Below, one piece after another: positions 1 through 64,000 of a stretch of DNA of 64,000 nt. Made by a program: the position numbers and the translations under genes. The notes under the pieces are model-generated. The model saw only the letters and a program-made list of their open reading frames with translations. It did not search any database and was not told the origin of the DNA. The DNA comes from Salipaludibacillus neizhouensis (GTDB lineage Bacteria > Bacillota > Bacilli > Bacillales > Salisediminibacteriaceae). The stretch lies in contig NZ_KZ614146.1 of NCBI RefSeq assembly GCF_002886185.1, positions 2,340,930 through 2,404,929 of the forward strand. Direction: 5' to 3'. The first letter of the stretch is position 1; each line of letters opens with the position of its first letter.

Positions 1-642
1 AAAGTTAATATCTTCTACTATTCCCTCAACGGTGGGCGTGCTGATCCAATCCCCTAACGTGAAAGGTTTCTCTGTAATAATAATCACGCCACCAAAAAAA
101 TTACCAAGAGATTCCTGTGCTGCCAAAGCAAAAGCCAATCCACCCAGACCAAGTCCTGCTACAAATCCGTCTACATTAAAATCCCAGACATCAGCGATAA
201 TACTAATTGCCATCGCTATCACCGCAAAGCGTATAAGCTTCGACAAAAATGGTAAAACGATCTGATCAAACTTTATATCAAGCCTCGTACCTACTCTTGT
301 AAAAATAGTAGAGGATGAAGCCGAGATATTATATATTCCCCAAGCAATATGACCAATGATAAGTGTACGAAATATCCTATAAATGGTGACATCAAATGTT
401 TCAGGAGTAGGCAGGTAATAAAAAGCCGTAAATAAACCAATCGCTACAAAAAATGATCTCAAAGGTCGTTCGAATGCCAGTAATCCACTTGTCAGAATGT
501 CTGTTGGTGCTTTCTTGGAAAAAGCCAAAATTAATTTAAATATGTAAGTCGTAAAAAGCTTCCTGAACAACAAAAATAAAAAGAAAATTCCTATTGCAAT
601 AGAAATCTCCTGCCACGTCAACGCTAAAAACCAATAATTCAT
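1..642 (-). CDS. MscS-family mechanosensitive channel (3' end outside window)
   Basis: The frame is open from an ATG at 642 to the window edge, giving 214 residues; AAAGGAG lies just upstream. Several hydrophobic segments (about residues 10-30, 55-75, 85-105 and 135-155) precede a Gly/Ala-rich helix near 163-185 with GLGGLAFALAAQESLGNFFG. This is the pore-lining TM3 pattern of small-conductance mechanosensitive channels. It is followed by EKPFTLGDWI, the start of the beta domain. Members release solutes during hypo-osmotic shock. The neighbouring UspA and KtrC-like genes fit an osmotic or stress context. The C-terminal domain is not visible, so the YkuT or YhdY subtype cannot be decided. Confidence 0.88.
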   Translation of the reverse strand, partial: MNYWFLALTWQEISIAIGIFFLFLLFRKLFTTYIFKLILAFSKKAPTDILTSGLLAFERPLRSFFVAIGLFTAFYYLPTPETFDVTIYRIFRTLIIGHIAWGIYNISASSSTIFTRVGTRLDIKFDQIVLPFLSKLIRFAVIAMAISIIADVWDFNVDGFVAGLGLGGLAFALAAQESLGNFFGGVIIITEKPFTLGDWISTPTVEGIVEDINF

Positions 643-686
643 CTGCTTACTCCTTTAGTTGCGATAATCCTATACAAGATACATTT

Positions 687-1118
687 TTATAATGAATCCT
701 TTCTATCTGGCACAATGGTAACAGGACAAGGTGACAAGTGAAGAACACCGTAGCTGACACTTCCTAGTATGGCACTCACTACAGGTCCATTACCCCTTGA
801 TCCCATAATAATTGCAGTTGCTTGCTGTTCTTTTGCCAGTGTCGTAATTTCGATGGAAGGGATACCCACTCTAATTATCGTTTCAAATGGTATCTTCCCT
901 TCAATAATACTAATCGCCTCACTTAATTGTTGCTTCCCTTTGGTAAGTTTCTCTTCTGGCCATCTATCCATACCATTACTCTCAGAGAAAGATTGTTCAT
1001 CATTCTTAGGTTGTACATTTAATAATAATAATTCTTCTTTTAAACTCAAAGCAATAGTAACGGCATAGTCTAAGGCGTGATGTGAATGCTGAGACCCATC
1101 TATCGGAACAATTATCAT
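687..1118 (-). CDS. Universal stress protein, UspA family
   Basis: This 143-residue protein has the single-domain Usp fold length. It opens with the beta strand and acidic residue IIVPIDGS. It ends with the nucleotide-binding loop GSRG, nine residues, then GS, followed by the terminal strand CPVTIVP. That G-2x-G-9x-G(S) pattern marks ATP-binding Usp proteins. The family is cytosolic and induced by stress; the partner is not predictable. It lies 44 bp downstream of the MscS gene on the same strand (gene order usp then no shared overlap) and is divergent from the KtrC-like gene, with about 120 bp of shared upstream region. Confidence 0.9.
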   Translation of the reverse strand: MIIVPIDGSQHSHHALDYAVTIALSLKEELLLLNVQPKNDEQSFSESNGMDRWPEEKLTKGKQQLSEAISIIEGKIPFETIIRVGIPSIEITTLAKEQQATAIIMGSRGNGPVVSAILGSVSYGVLHLSPCPVTIVPDRKDSL

Positions 1119-1167
1119 TTCGTACCCCTCTTCTTCATATAGTTAATACTAATATCTAAATATTAAC

Positions 1168-1197
1168 TTGAAACGTTTAGACTGTAAATGATATACT
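1168..1197 (+). promoter_or_regulatory. Sigma-A-type promoter of the KtrC-like gene
   Basis: TTGAAA at 1168-1173 and TATACT at 1192-1197 are separated by 18 bp, and the gene starts 43 bp further on. The match is by eye. Confidence 0.55.
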
Positions 1198-1239
1198 TTT
1201 ACCTCATTGATATAAACGAATGATAAAGAGGGAAAACTA

Positions 1240-1896
1240 ATGAAAAAACAATTTGCCATTATAGGATTAGGAAGATTTGGAACCAGTATCTGTAAAGAAC
1301 TCTATCACTTAGGCCATGAGGTTTTAGCCATCGATAAGAATCAAAAAAAATTGGACGAAGTAAAGGGTTTTGCTACACACACATTGAATGTAGATGGTAC
1401 AGATGAAAGTGCATTACAGAAAGTTGGAATACGCAACTTTGAACACGTCATTGTAGCAATTGGTGAGGACATCCAAGCCAGTATTTTGTGCACCCTTCAT
1501 TTGAAAGACTTAGACGTCAGAAAAGTATGGGCCAAAGCGCAAAATGATTATCATCATAAAGTACTTGAAAAAATTGGCGCCGATCGTATTTTCCATCCTG
1601 AGAAAGACATGGGAAACCGTATTGCTGAATTCTTAACATCCGAAAAAGTAATTGATTACATTGATCTCTCTGCCGAATACAGCATTGTCGAAATACTTGC
1701 AACGAATAAAGTCAATGGAAAAACGATTGTCGATTTAGATGTCCGCGCAAAATATGGCTGTACAATCATTGCTATAAAACAAAAAGGAAAAGTTGATGTT
1801 ACACCTAACCCTATGGATCCTTTGTACGCTGGTGATATCATTGTTGTTATAGGAAATAAACGGGATCTAAGACGTTTCCAACTTAACGCGTTATAA
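1240..1896 (+). CDS. ktrC: KtrA/KtrC-type K+ uptake regulator (RCK protein)
   Basis: The protein is 218 residues, matching the 220-residue KtrA/KtrC family. Residues 1-125 form a Rossmann RCK_N domain with GLGRFG near residue 9 and an acidic residue (AIDKN) at the end of the second strand. Residues 140-218 form an RCK_C domain. Such proteins form an octameric ring under a KtrB/KtrD membrane pore and gate K+ uptake in response to ATP/ADP, and c-di-AMP binds RCK_C in Bacillus. No pore gene is adjacent, as for the orphan ktrC of B. subtilis. Choice of KtrC over KtrA rests only on this context. The RBS is AGAGGG before the ATG. Confidence 0.85.
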   Translation: MKKQFAIIGLGRFGTSICKELYHLGHEVLAIDKNQKKLDEVKGFATHTLNVDGTDESALQKVGIRNFEHVIVAIGEDIQASILCTLHLKDLDVRKVWAKAQNDYHHKVLEKIGADRIFHPEKDMGNRIAEFLTSEKVIDYIDLSAEYSIVEILATNKVNGKTIVDLDVRAKYGCTIIAIKQKGKVDVTPNPMDPLYAGDIIVVIGNKRDLRRFQLNAL

Positions 1897-1912
1897 TTTT
1901 TAGGAGGGATTC

Positions 1913-2608
1913 ATGATGATTGCTATTAAATTAACCAACATTTTAAAGCGATTTATACACGGGTCCGAGACGACATTATTGTTCAAGGACTTAAACTTAT
2001 CCGTAAACGAAGGTGAAGTAGTCGTCATTTCAGGTGATGAAGGTACAGGAAAATCAACTTTACTCCGAATGATAGCAGCAATGACTCCCCCAAACAAAGG
2101 AATCGTGCAAGTTTTTGGAGAAGATGTCGTAACAATAAAGAAACGAAGCGATTGGCGAATGAAAAACATAGGTTATATTAATGATGAAGGGCTTCTAATG
2201 CCTTTTCTGACAGCCAAACAAAATTTACTGATGGATATTAAGGAGGACTCTCCTAAGTATATAGAACAAGAGCAAAAAGCTATAAACATATTAACTCAAC
2301 TTGGTTTTTCAACAGAGAACTTTAATGATACTATTGAAGGTCTTGATGATAAACATCAGGTTCTTGCTACAATTGCACGTATATTGATGACAGGTCCAAA
2401 GTTAATCTTGGCCGATGAGCCTCTGAAATCGCTGCAGGGATCCGAAGGCGCTGGCATTTTAGAAGAATTACTTACATTTGCGAAACAAAACGATACTACC
2501 GTAATTATTTGTACAAATGATCCGGCCATATTCCCCCAAGCAGATCGTCATTATAAGGTTGAAAACAACAAGCTTATAGAAAAGAGTAAACAAGAGCCGG
2601 TACTTTAA
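1913..2608 (+). CDS. ABC-type ATPase with degenerate signature motif, no permease nearby
   Basis: The protein has 231 residues and the overall length of a LolD/FtsE-type ATP-binding subunit. Walker A is GDEGTGKST (about residues 39-47) and Walker B is LILADEP (about 163-169). The usual LSGGQ signature is replaced by LDDKHQ near residue 143, and the D-loop reads SLQGSEG instead of SALD. This suggests weakened or regulatory ATPase activity. AGGAGG at 1902-1907 is 5 nt from the ATG at 1913 and 8 nt from the in-frame ATG at 1916, so the second may be used. It follows the KtrC-like gene by 16 bp and is probably cotranscribed. No membrane subunit is adjacent. Its function is unknown. Confidence 0.78.
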   Translation: MMIAIKLTNILKRFIHGSETTLLFKDLNLSVNEGEVVVISGDEGTGKSTLLRMIAAMTPPNKGIVQVFGEDVVTIKKRSDWRMKNIGYINDEGLLMPFLTAKQNLLMDIKEDSPKYIEQEQKAINILTQLGFSTENFNDTIEGLDDKHQVLATIARILMTGPKLILADEPLKSLQGSEGAGILEELLTFAKQNDTTVIICTNDPAIFPQADRHYKVENNKLIEKSKQEPVL

Positions 2609-2618
2609 TTACATTACT

Positions 2619-2653
2619 AAGAAGCCCACTAACTAACGGTGGGCTTCTTTTTA
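2619..2653 (+). terminator. Rho-independent terminator, probably bidirectional
   Basis: An 11-bp perfect stem (AAGAAGCCCAC with its complement) closes a 9-nt loop and is followed by a T run. It ends the ktrC/ABC unit. Confidence 0.9.
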
Positions 2654-2767
2654 GCTACCACTATAAAAAATAGCAAGTATAGTAAATATTGTATAAGAAA
2701 TTACCACTACACCCGCACCTATTAACAGTACAATGATAATCCCCTTTTTCAGTTTTTCCAATCTCAT
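2651..2767 (-). CDS. Small hydrophobic protein, 38 residues (putative)
   Basis: The frame runs from an ATG at 2767, with AAAGGGTG just upstream, to a stop inside the terminator. The product has a basic N-terminus (MRLEKLKKG) and one clear transmembrane helix of about 24 residues. A longer in-frame version up to 2872 exists but has no ribosome binding site at its ATG. No family is recognised. The overlap with a terminator and the small size make this uncertain. Confidence 0.35.
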   Translation of the reverse strand: MRLEKLKKGIIIVLLIGAGVVVISYTIFTILAIFYSGS

Positions 2768-3042
2768 CCACACCCTTTTTATTCCCTTTGGTTTTCCTAG
2801 TTCTATCTCCATTATGCCAACATTTGAACAAAAAAGAAAGAAAAGAGACAAGCATATGAAACGGTCTTTCAAACTCTCGGACTTTAGCGTAAATCTAGAT
2901 CATAAAGAAACCACATTCAATGCTCTTTTACTCTAAAAATCCCTTCCAAGAATTCACCGTAAATTAAGTTTATTGCCCACTCTTTTTTGGTTGGTCTTGC
3001 ATATTGTATCAGAGGAGAAACCGCTAAGTGAGGTGAAAGAGA

Positions 3043-3483
3043 ATGAGTAAAGATAAGAAAGATTTTAATAAACCTATTCAAGAGCAAGCATTCGGAGATA
3101 TTTTAAACTCCATGGACTCTTTTTTTAATCAAGCAATAAATCATTTTCAAACATCGCGACCAATTGCTGTTCATCAATATGAGACTGCAGATAATTTCAT
3201 TATTGAAGCAGAGTTACCAGGAATTAAAAAAGAACAAGTACAATTAGATATTTTTCAAAATAATATTAAAATAAGCATTCACGATGAAGAAGCACGGGAA
3301 AGACGGGACAAAACAAACAACATTTCTCAACAAGCTTTTAGATACCAGCGCTCAGATCGTATCATATCACTGCCATTTGCAATCAACGAAACGGATCTAA
3401 AAGCAAACTTATCGCAGGGATTATTAACGATTAAAATACAAAAAAAGCGCAAACGAATTCAAATTGATTCGAAGGAGGTATAA
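3043..3483 (+). CDS. Hsp20/alpha-crystallin small heat-shock protein
   Basis: This 146-residue protein carries an alpha-crystallin domain from about residue 40 to 135. The pattern is VHQYETADNFIIEAELPG, then KKEQVQLDI, then LKANLSQGLLTIKI, which is the diagnostic A-x-x-x-G-L-L motif. Family members are ATP-independent holdase chaperones that form oligomers. GAGGTGAAAGAG precedes the ATG. The reading frame ends 4 bp before the next gene, whose RBS lies inside the 3' end of this one. No CIRCE element was seen upstream. Confidence 0.92.
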   Translation: MSKDKKDFNKPIQEQAFGDILNSMDSFFNQAINHFQTSRPIAVHQYETADNFIIEAELPGIKKEQVQLDIFQNNIKISIHDEEARERRDKTNNISQQAFRYQRSDRIISLPFAINETDLKANLSQGLLTIKIQKKRKRIQIDSKEV

Positions 3484-3487
3484 TCCA

Positions 3488-3844
3488 ATGTTTTTCCCAA
3501 AGCAACCTTACCCACCTTATCATCAGCATAACTTCTATCGACCACATCCCTATCACCAAATGAATAATGCCCCTCCTCCTGCTTATCAACAACCTCCACC
3601 GCAGTTCTATCAAGCAGGTCCAAGTGGTCGATGGGGATACAATGCTCAAATCGGGAATTATTCGGGCTATCCCCCTCAGCCTCAGCAAGTGAGTAAGACA
3701 GCAAAACTCATGAAAGCATTTCAAACAACAGAGGGGAAATTTGATTATCAAAAAGCTTGGACGACAATGGACCAGGTAGTGAAAACTGCTAACCAAGTCA
3801 GCCCCATCGTAAAACAAGTTGGCAGCTTCTTCACCCGTCCATAG
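3488..3844 (+). CDS. yppG: YppG-like protein
   Basis: The start at 3488 is chosen because AAGGAGGT at 3472-3479 sits 8 nt upstream; an upstream in-frame start would lie inside the hsp20 gene. The 118-residue product has a Pro/Tyr/His/Gln-rich N-terminal half (PYPPYHQHNFYRPHPYH) and a C-terminal block from TAKLMKAFQTTEG to VGSFF. This matches the YppG family, coat-protein-like in composition. The N-terminal composition resembles spore coat proteins, so a spore role is possible but not shown. It appears translationally linked to the hsp20 gene. Confidence 0.8.
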   Translation: MFFPKQPYPPYHQHNFYRPHPYHQMNNAPPPAYQQPPPQFYQAGPSGRWGYNAQIGNYSGYPPQPQQVSKTAKLMKAFQTTEGKFDYQKAWTTMDQVVKTANQVSPIVKQVGSFFTRP

Positions 3845-3872
3845 AACAGGAGGCAAAAGCCTTCTGTTTTTG
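3845..3872 (+). terminator. Terminator after yppG
   Basis: A 10-bp stem with one G-T pair closes an AAAA loop and is followed by TTTTTG. Confidence 0.75.
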
Positions 3873-3931
3873 CATTTATGGAGGTAGATAATCATTATGT
3901 GCTAAAATAATATTAAAGGAGTTGATAAAGT

Positions 3932-4684
3932 TTGTTAAATGACACGATTAAAACGATATTAAGTCACCGCTCGATACGAAAATTTACGGATGAATCCTTA
4001 AGTGATGAACAGATCAAACTACTCGTTGAATCTGCTCAAATGGCTTCCACCTCGAGCTTTATTCAAGCCTATACGATTATTGGCGTGGAAGACCATTCTA
4101 AGAAAACGAAACTTTCAGAGCTAGCAGGTAATCAGCCTTATGTGGAAACTAATGGGCACTTTTTTGTATTTTGTGCTGACTTATACCGACACCGTGTCGG
4201 TTCTGAATTAGAAGAGACGAACGTAGAAGATTCTTTGGAATCGACGGAGAAATTCATGGTATCCCTTATCGATGCTTCACTAGCTGCTCAAAATGCTGCT
4301 ATTGCTGCTGAGTCCATGGGTCTTGGAATTTGCTACATAGGCGGATTAAGAAACGATATTACAAAAGTTTCGGAACTTCTAAATCTACCTGACTATGTCA
4401 TCCCATTGTTTGGACTGGCTGTTGGAGTACCAGCAACTAAATCAGATCAAAAACCGCGCTTACCTATCGAAAATGTTTATTATAAAGATGCTTATCCTTC
4501 TAATAAAGACACAGTTACTGAGGGCCTTCATCATTATAATGATATAATATCCGATTATTATCATAAACGCACCAGTGGAAAAAGAAGTGATCGGTGGACA
4601 GAGCAAGTATCACAAATGCTAAGTCAGCCATCACGTCCAGATATGAAAGACTTTGTTAATAAAAAAGGGTTTATGAAATCATAG
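3932..4684 (+). CDS. nfrA: NADPH-dependent flavin/nitroreductase, NfsA/NfrA type
   Basis: The 250-residue length equals that of NfrA1/Frp-type oxygen-insensitive reductases. The N-terminus has the FMN-binding SHRSIRKFTDE motif. The centre has AESMGLGICYIGGLRND, typical of the family, and the C-terminus carries the long arm that covers the active site. It would reduce FMN or nitro compounds with NADPH in the cytosol. The start is a TTG at 3932 with AAAGGAG 10 nt upstream; no better ATG is available. It is monocistronic by its spacing. The physiological substrate cannot be told from sequence. Confidence 0.87.
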   Translation: MLNDTIKTILSHRSIRKFTDESLSDEQIKLLVESAQMASTSSFIQAYTIIGVEDHSKKTKLSELAGNQPYVETNGHFFVFCADLYRHRVGSELEETNVEDSLESTEKFMVSLIDASLAAQNAAIAAESMGLGICYIGGLRNDITKVSELLNLPDYVIPLFGLAVGVPATKSDQKPRLPIENVYYKDAYPSNKDTVTEGLHHYNDIISDYYHKRTSGKRSDRWTEQVSQMLSQPSRPDMKDFVNKKGFMKS

Positions 4685-4812
4685 AATTCTGATAAACTCA
4701 TTAGAAACTTGCTTTCAATATTGAACTGATATTTAAAAATCTCATTTCATGATTAACCGCTTGATAATGAGTGAAAAAATATTACACGATACTATTTCGA
4801 GGAGGAATACAC

Positions 4813-5277
4813 ATGGTTAAAAAAATGAATGTTGAAAGTTTTAATCTTGACCACACAAAGGTGAAAGCACCTTATATTCGATTGGCTGGTACCACAGAAG
4901 GGGCAAATGGAGATACAATCTATAAATATGACTTGCGTTTTTGCCAACCTAACCAAGACCACATGGATATGCCTGGACTTCACTCTTTAGAGCATATGAT
5001 GGCAGAGTTAAGTCGTAATCATCATGATCAAATAGTGGATATAAGTCCAATGGGATGTCAAACAGGCTTCTATTTATCAATCATTAATGACAGCAGTTAC
5101 GAGAATATCCTTTCACTTCTCGACAAAACGTTAAACGATGTTTTAGTTGCTACAGAAGTGCCTGCGTGTAATGAAGTACAATGCGGTTGGGCTGCTTCTC
5201 ATTCTCTAGAAGGAGCAAAAGAAATCGCTCAAAAAATGCTCGACAGAAAAAATGAATGGACCGAGGTTTTTGCTTAA
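4813..5277 (+). CDS. luxS: S-ribosylhomocysteine lyase LuxS
   Basis: LuxS cleaves S-ribosylhomocysteine to homocysteine and DPD, the precursor of autoinducer-2, in the activated methyl cycle. The ATG at 4813 is chosen because GAGGAGG ends 6 nt upstream; the product is then 154 residues, close to the 157 of B. subtilis. The metal site HSLEH is at about 54-58, the catalytic Cys is in MGCQTGFY near 84, and the third ligand Cys is in EVQCGWA near 125. All catalytic residues are present. It is a single-gene unit ending at a strong terminator. Confidence 0.98.
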
Positions 5278-5340
5278 TACACGATGCTGTTAACCAATTA
5301 ATATCAACATACAGAATTTATAATGAAGTCTTATTAATTA

Positions 5341-5386
5341 AAAAGAGATGTACTAAGTTCATTGAACTCGTTACATCTCTTTTTTA
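5341..5386. terminator. Bidirectional terminator between luxS and yjcF
   Basis: A 12-bp stem (AAAAGAGATGTA and complement) with an inner AGTTCA/TGAACT helix has A and T runs on either side. It serves the convergent genes on both strands. Confidence 0.9.
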
Positions 5387-5389
5387 TAG

Positions 5390-5815
5390 TTATAACTTCT
5401 TCTCCATTGTCACATGTAAAATACCTGCATCATAAAATGTATCAGAAACGGTGGCATATCCATTTCCTTTATAGAACGATTCTGCGTGAGTTTGGGCGTT
5501 TAATTTTAACTTATCCATCCCGCGCTCCCGAGCAACTTGCTCCATTTCTTTCATTAATGCAGCACCAAGGCCTTTCCCTCTCATCTCAGCTAATATACAG
5601 ACTCGTTCAGCCTTACCGTAATTCTCTTCCAATCTTAAGCGTCCTGCTCCTATCGGTTGGTTATCATGATAGGCAACAAGATGAATTGACTCTTTTTCTT
5701 TCTCGTCCACTTCAATTTCTGCGGGTACTCCTTGCTCTTCTATAAATACTTGTCTGCGAACATCATAAACGTCCCTTAACTCTTCTACTGTTCTTGCTAC
5801 TAATACTTGAACCAT
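5390..5815 (-). CDS. yjcF: GNAT family N-acetyltransferase, YjcF-like
   Basis: The 141-residue protein shows the GNAT core: VRRQVFIEEQGVP near residue 20, GAGRLRLEE on strand beta-4, then the acetyl-CoA loop MRGKGLGAALMKEME (about 80-94). This Q/R-x-x-G-x-G/A pattern binds the pyrophosphate. The substrate is unknown. Its ATG overlaps the stop of the upstream yjcG gene by one base, so the two are translationally coupled, as in the conserved B. subtilis order. Confidence 0.88.
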   Translation of the reverse strand: MVQVLVARTVEELRDVYDVRRQVFIEEQGVPAEIEVDEKEKESIHLVAYHDNQPIGAGRLRLEENYGKAERVCILAEMRGKGLGAALMKEMEQVARERGMDKLKLNAQTHAESFYKGNGYATVSDTFYDAGILHVTMEKKL

Positions 5816-6330
5816 TATTGACTTTTTCCTAACACAAACGTTTCATGGACACTCCATGCCCCATTCTCAAGCTGATACATTAATGAAAATCGATCAACTG
5901 TTTCTTCATGATGAATTGTCTCTAACTTTAAACGCCCGTACACGTCAGATAACTCGTCATAATTCATTTCTTGGCCAATCGTAATATGTGGAACATAAGG
6001 GTGTTCCACATCAATGGTTAAGTCACCTTCATTCAATTTTGCATGTAATGCAAACAAATCCTCGTTCTCCGTTACTTTCATATAAATTGTATTCGTCACA
6101 GGATGAAATGTACTGTACTTACCTATCTTTAACGTAAAAGGATTCGAAGTACTAGCGATTTCTCTTAGTTGATTAATCATATCATCTTCTTCGTCTTCGT
6201 TAAGCTCAAAAGCAGCTTTTAAAGTAAGATGCGGAGGTACTTTTGCATATTTTGGATCATAACGTTTTCGATAGGAATTAGCAATATCCTGGAGATCTTT
6301 TGATGGAAAAACTGCAATACCGTACTTCAT
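5815..6330 (-). CDS. yjcG: 2H phosphoesterase (2'-5' RNA ligase-like), YjcG
   Basis: The 171-residue length equals that of B. subtilis YjcG. Two H-x-T motifs, PPHLTLKAAF near residue 34 and PHITIGQE near 115, form the catalytic pair of the 2H phosphoesterase superfamily. Members act on 2'-5' or cyclic nucleotide phosphate bonds; the natural substrate of YjcG is not established. AAGGAGG precedes the ATG. It is the first gene of a two-gene unit with the acetyltransferase. Confidence 0.9.
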   Translation of the reverse strand: MKYGIAVFPSKDLQDIANSYRKRYDPKYAKVPPHLTLKAAFELNEDEEDDMINQLREIASTSNPFTLKIGKYSTFHPVTNTIYMKVTENEDLFALHAKLNEGDLTIDVEHPYVPHITIGQEMNYDELSDVYGRLKLETIHHEETVDRFSLMYQLENGAWSVHETFVLGKSQ

Positions 6331-6719
6331 AGTTAGTCCTCCTTGTTACATAAAACATTATATGTTTTATGAGTATAGTTTTGTAACTCTTCTTCAAGAA
6401 AATGACCATAAGAAAAACGCTTAGTGTCTTTTGTTAAACTTTAATGACCTTGGTTGAAAAAAACTTGTTATTCCCATGGGGCAACCCCTTTAACCAAATA
6501 ATGCATAGGCTAAATTGCAAAAAGCCTGTCATCATACGTGCCTTTGTAATTTAATCTGTCTATATCATAGTACAATTCGCGTTAGAATTCAAAATATCCT
6601 TTTGATTATTCCTATTTCCTTTTTTCCTATAATAAGTTAACTGAAAAGAATGAATTTTAGAAATATGGTAGAATGTAAAATATACACAGTGACTTAACTA
6701 ACATAAAGGAGAGGATTTC
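6331..6719. other. Intergenic region, about 390 bp
   Basis: No gene is seen. A TAAGAAAAACGC...GTGTCTTTT stretch at 6410-6430 is a partial copy of the dispersed element found complete at 11450, 37276 and 50386. AAAACATTATATGTTTT near 6352-6371 is a short palindrome upstream of yjcG. An extended -10-like TGGTAGAAT at 6665-6673 may belong to the yutG promoter. Confidence 0.5.
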
Positions 6720-7280
6720 ATGACAAACAAACAACCAGTGCATTGTCATGTTGTAGAAAATGCAGCAAGAAAATTATTAACCGAGCGAGGAGTCTCCATT
6801 GAGTCCATTGCCAAGATAGTTTATGATTTACAAGTTAAATATACTGATTCTCTAGATATGAAAGATTGTATTGATAGTGTAAATGCTGTACTTGAGAAGC
6901 GAGAGATACAACACGCACTTTTAGTCGGCATTGAATTAGACAAACTGGCAGAACAAAAGAAACTCTCAGAGCCTTTGCAGTCAATTGTTGAAATGGACGA
7001 AGGATTATTTGGGGTTGATGAAACGATCGCAATAGGTTCCGTATTTGGTTACGGTAGCATCGCGGTTACAACATTTGGCTTTTTGGACAAAGAAAAAGTT
7101 GGTATTATCAAAGAATTAGATTCAAAGGAAGGCAGTCACGTTCATACCTTTTTAGATGATCTTGTAGCAAGCGTTGCTGCGAATGCTTCGAGCAGACTTG
7201 CCCATCGCATTCGTGATCGTGAAGAGAAGCTTCGTCAAGATGAAATTGATCGAAAAGACGAGGAAGAAAGAATTGGTTAA
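6720..7280 (+). CDS. yutG: Phosphatidylglycerophosphatase A-family protein, YutG-like
   Basis: The 186-residue product matches the soluble PgpA/YutG family. The core has VEMDEGLFGVDETIAIGSVFG and the block ITTFGFLDKEKVGI-like VTTFGFLDKEKVGIIKELD. Lys/Glu-rich residues after 165 form a likely coiled tail longer than in B. subtilis YutG (166 residues). The family dephosphorylates phosphatidylglycerophosphate in some bacteria; activity of the Bacillus branch is inferred. AAGGAGAGG lies 7 nt before the ATG. It is monocistronic with its own terminator. Confidence 0.8.
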   Translation: MTNKQPVHCHVVENAARKLLTERGVSIESIAKIVYDLQVKYTDSLDMKDCIDSVNAVLEKREIQHALLVGIELDKLAEQKKLSEPLQSIVEMDEGLFGVDETIAIGSVFGYGSIAVTTFGFLDKEKVGIIKELDSKEGSHVHTFLDDLVASVAANASSRLAHRIRDREEKLRQDEIDRKDEEERIG

Positions 7281-7296
7281 TAAACCTTGAGGAAGG

Positions 7297-7330
7297 CTCA
7301 AAAGGTCAAAAACCTTTTGAGTCATTTTTG
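7297..7330 (+). terminator. Terminator after yutG
   Basis: The perfect 9-bp stem CTCAAAAGG / CCTTTTGAG encloses a 7-nt loop and is followed by TCATTTTTG. Confidence 0.85.
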
Positions 7331-7426
7331 TTTATTGCTCAAATACTCGTCCTAAACTTGATGTAAAAGCTTTGAAGTGCTATTATCTTAAACAATGATG
7401 CCAATATATTAATGAGGTGAGACCTT

Positions 7427-7606
7427 ATGATAAAGAAACCTAGATGGATTTATTGGAAACAAATATTCACTTCAAAATTTCAAGCTAATTGCTTAAAAGC
7501 GAAAATAGAAGATAATTGGGTAAATGGATACGAAGTTGGGCCGTTAGTAGAGATAAGGAAAATAAAAAATGACAAATATGTTGTTCGTTACACTTATGAC
7601 GAATAA
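7427..7606 (+). CDS. Small basic hypothetical protein, 59 residues
   Basis: A short ORF with GAGGTGAG 5 nt before its ATG encodes a 59-residue, Lys/Trp/Tyr-rich soluble protein (MIKKPRWIYWKQIF at the start, KYVVRYTYDE at the end). The alternation of charged and aromatic residues in the second half suggests a small beta-rich fold. It lies between yutG and the tRNA-Val gene. No family is recognised. The good RBS and clean frame support that it is real. Confidence 0.6.
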   Translation: MIKKPRWIYWKQIFTSKFQANCLKAKIEDNWVNGYEVGPLVEIRKIKNDKYVVRYTYDE

Positions 7607-7621
7607 TATCCACCAAATCTA

Positions 7622-7650
7622 TTGACTTCCGGCCTCTTTTCTTATATATT
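7622..7650 (+). promoter_or_regulatory. tRNA-Val promoter
   Basis: TTGACT at 7622-7627 and TATATT at 7645-7650 are spaced by 17 bp, 30 bp before the tRNA. Confidence 0.75.
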
Positions 7651-7680
7651 AGTAGTTGTCGTATTATTAATTTACATAAC

Positions 7681-7755
7681 GATCCGTTAGCTCAGCGGGA
7701 GAGCACTTGCTTGACAGGCAAGGGGTCACTGGTTCAAATCCAGTACGGGTCACCA
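7681..7755 (+). tRNA. tRNA-Val (anticodon GAC)
   Basis: The acceptor arms GATCCGT and ACGGGTC pair with one G-T pair. The D arm contains AGCTCAGCGGGAGAGC. The anticodon loop TTGACAG gives GAC and the T arm contains GGTTCAAATCC. The CCA end is encoded (7753-7755). It is transcribed alone from the promoter at 7622. Confidence 0.95.
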
Positions 7756-7770
7756 TATTACTATAATGTT

Positions 7771-7801
7771 AATCCCTTGTATTTATACAAGGGATTTTTT
7801 G
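7771..7801 (+). terminator. Terminator after tRNA-Val
   Basis: A 12-bp stem beginning AATCCCTTGTAT is followed by TTTTTT. Confidence 0.9.
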
Positions 7802-8057
7802 TTATCTAAATATACTAGTTTTTAAAATCCAATAAAAATGGAATAAATTGTAATAATATCCTTATAAATGAGGGAGAAGATAATTAAATAAATATTTGTA
7901 AATAAAAGGCGAGGAGAGTAAAAGAAATTTCGTTATTAAATAGTGACGATGAAATGTATTGTTATTACAAACCGATTGCGTAACCAAGCGCACTTATGGT
8001 CAAATAAATCGAACAAACTGTGATAGATACCCGCAGGACAATAACTTTACCAATAGC
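7802..8057. other. Intergenic stretch without a recognisable gene
   Basis: This AT-rich stretch lies between the tRNA-Val terminator and the next hairpin. A 70-codon frame from 7959 has no RBS and runs through the hairpin at 8058, so it is not called. Confidence 0.5.
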
Positions 8058-8106
8058 AAAAAGCTGATAATAGAGCATAAATTAGTTTCTATTATCAGCT
8101 TTTATT
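8058..8106. terminator. Strong terminator hairpin (serves the minus-strand gene at 8114)
   Basis: A perfect 16-bp stem (AAAAGCTGATAATAGA and complement, 8059-8074 with 8088-8103) has an A run on one side and a T run on the other. Confidence 0.88.
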
Positions 8107-8113
8107 ATGAAAT

Positions 8114-8317
8114 TTATTTTTCTGCCCAATCAGAAAATTTTCCGCTGCCTTCACAACTAGCGCATTCGTAATAGCTAACAGAAAAATCATAGTACCCCAT
8201 CGGCACATGCACCCCTCTACCTCTGCACTCTGGACATAACCCCTGTTCTCGCATTACTTCAATCTTTCGCTCATTTCTCTCGTTATTCCATTGTGAAATT
8301 GAATTTAATAATCCCAA
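8114..8317 (-). CDS. Small protein with two DnaJ-type CxxCxGxG zinc motifs
   Basis: The likely start is TTG at 8317, because GAGGTG sits 6 nt upstream; the ATG at 8323 touches the RBS directly. The product has 67 residues. Two cysteine pairs, CPECRGRG and CASCEGSG, about 25 residues apart, match half of the DnaJ cysteine-rich domain and could bind one Zn2+. There is no J-domain. The N-terminal 25 residues are helical and charged. Similar tiny zinc proteins occur in Bacillaceae, but I do not recognise the gene. A role in protein or RNA binding is inference. Confidence 0.68.
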   Translation of the reverse strand: MGLLNSISQWNNERNERKIEVMREQGLCPECRGRGVHVPMGYYDFSVSYYECASCEGSGKFSDWAEK

Positions 8318-8445
8318 TTTCATCACCTCATTTTCCCTTTTGAATATAGTATTCTGGAAAAATGAAAATTCTATACTTACTTTTTTAAAAAAGTTTGATT
8401 TCATAAACGTTATTTCAAATTTATTAAAATACTGACTAAGCAAAA

Positions 8446-8516
8446 GGCGCGACTCCTGCGGAATAGTAAAAGGACATTAAAAAGTCGTTTTTTACTTTTT
8501 CAATGCCCTTTTGATT
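8446..8516. repeat. Partial Bacillaceae dispersed repeat (GCGACTCCTGCGG type) with hairpin
   Basis: GGCGCGACTCCTGCGGAATAG matches the core of the copy at 33980. It is followed by an imperfect hairpin (AAAAGGACATT... / ...AATGCCCTTTT, about 8469-8513) like the one at 61606. Confidence 0.6.
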
Positions 8517-8520
8517 AAGC

Positions 8521-8900
8521 CGGTAGCACCTACCGAAAAATCGATCATCTTTCCTCTCTTATACTCGCTCATGCTCTTATTTTCTACCCGCTACTTTTGT
8601 AGGTGCTACACCGGTAGCACCTACCGAAAAATCGATCATCTTTCCTCTCTTATACTCGCTCATGCTCCCGTTTTCTACCCGCTACTTTTGTAGGTGCTAC
8701 CTCGGTAGCACCTACCGAAAAATCGACCATTCTTTTCTTTCTTATACTCGCTCATGCTCTTATTTTCTACCCGCTACTTTTGTAGGTGCTACCTCGGTAG
8801 CACCTACCGAAAAATCGATCATCCTTCCTCTCTGATACTCACTCATGCTCCTGTTTTCTCCCCGCTACTTTTGTAGGTGCTACCTCGGTAGCACCTACCG
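8521..8900. repeat. 91/92-bp tandem repeat array, four units plus a fifth core
   Basis: CGGTAGCACCTACCG starts at 8521, 8612, 8703, 8795 and 8886, giving a period of 91, 91, 92 and 91 bp. Each unit ends in GTAGGTGCTAC, so each junction forms a perfect 12-bp inverted repeat around 2 nt. Units differ by only a few substitutions. There is no convincing coding frame and no variable spacer, so it is a minisatellite-type array and not a CRISPR. Confidence 0.93.
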
Positions 8901-8933
8901 AATATATCTAGAGTGGATTCGAGCTCCTCCATA

Positions 8934-8982
8934 TTAAAAAAAGGGAATCCATTAGAGTTTTCTCCTAATGAGTTCCCTGAAT
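8934..8982 (-). terminator. Terminator of the HPr-like gene
   Basis: On the minus strand an imperfect stem (GGGAA, 2 mismatches, CATTAG and complement) is followed by seven T residues. Confidence 0.78.
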
Positions 8983-9046
8983 CGATAAACTTTATTTGAT
9001 ATATTAGCAGTTTCTATTTCCCTTCTTAAAAGCAGATGGCTATTAC

Positions 9047-9346
9047 TTACCTACTTTTAAACAAAACTTTATTTGTAGAATGTGGTGATTTCAACCCTGC
9101 AAAAAATTCTTTTATTTCTACCTCTGCATACTCAGCATCTTCTCCATTAACCGATACTGTGAATTTCTCCCCTTTTTTCAGCGTGAGAATCAAGTTTACA
9201 ACCCCTAAAATTGCTTTAGAATTGTATGAGTTATTTCCGACTTGAATATAAACATCGCTAGAAAACTTACTCGTCATGGTGACAAATTCAATGATTTTCT
9301 GGCTGTTAAAAGCTTCCTGAAGGTAAAATACACTCTTATGTGGCAT
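9047..9346 (-). CDS. HPr-like protein lacking His15 and Ser46 equivalents
   Basis: The start at 9346 follows GGAGGTGG, giving 99 residues. The fold pattern is that of HPr: TSKFSSDVYIQVGNNSYNSK, then ILGVVNLILTLKKGEKFTVSVNGEDA. In HPr the active site reads HARPA; the aligned stretch here is NSQKI, so the phosphorylated His and the following Arg are gone. The HPrK site (KSIMGV in HPr) is KAILGV here, so Ser46 is Ala. It can therefore not be a normal PTS phosphocarrier or a Crh. A regulatory or binding role is inference. It is monocistronic. Confidence 0.75.
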   Translation of the reverse strand: MPHKSVFYLQEAFNSQKIIEFVTMTSKFSSDVYIQVGNNSYNSKAILGVVNLILTLKKGEKFTVSVNGEDAEYAEVEIKEFFAGLKSPHSTNKVLFKSR

Positions 9347-9536
9347 GCTTTCCACCTCCATTTATTGGGTTGACTGAAGTATAACAGGGGTTTTTTTACA
9401 TCTCTACCATGTTGTCAGAAGACTTTCCAAATTACTTTCAGTAGTACGTATGTTTAAAATAAAACGAAACAGGAAATGTTATCTGTAAGAACGTTAAGAT
9501 CATTTAACATTTTGAATATTTTTAGGAGGCTAAATC

Positions 9537-9830
9537 ATGCCATTATTAGAAATAAGTGTTGTTCCCGTTGGAACTCAATCAGAAAGTTTTAGTAGTGACG
9601 TAGAAGAAGCCGTATCCATTATTAAGAAAAGAGGCCTATCTTATCAAGTCACACCGACTGCAACAATTATTGAAGGCGACCTAGATGATATTATGGATGT
9701 GGCCAAGGAAATTCACCATAATGAGATAGGGAATGGTGCAAAAAGGGTAGTAACAAATATTACGATTGACGATCGAATAGATAAACCTATCAGCTTAGAT
9801 AGACAAGTCGATCACGTTAAAAATAGTTAG
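9537..9830 (+). CDS. yqgV: Thiamine-binding protein of the MTH1187/YqgV family
   Basis: This 97-residue protein matches the DUF77/thiamine_BP family in length and pattern: LLEISVVPVGT at the start, GLSYQVTPTATIIEGDLDDIM in the centre and GAKRVVTNITIDDR. Proteins of this ferredoxin-like fold bind thiamine or HMP as tetramers. AGGAGG lies 6 nt before the ATG. It is a single-gene unit, distant from the thiMDE operon at 34.9-37.6 kb. No TPP riboswitch precedes it. Confidence 0.85.
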   Translation: MPLLEISVVPVGTQSESFSSDVEEAVSIIKKRGLSYQVTPTATIIEGDLDDIMDVAKEIHHNEIGNGAKRVVTNITIDDRIDKPISLDRQVDHVKNS

Positions 9831-9848
9831 ACAATTTTAGAACACAAG

Positions 9849-9890
9849 AAAAGAATGCTCCCTGAACTTCATTCAGGGAGCATTCTTTTA
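9849..9890. terminator. Bidirectional terminator
   Basis: A perfect 16-bp stem (AAGAATGCTCCCTGAA and complement) with flanking A and T runs separates the convergent genes. Confidence 0.92.
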
Positions 9891-10883
9891 ATTATCTATT
9901 TTTATAGCAATTTTGCCAAGCTGTTTTGCCTCTTTCAATCTTTCCATCGCTGCCTTTGTATCCGCTAATGGAAAAGTCTTATCCATAACAGGCTTAACCT
10001 CATGTTTTCCAATAAAATGAAGCATCTCCCGGAACTCAGCACGACTTCCCATAGTCGAGCCTAGAAGGTTTTTTTGACCGTAGAAAAAGTCACGAAGATT
10101 GAAGGTAACATCATCTCCAGTTGAAGATCCGAATGTCACAATGGTTCCACCACGTCTTAATTGATTTAATGACTTATTAAACGTCGCTGCTCCAACCGTT
10201 TCAATGACGATATCCGCTTTTTCACCATGCAATGACTCATCCCAGTCACCCTCGCTGTCAATCGCTACGTCAGCACCTAATTCTAACGCTTTTTCTAGTT
10301 TTTCGTTAGATCTTGAAGTGACGATGACTCTCGCACCTGCTGCTTTTGCAAATAACAAGAGTAACGTTGCAACACCTCCACCTATTCCTGGTAGCAGAAC
10401 AGTGTCTCCAGTATCTATATTTGCCCTAGTAAACAAAGCTCGATACGCCGTGAGTGCTCCTAACGATAGTACCCCCGCTTCTTCCCACGATAAGTGAGGT
10501 GGTTTTGGTTCTATGTTATTTTCCGAAATCACGATTGATTCTGAGAAAGTACCATGACCTGGTAACCCAACAATTTGAAATCCTTCTGGTGGTGCTTCAC
10601 TTTTATCTAACCATCCCAAACTAGGATTAATAATCACTTCGTCACCAACGGAAACACTAGTGACATCATCCCCTACCTCATCAATGATACCAGCACCATC
10701 AGATCCAATAATGAGGGGAGGATCAGTTTCTTCACGTTTTTCTAAAATTGAAAGGTCACGATGATTTAAGCCTGCGATTTTCATTCTCACTTTTACTTCT
10801 TTCCTACCCGGAGACTCTTCATTCATATCACGATATGAGGTTCCAGTTAGTCCTTTGCTTCCTTCATGTACAAACGCTTTCAT
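9888..10883 (-). CDS. yogA: Zinc-free medium-chain dehydrogenase / quinone oxidoreductase, YogA-like
   Basis: The 331-residue length matches B. subtilis YogA. The N-terminal GroES-like domain has GLNHRDL in place of the catalytic Cys of zinc alcohol dehydrogenases, followed by PLIIGSDGAGIIDEVG. The Rossmann domain has LLPGIGGGVATLLLLFAKAAG, the NADP(H)-binding glycine loop. It belongs to the MDR superfamily and probably reduces quinones or enals with NADPH. The substrate is unknown. AAGGAGG precedes the ATG. Confidence 0.85.
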   Translation of the reverse strand: MKAFVHEGSKGLTGTSYRDMNEESPGRKEVKVRMKIAGLNHRDLSILEKREETDPPLIIGSDGAGIIDEVGDDVTSVSVGDEVIINPSLGWLDKSEAPPEGFQIVGLPGHGTFSESIVISENNIEPKPPHLSWEEAGVLSLGALTAYRALFTRANIDTGDTVLLPGIGGGVATLLLLFAKAAGARVIVTSRSNEKLEKALELGADVAIDSEGDWDESLHGEKADIVIETVGAATFNKSLNQLRRGGTIVTFGSSTGDDVTFNLRDFFYGQKNLLGSTMGSRAEFREMLHFIGKHEVKPVMDKTFPLADTKAAMERLKEAKQLGKIAIKIDN

Positions 10884-11112
10884 TATTTTACGCCTCCTTA
10901 TATTTTACCAATAACACAAATATATATTGAGCATGATCGGGATCAGCCTTCTTTTCCTCATTTTAGCAAAAATAAGATCGTATGTATAAGAAATAGGTCC
11001 TCCCTTTAAAAAGTTTACTTGATTATCGGATTTTGTATTTATAAAAAAGAAAGGGGTTCATGCCTGTTTATAGTATGCAAAAATCAAAGGTGTTACTATA
11101 TAATTAATAGGA

Positions 11113-11445
11113 ATGCTTCTGGAGAGGAAGTGGTATCAATTGAAGCTAGATGCAGAGGATTTACCTGAAAAAGAAAGACATGTTTTTGAGCAGATGAAAC
11201 AACTATCACCCGCAAATAAACGTGTTTTATGGACGCTTATAAAAATTTCAAATAAAGATCACATATGTCTTATAAACAAGGAATATAGACCAAAAGAAAT
11301 GAATGTCTTAATGAAAGAACACTTGATATCAATCAATCATGCCTATCTCCACTCCCGGAAAACAAGCATCTTTGTCCTTCGAAGAACCCCACATTTAATG
11401 AAAAAATTACAGCAGATTGCTACTGAAAATCAGTCCGGGTTTTAG
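11113..11445 (+). CDS. Hypothetical protein, about 100-110 residues
   Basis: I do not recognise this protein. It is basic, soluble and mainly helical (AEDLPEKERHVFEQMKQLSP, then LMKEHLISINHAYL), ending RRTPHLMKKLQQIATENQ. The middle resembles a winged-helix layout, but that is weak. The start is uncertain: ATG at 11113 has a poor RBS, while TTG at 11140 has GGAGAGG 12 nt upstream. It is followed by a full copy of the dispersed structured element at 11450. Confidence 0.6.
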   Translation: MLLERKWYQLKLDAEDLPEKERHVFEQMKQLSPANKRVLWTLIKISNKDHICLINKEYRPKEMNVLMKEHLISINHAYLHSRKTSIFVLRRTPHLMKKLQQIATENQSGF

Positions 11446-11449
11446 AAAG

Positions 11450-11580
11450 TAAGAAAAACGCGTAGCGTCTTTTGTTAAATACAGCGTGATCTTTAGCCAC
11501 AATCATTTAAGTGTCAAGCGTGGGTTTCTCTTGACACGCGTGGCGTAAAGATAGCTGTCAACTTATACATTCTTATCTTG
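11450..11580. repeat. Dispersed structured element, copy A
   Basis: TAAGAAAAACGCGTAGCGTC starts the element; it shares its order of sequence blocks with copies at 37276 and 50386. A small terminator-like hairpin (ACGC/GCGT then TTTT) is followed by a long stem in which GCCAC pairs with GTGGC and an inner GTGTCAAG pairs with CTTGACAC. Stem sequences differ from the other copies but still pair. Confidence 0.8.
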
Positions 11581-11582
11581 AT

Positions 11583-11612
11583 AAAAAAAAGAGGATGACT
11601 TTAGTCATCCCC
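11583..11612 (-). terminator. Terminator of ppc
   Basis: On the minus strand GGATGAC / GTCATCC closes a 4-nt loop and runs into eight T residues. Confidence 0.85.
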
Positions 11613-11671
11613 TTTCTGTTTCAAGCAATATAAATGTTCCTAGTTAATTCCATCTTCTTTCGGAAAAGAGA

Positions 11672-14428
11672 TCAACCAGTGTTCACTAGCCCTGCGGCTA
11701 CTCCACTAATTGTTAACAATACATCAGTCAAACGTTCTTCAGACTTTTCATCTGATTCACGCATACTTTGGATAAGATCTACCTGAAGGAAATTCAGTGG
11801 ATCTACATAAGGGTTTCTGCGATGAATGGACTCTTGGATGTTCGGTGTATGGTCAAGAAGTTCTTCATTTCCAGAAATCTTTAACAGCACATCTTTTGTT
11901 TTATTATACTCTTGTTGTATTTCCCCGAAAATTCTATCAGCAATACTTTTGTCTTCCACTAACGTCATGTATTCTTTTGCAGTTTGCATGTCAGCGGTCA
12001 TTAGGGCCATTTGTAAATTATTAATGGTTGATTGGAAAAACGGCCATTTCTGGTACATATCTTGCAGCATTTCAAGGTTCCCATCATCCTTTGACGCAAA
12101 GGAATGAAGACCAGTTCCAGCTGCGAACCAAGCAGGTAACATTTGTCGGCACTGAGTCCAAGCAAACACCCATGGAATGGCACGTAAATCTTCAAACTTT
12201 TCGCTGCCTTTTCGACTCATAGGTCTAGAACCAATGTTTAGTTCTCGTAATTCCTCTAAAGGAGTTGTTTGTTTGAAATAGGTTAAGAAATCTTCATCTC
12301 CAAAGACAAGTGATTGGTATTTATCTAATGAATTTTGGGAGATCTCTTCCATTGCATCTTCCCATGCTTGATCACGGAAGAATCCTTCGTCTGAAGCATG
12401 ATTCCATACTTTAGAAGATGCACTTATTAGCGCTGATGCCGCTTGCTCCAAGTTACGATAAGCGATGTCTTTAAGAAGATATCTGCTTGAAAGTACTTCC
12501 CCTTGTTCCGTAATCTTCACACCATCGCCAAGCGTCTCTACAGGCTGAGAAAGAATACTTCTATTAAGCGGTCCGCCTCCTCGTCCTAATGAGCCACCAC
12601 GACCATGGAAAAACTTCAGTGCAATATTAAATTCCTTCGCCATATCATGAATTTCCTGCTGTGCTTTAAATAGCTTCCAGTTAGCTGTTAGCGTTCCTCC
12701 ATCTTTACTGCCATCGGAATACCCTAACATGATTTCCTGGTGATCACCACGCTCATGAATGTGATTACGGTAGACGTCCATCTTGAACAACGTCTTCATA
12801 ATTTCCGGTCCAGCAATAAGGTCGTTAACTGTTTCAAGAAGTGGTGCTACGTGCAAACCTGATTCTACAGTTCCATCTGCATGAAGACGATAAATTCCCG
12901 CTTCTTTAGCTAATACTAAAACTTCCAGTAAATCACTGGCAGATTGAGTCATACTTACAAGGTACACTTCAATAGATCGTGGTCCAAACTCATCATGAGC
13001 TTGTTTAATCAGTTTAAAGTTATCAAAAATTTCTTGCGTTTCCTTTGTGTAATCTTCATTTAATAACATTAATGGACGTGGATCCTGAAGGACCTTTTCG
13101 AGAACCTTTAATTTTTCTTCTTCAGAAAATGAAGGGTAATTATCTGTAATATTAACAACCTTTAAGATTTCAGAGATCGCTGTCTCATGTTCTCCACTAT
13201 GGTTACGAATATCCAGTGTTGCTAAATGAAATCCAAATAATTGAACTTGGCGGATTAATTTATTTAATGTCTTTAATTTATTATCAGACGGTTGATGATC
13301 TTTCGTACTTTTTTGAATCATCAATAAATCATCAATAAGTTCCTCTGAATTATTATAGCCGCTTTTCGATTTCCCGACTTGTCTTACTCTCTTTAACATA
13401 ACTGCAAATTTACGACGATACATTTCTGTTTTAACTGGCCATGCTTCGCCTTTTTTCAAATACGTCTTCTCTTCTTCTTCAACACTTTGAATGAAATCAT
13501 CGCTAAAGCTAATTCGAGTCGTAGATTGACTAAAACGCTTCATTAAATCTACAAGATGCTCATCGTATTTTTTTAATGCTAGTGCTCTTTGCAACTTTAA
13601 CGTTTCCCAAGTTACTTCCGGTGTTACAAATGGGTTCCCGTCTCTGTCTCCGCCAATCCAAGATCCGAAAGAAAGAAAGTTAGGTACTTCCCATGTATTT
13701 GTCGGGTAGTAATTATCCAATTGCTCTTCCAATTCAGAGTGAATATCCGGTAAAACATCAAATAACGTCTGATCGAAGTAATAAATACCATTCTTCACTT
13801 CGTCTAAAACAGTTGGTTTACGATGGCGAAGTTCATCTGTTTGCCATAAAGCCGTTACTTCGTTAACAAGACTTCCATCTAAATGCTTTCGTTCTTTTTT
13901 CGTTAACATTGGATTATCAAATTCCTGTAAAATAGAAGAAATTCGCTTTTGAATTTCCAGCACAGTTCTCTTTGTTGCTTCTGTCGGATGTGCAGTAATA
14001 ATAAGTTCAATCGATAAATCATTGATAATCTGTTGGATAACCTCATCGGAGTGGTTATTTGCCTTCATTGTTGTTACTGCACTTTCAATAGAAATCGGCT
14101 GAATAACACCATCATCTTCGAGCTGATATTGTCTAGCTCGGCGAATTCTGTGATTTTGTTCCGCAATATTTACTAAATGAAAATAAATTGAAAAGGCGCG
14201 AATAACATGTTGTCTTGTTGGTGATTGCAACTCGTGGATTTCTTTTTTTAGCTTGTCGTAAGAAACCTCATTATAATTTTTTCTCAAGTCTTTTGTTGTT
14301 TCTCTAATGCCTTCCACGATGTTAAAAAGTTCTTCTCCACCATGTTGTTTTAAAATGTCACCTAAAATGTTTCCTAGCTTTTTCACATCGTTACGTAATA
14401 ATGAATTATTATCTTCTACCTTTATCAT
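11672..14428 (-). CDS. ppc: Phosphoenolpyruvate carboxylase
   Basis: PEPC adds bicarbonate to PEP to form oxaloacetate and refills the TCA cycle. The start at 14428 follows CAGGAGG by 6 nt, giving 918 residues, the normal length. The catalytic motifs are all visible: TAHPTEATKRTV in the N-terminal third, GSWIGGDRDGNPFVTP, LGYSDGSKDGG, and the mobile loop FFHGRGGSLGRGGGP. The protein ends with NTG, the usual C-terminal tail that enters the active site. B. subtilis lacks this enzyme and uses pyruvate carboxylase, while several halo-alkaliphilic Bacillaceae have it. It stands alone with a terminator. Confidence 0.98.
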   Translation of the reverse strand: MIKVEDNNSLLRNDVKKLGNILGDILKQHGGEELFNIVEGIRETTKDLRKNYNEVSYDKLKKEIHELQSPTRQHVIRAFSIYFHLVNIAEQNHRIRRARQYQLEDDGVIQPISIESAVTTMKANNHSDEVIQQIINDLSIELIITAHPTEATKRTVLEIQKRISSILQEFDNPMLTKKERKHLDGSLVNEVTALWQTDELRHRKPTVLDEVKNGIYYFDQTLFDVLPDIHSELEEQLDNYYPTNTWEVPNFLSFGSWIGGDRDGNPFVTPEVTWETLKLQRALALKKYDEHLVDLMKRFSQSTTRISFSDDFIQSVEEEEKTYLKKGEAWPVKTEMYRRKFAVMLKRVRQVGKSKSGYNNSEELIDDLLMIQKSTKDHQPSDNKLKTLNKLIRQVQLFGFHLATLDIRNHSGEHETAISEILKVVNITDNYPSFSEEEKLKVLEKVLQDPRPLMLLNEDYTKETQEIFDNFKLIKQAHDEFGPRSIEVYLVSMTQSASDLLEVLVLAKEAGIYRLHADGTVESGLHVAPLLETVNDLIAGPEIMKTLFKMDVYRNHIHERGDHQEIMLGYSDGSKDGGTLTANWKLFKAQQEIHDMAKEFNIALKFFHGRGGSLGRGGGPLNRSILSQPVETLGDGVKITEQGEVLSSRYLLKDIAYRNLEQAASALISASSKVWNHASDEGFFRDQAWEDAMEEISQNSLDKYQSLVFGDEDFLTYFKQTTPLEELRELNIGSRPMSRKGSEKFEDLRAIPWVFAWTQCRQMLPAWFAAGTGLHSFASKDDGNLEMLQDMYQKWPFFQSTINNLQMALMTADMQTAKEYMTLVEDKSIADRIFGEIQQEYNKTKDVLLKISGNEELLDHTPNIQESIHRRNPYVDPLNFLQVDLIQSMRESDEKSEERLTDVLLTISGVAAGLVNTG

Positions 14429-15108
14429 TGATTGAACCTCCTGTAAAAATGATTGCATTTAATCAAATATTACGCAGATTGTCGATCATGATGATAAGGA
14501 CAAAACTTATCCACCATGGACAAAAAGCGTCCCGAAAAATGCAAAGAATTTTTCACTGCTATTAGTTCTATTCTATCAAACAGCTTGTGTAAAAAACAAA
14601 TATTTCTGATTATTACTGTACAACTATTCTTCATTAGTCGAAAAACTAACCCAAAATTTCCCCTCGGAAATAAGTAATAGGTTTTAACATAGCATATTTC
14701 TGCCTATTCGACAAATTAAGAAGAATGGAATAATAGACATTTGTTGAACCTTCTGGTGATCCCTTTTTGACAACTGAAGCTATGAAGAGCTTGAGTTTTC
14801 CACTTCACACATATAGCAAGAAAAGAACAATAATCTATCGTTGCAAAAAGTTTTTTTATCTTACTCGTCTTTTATAAATAACCCTGTTATCGGACAAATC
14901 CATCTAACTTCTCTTCCTTTCTGCGGTTACTAGTTACATGAAGTCCGTTTGTTGCTTTCTACTTGAGTAGCCGCCTCTCGCTTCTCCAAACACTTCTTTA
15001 AAAATAATAAAACCATCTAATATTCAAATAATATATGACTAAATCATTTATTTTTAGTATAACTAGAGTAGTCATTAATAATTAATTTATTTTGGAGTTG
15101 AAACGGTA
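14429..15108. other. Long intergenic region between divergent ppc and tauE-like genes
   Basis: About 680 bp hold no recognisable gene. It must contain the promoters of both divergent genes. A plausible one for the plus-strand gene is ATGACT at 15035-15040, 17 bp, TATAAC at 15058-15063. TTTTTGACAACTGAAG near 14764 looks like a -35 element but has no good -10. Short frames here lack an RBS. Confidence 0.45.
15035..15063 (+). promoter_or_regulatory. Candidate promoter of the TauE-like gene
   Basis: ATGACT and TATAAC are spaced by 17 bp, 46 bp before the start codon. Confidence 0.45.
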
Positions 15109-15858
15109 ATGATTGAATTAGGCGCTATTCAAATCTCATTAATAATCCTCTCGGCAATGTTAATTGGCATATCTAAAACTGGCTTACCAACGCTCGGTAT
15201 TTTAGTCGTCGCAACTATGGCATCTGTCTTTCCTGCTAGAGAGTCAATCGGAATTGTTCTGCCGATGCTCATTGCTGGTGATATTATTGCGGTCACCTAT
15301 TATCGCAGAAGCGTTCATTGGCTTACCTTGTGGAAACTCGTTCCCTGGGTTTTAGGTGGTCTTATTTCAGGATATTTACTGTTACTGTTCAATTCAAGTA
15401 GCAGGTCGATTGAAATGATTATAGGTACAATTGTATTATCTCTCATTGTAGTTCAATTCAGCAGAGAATATTTCATGAACAAATCGAATGCAGCTCTTCC
15501 CCAGTCAAAAAGCTTTATCATTTTCATGGGGACGCTAGCGGGCTTCACAACAATGGTTGGAAATGCAGCTGGACCGATTATGGCCATTTTTTTACTAGCC
15601 ATAGCTTTACCAAAAAAAGAATTTATCGGAACCGGCGCATGGTTTTTTCTAACCGTCAATCTCATTAAAGTCCCTATGTATACTAGCTTAGGTCTTATTT
15701 CATTGGAAACATTGTCAATTAATTTATGGCTGCTTCCTTTTATAATTATTGGTGCAGTTATTGGCATTAAGTTTTTACCTCTAATACCACAGAAACTATT
15801 TAATACAATTATCCTTGTCCTGTCTTTCCTTGGCGGATTACAATTATTACTCCCATAA
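15109..15858 (+). CDS. TauE/SafE-family anion exporter/permease
   Basis: The 249-residue protein is almost entirely hydrophobic, with about eight predicted membrane helices. It has the family's two repeated motifs: GISKTGLPTLGILVVA near the N-terminus and GTLAGFTTMVGNAAGPIMAIFLLA in the middle. The family (UPF0721) moves sulfite, sulfoacetate or other small anions across the membrane. The substrate cannot be given. GGAGTTG precedes the ATG. The next gene follows by about 80 bp with its own RBS. Confidence 0.88.
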   Translation: MIELGAIQISLIILSAMLIGISKTGLPTLGILVVATMASVFPARESIGIVLPMLIAGDIIAVTYYRRSVHWLTLWKLVPWVLGGLISGYLLLLFNSSSRSIEMIIGTIVLSLIVVQFSREYFMNKSNAALPQSKSFIIFMGTLAGFTTMVGNAAGPIMAIFLLAIALPKKEFIGTGAWFFLTVNLIKVPMYTSLGLISLETLSINLWLLPFIIIGAVIGIKFLPLIPQKLFNTIILVLSFLGGLQLLLP

Positions 15859-15941
15859 TTACTTTTGACCACATCTCCTATCTAAATAATTGTTTTAGAA
15901 GATCAAGTTGAGTAAACTATAATTTAGGAGAGGTGAATAAC

Positions 15942-16427
15942 ATGGACGTTCTTATTTGGATTATTATTGTTGCATTATTTATTATTAGCTTCATCGGTCT
16001 TATATATCCAATCATTCCGGCAGTATTAATGCTTTGGGTTGGAATTATTCTTTATTACTTTTTTATAGATGCCTCTGCATTGTTATGGTGGACTTGGGGA
16101 TCTCTGATAGCATTGACCATTGCTATATTTGTTGCTGATTATCTGGCTAGCATGTATTTTGTTAAGAAATATGGTGCTTCAAAACATGGAATGACAGCTG
16201 CGACCTTAGGACTGATTGTTGGCAGCTTTATTATACCGCCTTTTGGTATTTTAATTGTACCTTTTGTATTAGTTTTAGTCATCGAATTGCTACAACAACA
16301 CTCACTAAGCCATTCATTCAAAGCCGCTGTTGGTACACTGCTAGGCTTCCTGACGAGTACATTTGCCAAAGGAATGATTCAGCTTATACTTATTGGAATC
16401 TTTTTAGTAGATGTTCTTATTTTCTAG
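15942..16427 (+). CDS. DUF456 membrane protein
   Basis: The ATG at 15942 follows AGGAGAGG by 7 nt, giving 161 residues. It is a small integral membrane protein with about four to five helices. The Gly/Pro pattern LIYPIIPAVLMLWVG near the N-terminus, GMTAATLGLIVGSFIIPPFG in the middle and GTLLGFLTSTFAKGMIQL near the end match the DUF456 family, which has glycine-zipper-like segments. No function is established. The next gene starts 21 bp further on, so they may form an operon. Confidence 0.82.
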   Translation: MDVLIWIIIVALFIISFIGLIYPIIPAVLMLWVGIILYYFFIDASALLWWTWGSLIALTIAIFVADYLASMYFVKKYGASKHGMTAATLGLIVGSFIIPPFGILIVPFVLVLVIELLQQHSLSHSFKAAVGTLLGFLTSTFAKGMIQLILIGIFLVDVLIF

Positions 16428-16448
16428 CACTCGGAAGGAGTTAAAATC

Positions 16449-17147
16449 ATGGAAGGCCCGTTACATAAGTATTTTAAACAGCAATCCTTATATTGGTTAA
16501 AAAATAAAATGACTGACCTTTGCGCAAACGAGGTTAAGTTGTATGCACGAAGAAAAAAATTAAAGGCTGATGCACTTGGTATTAATTTCAAACGTAAAGA
16601 ATCACGTATTATTGAAGTAAAGATATCTCGCGAAGACTTTCTCCGTGATGAGGTTTTGGCTGCTTCCTATGGCTATCATGCTATTGCCGACTACGCATAT
16701 TTGATGACTCCAGTGGGGCTTCTATCAAAAGAGGAAATACCAATCGGATATGGTCTTTTGGAAATGGATGAATTTGATACTATTAAAGTACGAAGGAACC
16801 CGACACGTAATCCTAAACCCATCCTTAAGCTTGATACGTTAGTGAAACGAACCGCCAGGGCAGCAACAAACGCTGTTTTATTTCAAGAACTTACGAAAGA
16901 AAATAAAGATTTAACGGATGGGGCATTCTCAAAAGAAGCGTTAGCTCATCTTGTTCGGGCAACATGCACATTATGTAAGAAAAGAAAAATGTATTTGATT
17001 CACTCAAGGCAAGAATTCGTCGTGTGCGAATCTCGCACTTGCAAAAATGATATTCCTCTTTTAAAAGCAAGAGTTCACACGATGACGTCATACAATGAAA
17101 ATTTTCTCAACGAGCTCGAGGATTTAATAAGAAATAAAATGACGTAG
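16449..17147 (+). CDS. MmcB-like PD-(D/E)XK nuclease-fold protein with C-terminal Cys-rich region
   Basis: Residues 1-100 match the MmcB/DUF2461-like layout: KADALGINF, then RIIEVKISREDFLRDEV, then YGYHAIADYAYLMTPVGLL. The D and E-x-K residues form a PD-(D/E)XK-type site. MmcB is a DNA-repair nuclease candidate in Caulobacter. Residues 165-205 add CTLC and CESRTCKND, a possible zinc ribbon, which is not part of the basic MmcB domain. The protein has 232 residues and AAGGAG lies 8 nt before its ATG. Substrate and activity are inference. It is followed by a short conserved-looking gene. Confidence 0.68.
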   Translation: MEGPLHKYFKQQSLYWLKNKMTDLCANEVKLYARRKKLKADALGINFKRKESRIIEVKISREDFLRDEVLAASYGYHAIADYAYLMTPVGLLSKEEIPIGYGLLEMDEFDTIKVRRNPTRNPKPILKLDTLVKRTARAATNAVLFQELTKENKDLTDGAFSKEALAHLVRATCTLCKKRKMYLIHSRQEFVVCESRTCKNDIPLLKARVHTMTSYNENFLNELEDLIRNKMT

Positions 17148-17198
17148 ACTATGGTATAATAAGCAATTAGGATTTTGATTATGATAACTGGAGGAACT

Positions 17199-17651
17199 AT
17201 GTTAACTTTTGAAGAAAAATTAGAAATTATTGAATCTTTTCCCGCATTAGAGAGAAAAGATGTTTCCTTAGGAAGAGTGAATTTTCATTTTAGTGAAAGT
17301 GCTACAGATAAGAAAAACGTGGTCTATCATTTACATCCAAACGGAAATGGCTTCGTGTATGCTGGTGAATTAACTGGTTACGAAACCAATGATAAAGGGA
17401 TGGTAAACATTCGGGACTTCACGGAGAAGGCGCTTCGTAATGTACTGGAAAATGCGATTGTTTCTTTGACTCCTGAAGACGAGGAAGAATTTGAAGAGGA
17501 ATTATTCATAAACCAGAACACGCAGACATTAGCGTTAGTGCACGAAGACGACTTATGGAATGTTTATGCAGATGAACAGTTAGATGGAACATTCACTTCT
17601 TATAAGGAAGCGACTCAGTATTTAACCGAAGAGGGTTTTACGAAAATTTAA
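17199..17651 (+). CDS. Hypothetical acidic protein, 150 residues
   Basis: The start at 17199 follows TGGAGG; upstream in-frame codons lack an RBS. I do not recognise the family. The protein is soluble and acidic. It has a beta-rich N-terminal half (VVYHLHPNGNGFVYAGEL) and an acidic segment DEEEFEEELF near residues 95-105. The C-terminal part (LALVHEDDLWNVYADEQLDG) looks like a separate small beta domain. It follows the MmcB-like gene by 51 bp and ends at a good terminator. Confidence 0.72.
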   Translation: MLTFEEKLEIIESFPALERKDVSLGRVNFHFSESATDKKNVVYHLHPNGNGFVYAGELTGYETNDKGMVNIRDFTEKALRNVLENAIVSLTPEDEEEFEEELFINQNTQTLALVHEDDLWNVYADEQLDGTFTSYKEATQYLTEEGFTKI

Positions 17652-17658
17652 GAATACT

Positions 17659-17709
17659 AAAAAAGGAGCACCAACGGTCATCAGGACCTGTTGATACTCC
17701 TTTTTTTAT
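17659..17709 (+). terminator. Terminator
   Basis: A long imperfect stem (AAAAAAGGAG ... CTCCTTTTTTT) with inner CAAC/GTTG and GGTC/GACC helices. Confidence 0.85.
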
Positions 17710-17791
17710 TTTATGGCATTTTTATATAAACAGTTGGTTTAATTAGAACAAGACAGTATTAGAATTACATGCAGGTTGACACTTGAAAAAT

Positions 17792-19237
17792 TTATTTATT
17801 AGCTTTGTGAACCTTTAACTGTTTTCCTTTAACTGTTGTATCTCTCATTTCTTTTAATACATAAGGTCCTTTACCATTTAAAATATCCACGTAGGAGACA
17901 TTTTCCTGTATGGTAATAATCCCAATATCATCTGCTGAAACTTCTTCTAACTTAGAAATTGTACCTACAAAATCGACAGCTCTAATCTTTTTCTTTTTCC
18001 CGCCATTAAAATACAATTTCATAATATCTTTATTTAGTTGCTCATTTTTATCTTTTTTCTGTTCAGGACGTGTTTTCATCTTTTCTAAAAAAGCAGGTTT
18101 AGCATTAGAAACTTCTTCTATTGTTGGTGGTTCCACGCGTTTAATTTCAAAGCCGATATATGCTTCAACCTCATCTAAGATTCTCTGATCACGAGGCGTC
18201 ACAAAGCTCATGGCTTTTCCTTTTTCCCCAGCTCTTCCAGTTCTCCCTATTCGGTGTACATAGTCCGCAGCTTCCATAGGAAAATCAAAGTTTATGACGA
18301 GAGCAATCGTCTCGACGTCAATTCCTCTAGCAGCCACATTGGTTGCGACAAGATACCGAACAGAACCCCGCTTAAATTTATCCATCACGTAAAAACGATC
18401 TTTTTGCATCATGCCGCCATGCAGCCTTTCACAAGAATAGTCCAAATTTGTTAACTCCTCATATAATTCATCCACTCTCTCTTGTGTATGACAAAAAATA
18501 ATACAGCTATTTGGATTTTCCACAACAGTTATTTCTTTCAATAATAAAAACTTTTCAGATTCATCCAACTCGTAAAGTGATTGATCAATGTCACTGCTAA
18601 TTACCTCTGTCGATGCAATTTCAATTTGAACTGGATCCTTCATATACTGATTGGAAAGAGTCTGTACATCGTTAGGAAGAGTGGCAGAAAAAAGCATGGT
18701 TGTTCGTTCAGCAGGAATTTTTTTAATAATAGCTTCTACTTGATCGATGAATCCCATATTCAGCATTTGATCCGCTTCATCGATGACTAAAAATGCCACT
18801 TTTTCAAGACTTAATGTTCCTTTTTCAATATGATCGAATACTCTTCCCGGAGTCCCAACTACGACATGACTTTTTTGCTTTAATTCACTTTTTTGCCTTG
18901 CAAAAGGCTCTTTTCCATAAATCGCGGTAGCTTTTACACGTTTGAACCTGCCTATATTCGTTATTTCATCCTTGACTTGAGTAGCTAACTCTCGAGTCGG
19001 TGTCAATACGAGTGCCTGCGGTTTATTTTCATCCCAATCAACACTTTCACATATCGGTATCGCAAACGCGCCGGTTTTTCCGCTTCCCGTTTGTGCTTTG
19101 ACCGTGACATCCTTTTTCGTTAATACGAGTGGAATGACTTGTTTTTGCACATCCGTTGGTTGATCATATCCTAAACTGTTCAAAGCACGAGTAATGTCAT
19201 CACTTAACGACATTGTTGTAAATTCTTCCTCCGTCAT
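17792..19237 (-). CDS. dbpA: DEAD-box RNA helicase DbpA/YxiN
   Basis: The start at 19237 follows AAGGAGTGAAGG, giving 481 residues, the length of B. subtilis YxiN. Helicase motifs are in order: QTGSGKT, PTRELA, GTPGRV, DEAD, SAT, and HRIGRTGR. Residues from about 405 to the end form the DbpA-type RRM domain ([21 protein letters not shown]). This domain binds hairpin 92 of 23S rRNA, so the enzyme acts in 50S subunit assembly. It appears monocistronic. Confidence 0.95.
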
Positions 19238-19276
19238 ACCTTCACTCCTTATCAATTTTCAGGTCAGTTACCAATC

Positions 19277-21520
19277 TCATTGTTCATTCATTAAAAAGCC
19301 AAAATTATCTATCATTATTTTTCCGGGTCCATTGGAAATGTATACTGTAATCTCTGTTATATTTTCAGATTGAAAAGCTCTGTTGTTCTCTTGAAATTCC
19401 TCCATAGGAAATTCATAAGTTTGAAAAACCGGTGCTTCCGATTCCTCATACTTCTCATCTCTCATAATATCATCAAACCATGGCAAGATCGTGTATTGTG
19501 TTTCAATTGGAAAATTCACCGGTCTAAATGGATCTGCTGTAACAAGAGACGCTTCTCCATTATCGGAAGTCATTTCTATTTCGATTACTGGCGTTTCTGT
19601 TTCCTCGCGCGCTTCTCGTTCCATATCCAAACTAGTTAGCGATAACTGAAAGCTGTCGAGGTTTTCTGAGAAAGACTCGGCTAGAAAATCCTCCTCTAAT
19701 TCAATCGTGAATTGTGCTTCTTCTTTCCATGCCATTTCTACCCCATTTACTCCTTTGTTTACATCCCTGCGATCTTCAGCCCGATCAATATCCCAAGAAT
19801 GGAAGCCTTCTTGCTCTACTTCAACTCCATCCATATAGTGGATTTCCTCTTGACTTTGATTAAAATCAGTAAAAGTCACATAATTTCCATCTTCAAACCG
19901 AGTGATATACTGATTATTAGGCAACCAATCTTGACCATAACGAACGTCACGAAATAAATCCCGGTATTCCTCCTGACCAAGCAAGGTTGTTTCAAGGAAG
20001 GCAGAAATATACACTTTGGCCACCTCCTGTTGCGCTTCTTCATTCATCATTTGTTGACGATTTAAAAAGATCCCTCCTGGAAGTCTCATATCCATTCGAC
20101 CCCAGTCCGTATTGAATTGACTGTGATTCGCTTCCGCAATATACACAGATGCTTTAAAACGATTCGATACTTCATAGAAATAAGATCGTAAATATTGCCG
20201 ATCTCCCTGGAAGGTGTTCACGTCTCCATCCCGGGATCCTTGCAAAAGTAAATAATTTACTTCTTCTAACCTGGCTCTCTCATCATCCACTGTTTTATCC
20301 GTTGGGGCAATGCCAACCACCGATTCGATATGGATATCTTCCATTCCTGAGAGAGTAGTATCCTCTTCAAACCACTTCTTATAATCGGCGACCATGGCAG
20401 CTGCTTGTCCACCTCTTGAATGACCAACTATTGCTACCTGATCAAAATTTATACGATTATAAAAAGGATTGTCTTCTTCTTTTTCATAGTCTTGGATTTG
20501 CTGCAGATGCTGCATTAAAACCCATGCCCTCATTTTCATATCATCATTCGGAATGCCCGACCATCCTGAATAGTTCAAGAAGTTTTGATCAACGGAGACA
20601 GCAATAAAACCTCTACTAGCTAGAAGCTCACCTAAATATTGATATCCTTCATCGGAAAAGTGCTCCATGCGATGATTTCCATGCACCATAAGCACTAGTG
20701 GGAATTCCTTTTCTCCTTCAGGCATCCAAACTCGTCCATTTAAAGGCAATGCAGTTTCATCAAACCCCCAAAAAGATTCTTTTCTTCCACTCCACTTCGT
20801 AATATATTCAGAAGCATCCACTGATTTTGAAACAATTCCAACTTCTTCCCCGTACTCGCTGCGACGTTTATCCGTGCCACTTCCGAAAGTAAAGAATGAA
20901 AACTCATTCTCTCCCATTAATCCAGGATTTTCTAGTTGCAAAGGTTCGAATGGATCATTCTCAGAAAATGAACGTTGAATTTCACTTTTATCACCAGATA
21001 CAATGAACGCTGTTACAATGAACAATACTGAAATGGGTATTAATGAGACAATAAATTTCTTCTCCAGTTTCCATGTACTACGCGTATAAACAGCTACAAC
21101 AATACCTAGAATCATCCCTACAACAGGAAAACTAAAACCAATTACTACTGAAAATAAAGGACTTAAACTTTGTGCATCAAGAATAAAGTAAACTAATCCT
21201 CCCGCATACACTAAACTGCCAAGTAATAGCCGTGGTACAGGTACGTACATAAAAGAAAGAAGCGTCGCAAGAACAACTGCAGCGATCATAAAAACAAAAT
21301 TATTGATGATAAAATAGATGATTAGATCAATTAATGTACCAATACCTGTTGGGTTTCCAAGCCCCGCGAGGATGCCACTAACGATTACTGATATCCAAAC
21401 TCCGATTGTCGTCATCCGCCAAAAGTAAGTGTCGTACTCAAAAGTACGTTGTATTCTTGATTTCATCCATAAAGAAATTCTTTTCAATTTATTCTTCGTT
21501 ATCCATCTGCTCATGCTCAT
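19277..21520 (-). CDS. Membrane-anchored alpha/beta hydrolase, 747 residues
   Basis: The first 180 residues hold five to six membrane helices. From about 235 an extracytoplasmic alpha/beta-hydrolase domain follows: FPLVLMVHGNHRMEHFS gives the oxyanion loop, VGHSRGGQAAA the nucleophile Ser, LLLQGSRDGDVNTFQG the acid, and EANHSQFNTDW the His. The last 200 residues are beta-rich and acidic. The hydrolase part resembles PET-hydrolase/cutinase-like or chlorophyllase-like esterases. The natural substrate is unknown. Fusion to a polytopic membrane part makes it unusual. AAGGAG is 12-13 nt before the ATG, so a nearby ATG could also be used. Confidence 0.8.
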   Translation of the reverse strand: MSMSRWITKNKLKRISLWMKSRIQRTFEYDTYFWRMTTIGVWISVIVSGILAGLGNPTGIGTLIDLIIYFIINNFVFMIAAVVLATLLSFMYVPVPRLLLGSLVYAGGLVYFILDAQSLSPLFSVVIGFSFPVVGMILGIVVAVYTRSTWKLEKKFIVSLIPISVLFIVTAFIVSGDKSEIQRSFSENDPFEPLQLENPGLMGENEFSFFTFGSGTDKRRSEYGEEVGIVSKSVDASEYITKWSGRKESFWGFDETALPLNGRVWMPEGEKEFPLVLMVHGNHRMEHFSDEGYQYLGELLASRGFIAVSVDQNFLNYSGWSGIPNDDMKMRAWVLMQHLQQIQDYEKEEDNPFYNRINFDQVAIVGHSRGGQAAAMVADYKKWFEEDTTLSGMEDIHIESVVGIAPTDKTVDDERARLEEVNYLLLQGSRDGDVNTFQGDRQYLRSYFYEVSNRFKASVYIAEANHSQFNTDWGRMDMRLPGGIFLNRQQMMNEEAQQEVAKVYISAFLETTLLGQEEYRDLFRDVRYGQDWLPNNQYITRFEDGNYVTFTDFNQSQEEIHYMDGVEVEQEGFHSWDIDRAEDRRDVNKGVNGVEMAWKEEAQFTIELEEDFLAESFSENLDSFQLSLTSLDMEREAREETETPVIEIEMTSDNGEASLVTADPFRPVNFPIETQYTILPWFDDIMRDEKYEESEAPVFQTYEFPMEEFQENNRAFQSENITEITVYISNGPGKIMIDNFGFLMNEQ

Positions 21521-21753
21521 TAGTATATATTTACTCCTTAATTTGCTTGAAATGATAATCAGTTCTACATTCGTAGTACTAAGAGAAACTATTATTTATT
21601 CTGTCATTATACCAAACCAAACTGCTATCAGGAAAAATGAATTTAGTAAAAGTTTGTTTCCCCAAAAAAATAAGCACCGACGCTGAAGAACCCCTAACTG
21701 ATTTAGAGGTACTTCAAGCTTTGTGCACTGCAATAAAACTTATAAATTTATTT

Positions 21754-23043
21754 TTAAACCCGTTTATTAATTTGAAAATTATCCTCTAGAAGCAACCAAT
21801 TTTGAGGGAAATCCCATCCGAGAACCCAATAATATAAACCTCTCAAGTCGAATTCTTTCACAAGGTCAAATTTTGCTTGGATACTTCTTGCATCTTCAAA
21901 CCAGACTTCGTGCTCATCTCCTTGTTCGTCAACATAAGTGAAAAATGGAGATTGTGCTTCCTCGTCGTATTCTATCACAGCATTATAAGTAAGAGCTAAT
22001 TCAATCGCTTCTTGATGATCGATCGCTTTAGCACGTGTTTCCCCTTGAACAAACGGTAACGTCCAATCATATCCGTAAAGTGGGATGCCCATCATTATTT
22101 TTTCATTTGGCATGACAGATGCCGCATATTCAATGACTCTCCTTACTTCATTTATGGGTGCGACAGCTCTAGGTGGCCCCCCTGTCCATCCCCACTCATA
22201 AGTCATTAAAAATACAAAATCAGCAATTTCTCCATGAGCTTCATAATCATGACCTTCGTATAAAACCCCAACCATATCTTCTTCAACCTGTGGTGCAAGT
22301 GCACTTGATAAAAAGTATCCTAACTCGTCTAACCTTTCTTTCGCTCGCCTCATAAATTGATTGTAGGGCTCTCTGTTGACTTCCCCTAAATACTCTAGGT
22401 CCATATCTAAACCTAAATACCCTTTTTCATTCATGATTGCTATCGCTTCGTCCAACATTCTTTCTTGTAATTCTTCACTCTGCAATATCGTCGTCACCAG
22501 TTCAGGACTAAATTGCCCATCTTCAATATTCGTTATAACCATTAATGGAACAACACTATTTTCATAAGCAGTATTAATAATCTGTTGATCTTCTATCGAC
22601 GTTAGGCTGCCATCTTCATTTAATTCATAGCTGAATACCTGTACAAAGGTTAAATAATTACCTACTTCACCTAATACTTCTGGTGATTCTGCTCCCGTTA
22701 TATTTATATCTACGTATGCCCCAACATCAATTGCCTGATTTTGACGGTTCATTCCAGGAATATACAAACGAGATCCTACAGGTACAAATGCTGGATTTAC
22801 AATATTGTTCATTCTCAGTAAATGTTGTAAGGAGATATGATATCGTTCACTAATCTGTTGCAAATTTTCCTGTGTCCCCATCCAATGAAACCTGCCAGCC
22901 ACAGGAATAACCAACGCTTGCCCTACCACTAGTTGTTCCGGGTCCGGCAATTGATTCGCCTCAGCGATCGCGAGATAATTCACACTATACGTTTGAGAAA
23001 TCGACCATAAAGACTCACCATTTGAGACTACATGAATCTGCAC
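21754..23043 (-). CDS. sleL: Spore cortex-lytic N-acetylglucosaminidase-type enzyme, YaaH/SleL
   Basis: Two LysM domains (residues about 2-48 and 52-95, with VVSNGESLWSISQTYSVN) are followed by a GH18 barrel from about 105 to the end. The catalytic motif is GLDMDLEYLG (D-x-D-x-E) near residue 200. The 429-residue length matches YaaH (427). It acts on cortex muramic-lactam peptidoglycan during spore germination. There is no signal peptide, as expected for a coat-delivered protein. The start is GTG at 23043 with GGAGG 8 nt upstream. Confidence 0.93.
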   Translation of the reverse strand: MQIHVVSNGESLWSISQTYSVNYLAIAEANQLPDPEQLVVGQALVIPVAGRFHWMGTQENLQQISERYHISLQHLLRMNNIVNPAFVPVGSRLYIPGMNRQNQAIDVGAYVDINITGAESPEVLGEVGNYLTFVQVFSYELNEDGSLTSIEDQQIINTAYENSVVPLMVITNIEDGQFSPELVTTILQSEELQERMLDEAIAIMNEKGYLGLDMDLEYLGEVNREPYNQFMRRAKERLDELGYFLSSALAPQVEEDMVGVLYEGHDYEAHGEIADFVFLMTYEWGWTGGPPRAVAPINEVRRVIEYAASVMPNEKIMMGIPLYGYDWTLPFVQGETRAKAIDHQEAIELALTYNAVIEYDEEAQSPFFTYVDEQGDEHEVWFEDARSIQAKFDLVKEFDLRGLYYWVLGWDFPQNWLLLEDNFQINKRV

Positions 23044-23244
23044 TTTATCATCCTCCTACAATTTCCTCATATCATTTATATTCCGGAACAACATTTAATA
23101 TGAACTGGTTTCCGTAAAATTTTTTATAATGGGATAAGAGTCCCAGAGAAACAAAAGGTGTGGATTCAAAAGCCTCTTTTCTAAAATGAAACAACAAACG
23201 ATTAACTGCCAAAATCTAGTTCTTCATGCAATCCTTATCAAATG

Positions 23245-23273
23245 TGACACATGAATCGTTCGATGGTATAATA
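23245..23273 (+). promoter_or_regulatory. Promoter of the DUF3900-like gene
   Basis: GTGACA at 23245-23250 and TATAAT at 23268-23273 are spaced by 17 bp, 46 bp before the start. Confidence 0.65.
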
Positions 23274-23319
23274 CGAGAGTTGTTTTTGCTCGTAACGTCA
23301 TAAAATAAAGGTGATAGCC

Positions 23320-24375
23320 ATGGACTTTACCATACAATACCTCTCTTTTTTCGTCTTGCAAGGAGAGGGTCAAGGAGATCAAGGAAACAAATCATTTAAA
23401 CATTATCAAACACTGGATGAAGAGACATACCTAGACCACCCATTAAAAGATTTCCTAGATGGAGAATTAATGAAAATTACTAAACGTAAATCAGAAAGAA
23501 ACCCAAAATCAGAGCAAGTTCCTACTAAAATAGGTCACTTTGTTGTGGAACCTGGCTATGAGTTGGATACAAATCCTAACTATAACTTGTTTCAACGATT
23601 GCGTTTGGCAAATGTCCTAGATGAATTCAAAGACCATAGTGAAAAACTAGTAAGATCTTATTTAGAAACGAGCTCTATCAGAGCGGGTGCTATGCTTGTA
23701 ATTCGTGCAAAACTAGACAAATTTATGGACGATCCGTTTATCTTTATTTTAAAATGTGATTTTGAGCCAAAGGTTGCCTCAATCACAAATGAACAAACAT
23801 TAATTCAGCATGTTGAAATGGCCATTACCGCTAAGAACATGAAATCCATCCAATACCCTTACATGCCTGAAGAAGGCATGCTCGAGGAATGGGAGCTGAA
23901 AATCCATCAGTCCTCTCACGCACGTTATTTTGAGGACTTCTTAAAATATGTAGAATACAACCGGTCGATGGTGGAAATCATTCGAGATAAAGTCGTCGAA
24001 ACTGCCCAGCAATACATCGCTGAAACATATGAAGAAAACAGTGAAGAAAGAGCACAGGAAGAAGAATCGATCGAAGCATGGTCAAATACACCTGAACGTC
24101 AACTGCAGGAAAAATGGACAACTGAGCAAGTCGTAGAGGCTTCTTACCCGATCATTGATCATCAGCCTGAGGTCGAGTTAAAGCTTAAGTTGGATCACAT
24201 GGAAGTAAAGGCTCTCTTATCCGATTTCAGTGACAACCTTCATATTGCTAAGGTAAATGGGAAGTATGTAATATTGATTGAAGGAGAAGCATTTTCGTTT
24301 GATAAAAGTGCGTCACCTGTAGAGTTTTTACAGCCGGATTCGTTGGAGAATGTGTTGAAGAGGATTGGGAAGTAG
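23320..24375 (+). CDS. DUF3900-like protein, intact parent of two nearby fragments
   Basis: The start at 23320 follows AAAGGTGATAG, giving 351 residues. It begins MDFTIQYLSFFVLQ and contains RKSERNPKSEQVPTKIG, then NLFQRLRLANVLDEF. The C-terminal part has KWTTEQVVEASYPIIDHQP and DKSASPVEFLQPDSLENVLKR. The whole is soluble and acidic and resembles the DUF3900 family of Bacillales, reminiscent of nucleoid-associated NdpA-like proteins; that assignment is from memory. Its function is unknown. Two degraded copies of its 3' half occur at 30376 and 33145. Confidence 0.72.
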   Translation: MDFTIQYLSFFVLQGEGQGDQGNKSFKHYQTLDEETYLDHPLKDFLDGELMKITKRKSERNPKSEQVPTKIGHFVVEPGYELDTNPNYNLFQRLRLANVLDEFKDHSEKLVRSYLETSSIRAGAMLVIRAKLDKFMDDPFIFILKCDFEPKVASITNEQTLIQHVEMAITAKNMKSIQYPYMPEEGMLEEWELKIHQSSHARYFEDFLKYVEYNRSMVEIIRDKVVETAQQYIAETYEENSEERAQEEESIEAWSNTPERQLQEKWTTEQVVEASYPIIDHQPEVELKLKLDHMEVKALLSDFSDNLHIAKVNGKYVILIEGEAFSFDKSASPVEFLQPDSLENVLKRIGK

Positions 24376-24999
24376 CGGAATTGGTGGTTTTAGTGACCAA
24401 AAGTGTGACCAATTAGATATAGTTAAAATGTTGTTACGAAGGAGTTTTCATAAGTTTTAGTGACCAATAATGTGACCACGAAAATACAAATAAAAACCCT
24501 GTTGTCGTAAAGGTTTCCTATACATTTATAATAATAAGAAGTGGATTTCCGCTTCTTATTTTTTATATACGAGTTATTAACTATTGACTAATGGCTGGCA
24601 TGGATATAATTACGTTACAGGAACTCTTCTGACATTCCAATTTGAGGATATGATCTAAAATAACGATCAGAGGAATACAATTCACTTAATACAATGGATA
24701 TTTAGGAATCGGTTAACCACATGAAAACTATATATATTAATGTACATGATATTATTTTCAATTGATTGTCCTCAAAAAGAGTCCTCTTAGGGCACTCTTC
24801 CTTTATTATTCGCTAAAACCCCACCCTAATGATGTTCAATATATGGATTATAGAATTGAAGTATGTGTGAATAGAAGATCTAAAAAATAACTTTCTATTT
24901 CATCATCTATCATTGAAAATGCTTCATTTTTAGCTACAATTAAATTGGAAAAGAGACCCCTTAGGGAGTCCCTTATTTGACTAACTTGTTGATACTCTT
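24376..24999. other. Non-coding accessory stretch downstream of the DUF3900-like gene
   Basis: The first 90 bp contain GTGACCAAAAGTGTGACCA and ATGTTGTTA, which recur after the fragment at 30732. Terminator-like hairpins occur at 24533-24564, about 24777-24802 and about 24949-24973. No gene is seen; the sequence looks like degraded mobile DNA. Confidence 0.5.
24533..24564 (+). terminator. Terminator
   Basis: A 12-bp stem with one G-T pair (AATAAGAAGTGG / CCGCTTCTTATT) is followed by five T residues. Confidence 0.8.
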
Positions 25000-25240
25000 T
25001 GATTAACAAGCTGAGACTTTGATACTTCTCTATCCATTTATCGTTGATAATGTTTGTCGAAGTCTGGATTGAAACTTCTTTTCGTCCTTTGTACTTTCCT
25101 TCTGCTTTTGCTATCGCAATGCTTCACGCTGTTTTCGAGCATATTTTCACGTTCAAAATCATTAATAGCACTAATCATCTTTAACATTAGTCTGCTGTTG
25201 CGTCAGTTAGTGATATTTTATCTTACTCGATACCTCAAGA
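25000..25240 (-). pseudogene. Decayed serine resolvase/invertase fragment
   Basis: On the minus strand short frames together spell the C-terminal half of a Tn3-type resolvase: ISLTDATAD, then LMLKMISAINDFERENMLE, then in another frame IAIAKAEGKYKGRKE, then FDKHYQR and MDREVSKSQLV. These match the E-helix and hinge (AINEFER...GIAIAKxxGKYKGRK) and the helix-turn-helix. At least two frameshifts and internal stops are visible. The catalytic N-terminus is absent. It marks a lost mobile element. Confidence 0.75.
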
Positions 25241-25599
25241 TCATAAATTGGAATTCATAGCTTCTTTATCCTAGGGAAAATCAGTGGAATGTCGCCGGAT
25301 ATTAAAAAAGAAGCCACAAAATATATGAAAATGATCCTTGATTTTGCCGAATCACCCTTCTTACGAAGGTCATGGGGTCACTTATCAACATACTTTATGG
25401 CACATTAATTCTACCATATTTAGTCGATTTTAAAAATAATGATTGTCCCACATACCTTTTTCATAGTCAGAATATAGCTGAAAAAGTAGAATAATAACAT
25501 GGATGACCGGTCGTCCTTCGGAGTAACTTGTTCTGAAAGAGAGTATTACTGGTGTAAATCAATAGGTATCTGTAATAATATCAGCCATTGCTTGACTTA

Positions 25600-25632
25600 A
25601 AAATCCACAATCTTATAAGGAATCCGGATTTT
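25600..25632 (-). terminator. Hairpin at the 3' end of the DUF1593 gene
   Basis: AAAAATCC and GGATTTTTT bracket the hairpin; it lies just past the minus-strand stop at 25640. Confidence 0.5.
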
Positions 25633-25639
25633 TTGTTCT

Positions 25640-27271
25640 TTATTTTACTGTTAATATCACACGTTGATAATGCTTTAATCCATGTGCACCGTCATCTTCT
25701 ACTTCTGCAATAATATGAATCGTGTCCCCAGAATTAGCATCTTCAGGTACAGTAAAGGTCACTGTGTCTGTATCGCTTCCTGAAAGCTCAATTGTGTTAG
25801 TTACTTCACCCTCGGCTAAGTTACGGTGAAGGCCTAATTGTAGGTCTCCTGCCATTTCTTTTTCAACTTCTAATGGCTCTACATTTGAATCTTCATACGT
25901 ATCTACTTCAAAATATCTCCACCAGCTATAAGTTAAGTTGTCACCATCTGGGTCAGCAGCGTTTGCATGAAGCGTTATTTCTTGCCCTTTTTCCACTTCT
26001 AAATCTAATCCTTCTTCGACTGTAAGTGTAGGATTATGGTTCGCATCTGCATAGTCAGACTCAATTATCCAGTCTGCACGTGCTGCAAAATCATCTTGAA
26101 TATCATCAAACCAGCGCATTAATGAATACTCTGCCTCATAGTGCTCTGTGTATGGGTTATAATCTAACACTGTATTTTTAAATAGTTTGTCCCTTTCTGC
26201 ACCAAATCGGCCGCCCCATCCTCCGTATGAAGGATTTTCTAAGCTTCTCAATCCGTTATCGATTAAATAGAAGAATGATGGTGAGTCACCTTCAGAAATG
26301 AAATCATAACGATTATATTGTGGATTGTTTTCAAGATATTCTTCACTACCACGTTGTTCCTCTGGTAATTCTCCTTCGATGATGTTGCCATCGCCCATTA
26401 ACGCATACATATCTAATAACTTTCCATGACCTTTAATATGCTCGTTATTCCAATCACCTTGTAGTCTGCTATTTACTTCTTCTGTATGAAATTGCCAAGC
26501 ATAAGCAAAATGCCAGAAGTTAGATCGGTCATTAATAATTCTAATCTCCGGCCACTCTTTTGCAATATAAGATCCATAGCTATCATCCTGATCTAATATG
26601 ATATATAAAATTAACTTATCACTAACTGCTTGTTTAATTTCTTCCCAATTTTCCATGCCTTCATATTCTTCTTGGATAGATTTCAAAGCTCTTGCAGTAG
26701 TATTTGTTCCACCCCATGTTTGAACATATAAATCGCTTTCATCCTCATTTAAGAATAATTCTTGTAGGAACTCCGATCCTTCTGTTATTTCTTCCATTTC
26801 ACCTACATTAGAAATGTTACCTATTTTTGTATTCTCACGTAAAAATTCAGGTTCAGGATAGCCCTCTGCATGTGTTGTTAAGTTAGGATATGCTTCTTCA
26901 TAAGCATCAATCATTTCGAATAACCACTCTGTTCCTGTCCATCTGAACGGATCGATTCCTTGCTCTTCATCACCAGCATAATGATACATGGAGCTAGTAA
27001 GAACAATACCTTCTAATTCCATTTCATTCGCATACAAAAGATAACGAAGGACAGAGTTCATATCGTCCACTTCTCCATCTGTTGTAATAACCGTACGAGC
27101 CTTAGCATTTAAAGTCTCCTCTGTTCCTTCCGTATCCTCATTCACTTCACTATTTTCGATGTTAACGCTTTCTTCATTGGTAGCCGTATCTGTTTCACTG
27201 TTACTATTACAACCTGTAATGAAAAATACGCTAAGTAGCAACATTAGTAAAAGCTGAGTACTTTTCTTCAT
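25640..27271 (-). CDS. DUF1593 lipoprotein with nucleoside-hydrolase-like domain
   Basis: The protein has 543 residues. The signal peptide ends in a lipobox (FFITGCNS), so it is a lipoprotein anchored outside the membrane. After an acidic linker, residue 60 onward has VITTDGEVDDMNSVLRYLLY, the D-x-x-DD calcium motif of nucleoside-hydrolase-like folds. The C-terminal 110 residues form an Ig/cadherin-like beta domain (DPDGDNLTYSWWRYFE), as in DUF1593 proteins. The family is linked to polysaccharide or sugar-containing substrate use. Its upstream region carries a CcpA-type box and a leader terminator, which supports a carbon-source role. Confidence 0.85.
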   Translation of the reverse strand: MKKSTQLLLMLLLSVFFITGCNSNSETDTATNEESVNIENSEVNEDTEGTEETLNAKARTVITTDGEVDDMNSVLRYLLYANEMELEGIVLTSSMYHYAGDEEQGIDPFRWTGTEWLFEMIDAYEEAYPNLTTHAEGYPEPEFLRENTKIGNISNVGEMEEITEGSEFLQELFLNEDESDLYVQTWGGTNTTARALKSIQEEYEGMENWEEIKQAVSDKLILYIILDQDDSYGSYIAKEWPEIRIINDRSNFWHFAYAWQFHTEEVNSRLQGDWNNEHIKGHGKLLDMYALMGDGNIIEGELPEEQRGSEEYLENNPQYNRYDFISEGDSPSFFYLIDNGLRSLENPSYGGWGGRFGAERDKLFKNTVLDYNPYTEHYEAEYSLMRWFDDIQDDFAARADWIIESDYADANHNPTLTVEEGLDLEVEKGQEITLHANAADPDGDNLTYSWWRYFEVDTYEDSNVEPLEVEKEMAGDLQLGLHRNLAEGEVTNTIELSGSDTDTVTFTVPEDANSGDTIHIIAEVEDDGAHGLKHYQRVILTVK

Positions 27272-27319
27272 CTTGTTCTTCCTTTCTATTTCATAAATTT
27301 AATATAGAAGTAGCAATCA

Positions 27320-27374
27320 AGACATAAAAAAAACCTAAATCAAGGCAAATTTTACATTTGCCTTGATTTAGGTT
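27320..27374 (-). terminator. Leader terminator/attenuator upstream of the DUF1593 gene
   Basis: A perfect 19-bp stem (AACCTAAATCAAGGCAAAT and complement, 5-nt loop) is followed on the minus strand by eight T residues. It lies between the promoter at 27410 and the start at 27271, so transcription would stop before the gene unless relieved. Confidence 0.82.
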
Positions 27375-27409
27375 ATGCCCATTCGGTAACATTCCTATAT
27401 CATGTTGAG

Positions 27410-27438
27410 ATTATACCAGACATTAAAAACGGTTGCAA
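27410..27438 (-). promoter_or_regulatory. Promoter with overlapping CcpA (cre) site
   Basis: TTGCAA at 27433-27438, 17 bp, TATAAT at 27410-27415 with an extended -10. TTGCAACCGTTTTTA (27438 down to 27424) matches the cre consensus WTGNAANCGNWNNCW at 14 of 15 positions and covers the -35. Confidence 0.75.
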
Positions 27439-28050
27439 ACATTTTAATAGACGTCTAATACAGTCTTGAACTAAATCATAATTAACAATAAATTAGATAG
27501 TAACATGCTAAATACTAGATTTACCAAACCTTGTAAATAAATAATGCAAAAGGTAATATGACTCTGGGATAACCCCCGTTCAACAGCCTTCATTTTATAT
27601 TCTTTTTGATAAATAGAACTCTGTTGATTTGTTCATATCAATATCCTAATAGATGCTCGCTTCGGTATACGATAAATTTCTTTCAAGTCGAAAGGCTCAT
27701 ATCAATGCTCGAATAAATTATTGACCGATTGGCCATGTTGATAATTAGATTACGAAAAATGCCTATCTCCATGTAACCCATGAAAAAAACTTTCCATAAG
27801 TTTAAACAACTTATGAGAAGCCTCTGTTAAAATCACATTGTTAAGGAAGTGTTAGCATTTCAATCTAACCTTACTCAAAAACCAAATCATATAATGGGTC
27901 GAGGGGCAACTTACATCATGCCGCCCATGCCTCCCATATCAGGCATTCCGCCGCCGGGAACTGCCTTCTTCTATAAATAATTGATATTATAGGGGTTACT
28001 GTACACTGGAATACCCAAAGGATGTTCCGTTCTATCTCCCTTTAGTTGTT
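27439..28050. other. Accessory intergenic region with a groEL tail fragment
   Basis: About 600 bp have no gene. A short fragment of groEL is annotated separately at 27911. CATAAGTT...AACTTATG near 27797-27820 is a small hairpin. The rest shows no coding signal. Confidence 0.5.
27911..27970 (-). pseudogene. groEL 3'-end fragment
   Basis: Read on the minus strand the codons give KKAVPGGGMPDMGGMGGMM followed by TAA, the characteristic GroEL C-terminal tail. The reading frame is closed by TAG directly upstream (27971-27973), so only 19 residues survive. There is no other groEL sequence nearby. Confidence 0.75.
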
Positions 28051-29145
28051 TCATTTGCTTTTTTTGAATACATTTCGAATAAAACGGACAGTTTGATTCA
28101 TTCTCAGTTTGTTTGAACCTTTAACTAAAATCGTTGAATTAGCTTCAAGTTTATGCCGTAATACTGCATGGAGGGTTTTTTTCGATGAAAAGTGCTTTAC
28201 ACATGTTGATGGAAATCCAGAATTAATGGCACTATCGCCAATCAATTTTGCTTTAGAACCTACCGTAAATAAAAGATCTATCTTTTTCTCTGCAATATAC
28301 TTTCCAACTTCTGTATGCCCCTGAACAGAATACTTCCCTAAATTAAGCATGCTTCCTAAGACAACAACTCTTTTATGATCACTAATGCTTTCAACAAGAA
28401 CATCTATAGCTGCTTTAGCTGAATGCGGATTAGAACTATAGGTATCATCAATTACTTTTATTCCTTTGCCGAGATGAAAAAGATTAAATCTCCTTTTCAT
28501 TTTGTGAAATCTTTCTAACCCTTTTTTTATATCCTCTGCATTAAAACCAAGCTGATGACTAACAGCAATAGCGAATAGAGCATTTGAAATATGATGAAAA
28601 CCGAAAATAGGAATAAAAAACGAGTATTTTTTCCTATCGAGATTTGTATCAAAGGTCATTCCTTTATCAACATATTGAATATTAGAAGCAAAATAATCTG
28701 CTTTTTGTTTATAACCAGTTTTGACTATTTTTCCTTTAAAGCCAGTATATAGTAGTCTAGAATTTGGATCATCAGCATTTAGAAACAAAATTCCGTTTTG
28801 TTTCATACCTTTAATCAACTTAGATTTCTCCTTAGCAATGCCCCTAACTTTACCTCCAAAATAGCCAACATGAGCAGTACCTATATTTGTAATCACACCG
28901 ATTGTAGGCTTAATAGTATTACAATGTTTAGTAATACTGCCTTTACCACCCATACCGTATTCTAAAACAATTCCTTGATGCCGTTTTTTAATTTTTTGTT
29001 TATGCTTTTGAGTTGCCCTATAATGGTTTAAATTAGCTCTACTTTTATAAATATCCCATCTTTTTTTAAGAATAGAAGCAATCATTTCCTTTGTTGTTGA
29101 TTTTCCTGCACTACCAGTAACAGCAATGATTGGTCTTTCTTTCAA
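28051..29145 (-). CDS. Mur-ligase-family amide ligase (MurF-like, without N-terminal domain)
   Basis: The 364-residue protein starts directly at the Mur ATPase domain: AVTGSAGKSTTKEM is the P-loop, VLEYGMGGKG and GVITNIGTAHVGYFG follow, and KVIDDTYSSNPHS begins the third domain. MurF proper has about 90 more N-terminal residues for UDP binding. The start is TTG at 29145 with GAAGGTG 5 nt upstream. It lies downstream of an ATP-grasp gene on the same strand. Such a pair resembles the two halves of cyanophycin synthetase. The substrate is unknown; peptide- or polymer-ligation is inference. Confidence 0.82.
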   Translation of the reverse strand: MKERPIIAVTGSAGKSTTKEMIASILKKRWDIYKSRANLNHYRATQKHKQKIKKRHQGIVLEYGMGGKGSITKHCNTIKPTIGVITNIGTAHVGYFGGKVRGIAKEKSKLIKGMKQNGILFLNADDPNSRLLYTGFKGKIVKTGYKQKADYFASNIQYVDKGMTFDTNLDRKKYSFFIPIFGFHHISNALFAIAVSHQLGFNAEDIKKGLERFHKMKRRFNLFHLGKGIKVIDDTYSSNPHSAKAAIDVLVESISDHKRVVVLGSMLNLGKYSVQGHTEVGKYIAEKKIDLLFTVGSKAKLIGDSAINSGFPSTCVKHFSSKKTLHAVLRHKLEANSTILVKGSNKLRMNQTVRFIRNVFKKSK

Positions 29146-29434
29146 GTTTTCACCTTCACTTCTTTTTAAACGAAATATTCTTTAATTTATAGTTAACTCT
29201 TATCTTTGTTGATTTTCCATCTCTTTCTATACGCATTTATTCTGTAATACATCGTTCTATCTTTTAATTAAAGATAGGATATTTTTTAGAAGAATAATAG
29301 ACAAATGTTTCACTGTTTCAAAGTCTATACTCTGCTTATTCTTGATATTAACGTTTTATAGGAACTAGTTTTTACTGAAGACTTTTTAATAGCTTCTTTT
29401 TTCTACAAACCTTCCGCCCCATGCTAACCATAAA
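29146..29434. other. Spacer between ATP-grasp and Mur-ligase genes with a paralogue stub
   Basis: This 290-bp spacer holds the short gene remnant at 29193. The rest is AT-rich with no other coding signal. Its presence argues that a third gene was lost here. Confidence 0.5.
29193..29267 (-). pseudogene. C-terminal stub of a second ATP-grasp protein
   Basis: The minus strand reads LKDRTMYYRINAYRKRWKIN and ends KDKS before TAA. This matches the intact neighbour's C-terminus LNDKTMYRRIKNIRRENKK. An upstream in-frame stop shows only 24 codons remain. Confidence 0.72.
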
Positions 29435-30250
29435 TTAAATTATTTTTTTATTTTCCCGGCGGATATTCTTAATTCTCCGATACATTGTTTTATCATTTAA
29501 TTTATAGAAACTTTTTATACCGGGACATAAATTCCCCTCGATAATCCATACGTGACCCTCTCTATCTATCCCAACGTCCAAACCCATGATTGTTTGTTTT
29601 TTCCAATAGGAAGCAAGTTCTTTTGTTGCAATCAATACGACTCGTTCTATTTCCTTCATTATTTCTTTTCTATTCCTTGCTATATCATCATTTGCTTTTC
29701 TTAAAGCAGAAGTTACTGGAAGGATTATTCCCCCACCTGATCTATCGTTCGTTACCACAAAACCTTTTCCAGCCACCTTTGATACCATCCCTGTTACGTG
29801 CCACTCTCTCGACTCCTTTCGCTTTTGCACAATCACTCGGATGTCAAAGGGTTTGTTTTCATAGGTTGCAAGGTCAATGTACCTTTGAACGATATACGTT
29901 CGTTGAAGAATATGTTTTCGGTTTCTAATAAACTTCTCAATATAAGCAAGAGTTTCTTTCTCACTGGTGAAAATTATCTTTTTATTTTTTAAATGAATTT
30001 CATATTGGGATTCGCCTAAACGAGAGACCTTTAATATATTCCTTCCTTTTCTTCCTATTACTGGTTTCAAGACGACTTTATTGTATTTTCGTAAATAGTT
30101 CCATAGTATTTCTGGCGTGAATTTAGCCGTTTCCGGTAAATGGGGTTGTACCTTTATATTTTTCATCATAAGCTTATGTTTTTTCCACTTACTTCCTCCA
30201 GTGTATCTCAAAGTTCTTCCTCCCTCTATTTTAAAGTGCCTATCTCTCAT
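29435..30250 (-). CDS. YheC/YheD-type ATP-grasp ligase
   Basis: The protein has 271 residues, shorter than YheC (363) and YheD (453). It carries the C-terminal ATP-grasp core: KVVLKPVIGRKGRNILKV (ATP-binding loop), TYIVQRYIDLATYENKPFD, IRVIVQKR, GLDVGIDREGHVWIIEGN and a Mg-binding E/N near the end. YheC/YheD are coat-associated proteins in B. subtilis spores. It lies upstream of the Mur-ligase-like gene. The start at 30250 has a modest RBS (AAGGT). What it ligates is unknown. Confidence 0.85.
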   Translation of the reverse strand: MRDRHFKIEGGRTLRYTGGSKWKKHKLMMKNIKVQPHLPETAKFTPEILWNYLRKYNKVVLKPVIGRKGRNILKVSRLGESQYEIHLKNKKIIFTSEKETLAYIEKFIRNRKHILQRTYIVQRYIDLATYENKPFDIRVIVQKRKESREWHVTGMVSKVAGKGFVVTNDRSGGGIILPVTSALRKANDDIARNRKEIMKEIERVVLIATKELASYWKKQTIMGLDVGIDREGHVWIIEGNLCPGIKSFYKLNDKTMYRRIKNIRRENKKII

Positions 30251-30375
30251 TTACCTTGCATTGCTTTTGAGTCCTTAAGGTACCGTCTCAAACTTACACA
30301 CCTTTGTTTTAACAATATATGTCAAGAGTGTAAATGCGAAATAATGAAGGTAACCACTTATACAAAATTAATGAA

Positions 30376-30800
30376 AAGATACATGAAGAAAAATAGTAAG
30401 GAAACAGTACAATAAGGAGAGTCGATCGAAGCTTGGTCTGATACACCTGAATGCTAGCTGCATAGCTGCAGCAAAAATGGACAACAGAGCAAGTCGTAGA
30501 GGTATCCTCCCCGATCATAGCATCAGCCCGAGTTCGAGCTTAAGCTCAAATTGGATCAGAAGTATAGGCTCTGTTATCGGGTTTTAGTGAGAACTTACAC
30601 ATCGCTAAGGTAAATGGGAAGTATGTAATATTGATTGAAGGAGAGGCATTTTCTTTTGATAAAAGTGCGTCGCCAGAGGTGTTTTTGCAAACCGATTCGT
30701 TGGAGAATGTGTTGAAGAGGATTGGGAAGTAGGGTTTACACGAGAGAAAGAGTTGTTTTTATGACCAAAAGTGTGACCACTCTCACATACTCAAAATGTT
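30376..30800 (+). pseudogene. DUF3900-like gene fragment 1 (3' end plus downstream flank)
   Basis: The sequence parallels 24025-24460. TCGATCGAAGC, AAATGGACAAC, TAAATGGGAAGTATGTAATA and GTTGAAGAGGATTGGGAAGTAG are shared. Several deletions and stops break the frame. Similarity continues past the stop codon into GTGACCAAAAGTGTGACCA and AAAATGTTGTTA, so this is a segmental copy and not just a gene-internal match. Confidence 0.88.
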
Positions 30801-30836
30801 GTTATAAAGCATTTCGGTTTATTACTTGTTTAATAG

Positions 30837-30900
30837 GAAAACGGTATCAGGTACCATCAGTGGACAGTTTGTCCATAAACAGTATCTGATACCTTCCCCC
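30837..30900. repeat. Cruciform repeat, copy 1
   Basis: GGTATCAG and CTGATACC bracket an inner GTGGACA-GTT-TGTCCAT hairpin. Part of it recurs at 33078-33115 (GTGGACGGTTGTCCATAAACAG). It lies just past the 3' end of the methyltransferase gene. Confidence 0.7.
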
Positions 30901-30923
30901 TAATAATAGATTACCTTCTATGC

Positions 30924-31982
30924 TTATGCTCTTGTACGGTAGTTTAGATTATGATTCTTTAACGTTTTATCTTTTCCAAATAAAAAGTGCTTTTCCATAT
31001 CTGGTGAATATTTAGAGTTAATGGTTTTGTTGCCTGTTGCTTCTGCTACTGCCCTCAGCATGGCAGGTGATGCTCCACAACAAAGGCCAATATAATTAAC
31101 ACCAATATTTTGTGCTTCTTTTGCCCAATCCGCTAATTCATACCGGTTATGGTAAAGAGGATCTAACGATGTTGGGAAAGTTGTTTCAGTTGGCAGGGAA
31201 CAACTGCATCCTCCATCAGGTAAATTAAAGAATGTGGGGTGTTCTTCAGTAGTTCGGTATGGAATTGGTAATCCACCGACAAAACCTTTTACCTCTTCTC
31301 TAATTCTCCTTAGGTATGGCTGCATCGTATCTGGGCCACGGAAACAGTTCATTCCTACAACTAACGCACCTTTTTCTGAGAGAATTTTACAGGATTCTTC
31401 TACCGTATAACCCTCTCGCAATATATTCTCGCCCATCAACCCTAATGTAATAACTGCTGGCAAGTCTTGTTTCTGAATTTCTTCTAATGCTATAACAGCC
31501 TCTTCGTGGTAATAAAAGGTTTCAGCATGTATAAAATCAACCTCTTCTTCTTTACACCACTTTACCATCTCCGCAAACATACTTCTTACTTTTTCCTTAG
31601 ATTCGAGATCTTGAGGATCAAAAATATTCGTATTAGAAATGTTACCTGCCACTAATGCTTCCTCTATAGGATGTTCTTTTGCCACTTCCTTCGCCAAACG
31701 GATTGCACTTCGATTTAATGGCTCAAGTAAATGTTCTTTACCTATAATTCTCATTTTTTCACGGTGGGCATTATATGTGAAAGCTAAAACTACATCTGAA
31801 CCTGCATTCATATAATCTCGATATGTTTGTTTTAAAACCTCTGGGTTTTCCAAAGCTACATCGGGTACGAAAGAACCTGCTTGTAAATATCCTCTGCGTT
31901 CCATTTCAAACAAATACCCTTCTCCTACAATGACGGTGCCTTCTTTTAATCTTTGTTCTAAACTTCTTTTCTCCACTACCAT
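30924..31982 (-). CDS. Homocysteine/betaine S-methyltransferase-family enzyme
   Basis: The 352-residue protein begins GTVIVGEGYLFEMERRGY, typical of the Hcy-binding barrel. The zinc ligands are VVGMNCFRG (about residue 215) and the paired Cys of IGLCCGASP (about 300). This is the BHMT-type layout; MetH-like cobalamin domains are absent. It would transfer a methyl group from betaine, S-methylmethionine or a similar donor to homocysteine in the cytosol. A LysR gene lies 95 bp upstream on the same strand and may control it. The donor cannot be told. Confidence 0.85.
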   Translation of the reverse strand: MVVEKRSLEQRLKEGTVIVGEGYLFEMERRGYLQAGSFVPDVALENPEVLKQTYRDYMNAGSDVVLAFTYNAHREKMRIIGKEHLLEPLNRSAIRLAKEVAKEHPIEEALVAGNISNTNIFDPQDLESKEKVRSMFAEMVKWCKEEEVDFIHAETFYYHEEAVIALEEIQKQDLPAVITLGLMGENILREGYTVEESCKILSEKGALVVGMNCFRGPDTMQPYLRRIREEVKGFVGGLPIPYRTTEEHPTFFNLPDGGCSCSLPTETTFPTSLDPLYHNRYELADWAKEAQNIGVNYIGLCCGASPAMLRAVAEATGNKTINSKYSPDMEKHFLFGKDKTLKNHNLNYRTRA

Positions 31983-32077
31983 CTAAACCCTCTCCCTTTT
32001 TTAATCTAAGGTTAGTGTAGCAAAGAAATAGTAATATAACATAACACCTAAAGTCTATCGATTGCCATAGTTTTAAA

Positions 32078-32998
32078 CTATAATACATTTAATTCATCGG
32101 CAATCGTTTCTTTTAAATAGTTAATATAAATCGTTGCTAGCGGGCTGTTTGTGACATCCTTATGTGTAATATAGCCAATCGCGATTCGCTCATCCACATT
32201 TAAAGGAAGCGCCACAATATCATCATCGTTGATATCATAACTAATTACTCCTGTTGAAATCGTATATCCGTTCAACCCTATCAGTAGATTAAATAAAGTA
32301 GCTCGGTCACTCACGCGAATGTTTTTTGGTCTCGAAACCGTGCTGAGTATCTCCTCAGAAAAATAAAATGAGTTATAATCCCCTTGTTCAAAAGATAGAT
32401 ACGGATAAGGAATTAAATCATCTAAGGACACAGATTCCTGAATCGCAAGTGGATTGGTAGAACTTATAAACACGTGCGCCCTTGCTTCAAATAGGTCATG
32501 AAATATCAAATTTCCCTCTCTTAGAAACTTACAAATCACCTGTCGATTGAAATCATTCAAGTATAAAATTCCAATTTCACTACGAAGGTTTTTTACATCA
32601 TCAATGATTTCATACGTCCTTGTTTCTCGGAATGTAAATTCATATTCATCACGATTATAGTCTCTTAGAAGTTTTACAAATGCACTGACTGCAAAGGCAT
32701 AATGCTGTGCTGATACAGAAAAATGCTGCTGTGGTGATTCTGTCGCATTGGTATAGCGATTTTCAAGCAATTCTGCCTGCTCAATGACCTGTCTTGCGTA
32801 ACCTAAAAACTCCGCCCCCTCTGGAGTAATGACAATTCCCTTATTCGTACGTGAAAAAATCGTAATTCCCAATTCTTTCTCTAATTCTTTAATTGCATTG
32901 GATAGACTCGGTTGACTAATAAACAATTGCTGTGCTGCATAACTAATCGATCTGTTCCTAGCCACTTCGATTACATATTTTAATTGTTGTAATGTCAT
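32078..32998 (-). CDS. LysR-family transcriptional regulator
   Basis: The 306-residue protein has the standard layout. The N-terminal winged HTH reads LQQLKYVIEVARNRSISYAA, then LFISQPSLSNAIKELEKELG. The C-terminal 215 residues form the inducer-binding domain. GGGGAGG precedes the ATG. It is upstream of, and codirectional with, the methyltransferase gene. Regulation of methionine or homocysteine supply is an inference from neighbours only. Confidence 0.9.
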   Translation of the reverse strand: MTLQQLKYVIEVARNRSISYAAQQLFISQPSLSNAIKELEKELGITIFSRTNKGIVITPEGAEFLGYARQVIEQAELLENRYTNATESPQQHFSVSAQHYAFAVSAFVKLLRDYNRDEYEFTFRETRTYEIIDDVKNLRSEIGILYLNDFNRQVICKFLREGNLIFHDLFEARAHVFISSTNPLAIQESVSLDDLIPYPYLSFEQGDYNSFYFSEEILSTVSRPKNIRVSDRATLFNLLIGLNGYTISTGVISYDINDDDIVALPLNVDERIAIGYITHKDVTNSPLATIYINYLKETIADELNVL

Positions 32999-33074
32999 CT
33001 ACTTTTCCTCCCCGCTCCCATTACATAATTTTATCTTAGCATAGACAGCTTGGGAAGAATTTTAAACACAACTA

Positions 33075-33115
33075 AGCACTATCTGTGGACGGTTGTCCAT
33101 AAACAGCACCAGGGA
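33075..33115. repeat. Cruciform repeat, copy 2 (partial)
   Basis: GTGGACGGTTGTCCATAAACAG resembles the core at 30858-30882. The outer stem is not kept. Confidence 0.6.
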
Positions 33116-33144
33116 ACATTAACCCTACCACTTTTGTACTGCAG

Positions 33145-33506
33145 AATGAATGGGGACTGAAAAACCATCAATCCTCTCATGAACGTTTATCCGAGGACTT
33201 CTTAAAATATGTAGAATACAACAGGTCGATGGTGGAAATTATTTGAGATAAAGTCGTTGAAACGATCCAGCAATACATCGCTGAAACATATGAAGAAGAC
33301 AGTGAAGAACGGGTACAGGAAGAGGAATCGATCGAAGCATGGTCAAATACACCTTGAACGCCAGCTACAAGGAAAATGGACAACAGAGCAGGTCGTAGAA
33401 GCCTCTTCCCCTATCATTGATCATCAGACTGAGGTCGAGTTAAAGCTCAAGTTGGATCACATGGAAGTTAAGGCTCTCTTATCCGATTTCAGTGACAACC
33501 TATACA
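33145..33506 (+). pseudogene. DUF3900-like gene fragment 2 (internal part)
   Basis: The sequence parallels about 23886-24240 of the intact gene at high identity (for example GACTTCTTAAAATATGTAGA and CGATCGAAGCATGGTCAAAT). A TGA replaces the CGA codon early and a one-base insertion follows ACACCT. Ends do not coincide with fragment 1, so the two come from separate events or copies. Confidence 0.9.
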
Positions 33507-33546
33507 ATTCATTTTCTTCAGGTCGATCTTATCACTTAGTAAACTT

Positions 33547-33738
33547 CTAAAAAATATCAAATACATTCCTTAACCCTCTTCCTACACCACGTATCAACCA
33601 AATAATTAACCTGAATGGAAGTAAAACCAATTCCGGCAACCAAAATAAAAAATCTACAATAAAATCTAAAATTGAATACTTTTCATTATTTTTCTTTCGT
33701 CTCGTTTTTATTTTCTTTCTATTCCACCATTCTTTCAT
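33547..33738 (-). CDS. Small basic membrane protein, 63 residues
   Basis: The ATG at 33738 has GGGGGAG upstream. The N-terminal 20 residues are strongly basic (KEWWNRKKIKTRRKKNNEK). They are followed by one or two hydrophobic helices (DFIVDFLFWLPELVLLPFRL, then IWLIRGVGRGLRNVF). The pattern suggests a peripheral or single-span membrane protein with a cytosolic basic head. I do not recognise the family. It abuts the DUF3900-like fragment. Confidence 0.6.
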   Translation of the reverse strand: MKEWWNRKKIKTRRKKNNEKYSILDFIVDFLFWLPELVLLPFRLIIWLIRGVGRGLRNVFDIF

Positions 33739-33848
33739 GTAAAGCGTCTCCCCCTTTACTATTTAAAATTACAATTTTGTTTAAGCCCCTCTTTTTATCA
33801 CCTTCCATTCATTTACCAGTATTTTAACATAAATATCCATATTTAATC

Positions 33849-34100
33849 TAAAAAACGTAGTGTCTTTTTTTCTATTTTGTCGCTTTTGTTATTAAGGAAG
33901 GTTGTTTCTTGGCTTGGAAAAGCAAAAAACACCACTCATTAAGAAAGGGTGTCCACACAGACTATTTTTTGCATCAATAACTCGAAGTAGCGAAGGCGGC
34001 GACTCCAACAGGAAAAGCAATAGCTGAAGCGTTGCCCGCGGAAAGCGTCCACCTAAAGCGTATTCGAGCATTCTGTTCGATGAAAATACAATCTCTCTTA
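33849..34100. repeat. Bacillaceae dispersed repeat (GCGACTCC...GCGTCC type)
   Basis: GGCGGCGACTCCAACAGGAAAAGC, GCGTTGCCCGCGGAAAGCGTCC and GTATTCGAGCATTCTG follow each other from about 33980. The block order recurs in part at 8446, 54218 and 61755. AAAAACGTAGTGTCTTTT at 33850-33868 is a short piece of the other dispersed element. No gene lies here. Confidence 0.75.
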
Positions 34101-34130
34101 CTTCAATACCTTTACAAACAATTAAAGAAA

Positions 34131-34802
34131 TTATTTTGGTTCCTCAAACTCTATCTCAATTTTACTCCTGATGTCGATATTTTTTAACGCTTGGGAAGCT
34201 AAATGATCGGCTTCACGATTCTGTTTTCTTGAAATTGACTCATACTCCGGTCTTATGCCTAATTGTTTGAATTTAGCTTCAATCCGATCTGCCCAATTGT
34301 TCAAGACTTCCTCTGTACACGCCCATTCGCCGTTTAATTGATTAATCACAACTTGTGAATCTCCAATAAATTGAACAGGTAAATGATGAACTCCCAGAAG
34401 TTCCAGCTCTTGTAAAGCGAGATGAAGAGCTGCGTATTCAGCCTCATTATTCGTCTCAAGCTCTAATATTAATGCGTTTTTTCTAAGTCGAAATGATTTA
34501 CCATTTTGTTCAAAATAAATCGCACAGCCTACGCCTGATTTTCTTGTATCCCGTTCAAAACCACCATCAAAATAAACAGTAACATTATGGGGCTCGGTTT
34601 GGATTTCCTCCATAAACTTTTTTAGTTCCTTTAAAGACCATGTAGTGTCTTGGCTATCAACAAATGTTAAATGTTGGATGCGACCAGTTCTTTCGAGATC
34701 TTCTGCAATTAAAATCGCTTTACCGGCACGCATCTCTTCCGAACTAAAAGAAGTTTCCAGTCCTTTGGGTGTTTTATATGTTAACTCAAATCTAACATTC
34801 AT
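34131..34802 (-). CDS. RNase H-like protein, YpeP/RnhA type
   Basis: The 223-residue length fits the two-domain YpeP-like family. The first 70 residues form a separate small domain. The C-terminal 150 residues form RNase HI with all catalytic acids: VYFDGGFE (Asp), TNNEAEYAAL (Glu), FIGDSQVV (Asp), and NREADHLA (Asp). An intact DEDD site supports activity on RNA-DNA hybrids, unlike some inactive paralogues. AAGGTGG precedes the ATG. It is monocistronic. Confidence 0.88.
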   Translation of the reverse strand: MNVRFELTYKTPKGLETSFSSEEMRAGKAILIAEDLERTGRIQHLTFVDSQDTTWSLKELKKFMEEIQTEPHNVTVYFDGGFERDTRKSGVGCAIYFEQNGKSFRLRKNALILELETNNEAEYAALHLALQELELLGVHHLPVQFIGDSQVVINQLNGEWACTEEVLNNWADRIEAKFKQLGIRPEYESISRKQNREADHLASQALKNIDIRSKIEIEFEEPK

Positions 34803-34899
34803 ACTAAACCACCTTATCTAGGTTTTATTTATAGATTAGAACATACAATCAATTATGTCCATTGTTCCCTTCAAGATGGAGAATTATTTCTCTCTAAAT

Positions 34900-34934
34900 T
34901 TTAAAAAATGACTTGGAAGAAACCAAGTCATTTC
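34900..34934 (-). terminator. Terminator of the thi operon
   Basis: The stem AAATGACTTGG / CCAAGTCATTT overlaps the thiE stop and is followed by T residues on the minus strand. Confidence 0.87.
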
Positions 34935-35605
34935 GTGAACTTTATCTTTTTCGCTTGAGTTACCTCTGATTTTATTTCCTGAGATGCCTTATCAGGTGAT
35001 TCCGCTTTGCTAATAGCTGTAATCACGGAAACACCATCAGCACCTGCTAGAATAACCTCCTGAGTTCTCTTCGCATTGATCCCGCCAATTCCTACAATTG
35101 GAATCGTGTAACCAAGATCACGAATTTGTTCAATTAATGTTGTTCCTTTAACTTCCTTCGCATCTTTTTTCGTTTCTGTCGCATAAATAGGTCCTACACC
35201 TAAATAGTCTGCTCCGCCGGCTACTGCCTTTTCCACTTCTTCTAATGTATGTGCTGAAATACCAATGATTTTATCAGGAAATTCACGTCTCACATACTGT
35301 AGATCTTCATCGTCTTGTCCAATATGAATTCCATCAGCATCCAATTCTTTCGCTAGTTCTAGATCATCATTAACGATAAATAAAGTATTATTTTTCCGAC
35401 AAATAGCTTGTAGTTCTTTGGCAAGCTGTCGCTTTTCAGTCCCAACGAACGCACCCTCTCCTTTTTCCCGAAATTGAAAGATAGAGACGCCTCCATTTAA
35501 AGCCAAATCTAACGTTTTTTGCGGAGAAGTTATACAATTTTGGCTCCCCATAATAAAATACACGCCAAGTGCTTCTCGTAATGTTTCATTTTTAAGATTA
35601 CTCAT
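34928..35605 (-). CDS. thiE: Thiamine-phosphate synthase
   Basis: ThiE joins HMP-pyrophosphate and thiazole phosphate to thiamine monophosphate. The 225-residue TIM barrel has the HMP-PP site (IFQFREKGEGAF), LFIVNDDLELAKELDADGIH, the GVGPIYATETKKDA loop and IPIVGIGGI. AGAGGG lies upstream of the ATG, which overlaps the thiD stop by 8 bp. It is the last gene of thiMDE. Confidence 0.95.
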   Translation of the reverse strand: MSNLKNETLREALGVYFIMGSQNCITSPQKTLDLALNGGVSIFQFREKGEGAFVGTEKRQLAKELQAICRKNNTLFIVNDDLELAKELDADGIHIGQDDEDLQYVRREFPDKIIGISAHTLEEVEKAVAGGADYLGVGPIYATETKKDAKEVKGTTLIEQIRDLGYTIPIVGIGGINAKRTQEVILAGADGVSVITAISKAESPDKASQEIKSEVTQAKKIKFTK

Positions 35606-36419
35606 CTAGATTCCCTCTATTCAGCTGTCTGTTATATGCCCAATGATTGGTAGGTCCATGGCCTTGTCCAATATTTAAATCTTCTGTTATCGCAGCCTGA
35701 GTAAACATAACCGCTATTCTTACGGCTTCTACGATTTCCTTTCCCTTTGCCAATTCAGCCGCTATTACTGCTGAAAAAGTACATCCTGTCCCATGAGTAT
35801 TCACCGTATTTTTTCGAGTATTTTTAAATTCATAGAACTCTTCGCCGTCGTAAAAAAGATCAATTACGTTTTCGCCATCTTCTGCGTGCCCGCCTTTAAT
35901 AACGACACTTTTTGTACCCATCTTAGAAAGGCTTACTGCGGCATCTTTTCGATCCTTTATTGTAACGATCTTTGCACCTGTTAAAACTTCAGCTTCCGGT
36001 ATATTAGGTGTAATGACTGTTGATAGCGGTATTAAATCATGAATAATTGCGGTTACCGCTTCATCTTCGAGTAATTTACTACCACCTTTTGCAATCATGA
36101 CAGGGTCAATCACGATATTTTTCCATTCATAGTAACGTATTTTATTTGCAACTCCCTTAATAATTTCACTTGAAAATAACATGCCTGTTTTCAAAGCATC
36201 TACGCCTAAATCTTCACCTACAGCTGTTAACTGTGCTTCCACCGCTTCCACTGTCATTGGATAAACACCATGGACTCCAAGTGTATTCTGTGCTGTAACA
36301 GCAGTTATCGCTGACATACCATATACTTGTAATTCTTGGAAAACCTTAAGGTCAGCTTGGATCCCTGCTCCTCCACCACTATCTGAACCCGCAATTGTTA
36401 GTGCGTGCTTCACGTTCAT
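35598..36419 (-). CDS. thiD: HMP/HMP-phosphate kinase
   Basis: ThiD phosphorylates HMP twice. The start at 36419 follows AGGAGGGG, giving 273 residues. The ribokinase fold shows LTIAGSDSGGGAGIQADLK at the N-terminus and VNTHGTGCTFSAVIAAELAKG, with the catalytic Cys and anion hole, near residue 210. It lies 23 bp after thiM and overlaps thiE. Confidence 0.95.
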   Translation of the reverse strand: MNVKHALTIAGSDSGGGAGIQADLKVFQELQVYGMSAITAVTAQNTLGVHGVYPMTVEAVEAQLTAVGEDLGVDALKTGMLFSSEIIKGVANKIRYYEWKNIVIDPVMIAKGGSKLLEDEAVTAIIHDLIPLSTVITPNIPEAEVLTGAKIVTIKDRKDAAVSLSKMGTKSVVIKGGHAEDGENVIDLFYDGEEFYEFKNTRKNTVNTHGTGCTFSAVIAAELAKGKEIVEAVRIAVMFTQAAITEDLNIGQGHGPTNHWAYNRQLNRGNLDE

Positions 36420-36442
36420 AGCTTCCCCTCCTCTCTTTTGAA

Positions 36443-37249
36443 TCACACTTCTTTAACGAGTAAGTGTTTTGCGATTATTTCGGAATTAATATTGTTGAGT
36501 TGATTTAAAAATTCTATTTGAAAAGAACCAGGTCCTTTTTCTCCACCTCTTGTCATGGCTCTTTCTGCTGCAATACCATAGGTTGCCAATGCAGCTACTG
36601 TGCCAGTTAACAGATCCTTTTCCGTAGAGATAAAAGCTCCAATTACAGCGCTTAACAGGCAACCAGCCCCAGTAATTTTGGATAACATCTCGTGTCCATT
36701 TTCTACTAAGTAAGTCGACGTTCCATTTGAAACGACATCTTCTTTTCCTGTAATCACTACTGTCGTGTTAAATTGCTTGGCAGCATTTTTTGCTAAGTCT
36801 ACTTTATTTCCGCCGGTTTCTCCAGCTTCTACACCTCTTATTTCCCACTGCTGTCCAATCATGTGAGATATTTCTGCTGCATTGCCTCTCAGCACAGTTA
36901 CCGCTATTTTATCCATCATGTTTCTGGCCACCTTTGTACGGTATGGCGTTGCTCCTGCTCCAACAGGATCAAACACTACTGGGATACCTTTTTCATTAGC
37001 AGCTTTGCCGGCAAGCACCATGGATTTCACCTTGTTTTCATCCAATGTTCCTATATTTAAAATGAGTGCTTGTGCGTTACTTGTCATATCTTCAACCTCT
37101 TCTTTTGCATGGGCCATTACGGGTGCAGCGCCGAGCGATAAAAGACCATTTGCGGTGAAATTAGTCACAACCTCATTGGTTATATTGTGGATTAGGGATT
37201 TACGTTCTCTTAATTCGTTTAAAATTTCTGCAATTTTTTGATTATTCAT
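36443..37249 (-). CDS. thiM: Hydroxyethylthiazole kinase
   Basis: ThiM phosphorylates the thiazole moiety for salvage. The start at 37249 is preferred over 37255 because AGGAG is then 8 nt away. The 268-residue protein has IHNITNEVVTNFTANGLL at the start, VFDPVGAGATPYR in the middle, and the catalytic GAGCLLSAVIGAF. It is first in the thiMDE operon, behind the TPP riboswitch. With ThiD and ThiE it gives salvage of thiamine from its two moieties. Confidence 0.95.
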   Translation of the reverse strand: MNNQKIAEILNELRERKSLIHNITNEVVTNFTANGLLSLGAAPVMAHAKEEVEDMTSNAQALILNIGTLDENKVKSMVLAGKAANEKGIPVVFDPVGAGATPYRTKVARNMMDKIAVTVLRGNAAEISHMIGQQWEIRGVEAGETGGNKVDLAKNAAKQFNTTVVITGKEDVVSNGTSTYLVENGHEMLSKITGAGCLLSAVIGAFISTEKDLLTGTVAALATYGIAAERAMTRGGEKGPGSFQIEFLNQLNNINSEIIAKHLLVKEV

Positions 37250-37275
37250 TTTCATTCTCCTCTCAATTTATGTAA

Positions 37276-37393
37276 TAAGAAAAACGCATAGCCGTCTTTT
37301 ATTAAATGCAGCGTCAGCTTCCACCGCCATTTTTTTAAGTATCAAGGATGGGCTTCCCTTGATACGCGCGGTGTGTAGCTGCCATCTTATCTT
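37276..37393. repeat. Dispersed structured element, copy B, in the thi leader
   Basis: TAAGAAAAACGCATAGCCGTC begins the element. The long stem is CAGCTTCCACCGC with GCGGTGTGTAGCTG around an inner GTATCAAGG / CCTTGATAC hairpin. It lies between the riboswitch terminator and thiM, so it is transcribed with the operon in antisense orientation to the order given. Confidence 0.85.
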
Positions 37394-37399
37394 TTGAAA

Positions 37400-37428
37400 A
37401 CAAAAAAGCTTCCTCAGTTAGGAAGCGG
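37400..37428 (-). terminator. Riboswitch expression-platform terminator
   Basis: GCTTCCT / AGGAAGC closes a 5-nt loop and is followed by TTTTTT on the minus strand, 60 nt after the TPP aptamer. Confidence 0.85.
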
Positions 37429-37487
37429 GTAAACGCGATACTTTATGAACTAACTAATTGTAACCTATGTTAATTCGATAAAGGAAT

Positions 37488-37577
37488 CATCCACTTTCCT
37501 ACGCTGGTATCAACCAGATCAGGTTAAAAGGGTTAAGGTAACGCACCTCTCTCAGCTAGATAAAGCACCCCTAGTGT
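37488..37577 (-). promoter_or_regulatory. TPP riboswitch (THI element)
   Basis: On the minus strand the conserved blocks are in order: GGGGTGC, GCTGAGAGAGG, ACCCTTTTAACCTGATCTGG and GATACCAGCGTAGG. It precedes thiMDE and a terminator, so TPP would cause early termination. Confidence 0.95.
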
Positions 37578-37602
37578 CTCTTATTCAATTGAAATTTTCT
37601 CC

Positions 37603-37631
37603 ATGTTAGCATAATACTTCTTTTCTTACAA
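37603..37631 (-). promoter_or_regulatory. thi operon promoter
   Basis: TTGTAA, 17 bp, TAACAT with TATG upstream of the -10; the predicted start is just before the riboswitch. Confidence 0.5.
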
Positions 37632-37696
37632 CGAACTCGCTGTACTCTTATTATTCTATTTAGGTAACTATTGGACTTCCTAATATCATTATACAG

Positions 37697-37742
37697 AAAA
37701 AGCTAGCTTAGAAGATATCTAAACTAGCTTTTCAGAAACATT
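37697..37742 (-). terminator. Terminator of the CwlO-like gene
   Basis: AAAAGCTAG pairs with CTAGCTTTT around an inner AGA/TCT, next to the stop codon. Confidence 0.8.
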
Positions 37743-37743
37743 A

Positions 37744-39084
37744 TTAATTAACTCGGACAACAACTCCGCTGAAATTATCCGCCCAATATCCGCTATTCAT
37801 ATTAGCAACTGCAACTCCTGTTGAACTTTGAGAACCAATAAATTGGCCTCCACCAATATAAATACCTACATGTCCATTAGTTTTGTAAGTATTAAAAAAT
37901 ACTAGGTCTCCAGGTTGCTTATCACTACTAGAAATTCTTTGTCCTGCATTAACTAATCCACCAGTACTAGCAGGTAGTGATTTACCGACTTGCGAGAATG
38001 ACCAGCTTACAAAAGCTGAGCAGTCAAAACGACCATTTGCTATATCAGAGGATGATCTCCCTCCTCCAAAAACATAGGTTGAATTCCCAATGTATTTACG
38101 TCCAACTTGGGTGACTGACCCACCATAGCTTGAAGGAGCAGGCGCTGCCTTTGTTTCACTTGATGAACTTTTACTTTTATTATCAGTATTAGTTACTGTT
38201 GTATTAGTGTTTGCATCTGAAGCAGAAGCAACATTTGGACTTGACGAAGAATTAGTGTTACTCTGAGTTGCTGCCGCCTCTTCCTCTGCTTGTCTTGCAA
38301 TCTCAGCTTCTTCTGCCTTTCTTAAGTCTTCTTGACGTTGAATTTCAGCATCAATCTTAGCCTGTATTTCTGCTTCTTCTGATTGAAGATTACTATCTTC
38401 TTCTAACAATCTTGCCATCTTTGATTCAATTTCAGCTTCTTTTGATTTTAACTCGTTTTTAAGTTCATCGTTACGTTGGTTTTGGTCTTCTAAATGATGT
38501 TTCATTCCAACTAGTTCTGTTTGCAATTCTTCAAGTTCATCTAATTTCCCCTGAACGGTTGCCTGTTTTTCTTCTAGTTCTTTTTGGTTGATCTCTAATT
38601 GTTCAATAAAATCATTATCAGCTTTAGCAATTCGAGTGATTGTAACAGAACGAGTAACAAAATCTCCAAAGCTGTCAGCGCCTAATAGAACTTCTAAATA
38701 CCTGGAACTGCCACCATTTTTTTGGTAAGCGTTCGCACGGTCTTTCAACATTTCAAATCGAATTTCAATATCATCTTCCAATTCTTTGATTTCAACTTCG
38801 AGTTTTTCAACTTCTTTTTCTGTAGAGTCCACTTCTTCATTTGTATCATCAATCGTTTTTTGGTTCGCAACCAAAGCTTCATCAATACTAGCAATCTCAT
38901 TATTAATCTCATCTAAATCACTAACTAATTCCGCTAACTCTTGCTCAGCATCTGATAAACCCGACTGGATTATTGTTCTTTCTTCTTTTATAGTATCTAA
39001 TTCAGTATTTGCGAATACATTAGGTATAACTAGCAAGCTACCCATACCAATTATGAATGATAGTCCCAATATTTTTTTCAACAT
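37744..39084 (-). CDS. Secreted NlpC/P60 D,L-endopeptidase with coiled coil (CwlO-like)
   Basis: A signal peptide ending VFANTELD is followed by a 230-residue coiled coil (Glu/Lys/Leu heptads), a Ser/Thr/Asn-rich linker, and a C-terminal NlpC/P60 domain. The catalytic Cys is in RFDCSAFVSWSF, the His in NGHVGIYIGGG. The protein has 446 residues. CwlO-type enzymes cut stem peptides at the D-Glu-DAP bond for cell elongation and are controlled through FtsEX. AGGGGGAAG precedes the ATG. It is monocistronic. Confidence 0.92.
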   Translation of the reverse strand: MLKKILGLSFIIGMGSLLVIPNVFANTELDTIKEERTIIQSGLSDAEQELAELVSDLDEINNEIASIDEALVANQKTIDDTNEEVDSTEKEVEKLEVEIKELEDDIEIRFEMLKDRANAYQKNGGSSRYLEVLLGADSFGDFVTRSVTITRIAKADNDFIEQLEINQKELEEKQATVQGKLDELEELQTELVGMKHHLEDQNQRNDELKNELKSKEAEIESKMARLLEEDSNLQSEEAEIQAKIDAEIQRQEDLRKAEEAEIARQAEEEAAATQSNTNSSSSPNVASASDANTNTTVTNTDNKSKSSSSETKAAPAPSSYGGSVTQVGRKYIGNSTYVFGGGRSSSDIANGRFDCSAFVSWSFSQVGKSLPASTGGLVNAGQRISSSDKQPGDLVFFNTYKTNGHVGIYIGGGQFIGSQSSTGVAVANMNSGYWADNFSGVVVRVN

Positions 39085-39473
39085 TCTTCCCCCTGTGATT
39101 TGCTGTGTTGGATAAGCGACTTTTGACTTATGTCTTCTGTTTGAATTAATTATGTAATAATAACAATGATGTTTACTATAAATGTCCTAATTCATAGCTT
39201 TAGAATAATTATTTTTCTGTATCACTAGATGAATAATATCATCCTAAGATAACAGTTGTGTAATAGAAATATTACAGTTGTGTTTCAATGTAATAAAAAG
39301 AAGACCATCTGACTATTAATAAGCTATTCTGTCACATCATACAGCTTTTTACCTACCATATAACATGAAACACCAAATTTCTTCAGTAAAATCCTTACAT
39401 TCTGCCTATGAACTACTAGTCTAATATTCAAAAAAAAGACTAGTGAGTTATCACTAGTCCCTCTTATATCTAG
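39085..39473. other. Upstream region of the CwlO-like gene
   Basis: No gene. ACAGTTGTGT occurs at 39252 and 39274 as a 22-bp direct repeat. Between them TGTAATAGAAATATTACA is a near-perfect dyad. These may be operator sites. A WalR-type box was considered but the match is poor. Confidence 0.45.
39430..39460 (-). terminator. Terminator of the YebE-like gene
   Basis: GACTAGTGA / TCACTAGTC encloses a 4-nt loop and runs into seven T residues on the minus strand. Confidence 0.88.
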
Positions 39474-40037
39474 TTATGCAGATTCTTGCTTTTCTTTTCT
39501 CTTTTTCAGAAACAGTTCCCGACGTTTTTTCATCCCCTTCGTTATATAGCCACCTTTGAAATTCCGAGGCTCATAAGAAGCGACAAACGCCTTCTCTTCA
39601 TATTGATCAATTAATCGATAGAACTCTTTTTCACGATCTCTTCTAGATGTACAATAGAGTAAATATCTATCGGTATCGATTCCCTCGACAGAAGAAGTAG
39701 ATACACTAAATCCAACTTCACGAAGTCTATTTATTAATTCCTGGTTCTTTCTTGGAATGTTTGCTTCAATGGATACATAACCAATAGCCAGTTTTTCTTC
39801 AATTAATGCTCCTAAATATAAACCAACACCAAAACCTAATGCATAGGCTCCCATATTGTAATAATTTGATAAGTCACTTAAAACGATTCCTATTGCAACC
39901 ACGTAAATCATACCTTCTAAAATACCAAGTCCAGAAGCCTTACCTTTTTGAGACTTTACCATCATTATAGTACGTAACGTGAAGATTGGCACATACAAAA
40001 GTTGTGCTAAAAATATTAACAATGCTTCTAATAACAT
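39474..40037 (-). CDS. yebE: UPF0316 membrane protein, YebE-like (DUF2179)
   Basis: The start at 40037 follows AGAGGTGG, giving 187 residues. Three hydrophobic helices occupy the first 85 residues, with [19 protein letters not shown]2179 domain follows ([20 protein letters not shown] and [20 protein letters not shown]). This domain occurs in several Bacillus membrane proteins. Function is unknown. Confidence 0.85.
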
Positions 40038-40175
40038 AACATCCACCTCTTTCTAATTCCAAAATATATTCTATACAGAGAATAGAGAAAAAGATATAGT
40101 TTTCATAAAAAAGTTTTCGAGAAATTTTGGCAACGACTTTTCGGTCCGTTTTTAAATGTAAATTTGCCAAACATT

Positions 40176-40970
40176 CTATTTTTGGCGGAGCTGTTTACCT
40201 GCTACTTTCTCAATTAGAGATGGAAATAGCTGATAGAGTTTCGAACCTATCCCCATCCACAAAGGTAAATTAAGTTCTCTTTTAGGTTTATCTATGAGTC
40301 GAACTATTTTATGAGCAACAACATAAGGATCAAGCATGAATTTCTTCACACTTTTTTCATACTGTCCGGTTTTATCTGCATGCTCAAAAAAAGCAGTTTG
40401 GACAGGGCCCGGATTCACAACACTAACGTAGATCGGCTTATCATGAAGTTCCATTCTTAAGGCATTAGCAAAACCCAACACCGCGTGTTTACTAGCTGAA
40501 TATGCACTTGATTTCGGTGTAGCCAGTTTTCCTGCTTGTGAACCGATAAAAATTATTTGTCCAAAACCTTTTTCAAGCATACAAGGAAGAACTGCTTTCG
40601 TACAGGCAATCGTTCCTAAAACGTTTACCCGAAACATTGCTTCAATATCATTTATGTCCGCATCCTCTACAAGATCAAATTTGGCGAAGCCTGCATTGTT
40701 AATTAATGTCGTTATCATCCCAATATTTTCATAAATGTGCTGGAAAGTATAGTGGATATCTTCTGTATTAGACACATCCAATTTATAAAAAGGGACTGTT
40801 ATTCCTGTTTCATCAAAAATAGCTTCGGCTACTTTTTTTAACTTATCCTCTGATCTGGCTAGCAAAATTGGAGTGCCGCCTCTTCTCGCAACCTCAAATG
40901 CCATCTCTTCACCTATTCCTCCCGAAGCTCCTGAGATAGCTACTAGTTCATCTAAAAGTTTCTTTGTCAC
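40176..40970 (-). CDS. yqjQ: Short-chain dehydrogenase, YqjQ-like
   Basis: The start is GTG at 40970 with AAAGGA 10 nt upstream, giving 264 residues. The SDR motifs are VAISGASGGIGEEMA, NNAG, and the catalytic Ser/Tyr/Lys of GSQAGKL and YSASKHA. The substrate is unknown. It is divergent from proI, as yqjQ and proI are neighbours in B. subtilis. Its C-terminal basic tail (GKQLRQK) is typical of the branch. Confidence 0.85.
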   Translation of the reverse strand: MTKKLLDELVAISGASGGIGEEMAFEVARRGGTPILLARSEDKLKKVAEAIFDETGITVPFYKLDVSNTEDIHYTFQHIYENIGMITTLINNAGFAKFDLVEDADINDIEAMFRVNVLGTIACTKAVLPCMLEKGFGQIIFIGSQAGKLATPKSSAYSASKHAVLGFANALRMELHDKPIYVSVVNPGPVQTAFFEHADKTGQYEKSVKKFMLDPYVVAHKIVRLIDKPKRELNLPLWMGIGSKLYQLFPSLIEKVAGKQLRQK

Positions 40971-41055
40971 GCAGACAACATCCTTTCTTATATTCAAGTT
41001 GGTTATATTATAATTGTCAATTCAACGTTAGTCGAAAATAATATATTATTTCAAG

Positions 41056-41084
41056 TTGACATACTTCTTAAGCACATCCATAAT
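41056..41084 (+). promoter_or_regulatory. proI promoter
   Basis: TTGACA, 17 bp, CATAAT, 46 bp before the start codon. Confidence 0.65.
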
Positions 41085-41130
41085 AAGGAGAATTTAAATA
41101 ATCAGAAAGTTTAGAAAAGGTGGAATCTTA

Positions 41131-41946
41131 ATGACATTGAATATTACAATGATTGGTGCTGGTTCTATGGCTGAGGCACTAATCGGTGGTTGGGTAAAAG
41201 ATAGCAAGGTCTCCCCTGACAGCATTATGGTCACTAACTATAGCAATGATTTTAAACTTCAAGAGCTTAAAAAGAAATACGGTATTTCAATATCTAGATC
41301 GGTAGATGAACTCTCCGAACATGCTGATGTTGTTTTCTTAGCATGTAAACCAAAAGATTGGGAAAAAGCCTTAGATCCCTTTCGATTTACCATGAAGCAA
41401 GGTACTCCATTAGTGTCCGTGATGGCAGGAGTAACCATACAATCCATGGAAAATTTCTTTGGGGATCATGCTATCCCAGTCATAAGAAGTATTCCAAATA
41501 CTTCTGCCATCGTTCAAGCCTCGATGACTCCTTATTCAATCGGAAAGTGGATCAGCCTAGAAAACAAAAAAGCAGTAACGCATTTGCTTCAATTTGTTGG
41601 ACAAATCGCAGAAGTACCTGAAGAGAAGATTGACGCGATGACTGCTTTAACAGGTACTGGACCCGCTTATATTTATTATCTAATGGAATCAATGGAAAAA
41701 GCCGCCGAGAAAATTGGCATCGATCCAGAATTGGCTCGTCACCTTGTTTCGCAAACATTACTAGGCGCTAGTATTCGGGTGCAAGAAAACGTGTTCTCCC
41801 CAAAGTCACTTTATGAGCAAATCATGAGTCCGGGTGGAACAACAGAAGCAGGATTTAACGTACTGAAGGAACGCGGCGTTCAAGATGCTATGGTCGAATG
41901 CATTGAGAAAGCTTATGAACGTTCACAAGAGTTGGGGAATAAGTGA
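41131..41946 (+). CDS. proI: Pyrroline-5-carboxylate reductase
   Basis: The 271-residue enzyme reduces P5C to proline with NAD(P)H. The N-terminal MIGAGSMAEALIGGW binds the cofactor, and ALTGTGPAYIYYLMES and IMSPGGTTEAGFNVL form the active site. AAAGGTGG precedes the ATG. It is monocistronic and ends at a clear terminator. The choice of the ProI paralogue over ProG/ProH rests on its yqjQ neighbour. Confidence 0.9.
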   Translation: MTLNITMIGAGSMAEALIGGWVKDSKVSPDSIMVTNYSNDFKLQELKKKYGISISRSVDELSEHADVVFLACKPKDWEKALDPFRFTMKQGTPLVSVMAGVTIQSMENFFGDHAIPVIRSIPNTSAIVQASMTPYSIGKWISLENKKAVTHLLQFVGQIAEVPEEKIDAMTALTGTGPAYIYYLMESMEKAAEKIGIDPELARHLVSQTLLGASIRVQENVFSPKSLYEQIMSPGGTTEAGFNVLKERGVQDAMVECIEKAYERSQELGNK

Positions 41947-42035
41947 AACCAAAGTAAAGGCTGGAAAAACGAACTCTAGGCGAATTCAAAGCAACAATCT
42001 AAAAGAAACATCTTTTATTTAATTGAGCATCACCA

Positions 42036-42072
42036 CCTCCAATGATGAAAACATTGGAGGTTTCTTCTTTTA
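42036..42072 (+). terminator. Terminator after proI
   Basis: CCTCCAATG / CATTGGAGG encloses a 7-nt loop and is followed by TTTCTTCTTTT. Confidence 0.88.
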
Positions 42073-42140
42073 TCCCATTCAAGTAAAATTGAAGAGTATT
42101 TGACTATTACACAATCAAATGACCTTCGGAGGAAATTATA

Positions 42141-42956
42141 ATGACAGAAGAAAAACCGCAAAAAATCTGGAAACATACATTGCATAAGATTGTAGAAAGC
42201 ACTCTTTTCATCAGCATCATTATCACGTTAATAGTAATAAATGCAATTATAGTAGGCTTAGAAACCTATCCTACTATTTATGAGGAATACAGCTCTTGGT
42301 TTTGGGCTGCTGATACTGTTCTTCTATGGATTTTCACAGTCGAAATAGCTTTAAGGTTACTGGCAGCGCCAAGTCTAAAACAGTTTTTTAAAAACAATTG
42401 GAACTGGTTTGATTTCCTCATAGTTGGTGCCAGTCACTTATTTATAGGGGCACACTTTGTCACCGTCTTAAGGGTCTTACGTGTTTTGAGAGTATTCCGT
42501 GCTATTTCTGTCATACCATCACTAAGAAAACTAGTAGATGCCTTGTTAATGACTATTCCGGCTTTAGGTAACATCTTGTTATTAATGGGAATTATCTTTT
42601 ATATTTTTGCAGTTATCGGAACAATGCTTTTTCAACAAGTCGCGCCAGAATACTTCGGAAGTTTACAATTATCACTTCTTACCCTTTTTCAGGTAGTCAC
42701 TCTGGAATCTTGGGCAAGCCAGGTTATGAGGCCTATTTTTGCGGAGCTCCCATGGTCGTGGGTCTATTTTGTGAGTTTTGTATTAGTCGGCACCTTTGTT
42801 GTCTTTAATTTGTTTATAGGCGTTATTGTTAACAACGTAGATAAGGCAGAGAATAATGAAGAAGAAACTGAAGACACACATGCAGAAGTGAAAGAATTAC
42901 GTAAAGAAGTAAAAGAGCTCACAGAACTAATTAAAACCGAATTCTCCAAAAAGTAA
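42141..42956 (+). CDS. NaChBac-type voltage-gated sodium channel
   Basis: The protein has 271 residues, close to the 274 of NaChBac. S1-S4 occupy residues 15-125, with the voltage sensor VTVLRVLRVLRVFRAISVI carrying Arg at every third position. The pore domain has the selectivity filter VTLESWASQ, the exact NaChBac-family sequence. The C-terminal tail is an acidic neck followed by a coiled coil that forms the tetramer. Such channels import Na+ for motility and pH control in alkaliphiles. GGAGGAAAT precedes the ATG. It is monocistronic. Confidence 0.95.
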   Translation: MTEEKPQKIWKHTLHKIVESTLFISIIITLIVINAIIVGLETYPTIYEEYSSWFWAADTVLLWIFTVEIALRLLAAPSLKQFFKNNWNWFDFLIVGASHLFIGAHFVTVLRVLRVLRVFRAISVIPSLRKLVDALLMTIPALGNILLLMGIIFYIFAVIGTMLFQQVAPEYFGSLQLSLLTLFQVVTLESWASQVMRPIFAELPWSWVYFVSFVLVGTFVVFNLFIGVIVNNVDKAENNEEETEDTHAEVKELRKEVKELTELIKTEFSKK

Positions 42957-43327
42957 AGATGCCCTCACTTCAATATCTGATCGTTTATTTGAAATATAAG
43001 TATTCTTTTAGAAAACACCCTTAAAGCAGTTCCAATTTTTTTAGTGAAAACCAATAATTTTATAAATTATCTTGCTAAAAAGAACATTATTTTTATTCAA
43101 GAATAATGTTCCTCTATAAAGAATATGCTCTCTGACATTGCATCCAACAACTATGAAATCGGCGTATTTCCACGGTATATAAGCAAAATTGATATAATAT
43201 TCCGTTTATTAAGGATGAAGAAAATATAACCAATAAGGATCGATTGTTAGATTATCTAACGAAAATTATTTCCTTCTAGCTATTCCATGATATAGTATGA
43301 AAAACGATGGAGAAGGAAGGGGTTCCT
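42957..43327. other. Region between sodium channel and tnrA
   Basis: A hairpin GAACATTATT / AATAATGTTC at about 43083-43113 lacks a T run. Further on is the TnrA-type box and the tnrA promoter (separate entries). No gene is seen. Confidence 0.5.
43245..43261 (+). promoter_or_regulatory. TnrA/GlnR-type operator upstream of tnrA
   Basis: TGTTAGATTATCTAACG matches TGTNAN7TNACA at all but the last fixed base. Its centre lies about 50 bp before the start expected from TATAGT at 43291-43296, the place where TnrA activates. Confidence 0.65.
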
Positions 43328-43627
43328 TTGGCATTTTCGTACAAAGACAAAAAAGTTATAGGAATAGGTATTGTCAGTGAGTTAACTGGTTTATCTGAAC
43401 GTAAAATTCGATACTATGAAGAAAGAAAACTTATATTTCCTGATCGAAGTAAAGGTGGTACGCGAAAGTATTCATTTGATGATGTGGAAAGACTCGTAGA
43501 TATTGCGAATAAAATGGAAGATGGTATGCAGACTTTTGAGATTCGCCGCGAAGAAATGAAGAAAACAGATGTTCGTGATAAAATGCTACGTGGACAATTA
43601 AATGCTGCATTTAAAATCAGAAAATAG
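43328..43627 (+). CDS. tnrA: Nitrogen regulator TnrA (MerR family)
   Basis: The start is TTG at 43328, because GGAAGGGG lies 6 nt upstream; a longer frame from 43307 would place this RBS inside the gene. The product has 99 residues. [20 protein letters not shown] and [10 protein letters not shown] match the TnrA DNA-binding domain, with [19 protein letters not shown] as its wing. The short C-terminus ends [12 protein letters not shown], the tail that binds feedback-inhibited glutamine synthetase. GlnR has a longer different tail. An operator upstream suggests autoregulation. It acts on nitrogen-limitation genes. Confidence 0.92.
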
Positions 43628-43790
43628 TTTGTGCTCTGAAAAATGTGACAATGTTTTGGTTTTCATACACAGTTTTTAGCAAGATTTTTAGTATCATTCA
43701 GCAAGATTCATTTTCATGGAATAATAGTATTTATTCTTTATAGAATTTCCGTTTCAGAAAAGCTGGGATTAACTTTTAAAAAAACTGAAT

Positions 43791-43827
43791 AAAAAGAACA
43801 TTGTGGTTTTCACAATGTTCTTTTTAT
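43791..43827. terminator. Terminator between tnrA and the 43841 gene
   Basis: A 15-bp perfect stem (AAAAAGAACATTGTG and complement) with A and T runs on both sides. Confidence 0.92.
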
Positions 43828-43840
43828 GTTCCTTCTTTAC

Positions 43841-44095
43841 TTAGGACATTTGTCCGGTCATGCTCGGGAAAGGGATCACGTCTGCTGGTGATGTTTTCAT
43901 TTGATAGCTATAACATTTATAACCCTCTTCATTGCGTTTCATAAATGTTTTTTTAGTTATTGGTCGCAGTGCTCCCCAGATAAGGGTTTCTGGCTGATCC
44001 CACGAATGACATGCAATAATTTCTTGTTTAAAATAATAGGAGTAGCCCGAGATATAGTTTTTACAAATGTACCGAACTGTTTGTTTACTATGCAC
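43841..44095 (-). CDS. Hypothetical protein, 84 residues
   Basis: The start is GTG at 44095 with GAGGTGAT 6 nt upstream. I do not recognise the family. The protein is soluble and slightly basic, rich in Tyr, with three Cys (YICKNYISGYSYYFKQEIIAC and EEGYKCYSY). The RBS and a strong terminator at its 3' end suggest a real gene. It is convergent with tnrA. Confidence 0.6.
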   Translation of the reverse strand: MHSKQTVRYICKNYISGYSYYFKQEIIACHSWDQPETLIWGALRPITKKTFMKRNEEGYKCYSYQMKTSPADVIPFPSMTGQMS

Positions 44096-44296
44096 GCCTG
44101 ATCACCTCTGAACTAGTATGTCATAAAATTAAAATAAATAAACGTTGTCATCATAGAATTGAAAAAACAGGCGTGTAAGCGATATCATTCCATTTGACTT
44201 TTCAACATTATTTGTCTACTATAATATAAGAGAGTATCAAAAAGGTTTGAATGATGTTAGCTAGGAGATGGTCAAATCTTACCAAGGAAAGTGTGC

Positions 44297-44758
44297 ATGA
44301 ATTTGCAAAATTTAGAAAATGGAAAAATATTGAGTCACCCTATTCATACTTTAATATTGCCAGCTGAAGAGGTTGCTCATGTTCAGCCTGATAATAACTT
44401 AGAGCACGCCTTACTAGTCCTGGTAAAATCAGGCTATACCGCAATACCAGTTTTAGATGCAACTTTTAAACTAAGTGGATTAATAAGTAAAGCACAAATA
44501 TTGGATTCAATATTAGGAATGGAACGAATTGAACTGGAAAAATTAGATCAATGGAAAGTTAAAGATGTTATGACAACAGATATTGCTTGTGTCGATGAAG
44601 ACATATCATTTGAACGAGTTTTATCATACTCCATTAATCATCCCTTTGTATGTATTGAAAACGAACATAAAGCCTTTCTTGGCATCATTCCAAGAAGTAA
44701 AATCTTAGCGTACCTTAATGGATATTTTCATGAACAAAGAAAGCTAGAACGTCCGTAA
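44297..44758 (+). CDS. darB: CBS-domain c-di-AMP-binding protein DarB/CbpB
   Basis: The 153-residue protein has two CBS domains and matches B. subtilis YkuL (DarB) along its length: VAHVQPDNNLEHALLVLVKS, GYTAIPVLDATFKLSGLI, then GMERIELEKLDQWKVKDVMTTDI. In B. subtilis DarB binds c-di-AMP and, when unbound, stimulates the (p)ppGpp synthetase Rel and pyruvate carboxylase. The ATG at 44297 follows AAGGAAAG. It is monocistronic. Whether it keeps the Rel partner is inference, as this genome uses PEP carboxylase as well. Confidence 0.92.
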   Translation: MNLQNLENGKILSHPIHTLILPAEEVAHVQPDNNLEHALLVLVKSGYTAIPVLDATFKLSGLISKAQILDSILGMERIELEKLDQWKVKDVMTTDIACVDEDISFERVLSYSINHPFVCIENEHKAFLGIIPRSKILAYLNGYFHEQRKLERP

Positions 44759-44770
44759 TCAAGTTATGTG

Positions 44771-44799
44771 CCGAACTGAAACCTAGTTCGGTTTTTTTC
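44771..44799 (+). terminator. Terminator after darB
   Basis: CCGAACT / AGTTCGG encloses a 7-nt loop and is followed by seven T residues. Confidence 0.9.
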
Positions 44800-44976
44800 G
44801 TCTTAAAGCCTTTTTCGATATTAAAGATGCTCGTTCATTTATGGAGATGCATATTTTCGCTGTAGACCATCTAATAATTCGGTAATTGCTTCGAAATTCT
44901 AATTGGCAGAGTTTTGTGTCCAATACGATCGAGCTAGAAGGATTAAAAAGCTTCCAATATTATAAAAACTCAATGC

Positions 44977-45018
44977 TAAAAGCACCTCACATTTTTCACA
45001 CGATGAATGAGGTGCTTA
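44977..45018 (-). terminator. Terminator of the SRPBCC gene
   Basis: AAGCACCTCA and TGAGGTGCTT pair around a loop of about 19 nt; T residues follow on the minus strand. Confidence 0.7.
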
Positions 45019-45057
45019 ACTATTTTATTAAACGCGGCAGCATTTCCACAAATAAAT

Positions 45058-45489
45058 TTAATTCATAAATTTATTTAACTGTTTTTCCCTATCAGAAAAC
45101 ATCCCTTTTAACATAAGGTTTACAATGAAAGGAGGCACGAATGATTCATATTCTACTCGATCAATCATCTTTGTTTTATAAGAACCTAGCTCTTTAAATG
45201 CATGCACATGGCGCCAAGTTTTGAATGGAAAAGGTAATTTCTCTCCTTCATCCATAAAATAAGCTTCTGGAACTACTTTAGTAATCCTCCCTTTCCAGTG
45301 TAGCCGTAGCAGAATAAAATCTAAACGAAGATGTACCGAAGCTCCTTCTTTTACGTCTTTATCCCCAAGAATATCAATCTTTGGAAAAGCAGTAATACTA
45401 GCTAAATTCTCATTCGTCTGAAAAAATGACCAAACCTCTGATATCGAACGTGGAAGCTCAGTTTTATAATAAAAAGTATGACGAAACAT
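45058..45489 (-). CDS. SRPBCC (START-like) family protein
   Basis: The 143-residue length fits one START-like ligand-binding domain. The N-terminus reads YKTELPRSISEVWSFFQTNENLA, the hallmark of SRPBCC proteins. Then come strands with LRLHWKGRITKVVPEAYFMD and RHVHAFKELGSYKTKMIDRV. The fold binds hydrophobic ligands; the ligand is unknown. AGAGG lies upstream of the ATG. It follows the yaaR gene by 22 bp on the same strand. Confidence 0.8.
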   Translation of the reverse strand: MFRHTFYYKTELPRSISEVWSFFQTNENLASITAFPKIDILGDKDVKEGASVHLRLDFILLRLHWKGRITKVVPEAYFMDEGEKLPFPFKTWRHVHAFKELGSYKTKMIDRVEYESFVPPFIVNLMLKGMFSDREKQLNKFMN

Positions 45490-45511
45490 AGACAGCCTCT
45501 TTTCCCTCTAT

Positions 45512-45949
45512 TTACGCATAAACATTTACGAGTAAGCCGCGTATTTCTCCAACCATATTCAGGATATCTAATCCTTTCTTTTGTTCATTAAGAACAGCGT
45601 CAGTTAAATTCAAGAGTTTTTGGTCAACTTCTCTAACAATTTTGTAAACTTTAGTCCTTCCTCGTCTATTAAAACCTTTTCGCTCCTCCAGACTCAATCC
45701 AAGTTTAACAGCATCATCCATAAATTCTTTAACCAATTGCTTGTACTTTCGAAGTTCATCTATTGTTCTCGATTCAGATAACGTTTTTCCTTGGTCATCT
45801 ATTTTAGTCAGCAGCTCATTCAATTTTTCATACTGAGCGTTATTACGACCTTGTTTCATAATTTCTTGAAAAGAAACCTTTGCTTCCGTACTGGCTTTTT
45901 TTTGATCTATCTTATTTAAACTGGCTCGTCCAACACGTTGCACATCCAT
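45512..45949 (-). CDS. yaaR: YaaR-family protein (DUF327)
   Basis: The 145-residue protein matches YaaR (146) in length and pattern: FQEIMKQGRNNAQYEKLNELL, GKTLSESRTIDELRKYKQLV and EVDQKLLNLTDAVL. It is a helical, soluble, basic-ended protein. In this genome it is in the flagellar cluster, downstream of hag on the same strand, which suggests a link with motility. Its molecular role is unknown. AGAGGAG precedes the ATG. Confidence 0.85.
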   Translation of the reverse strand: MDVQRVGRASLNKIDQKKASTEAKVSFQEIMKQGRNNAQYEKLNELLTKIDDQGKTLSESRTIDELRKYKQLVKEFMDDAVKLGLSLEERKGFNRRGRTKVYKIVREVDQKLLNLTDAVLNEQKKGLDILNMVGEIRGLLVNVYA

Positions 45950-46199
45950 TTTAGAATTCTCCTCTTTAAGTGGTTATTGTTTCTTCATTATATAAAATTT
46001 TTATTAAATTAGATAGAGACCATCTTGTATATATCCTATCAATTTCTTTGAGTATTGAACTTTATTCTATTTACAAAGTAAACTTTTTGGAAGGGTTTCT
46101 TCAATAAATCTTTATCAAAAAACATAAAGAAGCATCCAATTGCATTGTATTTTAATCGTATCCTATCAGCAACCTTCTATTGCAACCTACTCTACAAAT

Positions 46200-46232
46200 A
46201 AAAGAAAGACTACCGAGGCAGCCTTTCTTAGT
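46200..46232 (-). terminator. Terminator of hag
   Basis: An imperfect stem (AAGAAAG ... CTTTCTT) follows the hag stop. Confidence 0.7.
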
Positions 46233-46238
46233 CGAATT

Positions 46239-47087
46239 CTACTGTAATAATTGAAGAACACCTTGTGGCAGCTGATTGGCTTGAGCAAGCATTGCTGTTG
46301 CTGATTGATTAAGAATATTGTTCCGAGTAAATTCCGTCATTTCAAGGGCCATATCTGCATCACGAATACGAGACTCTGCACTCGATAGATTTTCATGGGT
46401 CACTTGAAGATTATTTATTGTATGCTCCATTCGGTTTTGTAAAGCACCTAGTTGCGCGCGAGTATCAGATACATAACTAATTGCTCTGTCCAAAACAGAT
46501 ATAGGGTCTTCACCTTCTGCATATTCATCTTCATTTGCAATATTAATGTCTTTAATAGTGGTGGTAGTAAACTCTTCGTTTGTACCTAAGATATCAGAAC
46601 TCATTTCTGGTATATTTATCTCAACGTTCTGACCTGAATTGGCTCCAATTTGAAAGAATAAATTATTATCATTACCATCTAATAGAGTTCGTGTGTTAAA
46701 TTCTGTCTTGTCTGAAATGCTGTCTATTTCTTTCACTAATTCATCAATTTCTTTTTGAATTTGCTCTCTGTCTTCTTGTGTATTTGTATCATTAACACCT
46801 TGTACAGCTAACTCTCTCATTCTCTGTAACATCGAATGAACTTCAGTCAATGCACCTTCTGCAGTTTGGATAAGAGATATACCGTCCATCGCATTTCTTT
46901 CTGCTTGTTTTAAACCACGGATCTGAGATCGCATTTTTTCAGAGATTGCAAGCCCCGCCGCATCATCAGCAGCACGATTTATTCTTAAACCAGAAGAAAG
47001 TTTCTCTAAGTTTTTTGATGTAGCGTTTTGATTTTGATTCAAGTTCCTGTATGCATTTAAAGCTTGTATATTATTATTGATTTTCAT
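46239..47087 (-). CDS. hag: Flagellin
   Basis: The 282-residue protein has the conserved N-terminal D0/D1 (MKINNNIQALNAYRNLNQNQ, SGLRINRAADDAAGLAISE) and the C-terminal helix (MALEMTEFTRNNILNQSATAM, ending NQLPQGVLQLLQ). The central D2/D3 region is short, as in Bacillus Hag. It forms the filament outside the cell. AAGGGG lies 10 nt upstream of the ATG. It follows fliS by 20 bp, so both are read from the sigma-D promoter at 47592. fliD is not next to it. Confidence 0.97.
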   Translation of the reverse strand: MKINNNIQALNAYRNLNQNQNATSKNLEKLSSGLRINRAADDAAGLAISEKMRSQIRGLKQAERNAMDGISLIQTAEGALTEVHSMLQRMRELAVQGVNDTNTQEDREQIQKEIDELVKEIDSISDKTEFNTRTLLDGNDNNLFFQIGANSGQNVEINIPEMSSDILGTNEEFTTTTIKDINIANEDEYAEGEDPISVLDRAISYVSDTRAQLGALQNRMEHTINNLQVTHENLSSAESRIRDADMALEMTEFTRNNILNQSATAMLAQANQLPQGVLQLLQ

Positions 47088-47107
47088 TACGTGAGCACCC
47101 CTTAAAT

Positions 47108-47521
47108 TTATTCGTACTTAATATTTTGTTCATAAGCACTGTTTTTCATCTTCAATGTTTTCTGAGAAGGATTATCGTTTGACTTTAATGCCTTCACCCA
47201 AGCTTCACTTAATGATTCAATAGTTGTGATAACTTCATCAATAATAGTTGTGTCTTTTTTAAAATTTGCGGTTACTAGCCTATCTGCCAAATAATTATAG
47301 AGTACATCTAACTGATCTGCTATTATCCCAGCTTCGTAGTTAATCCCCGCCCCTAATCGTTGGAGAATATCATTTGTTTTTTGAAGTTTTTCATTAGCGA
47401 CAAAATAGTTTTTTTCATCTATAGCTTGCTTCGCATCTTCCAGATTATTTAGGCAGGCTTCATACAGAAGTGCCGTAATTTCCTGAGGAGATTTTTTATG
47501 TAAAGCTTCTTTTGAAATCAA
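47108..47521 (-). CDS. fliS: Flagellin export chaperone FliS
   Basis: The start is TTG at 47521 because GGAGG ends 8 nt upstream; the ATG at 47536 contains that RBS. The 137-residue helical protein has KKSPQEITALLYEACLNNLED and ADQLDVLYNYLADRLVTANF, the FliS pattern. FliS binds the C-terminal helix of flagellin and prevents early assembly. The order fliS-hag differs from B. subtilis (hag-fliD-fliS). A sigma-D promoter lies just upstream. Confidence 0.87.
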   Translation of the reverse strand: MISKEALHKKSPQEITALLYEACLNNLEDAKQAIDEKNYFVANEKLQKTNDILQRLGAGINYEAGIIADQLDVLYNYLADRLVTANFKKDTTIIDEVITTIESLSEAWVKALKSNDNPSQKTLKMKNSAYEQNIKYE

Positions 47522-47591
47522 TTCGTTCACCTCCATGAAAACATCGCCACATCCATGTATGTTTTCGTGTCCATCCGTGTCTCTAATAGTA

Positions 47592-47618
47592 TTATCGGTT
47601 ACTTCCTATAAATAATTA
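47592..47618 (-). promoter_or_regulatory. Sigma-D promoter of fliS-hag
   Basis: TAAT (47615-47618), 15 bp, ACCGATAA (47592-47599) against the consensus TAAA-N15-GCCGATAA. Confidence 0.82.
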
Positions 47619-47915
47619 ATAGTTTCTTTCCATTTCTTCTATAAGTAATAACATTTCAGCAATAACCGCGTACAGCTGAGGAGGGATATTGTCTCCCAAA
47701 TCCAAATCCAATAAATTTTCAAGTAGCATCGTGTCCTCTTCCAGGTGGATATTGTTCTCCTTGGCAAGATCAATAATTTTTTGAGCAACATATCCTTTCC
47801 CCTGAGCAACAATTTGAGGTTCCTCTCCATTTGCTTCATCATAACGAATGACCGCTGCAGAAGGACCATTTAATTTTCGCCGATTTACATGATTAAAATG
47901 CTTCGAGATCATCAT
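47616..47915 (-). CDS. ylqH: FlhB C-terminal domain-like protein, YlqH
   Basis: The 99-residue protein is the cytosolic FlhB C-terminal domain alone: GPSAAVIRYDEANGEEPQIV, KGYVAQKIIDLAKENNIH and NIPPQLYAVIAEMLLLIEEME. The NPTH self-cleavage site of FlhB is not present. YlqH-type proteins can partly replace the FlhB domain in export switching. Its ATG overlaps the ylqG stop, and it has no strong RBS, so translation is coupled. Confidence 0.9.
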   Translation of the reverse strand: MMISKHFNHVNRRKLNGPSAAVIRYDEANGEEPQIVAQGKGYVAQKIIDLAKENNIHLEEDTMLLENLLDLDLGDNIPPQLYAVIAEMLLLIEEMERNY

Positions 47916-50281
47916 ATTTTAAAGTCAAATCCTTCCTTCGTCATAAATGGCAGCAATGGAGTTTCTTCTTGCGGAGCCTCGGCTGTTTTTTTCGCTTCTA
48001 CTGCTGGTGACATTGTACTCGTTTTAATAGCATTGATATGGAAACCAACCTCTTTAAGGTTATCTAGATATTTTTGTCCTATTGCTTCCGCTTTCTCGTT
48101 GAAATCCTGGGAATCATTTTTTAACGTCACATTCAATGTTCGGTCAGAAACGTTCAAGGAAATTCCTAACGCCCCAAGTTTCTTCGTTTCAATATGGAAA
48201 TATAGGTTACAATTCTCCCAATCTACTTGTTCTCCTTCATTTCTAGAATTCACAAATACTTGTAAATTCTCGGCTGCTCCTTTTAACATGATGGGTATTT
48301 GAAGCATTAACGTATGCATGTTTTGCTGAGAATCACTTCGACTGACTAATTGCTGTCCTGCCAAATGTTGAAGTGTTTGCTGAGCCTGCTGCTGGCTTCG
48401 GCTTCCTTCCTCTTCCCCTTTTGCCAACTGCATTAAAATAGATTTCATGTTCCGTTGCTGTAAATCTGGCGGGACTTCTTTACCTGCCGCAAGTAATTGT
48501 GCAAGCTCCGTCTCCCTGTTCATCCCCATCGCTCTTACGCCTTCAAATACTTGACGTCCAGATCCTTCTTGCGTCACGAAAGACCGAGAAACGTGATCCA
48601 AATGTTGTGATAATCTATGCACAGTAGGTTGTGGTTGTCTCCATTCTTGTTCTTGCGTTAAAAAGTGTTGCACCCGTTGATTCGATGGTTTAAATTGCAT
48701 CGCGTCCATCGTTTGTTGCACACTTCTCACTAATTGCCTTGCTTCCTGATAATTCCCTTTTGCCAACAAATTTTTTGCTTGAGCAAGATCACTGCTAGCT
48801 CCTAACATTTTTCTTTCTGTCTTCATATCCGCAAAAAGCATCCAGTCATTTTTCATAATTGACCGATCCAACTGTTGGATAACATTCTCAAGCATCGGTC
48901 TAGTTTGTTGAACTGAATTTTGCCGGAATTGTTGTATCATTGTATCAATTCGACCTAATTGTTTTGACATATCACGTTGAAATTCCTTGAATTGATCTGT
49001 TGCTTGCGCTAGTCGCTCAGTTACTTCTATTACAAGAAAACTTTTTGACGATATTGGAGAAGACTGTAAAAAATCATTTTTCATATATTGTTGCATCTCT
49101 GTTTTAGAGTCGCTTATTAATTGAGCTTGTCCTTCTTTTGGAATGGCTTGTTCCACTTGTTGAAGAGTTTCTACCATTATTTGTCTTGCCTTTAGCTCTC
49201 TCCCTGATTCAAGGCGGTCCGTTGCTTGTAACATCCCTTGATTTAATTGTTGGGTGGATTGAGCAGAGAGGCTCGCCTGTGGCATCTCTGACTTAACCGT
49301 TGCAATTGCTTTTGATAAGTCAGATTCATTTTCAATCATTCCGAGCCAATTGGAAACTGTAGGTATACTTTGTTGCACTTGGTTAGTTGAGTGTGTTTGA
49401 TTACTTAGAGATGTTTTCTGTAGCTGCTGAGTTAATTGAAGCATTCGATCTGCCGCTGCTTCCCTTCCTATTTTTGCTTGCGTAACAATCATTTCCCGAA
49501 GTGCTTGATTTACCTCTTGACGCAATTTCAGGTCACCAGTTCGCTGAACAACTTGCTGTAATTGCTCGATCGATTGCCGTACATTTTGCCCCGATTGCAA
49601 ACTGTTGCGAACATTGTCTATTGCGCGTATAACTGCTTCTCTCGAAGGCATCCGGTTAGCTTCCTTCAATGAATCAGTCTGAGTAACAGGCTCTCTATTC
49701 ACAGATTTAGTCATCTCTTTTATCTGGTCCGTTACTTTGGGTCCATGTAAAGCTTCATGCACCGCCCGAAGTTGAGAAGAACTTGGTTCCAATCTTTTTT
49801 GTGCCATCATTTCAATCGTTTGACCTCGTTCTTTTTGCGTTCCACGTCCAGATTCTAAATACTGTTTCAGGTCATTCGCTGATTCTTTCGTTAAAGGTAC
49901 CCCTCGATCCAACAGCTTTTGTGTTGATTGTACAAGTTCCTTACTAGGTTCCTTATGTCCTAGATCCCGTAATACGCGCTCAGCAGATTGTCCACCAGGG
50001 TTGTTTGTTGCCGTCTCTTTTGATTGCCCAGTATCAGCCTGAACCTCTTTTACTTTTATTCCGTCATTTGATTTTTCTTGGACTTGGATATTAATTCGAT
50101 CGTTTTCAGGAACTTTCCCTTCAAACTTTGCGCGAACCTCTTGTCCTCGAATCGATAAAACAGCTTCTCGGTCAGATATTCTTGATTCCACTCTCGCTTT
50201 ATATATATCGCCTTCTCTTAATTGAGCAGGACGTTCGTTTCCTTTTGTTTGTATATTCAATTGTTGATTTTGTATTTCCAT
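47912..50281 (-). CDS. ylqG: YlqG-like protein with FliK C-terminal domain
   Basis: The start at 50281 follows GGGAGGAG, giving 789 residues. The first 150 residues and a long Gln/Ser-rich middle contain many helical repeats (IEQLQQVVQ, ARQLVRSVQQ). The last 170 residues contain a FliK-type hook-length domain, with GEQVDWENCNLYFHIETKKL and IGQKYLDNLKEVG. FliK senses hook length with the export gate. The Gln-rich middle is longer than in B. subtilis YlqG. A sigma-D promoter lies at 50322. Confidence 0.87.
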   Translation of the reverse strand: MEIQNQQLNIQTKGNERPAQLREGDIYKARVESRISDREAVLSIRGQEVRAKFEGKVPENDRINIQVQEKSNDGIKVKEVQADTGQSKETATNNPGGQSAERVLRDLGHKEPSKELVQSTQKLLDRGVPLTKESANDLKQYLESGRGTQKERGQTIEMMAQKRLEPSSSQLRAVHEALHGPKVTDQIKEMTKSVNREPVTQTDSLKEANRMPSREAVIRAIDNVRNSLQSGQNVRQSIEQLQQVVQRTGDLKLRQEVNQALREMIVTQAKIGREAAADRMLQLTQQLQKTSLSNQTHSTNQVQQSIPTVSNWLGMIENESDLSKAIATVKSEMPQASLSAQSTQQLNQGMLQATDRLESGRELKARQIMVETLQQVEQAIPKEGQAQLISDSKTEMQQYMKNDFLQSSPISSKSFLVIEVTERLAQATDQFKEFQRDMSKQLGRIDTMIQQFRQNSVQQTRPMLENVIQQLDRSIMKNDWMLFADMKTERKMLGASSDLAQAKNLLAKGNYQEARQLVRSVQQTMDAMQFKPSNQRVQHFLTQEQEWRQPQPTVHRLSQHLDHVSRSFVTQEGSGRQVFEGVRAMGMNRETELAQLLAAGKEVPPDLQQRNMKSILMQLAKGEEEGSRSQQQAQQTLQHLAGQQLVSRSDSQQNMHTLMLQIPIMLKGAAENLQVFVNSRNEGEQVDWENCNLYFHIETKKLGALGISLNVSDRTLNVTLKNDSQDFNEKAEAIGQKYLDNLKEVGFHINAIKTSTMSPAVEAKKTAEAPQEETPLLPFMTKEGFDFKI

Positions 50282-50321
50282 GGGTGATTCTCCTCCCAAT
50301 ACATCTCTACTTTCATATACA

Positions 50322-50348
50322 TTATCGGTTTATAGGTGCAGGATGTTA
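50322..50348 (-). promoter_or_regulatory. Sigma-D promoter of ylqG-ylqH
   Basis: TAAC (50345-50348), 15 bp, ACCGATAA (50322-50329). The -10 sequence is identical to that of fliS-hag. Confidence 0.78.
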
Positions 50349-50385
50349 AGACAATATAAGAAATCTGTAGCTAGCCAAATCAACG

Positions 50386-50518
50386 TAAGAAAAACGGCAT
50401 AGCCGTCTTTTATTAAATACAGCGTCAGTTTCCACCGCCATGTTTTAAGTATCAAGGGTGGGTTTCCCTTGATGCGTGCGGTGTGAAGGTAGCTGCCAAT
50501 TTTATAAATTCTTATCTC
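50386..50518. repeat. Dispersed structured element, copy C
   Basis: TAAGAAAAACGGCATAGCCG begins the element; the first hairpin is perfect here (ACGGC-ATA-GCCGT then TTTT). CACCGC / GCGGTG and GTATCAAGGG / CCCTTGATGC form the longer stem. It lies between dinB and ylqG. Confidence 0.88.
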
Positions 50519-50520
50519 AC

Positions 50521-50554
50521 AAAAAAACGTCAACAGTTATTCTGTAGACGTTTT
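50521..50554. terminator. Terminator of dinB
   Basis: AAAAACGTC.ACAG pairs with CTGT.GACGTTTTT around a 5-nt loop. Confidence 0.85.
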
Positions 50555-50556
50555 TG

Positions 50557-51834
50557 CTAATTCTCTTCTTCTTTATTAAATAAATCATTACGTAAAAAAT
50601 CCTTTTCCAGACTTGTTCCCCGTCTCTTTCTGTCTCGTAACTGATCGCTTCGATCTGATTTTCCTATTTGGGTTCCTTTTAATAATGCACTCTCACCGTA
50701 CTTATTTCTCAAGGCATCGACTATTCCGTTTAATTTGTCCTCTTTTTCCTCTTTATCATAGGCAAATAAATCTAATTGTTTATATGCTGATCCTTTTTCA
50801 ACTAAATCCATTCCAGTCACACCTAGCAACCGTATCGGATCTCCATTCCAATATTTCACCCATAACTCCCATGCGGCTGTAAAGATGTCATCGTGCGAAT
50901 GAACCGGATAAATAAGCTTATGTGACCTTGTTACCGTATTGTGATCATGGTAACGAATCGTCAATTGAATGTTACCGGCATAAACATTTTTTCTCCGTAA
51001 ACGACGTCCAACAGAATCGGAAAGGTTCATGATTACTTTTCGGACAAGAGCTTGACTCGTTGTGTCTTTTGGTAATGTTGTGGAGTTCCCGATGCTTTTA
51101 AATTCATTCACAGAATCCGGATCCACAGGACGATCATCAATTCCATAGGCTTTTTCGTAAATTCGCATTCCGCCTATTCCTAGTTTCCGTTGAAGTTTTT
51201 CCGGATCAGCGTTGGCAATATCTCCAATTGTATAAATACCCATTTTTTCTAATTTCTCTGAAGTTTTACCGCCAACTCCATGCATTTCTATCGTTTTCAA
51301 CGGCCACAGAACAGAGCTGACTTCCCGCTTTCGTAAAATGGTGATTCCCATCGGTTTTTTCATATCACTAGCCATTTTAGCCAGGAATTTATTTGGGGCT
51401 ATACCAATACTACTGGGAAGCGCTAATTCTTTTTTTATGCGAACTTGGATATGTTTTGCTAGTTCTAGTGCTTCTAAGGAAATATTTGCGTCAGTTACAT
51501 CCATATAACCCTCATCAATGGAGACTGGTTCTACTAACGGTGTGTACTCATATAATAGTTGAAACATTTGTTTAGAAGCCTGACGATACCGGTCAAAATT
51601 TGGTTCCCGTACAATAAGTTCGGGACACTTCTTTAATGCTTCCCAAAGAGGCATCGGCGGTTTAACTCCTCTTGCTCTTGCCTCGTAACTGGCCGTCACA
51701 ACAATCCCTCTTCTTTCTTTAGCATTTCCCGCAATGGCTAAAGGCTTACCTAAAAGCTTTGGGTCATAAGCTGCTTCTACAGAGGCGTAAAAACTATTCA
51801 TATCGACATGAAAAAGCACTCTTCCTTTAGCCAT
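50557..51834 (-). CDS. dinB: DNA polymerase IV (Y family)
   Basis: The 425-residue protein matches YqjH/PolY1. The catalytic acids are in LFHVDMNSFYASVEAAYDP and SIDEGYMDVTD. HhH motifs (EKLEKMGIYTIGDIANADP) and a little-finger domain follow. The C-terminus carries LDLFAYDKEEK, a beta-clamp-binding motif. It copies past DNA lesions. A LexA box and promoter lie 50-70 bp upstream. The ATG pair at 51837 and 51834 is ambiguous. Confidence 0.93.
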   Translation of the reverse strand: MAKGRVLFHVDMNSFYASVEAAYDPKLLGKPLAIAGNAKERRGIVVTASYEARARGVKPPMPLWEALKKCPELIVREPNFDRYRQASKQMFQLLYEYTPLVEPVSIDEGYMDVTDANISLEALELAKHIQVRIKKELALPSSIGIAPNKFLAKMASDMKKPMGITILRKREVSSVLWPLKTIEMHGVGGKTSEKLEKMGIYTIGDIANADPEKLQRKLGIGGMRIYEKAYGIDDRPVDPDSVNEFKSIGNSTTLPKDTTSQALVRKVIMNLSDSVGRRLRRKNVYAGNIQLTIRYHDHNTVTRSHKLIYPVHSHDDIFTAAWELWVKYWNGDPIRLLGVTGMDLVEKGSAYKQLDLFAYDKEEKEDKLNGIVDALRNKYGESALLKGTQIGKSDRSDQLRDRKRRGTSLEKDFLRNDLFNKEEEN

Positions 51835-51869
51835 CATCTGACACCTGCTCTCAATAAATCTCTCTTTCT

Positions 51870-51912
51870 ATTTTGCCTCTTTTGAACAAATAAATCAACG
51901 AACAAACGTTTC
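51870..51912 (-). promoter_or_regulatory. dinB promoter and LexA box
   Basis: TTGATT (51893-51898), 17 bp, CAAAAT (51870-51875). Directly upstream is CGAACAAACGTTTC at 51899-51912, which matches CGAACRNRYGTTYG at 13 of 14 positions. Confidence 0.75.
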
Positions 51913-52048
51913 CCAAAAAATAAAAACCTCACTCTTCAGTATTCAGAGCGAGCTTTCCATTTTTTTACATATGAACGTTTATTTCTTTTCTTCCAGTTAT
52001 AATATGTGTTATTATAATGATTAATATAGTTGAGAGGTGGTCAGAACT

Positions 52049-52237
52049 ATGCCGCAATTTGTCCGAACTTATGATCTGGTTTTAATCCGAGTAGTGGAGG
52101 TAGTGACTGATTACGTAAGAAAGGAATGGCCATCACCTACCATACGACAACTTTCATCCAAAATAGGTTATTCCGAAGAAGTAATTCTTGAATCAATAGA
52201 ATTTGGTACCATCGAGCCTGCCACCCTGTTGCAATAA
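52049..52237 (+). CDS. Small protein resembling sigma-factor region 3
   Basis: The start at 52049 follows GAGAGGTGG, giving 62 residues. VTDYVRKEWPSPTIRQLSSK and IGYSEEVILESIEFG look like region 3 of sigma-70 proteins of the SigB/F/G group (SPTIxEIAxxLGxSEEEVLEA). No regions 2 or 4 follow. It could be an HTH regulator or a sigma-like remnant that became independent. It is divergent from dinB and its promoter lies in the same 210-bp spacer. Confidence 0.72.
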   Translation: MPQFVRTYDLVLIRVVEVVTDYVRKEWPSPTIRQLSSKIGYSEEVILESIEFGTIEPATLLQ

Positions 52238-52258
52238 AGAGAGTGGGGCTCTTTTTTC
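52236..52258 (+). terminator. Terminator after the sigma-like gene
   Basis: AAAGAG / CTCTTT encloses a 7-nt loop and is followed by TTTTTT. Confidence 0.75.
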
Positions 52259-52275
52259 TTACATCTATTAGTATT

Positions 52276-52776
52276 CTATTTATCTTTTAAGTTAGTACTA
52301 TTACTTTTCGTAGCACTCCCAACCCAGTCAACAAACTCTTTGCCATGAAAATGCAGATTAAATTCTCTGCTGAATTCCGCAACATATTCCATCATGACCG
52401 GATCATTATCCCACTTTTCTTTAATGAAATTAAGTACTTTAAACTCTTTAAGTTGCGATTCTTCCCTCTTCCTATCTCCTTTTTCCGTTAATTCAACATA
52501 TGTAACTCGCAAATCTTTTGTGTCCTTTGACATGACTATTAGTTCTTTTTTTGCGAGTCTCGTCATCATTTGCATAACTGTGGACCGGTTCCACAACCCT
52601 AATGTCGCAATTTCCGAAATAGAAATTTTATGCTTAGAATAGATAATCCACATGACGTGCTGTTCGGCAAAAGTTAAACCTAACTCTTTTGCTTTACATT
52701 GCCACTCATCTTCTAAAGCTTTCCCTATCCCACGTACATAATTTAAAATGCGATGTTCCAGCATTGCTTCTTCCAT
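52276..52776 (-). CDS. MarR-family regulator, Hpr/ScoC-like
   Basis: The winged-helix protein has 166 residues from ATG 52776; a GTG at 52785 is also possible. The pattern LTFAEQHVMWIIYSKHKISI, SEIATLGLWNRSTVMQM and DLRVTYVELTEKGD resembles the ScoC (Hpr) branch (EHHILWI...SISEIAKFGV). ScoC represses proteases and sporulation genes in B. subtilis. The C-terminal region differs, so exact equivalence is uncertain. It is monocistronic. Confidence 0.82.
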   Translation of the reverse strand: MEEAMLEHRILNYVRGIGKALEDEWQCKAKELGLTFAEQHVMWIIYSKHKISISEIATLGLWNRSTVMQMMTRLAKKELIVMSKDTKDLRVTYVELTEKGDRKREESQLKEFKVLNFIKEKWDNDPVMMEYVAEFSREFNLHFHGKEFVDWVGSATKSNSTNLKDK

Positions 52777-52825
52777 CTTCTTCACTTCTTTCTAACAGTA
52801 TATTACAAGTATCTTACCATATATT

Positions 52826-52888
52826 TCATAAAAAAAAAGAAAGAGGACATTCTCATAAGCCGATCACTCATCGAACTCCTCTTTAACT
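52826..52888 (-). terminator. Terminator of the yqjE gene
   Basis: AAAGAGGA / TCCTCTTT encloses a loop of about 30 nt that can fold further; T residues follow on the minus strand. Confidence 0.7.
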
Positions 52889-52889
52889 G

Positions 52890-54008
52890 TTATTGCTTTG
52901 CGGCCGTTTGGGTAATAGCAACCACTAGTTCTGCAGTTTTCACCAATTCCGTAATCTTAAGTCGTTCATTCGTTGTATGGATTGCTTCATAACCAACTCC
53001 TAAATTAATTGTAGGAATCCCAAAACCTGCAAATACATTAGCATCACTGCCGCCTCCACTTTGTTTCAATGTTGACTGCCTTCCTATATTAGAAACCGCT
53101 TTTTTTGCAATTTCAACGACCTGTTCGCCTTCCATATGCTTAAATCCTGGATAAATTAGCTGGATATCAACATCTACACTACCACCCATTTCAGTCGCTG
53201 CTGTTTCATACGCTTGTTTCATTGCTTGTGCCTGCGCTTCCATTTTTCCGGGAAGCAATGATCTCGCCTCTGCAAGAATCTCAACACGATCACAAACGAT
53301 GTTTGTTTGACTTCCGCCCTCGATACGACCGATATTTGCTGTTGTTTCGTCATCAATTCTTCCTAGTGGCATTGCTGCAATTGCTTTAGAGGCTATGGTA
53401 ATTGCGGAAATACCTTTTTCAGGAGCGACACCTGCGTGAGCTGTTTTTCCGTGTACAACTGCTTTAACTTTTGCTTGAGTCGGTGCAGCCACGATGATCG
53501 TTCCAACATCCCCGTCACTATCAAGCGCATAACCATACTTAGCTATGATATCCTCTGCGTTCAAAGCTTTCGCTCCTACCAATCCGGATTCTTCCCCAAC
53601 AGTAATAATAAATTGAATCGTTCCATGCGTAATTTCTTTTTCTTTAATCACACGAACAGCTTCCAGCATCGCTGCTAAGCCAGCTTTATCGTCTGCTCCA
53701 AGAATCGTTGAACCATCCGTTTTTATGTAACCGTCTTCTATTAGGGGTTCTATCCCTTTGCCTGGTACTACTGTATCCATATGAGAAGTGAAATAAATTG
53801 GATCAACTTGCAAAGTTCCTTCTAACGTGCAAATCAGATTTCCTGCACCATGTCCAGTAATAGCAGTACTTTCATCTTCTTTCACAATCACTCCTAAGTT
53901 CTCAAATTTATTCTTTAAAACATCTGCAATTTTGCGTTCATAACGGGTTTCCGAATCCACTTTCACTAGTTCTAAAAACTCTTCGATCAATCGTTGTTCA
54001 TTTACCAT
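52890..54008 (-). CDS. yqjE: M20-family metallopeptidase, YqjE (PepT-like)
   Basis: The start at 54008 follows GGAGGG, giving 372 residues (YqjE 371). The metal ligands are in FTSHMDTVVPG, ILGADDKAGLAA, TVGEESGLVGA, LDSDGD and the C-terminal HTTNER. A lid domain spans about 180-290. It cleaves tripeptides or related amides in the cytosol. In B. subtilis it follows yqjD, and it does here too. Confidence 0.92.
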   Translation of the reverse strand: MVNEQRLIEEFLELVKVDSETRYERKIADVLKNKFENLGVIVKEDESTAITGHGAGNLICTLEGTLQVDPIYFTSHMDTVVPGKGIEPLIEDGYIKTDGSTILGADDKAGLAAMLEAVRVIKEKEITHGTIQFIITVGEESGLVGAKALNAEDIIAKYGYALDSDGDVGTIIVAAPTQAKVKAVVHGKTAHAGVAPEKGISAITIASKAIAAMPLGRIDDETTANIGRIEGGSQTNIVCDRVEILAEARSLLPGKMEAQAQAMKQAYETAATEMGGSVDVDIQLIYPGFKHMEGEQVVEIAKKAVSNIGRQSTLKQSGGGSDANVFAGFGIPTINLGVGYEAIHTTNERLKITELVKTAELVVAITQTAAKQ

Positions 54009-54370
54009 CCGTAATTTCCCTCCAATGTGAAAATAGTTTGCTTTGTTATTGTAGCAAACTATTTGATCCCTTCCCAATTATAAAGAAATCTCGGTAGTAA
54101 ATGCTATTAATTAAAGTACTCATGATAAAAAACTATGAAGAACCCTTCATTACAAAATAATAGAGTTACATAGATCGGATTTATCGATGAGCCTGAACCC
54201 CTATCACGGTATCGTCCTACCTAGAGCCGATTCGAGCCTCTCTGTACGGCGAAAATACAATCTCTAATACACCAAAATTTTATACATTCCGGTGTAAAAG
54301 GACCACATTCGCCCTTAAGAGAAAACGTGATCTGAGTCTATACGTCCCTTATAAACTAAACACGTAAAAA
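54009..54370. other. Spacer with a decayed Bacillaceae repeat
   Basis: GAGCCGATTCGAGCCTCTC at 54222-54240 and GGCGAAAATACAATCTCTAA match the end of the repeat at 33849-34100. The rest has no gene or terminator that I can support. Confidence 0.55.
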
Positions 54371-55918
54371 CTATAAAGGTATATTTCCATGCTTCTTAAG
54401 CGGACGAGTTTCTTCTTTATCAGCTAGCATATCTAAACTTTGGATAAGCTTTATTCTAGTCTCCCGCGGATCTATGACATCATCAATCATCCCATTTGCC
54501 GCGGCTATATATGGGTTTGCAAATTTCTCCCGATATACTTCTATTTTTTCTTCGCGCGTTTTAGACGGATCATTACTGTCCTTTATCTCTTTTGCAAATA
54601 TAATATTTGCCGCGCCATGAGGTCCCATTACAGCAATTTCAGCATTCGGCCAAGCATAAACGATATCAGCACCAATCGCTTTACTGTTAAGCGCAACATA
54701 AGCCCCTCCGTAAGCCTTTCTCGTAATCACGGTAATCTTTGGTACAGTCGCTTCAGAATATGCGTAAAGTATTTTAGCACCATGACGTATAATCCCTCCG
54801 TGCTCTTGTTGTACCCCAGGAAAAAATCCGGTTACATCCTCAAATGTAATAAGAGGGATTTGAAAGCTATCGCAAAAACGTATATGTCTTGCTATTTTAT
54901 CTGATGAATCAATATCGAGACCACCTGCCATCACTTTCGGCTGATTGGCTATAATCCCTATCGAATATCCTTCCATTCTCGCAAAACCAACCACTGCATT
55001 TTTAGCAAATTTTTTATGTACCTCTTTAAACGTGTTAGGATCCACAATCTCTTTAATGATACCTCTTACATCATAAGACTTACTAGGATCCATCGGTACA
55101 AGGTCAAGTAGATCAAAAAGGAAGTCTTCTTTTTTCTTAAAAGCCGTTTTAGGAGGTTTTTCACCTTGATGCTGTGGTAAATAACTTAATAATGATCGGA
55201 CCTCAAGAAGTGCTTCTTCTTCTGTTTTACAGGAAAAATGAGCATTTCCGCTCTTGGCACTATGAACAGATGCTCCGCCTAACTGTTCCGCAGAAATAGT
55301 TTCCCCTGTCACTGTTTCGATAACTTTAGGGCCGGTAATAAACATCTGACTCGTATTTTCCACCATAAAAACAAAATCAGTTATAGCCGGCGAATACACT
55401 GCTCCGCCTGCGCAAGGTCCCATGATCACTGAAATTTGTGGAATGACTCCCGAATAAATTGCATTTCGGTAAAAAACATGTCCATATCCATCAAGAGAAA
55501 GCACTCCTTCTTGAATGCGTGCTCCTCCTGAGTCATTTAATCCAATAAAAGGAGCTTTATTCTGCACAGCTAAATCCATCACTTTTGCTATTTTTTTAGC
55601 ATGCATTTCACCAAGTGCACCACCGTAAACCGTGAAATCTTGTGCAAAAAGAAAAATTTTACGCTTATTCACCTGACCATAGCCGGTAACAACACCTTCT
55701 CCTGGTGCTGACCCTTTTTTCATACCTTCTTCATCAAATCGGTGTTCCATAAACGGATTTAGTTCCACAAATGTTCCTTCATCTACGAGTATATCAATGC
55801 GTTCTCTTGCAGTGAGCTTTCCTTTATTATGCTGCTTATCTCTTCTGTCATCTCCCCCGCCCATCTCAATTTTTCGCCGCTTATCATATAACTCGTTAAT
55901 TTTATCGTACATGTCCAT
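54371..55918 (-). CDS. yqjD: Acyl-CoA carboxylase carboxyltransferase subunit (YqjD/PccB-like)
   Basis: The start at 55918 follows AAAGGGGGCGAG, giving 515 residues. The N- and C-terminal crotonase-like halves show GLNDSGGARIQEGV and GPCAGGAVYSPA, then TFEDVTGFFPGVQQEHGG and GGAYVALNSKAIGAD. Family members transfer carboxyl to propionyl-CoA or methylmalonyl-CoA. Its ATG is 1 nt after the stop of the B12/epimerase gene, so they are coupled. No biotin carboxylase gene is in the window. Confidence 0.92.
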   Translation of the reverse strand: MDMYDKINELYDKRRKIEMGGGDDRRDKQHNKGKLTARERIDILVDEGTFVELNPFMEHRFDEEGMKKGSAPGEGVVTGYGQVNKRKIFLFAQDFTVYGGALGEMHAKKIAKVMDLAVQNKAPFIGLNDSGGARIQEGVLSLDGYGHVFYRNAIYSGVIPQISVIMGPCAGGAVYSPAITDFVFMVENTSQMFITGPKVIETVTGETISAEQLGGASVHSAKSGNAHFSCKTEEEALLEVRSLLSYLPQHQGEKPPKTAFKKKEDFLFDLLDLVPMDPSKSYDVRGIIKEIVDPNTFKEVHKKFAKNAVVGFARMEGYSIGIIANQPKVMAGGLDIDSSDKIARHIRFCDSFQIPLITFEDVTGFFPGVQQEHGGIIRHGAKILYAYSEATVPKITVITRKAYGGAYVALNSKAIGADIVYAWPNAEIAVMGPHGAANIIFAKEIKDSNDPSKTREEKIEVYREKFANPYIAAANGMIDDVIDPRETRIKLIQSLDMLADKEETRPLKKHGNIPL

Positions 55919-55919
55919 A

Positions 55920-56753
55920 TTACTCGCCCCCTTTCTTTGTTTCACAAAGTTCGAGTAATGCGCCATGTGTGCTTTTAGGGTTTAAAAAAGCTATTGGATA
56001 GCCTGCAGCACCTTGTTTTGGCACCTCATCAATTAACGACACTCCTTGAGCTTTTAATTGATCTAACCGCTCCTGAATGTTATCTACTGCCAACGCAATA
56101 TGATGGACCCCTTCCCCTCTTTTATTTAAAAATTTATGGATAGGACTGTTATTTCCAAGCGGCTCTAATAGCTCTAATTTCATATTCCCAATCGGTAAAA
56201 AGGCTACTTTAACTCCTTGTTCCGGTACTTCAATAATTTCCTGGACTTTAAGTTGAAAATGATTTTCATAAAAAGCTGTCGATTCTTCTAAAGAATGGAC
56301 GGCTATACCTATATGATCAATTTTTTTTGGTGGATCTATTTTCCCTGTATATTCTCCGCGATGTTTTCTGACAGCTTGTTCTATAAAAGTTGCCACGACT
56401 TTTGTAGACGTCCCTGGAGTAAAAATCTTTAGAATGCCTTTTTTTTCAAGTGTTTTGACATCTTCCAAAGGAATAACTCCACCTCCAAAAACTAGAATAT
56501 CCTCGGCTTCATTTTCTTTCAAAACGTTAAGCACTTCTGGAAAAAGCACATTGTGCGCTCCTGACAAACTCGATAAACCAATGACATCTACATCTTCTTG
56601 AATAGCAGCTTTTACGATTTGTTTCGGTGATTGTCTCAGTCCAGTATAAATAACCTCCATTCCTGCATCACGCAGCGCTTGAGAGATAACTAAAGCTCCT
56701 CGGTCATGTCCATCTAATCCTGGTTTAGCAATTAATACCCGTATCTTATCCAC
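55920..56753 (-). CDS. Fusion of B12-binding domain and methylmalonyl-CoA epimerase
   Basis: Residues 1-130 form a cobalamin-binding domain (AKPGLDGHDRGA with the D-x-H-x-x-G motif, VDVIGLSSLSGAHN, VFGGGVIP). Residues 140-277 form a VOC-fold epimerase (IDHIGIAVHSLEESTAFYEN, then GEGVHHIALAV with its metal ligands, and HGALLELCE). B. subtilis YqjC has only the epimerase part. The B12 part serves the mutase encoded upstream, which lacks it. The start is GTG at 56753 with AAGGAGG. Fusion ties two steps of the pathway. Confidence 0.9.
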   Translation of the reverse strand: MDKIRVLIAKPGLDGHDRGALVISQALRDAGMEVIYTGLRQSPKQIVKAAIQEDVDVIGLSSLSGAHNVLFPEVLNVLKENEAEDILVFGGGVIPLEDVKTLEKKGILKIFTPGTSTKVVATFIEQAVRKHRGEYTGKIDPPKKIDHIGIAVHSLEESTAFYENHFQLKVQEIIEVPEQGVKVAFLPIGNMKLELLEPLGNNSPIHKFLNKRGEGVHHIALAVDNIQERLDQLKAQGVSLIDEVPKQGAAGYPIAFLNPKSTHGALLELCETKKGGE

Positions 56754-56771
56754 GATAGACTCCTCCTTGTA

Positions 56772-58415
56772 TTACTCCTGATATTCTCCAAAAACATCTC
56801 TAAGGGCATGGCAAATCTCTCCAACCGTTGCATATTCTTTTACCGCTTCTATAATCACGTACATTAAATTATCTGTGCCTCTTGCAGCTAACCTAAGCTG
56901 GCCTAATAATTCTTGTACCTTCTTTTCATTTCGACGATTACGGATAGCGGTCAGACGCTTTAATTGAGCTTCCACAAAAGCTTCGTCTACCTTCATTAAA
57001 TCCGGTTGTTGTTCGTCTCCAACCTGAAATTTATTGACCCCTACTACAATATCTTCTTGATTTTCCAACCGCTTCTGCGTGTCATAGGCCGCACGATGAA
57101 TTTCCCTTTGCATGTATTGTTTTTCAACTGCAGCCACAGCCCCGCCCATTTCATCAATTTGTTTAATATATTTTTGTGCTTCTCTTTCAAGATCATCTGT
57201 TAATGCCTCAATAAAGTAAGAACCACCTAAAGGATCAACTGTATCGGAAACACCAGTCTCATGAGCAATGATTTGTTGCGTCCTTAATGCGATTCTTGCA
57301 GATTCTTCTGTCGGTAGAGATAAAGCCTCGTCTTTTCCATTTGTGTGCAGACTTTGAGTTCCTCCCAGAACAGCAGCGAGCGCTTGAAGAGCAACACGAA
57401 CGACATTATTTTCCGGTTGTTGAGCCGTTAAAGTAGATCCTGCCACCTGGGTATGAAACCGCAATTGCCAACTTTTCGGTTTTTTTGCATGAAATCTGTT
57501 CCTCATTATATTTGCCCACATTCTTCTTGCTGCACGAAACTTCGCAATTTCTTCGAAAAATCCATTATGGCCGTTAAAAAAGAATGCTAGTCTTGGTGCA
57601 AAACGATCCACATCGAGCCCTGCTGCGATCGCAGCCTCCACATATGCTATTCCATTGGCTAACGTAAAAGCTAACTCCTGCACCGCAGTAGAGCCAGCCT
57701 CACGTATATGGTAACCACTGATACTTATCGTATTGAACGCTGGTACATTCTCTGAACAATATGCAAAAATATCGGTTATGAGTCTCATTGATGCTTTAGG
57801 AGGATAAATATATGTGCCCCTAGCAATATATTCTTTTAAAATATCATTTTGTATCGTCCCTTGAATTTCTTCTGTCGGAACCCCTTGCTTTTCTGCCACA
57901 GCAATATACATTGCCAGTAATACAGCAGCCGGAGCATTAATCGTCATCGAGGTGCTCACTTGGTTCAACGAAATTTGATCAAAGAGCATTTCCATATCCT
58001 CTAACGAATCAATCGCCACACCAACTTTTCCTACTTCCCCTAGCGCCATTGGATCATCTGAGTCGTATCCGATTTGAGTCGGTAAATCAAATGCTACCGA
58101 TAATCCTGTCTGCCCTTGATCTAATAAGTAGCGAAATCGTTTATTCGTTTCTTTGGCTGAACCAAAACCCGCATATTGCCTCATCGTCCAGTGCTTACCG
58201 CGATACATCGTTCCACGTATCCCCCTTGTATAAGGAAATTCGCCAGGAAAACCAATATTATTAATGTAAGCGCTGTCAATTTTACTCGGAAAATGACTTC
58301 TATTAACTGTAATATTAGAAGAAGTATGGAATGTTTTTTCTCTTTCAGGGCGGTTGATTAACTCTTTTTCTATGCTTTCCTGCCATTTTCGAAGTTCACT
58401 TTTTTCCTCTTCCAT
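56772..58415 (-). CDS. Methylmalonyl-CoA mutase, large catalytic domain
   Basis: The start at 58415 follows AAGGAGG, giving 547 residues. It has the acyl-CoA-binding barrel only: [53 protein letters not shown] and [19 protein letters not shown]. The Tyr of TMY is that of methylmalonyl-CoA mutases, where isobutyryl-CoA mutases have Phe. The B12-binding domain is supplied by the next gene, 18 bp on. It interconverts methylmalonyl-CoA and succinyl-CoA. Confidence 0.9.
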
Positions 58416-58618
58416 TGCTTTGTCCTCCTTCACGCCCTACTTTAGTGGTAAAAGAATGATCTGAATATAACATATCATGACTCCCCTTAAGAATGAAGTG
58501 TTTCTTTTCTTTTTTCAGTCATTCTCATGTTTCCTTTGATTTTCTTTTCATATCTACTTGAAAAATTGCTCATAACACTATAGTATATAAAGGAGAAATG
58601 TTAGAGGAGGGAAGAAAC

Positions 58619-58705
58619 ATGCCCCGTAAATTTCGAAAAGCAATCGTGTACATGATGATTATTGTCATGTTTTTAGGTACTGTTTTAATGGGAATCTCAT
58701 TGTAA
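58619..58705 (+). CDS. Stressosome-associated small membrane protein Prli42
   Basis: A 28-residue ORF with GAGGAGGG 6 nt before its ATG. It reads MPRKFRKAIVYMMIIVMFLG and ends TVLMGISL: a short basic head and one membrane helix. This is the Prli42 pattern of Firmicutes, which anchors the stressosome protein RsbR at the membrane in Listeria. In B. subtilis the gene lies at the same place in the yqj region. Too short for most gene finders. Confidence 0.8.
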   Translation: MPRKFRKAIVYMMIIVMFLGTVLMGISL

Positions 58706-58716
58706 TATTGACATAC

Positions 58717-58749
58717 GAAAGGGCAGCCACAATTGGCTGCCCTTTTTTC
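58717..58749. terminator. Bidirectional terminator
   Basis: AAAGGGCAGCCA / TGGCTGCCCTTT encloses CAAT and has T and A runs. It serves Prli42 and the L,D-transpeptidase. Confidence 0.93.
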
Positions 58750-59258
58750 TATCTGCTTAAAGCTCCGTTCTCTATTCCTAGCTCTTCCATTGATTTTTCA
58801 CTGGATGTAACCAAAATTCTTGTACCTAATGGAATCTCTTCAAACAATATTTCCACATCTGCATTTTTTAATCGAATACAGCCATTCGTTACATTATGCC
58901 CTATTGAAGAAGGTCTATTTGTCCCGTGAATACCATAAACCCTGCCGTCTGTTTCCTTTGCATCGAAACCAATCCATCGGGATCCAAGTGGATTTTTCTC
59001 ATCACCGCCTGGAATATCCATTTTTCGATAATAAGGATTTTTTGCCTTTACACTAGCAGTGAACTCTCCCTGCGGGGTATCCTCACCATTCTTTCCAATT
59101 GCTACCTCAAATTGTTGCTTCACTTCTCCATCATCTATAAAGGCAAGCTCGTGAGAAGTTGTTTTTACTATGATATAAGGATCCCCTACAAGAGGATTCT
59201 CACCTAACGGCCAAATGGGTGAAATAACATATAGTACAGCAAGAAAGATAGAAAACAT
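58749..59258 (-). CDS. L,D-transpeptidase (YkuD domain)
   Basis: The 169-residue protein has an N-terminal hydrophobic signal segment. Its YkuD domain spans about residues 30-155. The catalytic motif reads GIHGTNRPSSIGHNVTNGCIRL in short pieces: HGTN with the His, then TNGCIRL with the nucleophile Cys. It makes 3-3 cross-links or ligates wall amino acids outside the membrane. AAAGGA is about 10 nt before the ATG at 59258; a TTG codon lies 3 nt upstream. It is monocistronic. Confidence 0.92.
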   Translation of the reverse strand: MFSIFLAVLYVISPIWPLGENPLVGDPYIIVKTTSHELAFIDDGEVKQQFEVAIGKNGEDTPQGEFTASVKAKNPYYRKMDIPGGDEKNPLGSRWIGFDAKETDGRVYGIHGTNRPSSIGHNVTNGCIRLKNADVEILFEEIPLGTRILVTSSEKSMEELGIENGALSR

Positions 59259-59309
59259 CAAGTCTCAGTCCTTTTTACGCTTATTCTCCATCATTTCAAT
59301 GCTTCTTAT

Positions 59310-60278
59310 TCAACGAAACACTTTATATTCTTTGATTGGTTTAAATTGCTCTTTTATCATTAAGTATTGTTCTAGTTCTCTTACGAGATGTGCAAGAGCA
59401 GACCTAGCTTCGAACTCATCCCTTGTTGTAGGTAAGGGCATATTTTTAAAAGATTCCCGAAGTTCTTCAATTTTTTCGATATAAATATGTGCCGTATTCT
59501 TTGGATGTACTCCGTCGGCCAAATCATCCATAAAATCCGCGAGCATATCACCTTGAATAACCTGATAGTCCATAGATGTTAAAAGTGGCATCATTCGTTC
59601 AATAATATCCAACTGTTTTTCACGCATTTTAAAATAATGATAATAGACATCTTCATAACGGAGGACATGGTTTTCTAAATTTTGCAAAGCATGATTTTTA
59701 CCTTTTTGGAGTATCGTGGTGGCTTCTGTAATTTCATTGCCATCCCAAATGTTATCACCTACACGAATATACGCTGCAAATTCATGAAATATTTTGCCGT
59801 AACAGTCTTCGATTTCAGACTGAAGTTTTTCAAGACCCTTTTCTTTACTTGGCATATACAAATTTGCGATTAATGCAATACCAATACCAATTGATATTAG
59901 TGCTAATTCATTCAAAAACAATTCAAAACTAAAATCAGATACTGTATATATGTGCATCATAAGTACAAAACTTGTGACTATTCCTTCCTTGACCTTTAAC
60001 AAAAGCGTCGTAGGAATAAACACTAGTAACACGATTCCTACACTCAAAGGAGTGTAACCAATCGTTTCAAAGATCAACACCGCAAAGGCAATTCCTATTA
60101 ATGCTGCTAAGAATCTAGCCCAGGATATAGAAATTGATTTACGTCTTGTTTTTTCAATACATAAAACAGTAATAATTCCTGCTGATGCAAAAAAGTCTAA
60201 TTGAAATGCTTGAGCAATCATGATTGCAATCGATGCCCCAACTGCTGTTTTGACTGTCCGATAACCGATTCTAAACAT
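59310..60278 (-). CDS. yqjA: Aromatic acid exporter-like protein YqjA
   Basis: The start at 60278 follows CAGGTG, giving 322 residues as in B. subtilis YqjA. The first 145 residues carry four to six helices (AVGASIAIMIAQAFQLDFFA and PLSVGIVLLVFIPTTLLL). The cytosolic remainder is helical and charged (EIEDCYGKIFHEFAAYI, HVLRYEDVYYHYFKM). This is the DUF939/ArAE layout. The substrate is not known. It lies upstream of the L,D-transpeptidase gene. Confidence 0.88.
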   Translation of the reverse strand: MFRIGYRTVKTAVGASIAIMIAQAFQLDFFASAGIITVLCIEKTRRKSISISWARFLAALIGIAFAVLIFETIGYTPLSVGIVLLVFIPTTLLLKVKEGIVTSFVLMMHIYTVSDFSFELFLNELALISIGIGIALIANLYMPSKEKGLEKLQSEIEDCYGKIFHEFAAYIRVGDNIWDGNEITEATTILQKGKNHALQNLENHVLRYEDVYYHYFKMREKQLDIIERMMPLLTSMDYQVIQGDMLADFMDDLADGVHPKNTAHIYIEKIEELRESFKNMPLPTTRDEFEARSALAHLVRELEQYLMIKEQFKPIKEYKVFR

Positions 60279-60386
60279 GTAGTTCACCTGATTTCTACTA
60301 AATAAAACAGTTTTGTTTTCTATCCGTATTTTTTGTAAGTCTACACTATATATTCTTTTAAAACGATATGTTCTCTGCTGTTAATT

Positions 60387-60421
60387 AAAAAAAACTTCAG
60401 TATCTATACTGAAGTTTTTTT
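60387..60421 (-). terminator. Terminator after tRNA-Arg
   Basis: A perfect stem of about 14 bp (AAAAACTTCAGTAT and complement) is followed by T residues. Confidence 0.88.
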
Positions 60422-60433
60422 AATATATGTATA

Positions 60434-60508
60434 TGGTGCGCCTGCCAGGATTCGAACCCGGAACGCGAGAGCCGAAATCTCGTATGATATCCATTTCACT
60501 ACAGGCGC
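60434..60508 (-). tRNA. tRNA-Arg (anticodon TCG)
   Basis: On the minus strand the acceptor arms GCGCCTG and CAGGCGC pair fully. The anticodon loop TTTCGGC gives TCG. The T arm contains GGTTCGAATCC and the CCA end is encoded (60434-60436). Confidence 0.95.
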
Positions 60509-60541
60509 AAAGGTGCGGAAGAACTTCATCCGCACTATAGG

Positions 60542-60570
60542 AGTATAGCAACTTCATTCAAAAAAATCAA
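60542..60570 (-). promoter_or_regulatory. tRNA-Arg promoter
   Basis: TTGATT (60565-60570), 17 bp, TATACT (60542-60547), 33 bp before the tRNA. Confidence 0.72.
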
Positions 60571-60593
60571 CCATTTCTAACAATTTCTTTAGA

Positions 60594-60944
60594 TTACTCT
60601 GCTTTTTCTTCAAACATTTTCTCAAAACGCTCGTTCAATTGTTCTTCGTTATAGCCTAACTCCCCAAGTCTTCCGGCAAAATTCTTTGCCCACAAGGTAA
60701 GTCTTTGTGACATTTTGGCAAACTTTTTCGCTTTTTGTCCTTTTTCCTGTTTTGAGCGGTCTTCTGCGTTTGACATAACATTTTCGGAAATAAATAATGC
60801 TTTCCAAACGTCCTCTTCTGCAAACTGATCCGCTTGTTCATTAAATGTTTTAATAATCTTTTTATAATAATTTTCAAACTCATCAAATGGAATTTCCTCT
60901 TCCATTTTCAAATAAACTTGGATTTGTTTATATAATTCTTCCAT
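60594..60944 (-). CDS. Hypothetical helical protein, 116 residues
   Basis: AAGGAG precedes the ATG. The protein is helical, acidic and soluble: IQVYLKMEEEIPFDEFENYY, then DVWKALFISENVMSNAEDRS, then a Lys-rich stretch and GELGYNEEQLNERFEKMF. It looks like a conserved Bacillaceae protein of the yqj region, but I cannot name it. It lies upstream of the tRNA-Arg on the same strand. Confidence 0.72.
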   Translation of the reverse strand: MEELYKQIQVYLKMEEEIPFDEFENYYKKIIKTFNEQADQFAEEDVWKALFISENVMSNAEDRSKQEKGQKAKKFAKMSQRLTLWAKNFAGRLGELGYNEEQLNERFEKMFEEKAE

Positions 60945-61096
60945 CCTAACACTCCTTACCTATATTAAAATTTAATATGTATGAAAAATTCCGTGATAGC
61001 GTGCATTTATATGTGAAATCAGTCGACCGAAAATATTATACCACAAAGAAAAGACGGTTTCCACCGTCTCTTCAATAAAATGTTATTTTAAAGGGT

Positions 61097-61522
61097 TTAC
61101 TTAAAGTATGTCTCAAATCCCTGTTCGAGTTTTTGGACTACTTCAATTGGTTCATGACCTTCAATTTCATGTCTTTCTAACATCATTTTGATTTCCCCGT
61201 CTTTTAAAAGTGCAAAGGAAGGAGATGAAGGAGCATAACCTTTAAAAAAGCTTCTAGCCTTTTCTGTAGCTTCCTTGTCTTGTCCAGCGAACACAGTTAG
61301 ATAATTATCTGCTTTGATTTCGAAGTTCTTCATATAGGCTGCAGAAGGTCTTGCAATGCCCCCTGCACATCCGCAGACAGAATTTACAAGAACAACGGAA
61401 GTTCCTGGCTTATTAAAAACATCTTCTACGTCTTCTGGACTTTCCAGTTGCTGATATCCAGCTTCAATCATATCGTTACGAGCAGCTTGCACTACATCAT
61501 TCATAAACATTTGAAATTCCAC
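61097..61522 (-). CDS. brxB: Bacilliredoxin BrxB (YqiW)
   Basis: The 141-residue thioredoxin-like protein has the CGC active site in LVNSVCGCAGGIARP near residue 52. It removes bacillithiol from S-bacillithiolated proteins under oxidative stress. The name BrxB rests on its place beside the yqj genes; BrxA is a close paralogue. The start is GTG at 61522 with AAAGGGTG upstream. Confidence 0.93.
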   Translation of the reverse strand: MEFQMFMNDVVQAARNDMIEAGYQQLESPEDVEDVFNKPGTSVVLVNSVCGCAGGIARPSAAYMKNFEIKADNYLTVFAGQDKEATEKARSFFKGYAPSSPSFALLKDGEIKMMLERHEIEGHEPIEVVQKLEQGFETYFK

Positions 61523-61833
61523 AAGTTACACCCTTTCTATAGTTGGACTGTAATTCTATTTTACATCGTTAGACGGTTGTTTACCAATATATTGTTTGAT
61601 TATTTATATAGGATGTTCAAAAAGGTAGTTTTTTACCTTTTTGAACATCCTATATGCAATGAGCGAAACCGCTGCATTGTCTTAGCCTGGGCTGAGTGGT
61701 TTTCTCAGAACAGGCGTGCAGCGTGTGTAGCCATGAATTTGTTGCTTTGTTATCAAGGAGGCTGAAGCATTGCCCGCGCAAAGCGTCCCCTTATAGCGGA
61801 TTCGAGTCCTTTTGATCGAAAGCATACACCTGT
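61523..61833. repeat. Large palindrome plus Bacillaceae dispersed repeat
   Basis: A perfect 22-bp inverted repeat (ATATAGGATGTTCAAAAAGG to its complement, 61606-61627 and 61634-61655) with a 6-nt loop is followed by the repeat GAAGCATTGCCCGCGCAAAG... and GCGGATTCGAGTCCTTTTG near 61760-61820. There is no gene in this 360-bp gap. Confidence 0.8.
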
Positions 61834-61872
61834 TAAAAAAGTAACAGCAAGTAATGAAAACTTGCTGTCACC
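61834..61872 (-). terminator. Terminator of the ZnuA-like gene
   Basis: A 12-bp stem with one G-T pair (GTGACAGCAAGT / ACTTGCTGTTAC) is followed by six T residues. Confidence 0.87.
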
Positions 61873-61882
61873 TCCGTTGTAT

Positions 61883-63082
61883 TTATTGTAAAGCTGTTCT
61901 TAGTGTTTCAATGTTTTGCTCCATAAGGGAAAAATAATCTTCATCATTTTCGACCTCTTCTTCTGTTAGTGCTTCAATGTTATGTAACCATAACTCTTCC
62001 GCTCCAACTTCTGTCCGAACTGTTTCGGCAATATCTGTAGGGATGCTCTGTTCAAACATTACGTAATTAATCTTATTAGTACCCATAAAATCGATTACAT
62101 CCTGAATTTGTTGAATCGACGGTTCGTTTGTTGATGAAAGACCGGAAATAGCAGATTGTTTAATACCATAACGCTCTTCCCAGTACCCGTAACCAGCGTG
62201 AGAAACAATAATTGTATCTTGAGTTATTTCATTAGCCATTTGTTGAAAGGAATCATCTAATTCTTCTAACTCCAATTTAAGTTCTTCAAAATTCCCGGTA
62301 AATTCTTCTTCCATTTCTGGATTAATTTCCACTAAAGCGTCTTTAATATTTTCTGCAAGCTGGATTGAACGGATTGGATCCAACCAAACATGAGGATCTT
62401 CTTCCCCATGAGCATGCTCCGTGCTTTCAGTGTCTGTTTCATTATTTTCATGTGCATGATTATTCTCTTCGTTGCCCTCATGTGCATGATTGTTCTCTTC
62501 GTTGCTCTCATGTGAGTGATTGTTCTCTTCATTGTTTTCATGTGCATGATTGTTCTCTTCGTTGCTCTCATGTGCATGATTGTTTTCTTCGTTGCTCTCA
62601 TGTGCATGATTGTTCTCTTCGTTGCTCTCATGTGCATGATTGTTTTCTTCCTCATGGCTTGCTTCATCATGACTATGATCAAACCCAATTAGATCTATTC
62701 CGTCTGAAGCAGCTAGTATTTTCACTTCTTGAGAGTCAACCGCATCCTTAATACTATCTGCAAATCCCTCGAAATCTGCACCATTATAAATAAATAAATC
62801 CGATTCAGCAATTTCGATCATTTGATTAGCAGTAGGCTCAAACGTATGTGCATCTGCTCCAACTGGGACGATGTTATTCACATTTACGTGCTCACCGCCA
62901 ATGCGGTTTGTAAACTCTTCTAGAGGGAATAACGTAGTCATAATCTCTATCGTTTCGGTAGATTCATTTGCTTCGTCTTCCCCATTGTTGTTTGAATTCA
63001 CAGTGTTTTGGCTATCTCCACAGGCGGATAACATCACTGCTGTAACTAAAAGAACAGAAAAAATAATCATTCGTTTCTTCAT
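61883..63082 (-). CDS. znuA: Zinc-binding lipoprotein of an ABC importer (ZnuA/AdcA-like)
   Basis: The 399-residue protein has a lipoprotein signal (VMLSACGDS). The TroA-fold ligands are DAHTFEPTANQMIEI, DPHVWLDP, VSHAGYGYW and the C-terminal acidic part. Between residues 143 and 215 it carries about seven copies of a 10-residue His-rich unit (NNHAHESNEE). This loop can collect Zn2+. AAAGGGGAAGG precedes the ATG. No permease or ATPase gene is adjacent. Three Zur boxes and a promoter lie upstream. Confidence 0.93.
   Translation of the reverse strand: MKKRMIIFSVLLVTAVMLSACGDSQNTVNSNNNGEDEANESTETIEIMTTLFPLEEFTNRIGGEHVNVNNIVPVGADAHTFEPTANQMIEIAESDLFIYNGADFEGFADSIKDAVDSQEVKILAASDGIDLIGFDHSHDEASHEEENNHAHESNEENNHAHESNEENNHAHESNEENNHAHENNEENNHSHESNEENNHAHEGNEENNHAHENNETDTESTEHAHGEEDPHVWLDPIRSIQLAENIKDALVEINPEMEEEFTGNFEELKLELEELDDSFQQMANEITQDTIIVSHAGYGYWEERYGIKQSAISGLSSTNEPSIQQIQDVIDFMGTNKINYVMFEQSIPTDIAETVRTEVGAEELWLHNIEALTEEEVENDEDYFSLMEQNIETLRTALQ
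62440..62655 (-). repeat. 30-bp in-frame tandem repeat encoding the His-rich loop
   Basis: About seven units of 30 bp differ at few positions. Each encodes NNHAHESNEE or a close variant. Confidence 0.93.
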
Positions 63083-63095
63083 TTCCTTCCCCTTT

Positions 63096-63110
63096 CGTAA
63101 CTATTACGTT
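63096..63110 (-). promoter_or_regulatory. Zur box 3
   Basis: ACGTAATAGTTACGA matches TCGTAATNATTACGA at 13 of 15; it covers the leader just before the RBS. Confidence 0.7.
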
Positions 63111-63131
63111 TTGTTTTATTCACAAACAGAA

Positions 63132-63160
63132 GTATATCGTACAAATTACGATTTGTAAAT
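63132..63160 (-). promoter_or_regulatory. znuA promoter with Zur box 2 in its spacer
   Basis: TTTACA (63155-63160), 17 bp, TATACT (63132-63137). The spacer contains TCGTAATTTGTACGA at 63138-63152, a Zur box. Confidence 0.85.
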
Positions 63161-63175
63161 AATAATGATTACGAT
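63161..63175 (-). promoter_or_regulatory. Zur box 1
   Basis: TCGTAATCATTATTA matches TCGTAATNATTACGA at 13 of 15 and abuts the -35 element. Confidence 0.72.
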
Positions 63176-63298
63176 TCATGATTGAATATGTATTCCTTAT
63201 TTATGAAGTCCAAGAACAATAAAATAACACACAGAAAGATACGCTTCTCGCGCTCATTCTATGCGTTATTAAAACACTCTATTGAATCTTTCAATTTT

Positions 63299-64000
63299 TT
63301 ACATATTTAATGTATTCTCATTCATATTCTCTAATACATATTTAATGTGCCCCATAAATTTACCGGAGATTAAACCATCCAATACACGATGATCTAATGA
63401 CATGCATAAATTCACCATATGACGAATAGCTATCGCATCATTTTCCAGAACAACTGGACGCTTAACAATCGATTCCACCGAAAGAATCGCTGCTTGAGGT
63501 GAGTTTATAATTGGCTGTGATTGAATCGAACCGAAGGAACCTGTGTTATTTAAAGTAAATGTTCCATCTTGCACATCTTCTTGCTTCAATAAATTGTTTC
63601 GCGCTTTTTTGGCAATGTCATTCAATTCACGGGCAAGCCCTTTGATGTTCTTTTCATCAGCGTGTTTAATGACAGGCACAAACAATCCGTTATCAGTAGC
63701 AACGGCCATGGAAAGATGAACATCCTTATATTGAATGATTTTATCTCCTGCCCATTTCGAATTTACTTCAGGATATTTTTTTAACGCATCTATTGTGGCT
63801 TTCATAAAAAACGGTAAAAAAGTTAATTTAATTCCTTCATTTTTTAAAAAATCACCTTTTATTTTTTCCCGATAGCGCACAAGGTTCGTTACATCTACTT
63901 CGATCATCATCCATGCATGAGGTGCCTCATGTTTGGATTTGACCATATTTTCAGCAATTGTTTTACGAACCCCGCTTACGGGAACCTCGATTACCCTATC
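63299..64000 (-). CDS. bkdB: Branched-chain 2-oxo acid dehydrogenase E2, catalytic domain (5' end outside window)
   Basis: The frame is open to the window edge; 233 residues are visible. VSGVRKTIAENMVKSKHEAP begins the acyltransferase domain, and MSLDHRVLDGLISGKFM has the catalytic His and Asp. TFTLNNTGSFGSIQSQPIIN lies in the centre. The lipoyl and E1/E3-binding domains are outside the window. BkdB is chosen over PdhC because in B. subtilis the bkd operon precedes brxB/yqiW. It makes branched acyl-CoA for fatty acids or degradation. Confidence 0.85.
   Translation of the reverse strand, partial: DRVIEVPVSGVRKTIAENMVKSKHEAPHAWMMIEVDVTNLVRYREKIKGDFLKNEGIKLTFLPFFMKATIDALKKYPEVNSKWAGDKIIQYKDVHLSMAVATDNGLFVPVIKHADEKNIKGLARELNDIAKKARNNLLKQEDVQDGTFTLNNTGSFGSIQSQPIINSPQAAILSVESIVKRPVVLENDAIAIRHMVNLCMSLDHRVLDGLISGKFMGHIKYVLENMNENTLNM

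Follow-up and report, generated by a model that had tools for sequence, protein, structure and literature searches.

Many bacterial repeat families have, to our knowledge, no known mobiliser. Among known systems of this kind, the non-autonomous derivatives of IS200/IS605 have two independent end hairpins, and bcr1 has its own target duplication. In PMC3733652 and PMC2267715, bcr1 of the Bacillus cereus group is classed as a MITE. HUH elements are described in PMC6006769 as acting through hairpins on the lagging-strand template. Group IIC introns use a terminator stem-loop (PMC7161350), and titles cited in that paper refer to group IIC insertion after terminators and to group II intron priming from the nascent lagging strand.

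The window analysed here, a stretch of 64,000 nucleotides from Salipaludibacillus neizhouensis, carries copies of an element of about 130 bp that by description resembles bcr1 as a dispersed structured repeat of similar size. A terminator-like hairpin at its 5' end is followed by a long branched arm and then by a short AT-rich tail. A sequence-only reading of this DNA had proposed three full copies, and all three were found at their places by reading the sequence and with R1, a covariance model built from 38 sequences, copies A, B and C among them. Copy A (11450..11580, + strand; 150 bits, E 2.9e-32) consists of the 5' hairpin at 11450-11479, the main arm at about 11482-11558 and a tail ending TTCTTATCTT. 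Copy C lies at 50386..50518 (+; 135.3 bits, E 7.5e-29) and copy B at 37276..37403 (+; 104.1 bits, E 1.3e-21), the end at 37393 first given for copy B being extended by R1. The arms GTGTCAAG/CTTGACAC in A and GTATCAAG/CTTGATAC in B were read as claimed, as was the outer stem, GCCAC/GTGGC in A and CACCGC/GCGGTG in B and C; the arm of copy C is GTATCAAG/CTTGATGC and contains one G·T. The opening hairpin, which had been assigned to each copy, is perfect in A and C and one base short in B. Of the two partial pieces proposed, the one at 6410 is a fragment with the 5' hairpin and no main arm (6409..6471, +; R1 E 0.003), and the hairpin-like piece at 33850..33878 (+), possibly a short form, is not significant alone and gave no match in the R1 or R2 window searches (E up to 1). 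At 61609..61756 (+; R2 40.1 bits, E 1.2e-5; R1 E 0.0083) there is also a divergent relative, which has a long 5' palindrome and shares the core layout of the wider family.

The element forms a dispersed family with well over a hundred copies in the S. neizhouensis genome, where all 98 scored candidates match R1, in agreement with the dispersed structured element first proposed. Used alone as a DNA query, copy A gave at least 47 matches at E<=0.001, with 40 of 335 candidates scored. A second form, type II, is marked by a hairpin found at 83 places in the genome, with slight overlap with the R1 set; among 26 such hairpins in fetched loci, 18 lie in an element by rule and 8 by eye. Type II copies hold a GTAG-tagged palindrome that is absent from the aligned type I copies and, by eye, from the printed copies of other genera.

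When read on the reverse strand, all three window copies are preceded by terminators. The T-tract of the terminator-like hairpin of ppc (hairpin 11582..11613, -, read in sequence; gene 11672-14458, -, PF00311 E 0) abuts the 3' end of copy A, and the hairpin of a dinB-like gene (50521..50555, -, read in sequence; gene 50557-51837, -, PF00817 E 7.5e-52) abuts the 3' end of copy C. Copy B starts directly after the T-tract of the terminator-like hairpin of a TPP riboswitch leader (37402..37426, -, read in sequence; aptamer 37479..37582, -, RF00059 77.9 bits) and has thiM downstream (36443..37255, -, PF02110 E 7e-88). Within the thiM leader it is placed after the riboswitch terminator and ahead of the ribosome-binding site of thiM, parting the riboswitch from its gene. 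In a site comparison, the riboswitch is followed by thiM with the element absent in seven of seven genus relatives; a base-exact empty site was not obtained via thiM, since the ThiM relatives, at 50-52% identity, are too distant.

Across the genome, 35 of 99 S. neizhouensis copies have a terminator-like hairpin next to the tail end and 6 of 99 have one next to the other end, compared with 113 of 3000 random 80-mers, and in 23 of the 35 tail-side cases the hairpin starts 9-14 nt from the element end. In other genomes, such a hairpin stands at the tail end in 25 of 48 copies and at the other end in 2 of 48 (random 120-mers, 160 of 2000). On the reverse strand, the tail side shows a T-tract followed by TTA, and over 71 tails the flank is A-rich at positions 5-12. 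By the terminator rule, 64 of the 99 S. neizhouensis copies are without a terminator past the tail, and 52 have neither a terminator nor an element-like hairpin there. In 26 of 99 copies, the tail flank scores as a terminator when read the other way too, as is expected of two-way terminators, so that the direction is less clear than the presence. The relevant strand is probably the reverse complement, on which a terminator precedes the element and a terminator-like hairpin of its own closes it.

In the genomes with the most copies, orientation follows the replichore and not the genes. On the S. neizhouensis contig C1, 56 of 60 copies fit a rule with a single cut, and 5000 shuffles reach at most 46. 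The relative G045 has 81 matches, and 40 of its 42 listed copies follow the replichore, against no more than 35 in any of 300 shuffles. Its two cuts, at 0.80 and 3.02 Mb, are half of the 4.46 Mb contig apart, and in seven of seven fetched loci GC skew is negative on the element strand. In genome G017 (57 of 61 matches listed), 43 of 46 copies on contigs with at least two lie on the majority strand, and 2000 random draws reach at most 40. By plain count, all eight listed copies in each of two single-contig genomes, G010 and G150, fit one cut. Of 15 copies located where most genes run on the other strand, 13 keep to the replichore, and neighbouring genes occur in all four arrangements (48, 28, 11 and 8). 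Leading and lagging strands are those predicted from GC skew and gene direction. With the strand so taken from skew, a lagging-strand-template bias of the IS200/IS605 kind is present, the exceptions (by eye) being G390, G408 and G078, in which strands are mixed within contigs, and G084, in which two of eight listed copies break the one-cut rule.

This replication-oriented placement beside terminators is suggestive of a small mobile element whose movement takes place in single-stranded form. We consider it about an even chance that these copies are a family of non-autonomous mobile DNA elements, inserted as folded single-stranded DNA on the lagging-strand template beside terminator hairpins. 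The element would fold as single-stranded DNA exposed on that template, and the exposed reverse strand would run from the target hairpin, T-tract and TTA across the junction to ..AGATAAGAA, the main arm, the element's own hairpin and TTTTTCTTA at the second junction. In this layout, the target and the element end look alike. A hairpin-recognising enzyme acting in trans, most plausibly an HUH Y1 transposase of the IS200/REP kind, would cleave after hairpins of this type and ligate the element at the cut, and head-to-tail tandem copies would arise if the element's own end hairpin also served as a target. We infer both the mobility and the enzyme, which is suspected to be IS200/REP-like. Against this reading stand the copies that have no terminator past the tail, the genomes with mixed strands, the Y1 matches in many genomes free of the element, and truncated matches at either end. 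More tentatively, the family may represent a previously undescribed, order-wide class of single-stranded DNA mobile elements with intrinsic terminator hairpins as target and own end, insertion on one replication strand, end-hairpin swaps between copies, carriage of other palindromes such as REPs, and a putative enzyme; we hold this wider claim to be possible and on balance doubtful. Literature searches found no description of the family.

On the one hand, the element resembles the non-autonomous IS200/IS605 derivatives in its hairpin ends, its lagging-strand-template bias, the lack of a detected target duplication and insertion 3' of a short motif. On the other hand, it has a long branched arm across its middle rather than two independent end hairpins, its target side is a terminator hairpin with a T-tract, and no linked tnpA was found, in that 16 Y1-transposase loci with flanks of about 1.5 kb, searched with the whole-element model R1, held no element copy. 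It resembles REP/REPIN sequences mobilised with RAYT (TnpA-REP) as a short palindromic high-copy repeat and in that the GTAG-tagged palindrome of type II copies is found beside an S. neizhouensis Y1 gene, but type I copies and the printed copies of other genera are without this palindrome, and the element is larger, asymmetric and tied in orientation to the replichore. Of the two longest Y1 frames in S. neizhouensis, the second adjoins an array of the type II palindrome, and the Y1 gene in locus L109 is flanked by this palindrome, not by the element. As trackers of the element, Y1 transposases were rejected: a match occurs in 31 of 40 genomes, many of them without the element, and G017 has a single IS200-like Y1 match despite 61-62 element matches.

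The same placement would also be produced if the element moved as RNA in the manner of a group IIC intron, that is, if a reverse-strand RNA with its own terminator were put after terminator hairpins by a reverse transcriptase on the lagging-strand template. The habits of group IIC introns fit both placement features, although in our element the position after intrinsic terminators is enriched at one end and not seen in every copy. Reverse transcriptase matches are present in the S. neizhouensis genome, G008, G010, G017 and G050, but PF00078 gave no match in two carriers, G028 and G045, the latter with 81 element matches. Moreover, no group II family appeared among the Rfam matches of the window and the scanned loci, the element is only about 130 bp long, and G·U pairs are rare on either strand. 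Truncation is not one-sided either: of 158 matches, 39 are truncated (25 at the 3' end, 12 at the 5' end and 2 at both), in a sample that favours full copies and tails and in which overlapping loci were counted unmerged. Considering these points, we regard RNA mobility as unlikely. Target-primed retrotransposition, for which one-sided truncation is expected, was rejected on this sample, and the presence of reverse transcriptases does not track that of the element.

Next, and likewise improbable, comes a classical MITE mobilised by a DDE transposase. In this case, the element ends TAAGAA and TTCTTA, which are inverted repeats, would be short terminal inverted repeats beside a short TAA duplication. 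The first TAA-type triplet past the tail is TAA in 48 of 71 tails. However, no copy-specific target duplication was found in 44 intact copies; among 1040 comparisons, the highest count was 4 of 44 where 0.84 would be expected, and tandem copies may account for a few of the leading ones. Divergent copies, compared by eye, start with bases unlike their own 3' flank, and a replication-tied orientation is not expected of a MITE. The suspicion that the copies are simply parts of a known IS or MITE, raised in the sequence-only reading as an argument against itself, gained no ground within the Y1 survey, given the lack of element copies in its loci and of a copy-specific duplication. The transposase survey covered Y1 only, and a partner IS of another family could have been missed.

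The earlier view, in which selection maintains the element as a small structured or cis-regulatory RNA, is now quite improbable. Its claim of compensatory stem changes holds across genera: both sides have changed in 29 of 37 pairs. A separate tally of 245 two-sided and 12 one-sided changes fits DNA-like stems. Fitting to a model favours pairing, and alignments A3, A4 and A6 were made in this way, so that slid controls are the fairer comparison; in alignment A1, the measure of further pair types, one of five used, is not above shuffles, 351 of 500 of which reach its value. Copies A and C fold better on both strands than nearly all shuffles, and copy B lies within a riboswitch leader, as a structured RNA might. 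Against this, G·U pairs are rare whichever strand is read, with 13 against 801 Watson-Crick cells in the element, where a filter for well-paired positions was applied to the element only, and 16 against 163 in a TPP riboswitch control that is small (7 of 8 aptamers, the window's own included); cells are not independent. Without the filter, 18 of 904 paired cells are G·U in the element and 16 of 179 in the control. Because G·U is rare despite strong stem covariation, the selected structure looks DNA-level, and this speaks against selection acting on an RNA; of the proposed selection on RNA or DNA structure, kept pairing with covariation stands and the RNA side becomes improbable. An RNA function also sits poorly with an orientation that tracks replication and not genes, with neighbouring genes in all four arrangements and with the lack of an R1 match in seven of seven other genomes of the genus. 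As had been suggested, no named RNA family fits: Rfam gathering scans of the window and 13 loci gave TPP and tRNA only, and in scans by E-value (3 and 20 loci) every match was far below the cut-off. The family is an example of strong covariation that does not have to come from a functional RNA, and so a caution for the discovery of RNAs by covariance.

The distribution of the element is patchy, with R2 detecting it in at least 13 of 397 genomes sampled from the order, some of them distant relatives. A host-useful replication signal, such as a priming or pausing site, would explain an orientation tied to the replichore but is very improbable, given this scatter, the lack of R1 matches in the seven other genus genomes and the many fragments among the 158 matches. 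The single match in G050 (locus L127) was read, is unlike the element and carries no weight. Plasmids and phages gave no match by blastn with four queries, and viral contigs gave either no pattern hits or seven pattern hits without the element by R2.

If it moves as single-stranded DNA, the element offers a case in which insertion at terminators coupled to replication can be tested, and its mechanism can be read from its placement: one replication strand is preferred, a terminator adjoins one end, and stem sequences change while Watson-Crick pairing is kept. Such elements could rewire regulation, as copy B between a riboswitch and its gene illustrates. Elsewhere in the window, a tandem array with a spacing of about 91 bp and GTAGGTGCTAC/GTAGCACCTAC palindromes lies at 8457..8902 (no strand assigned), and its palindrome is the one inserted in type II copies elsewhere in the S. 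neizhouensis genome.

The three copies of the element described by the sequence-only reading, A (window 11450-11580), B (37276-37403) and C (50386-50518), all on the forward strand, were present at those positions when the sequence was read. The own genome spans 5.51 Mb. With copy A as a DNA query it gave at least 47 matches (E<=0.001; 40 candidates scored out of 335), and with R1, a covariance model built from 38 copies, at least 98, all 98 scored candidates passing E<=1e-4. A pattern for the 3' tail matched 78 times versus 2 for its reversed control. When 40 stretches with element tails were read, we recognised a second form, type II, in which a perfect hairpin, GAGTAGCACCTAC...TGTAGGTGCTACTC, stands in for one half of the apical arm. 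This hairpin gave 84 matches at 83 places, one being matched on both strands, versus 0 for the control, and the count overlaps slightly with that of R1, about 5 of the 83 places falling within R1 matches. Of 26 type II hairpins in fetched loci of the own genome, a rule places 18 within an element, and reading by eye places the remaining 8 there too. In many own copies, those of type II (e.g. L179, L181 and L188), this REP-like palindrome has thus taken the place of half of the apical arm, so that two repeat families are merged.

In the strand of the first reading, the element has a 5' hairpin, TAAGAAAAACGC-GTA-GCGTCTTTTATTA, and a long arm that has CAGC/GCTG as its closing stem and also contains ATCTTT/AAAGAT and GCCAC/GTGGC. 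Beyond these stems follow a large internal loop and the apical stem GTRTCAAGG/CCTTGAYAC, and the tail is TTATAAATTCTTATCT. The reverse strand terminates in a terminator-like hairpin and then TTTTTCTTA. RNA fold z-scores of the window copies were -3.0 for A, -2.0 for B and -4.15 for C; those of the reverse strand, for A and C only, were -4.35 and -4.68.

The compensatory stem changes proposed from the window copies were upheld in a larger alignment with other genera. In the own-genome alignment, 9 of 38 pairs had changed on both sides, and four of five covariation measures exceeded nearly all shuffles, while the fifth, further pair types, did not. The cross-genus alignment, whose 39 rows comprise two type II and a few partial copies among others and in which 91.9% of cells are paired, showed two-sided change in 29 of 37 pairs and a covariation score of 0.526 versus at most 0.086 with partners slid. 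A third set of 25 distinct rows, partly from further genera, gave 35 of 37 pairs and 0.648 versus at most 0.104. Considering that these two alignments were fitted to a model, the slid controls outweigh the raw values. The change pattern is unusual: alignment A4 holds 245 two-sided and 12 one-sided changes, with 72 unpaired among 976 cells. At well-paired positions only, there were 13 G·U cells versus 801 Watson-Crick cells, and 9 A·C cells, which are G·U on the opposite strand; 7 of 8 TPP aptamers from the genus, a small control counted without the well-paired filter, had 16 G·U versus 163 Watson-Crick. To us, this suggests that the stems are kept by the folded DNA, or by palindrome-perfecting repair, rather than by selection on RNA.

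Read by eye, copies A and C lie behind the terminators of ppc and a dinB-like gene, and copy B behind that of the TPP riboswitch, so that it sets the riboswitch and thiM apart; in 7 of 7 genus relatives, thiM follows the riboswitch with no element between. Of 99 own copies, 35 have a terminator, scored as an A-tract plus hairpin within 80 nt past the element end, on the tail side and 6 have one at the other end (random 80-mers, 113 of 3000), the tail-side hairpin beginning 9-14 nt from the element end in 23 of the 35. Other genomes gave 25 of 48 on the tail side and 2 of 48 at the other end (random 120-mers, 160 of 2000). In the opposite sense, 26 of 99 tail flanks score as well, which fits two-way terminators but makes the direction claim weaker. 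Past the tail, 47 of 99 own copies have a terminator or an element-like hairpin and 52 have neither. The hairpin occurs in 31 of 77 copies that run antisense to the gene on their tail side and in 3 of 19 others. After TTCTTAWC, the flank of 71 tails reads mostly T, two variable bases, T and an A-tract, and no copy-specific target duplication stood out among 44 intact copies (1040 comparisons). In 10 full own copies (e.g. L034, L015 and L033), the first TAA of the element is the stop codon of an upstream reading frame.

Element orientation is tied to replication. On C1, a contig of the own genome, 56 of 60 full copies fit a single cut, placed within 1.83-2.09 Mb, versus at most 46 in 5000 strand shuffles. 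Where a part of the own genome has a clear strand rule, 74 of 79 copies obey it. Since 13 of 15 copies lying where genes are mainly on the opposite strand still obey, gene direction does not account for the bias. Because the own-genome cuts were picked from the data themselves, genome G045 is the more independent test: 40 of 42 listed copies (of 81) fit two cuts, one at 0.80 Mb and one at 3.02 Mb, that are separated by half of the 4.46 Mb chromosome contig, versus at most 35 in 300 shuffles, and the GC skew of the element strand is negative in 7 of 7 loci. In the single contigs of G010 and G150, 8 of 8 listed copies each fit one cut, a figure given without shuffles; in G017, on contigs with two or more copies, 43 of 46 are on the majority strand (at most 40 in 2000 random draws). 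Against this, by eye, strands are mixed within contigs in G390, G408 and G078, and two of the eight copies listed for G084 are exceptions. We infer the leading and lagging assignment from GC skew and gene direction.

The element is dispersed, structured, biased to one replication strand and enriched beside terminators, and it would insert as folded single-stranded DNA. When the reverse strand is read, the target, a hairpin with a T-tract and TTA, resembles the element's own end (hairpin, TTTTTCTTA). This likeness would allow a single hairpin-reading enzyme to act on both, and it would also yield the head-to-tail tandem copies found in L010, L012, L018, L034, L048 and other loci. Our leading suspect is an HUH Y1 transposase, a family that acts via hairpins on the lagging-strand template, according to PMC6006769. 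The two longest Y1 frames of the own genome have 267 and 202 aa. The second, RAYT-like, adjoins an array (L109:609-1160) with the GTAG palindrome and 91-bp spacing of the GTAG-tagged tandem array at window 8457-8902, and this palindrome is the one carried by type II copies. Given this array beside a Y1 gene, a REPIN-like system seems to be present in the own genome. Against a Y1 enzyme, 31 of 40 genomes have Y1 matches although many of these genomes lack the element, and 16 Y1 loci contained no element copy. The closest competing reading is RNA-based mobility resembling that of group IIC introns, which likewise insert after terminators, according to the title of a paper that PMC7161350 cites; against it, two carrier genomes gave no reverse transcriptase matches, and truncations of the element are not confined to one side. 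In kind, the element belongs to the non-autonomous mobile elements with a structure. Searches of open-licence literature gave no paper that combines placement at terminators, a replication-strand bias, DNA-like covariation and REP-like palindrome capture, and there is a fair chance that the element is more than a variation on this kind.

Covariance searches of related genomes, as the sequence-only reading had proposed, gave matches in the own genome and in other genera. R1 matched 5 of 40 relatives, the own genome counted, and, within the family, 7 of 35 genomes (own; G045, 81; G017, 62; G010, 6; G008, 2; G048 and G050, 1 each), with no match in 7 other genomes of the genus. The G050 match was rejected, its sequence being unlike the element when read. 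When 8 candidates were scored in each of 397 genomes of the order, at least 4 genomes matched R1 and at least 13 matched R2, a wider model including other genera. The 13 belong to five families (f1, f3, f6, f42 and f45) and to 10 of 135 genera; G000, G010, G017, G028, G075 and G084 had supplied sequences to R2, and G022, G078, G150, G201, G371, G390 and G408 were new to it. The layout is kept between genera, and the stem and 5'-hairpin sequences largely differ. Plasmids and phages gave no element match, nor did the core patterns of the element in genome_contigs. At L236 of G010, two element subfamilies adjoin, one of them as three direct repeats spaced by 227 bp.

Further repeats were noted. 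The element tails in L204, L207 and L211 are joined to another long repeat, GAAGTAGCGAAGG...CCCGCGGAAAGCGTCC, which seems to form a dispersed family of its own in this genome. By eye, 5'-type hairpins also stand alone, with an AT-rich stretch like TTTTGT..CTTT.TTATCACTGAA behind them (window 33850-33890; L012, L037 and L043), and may be a separate short family. A longer segment is present in three diverged copies with up to about 90% identity (window 23887-24495, 30390-30814 and 33148-33501), which are perhaps duplicated genes, and a 30-nt tandem repeat at window 62408-62677 is possibly coding.
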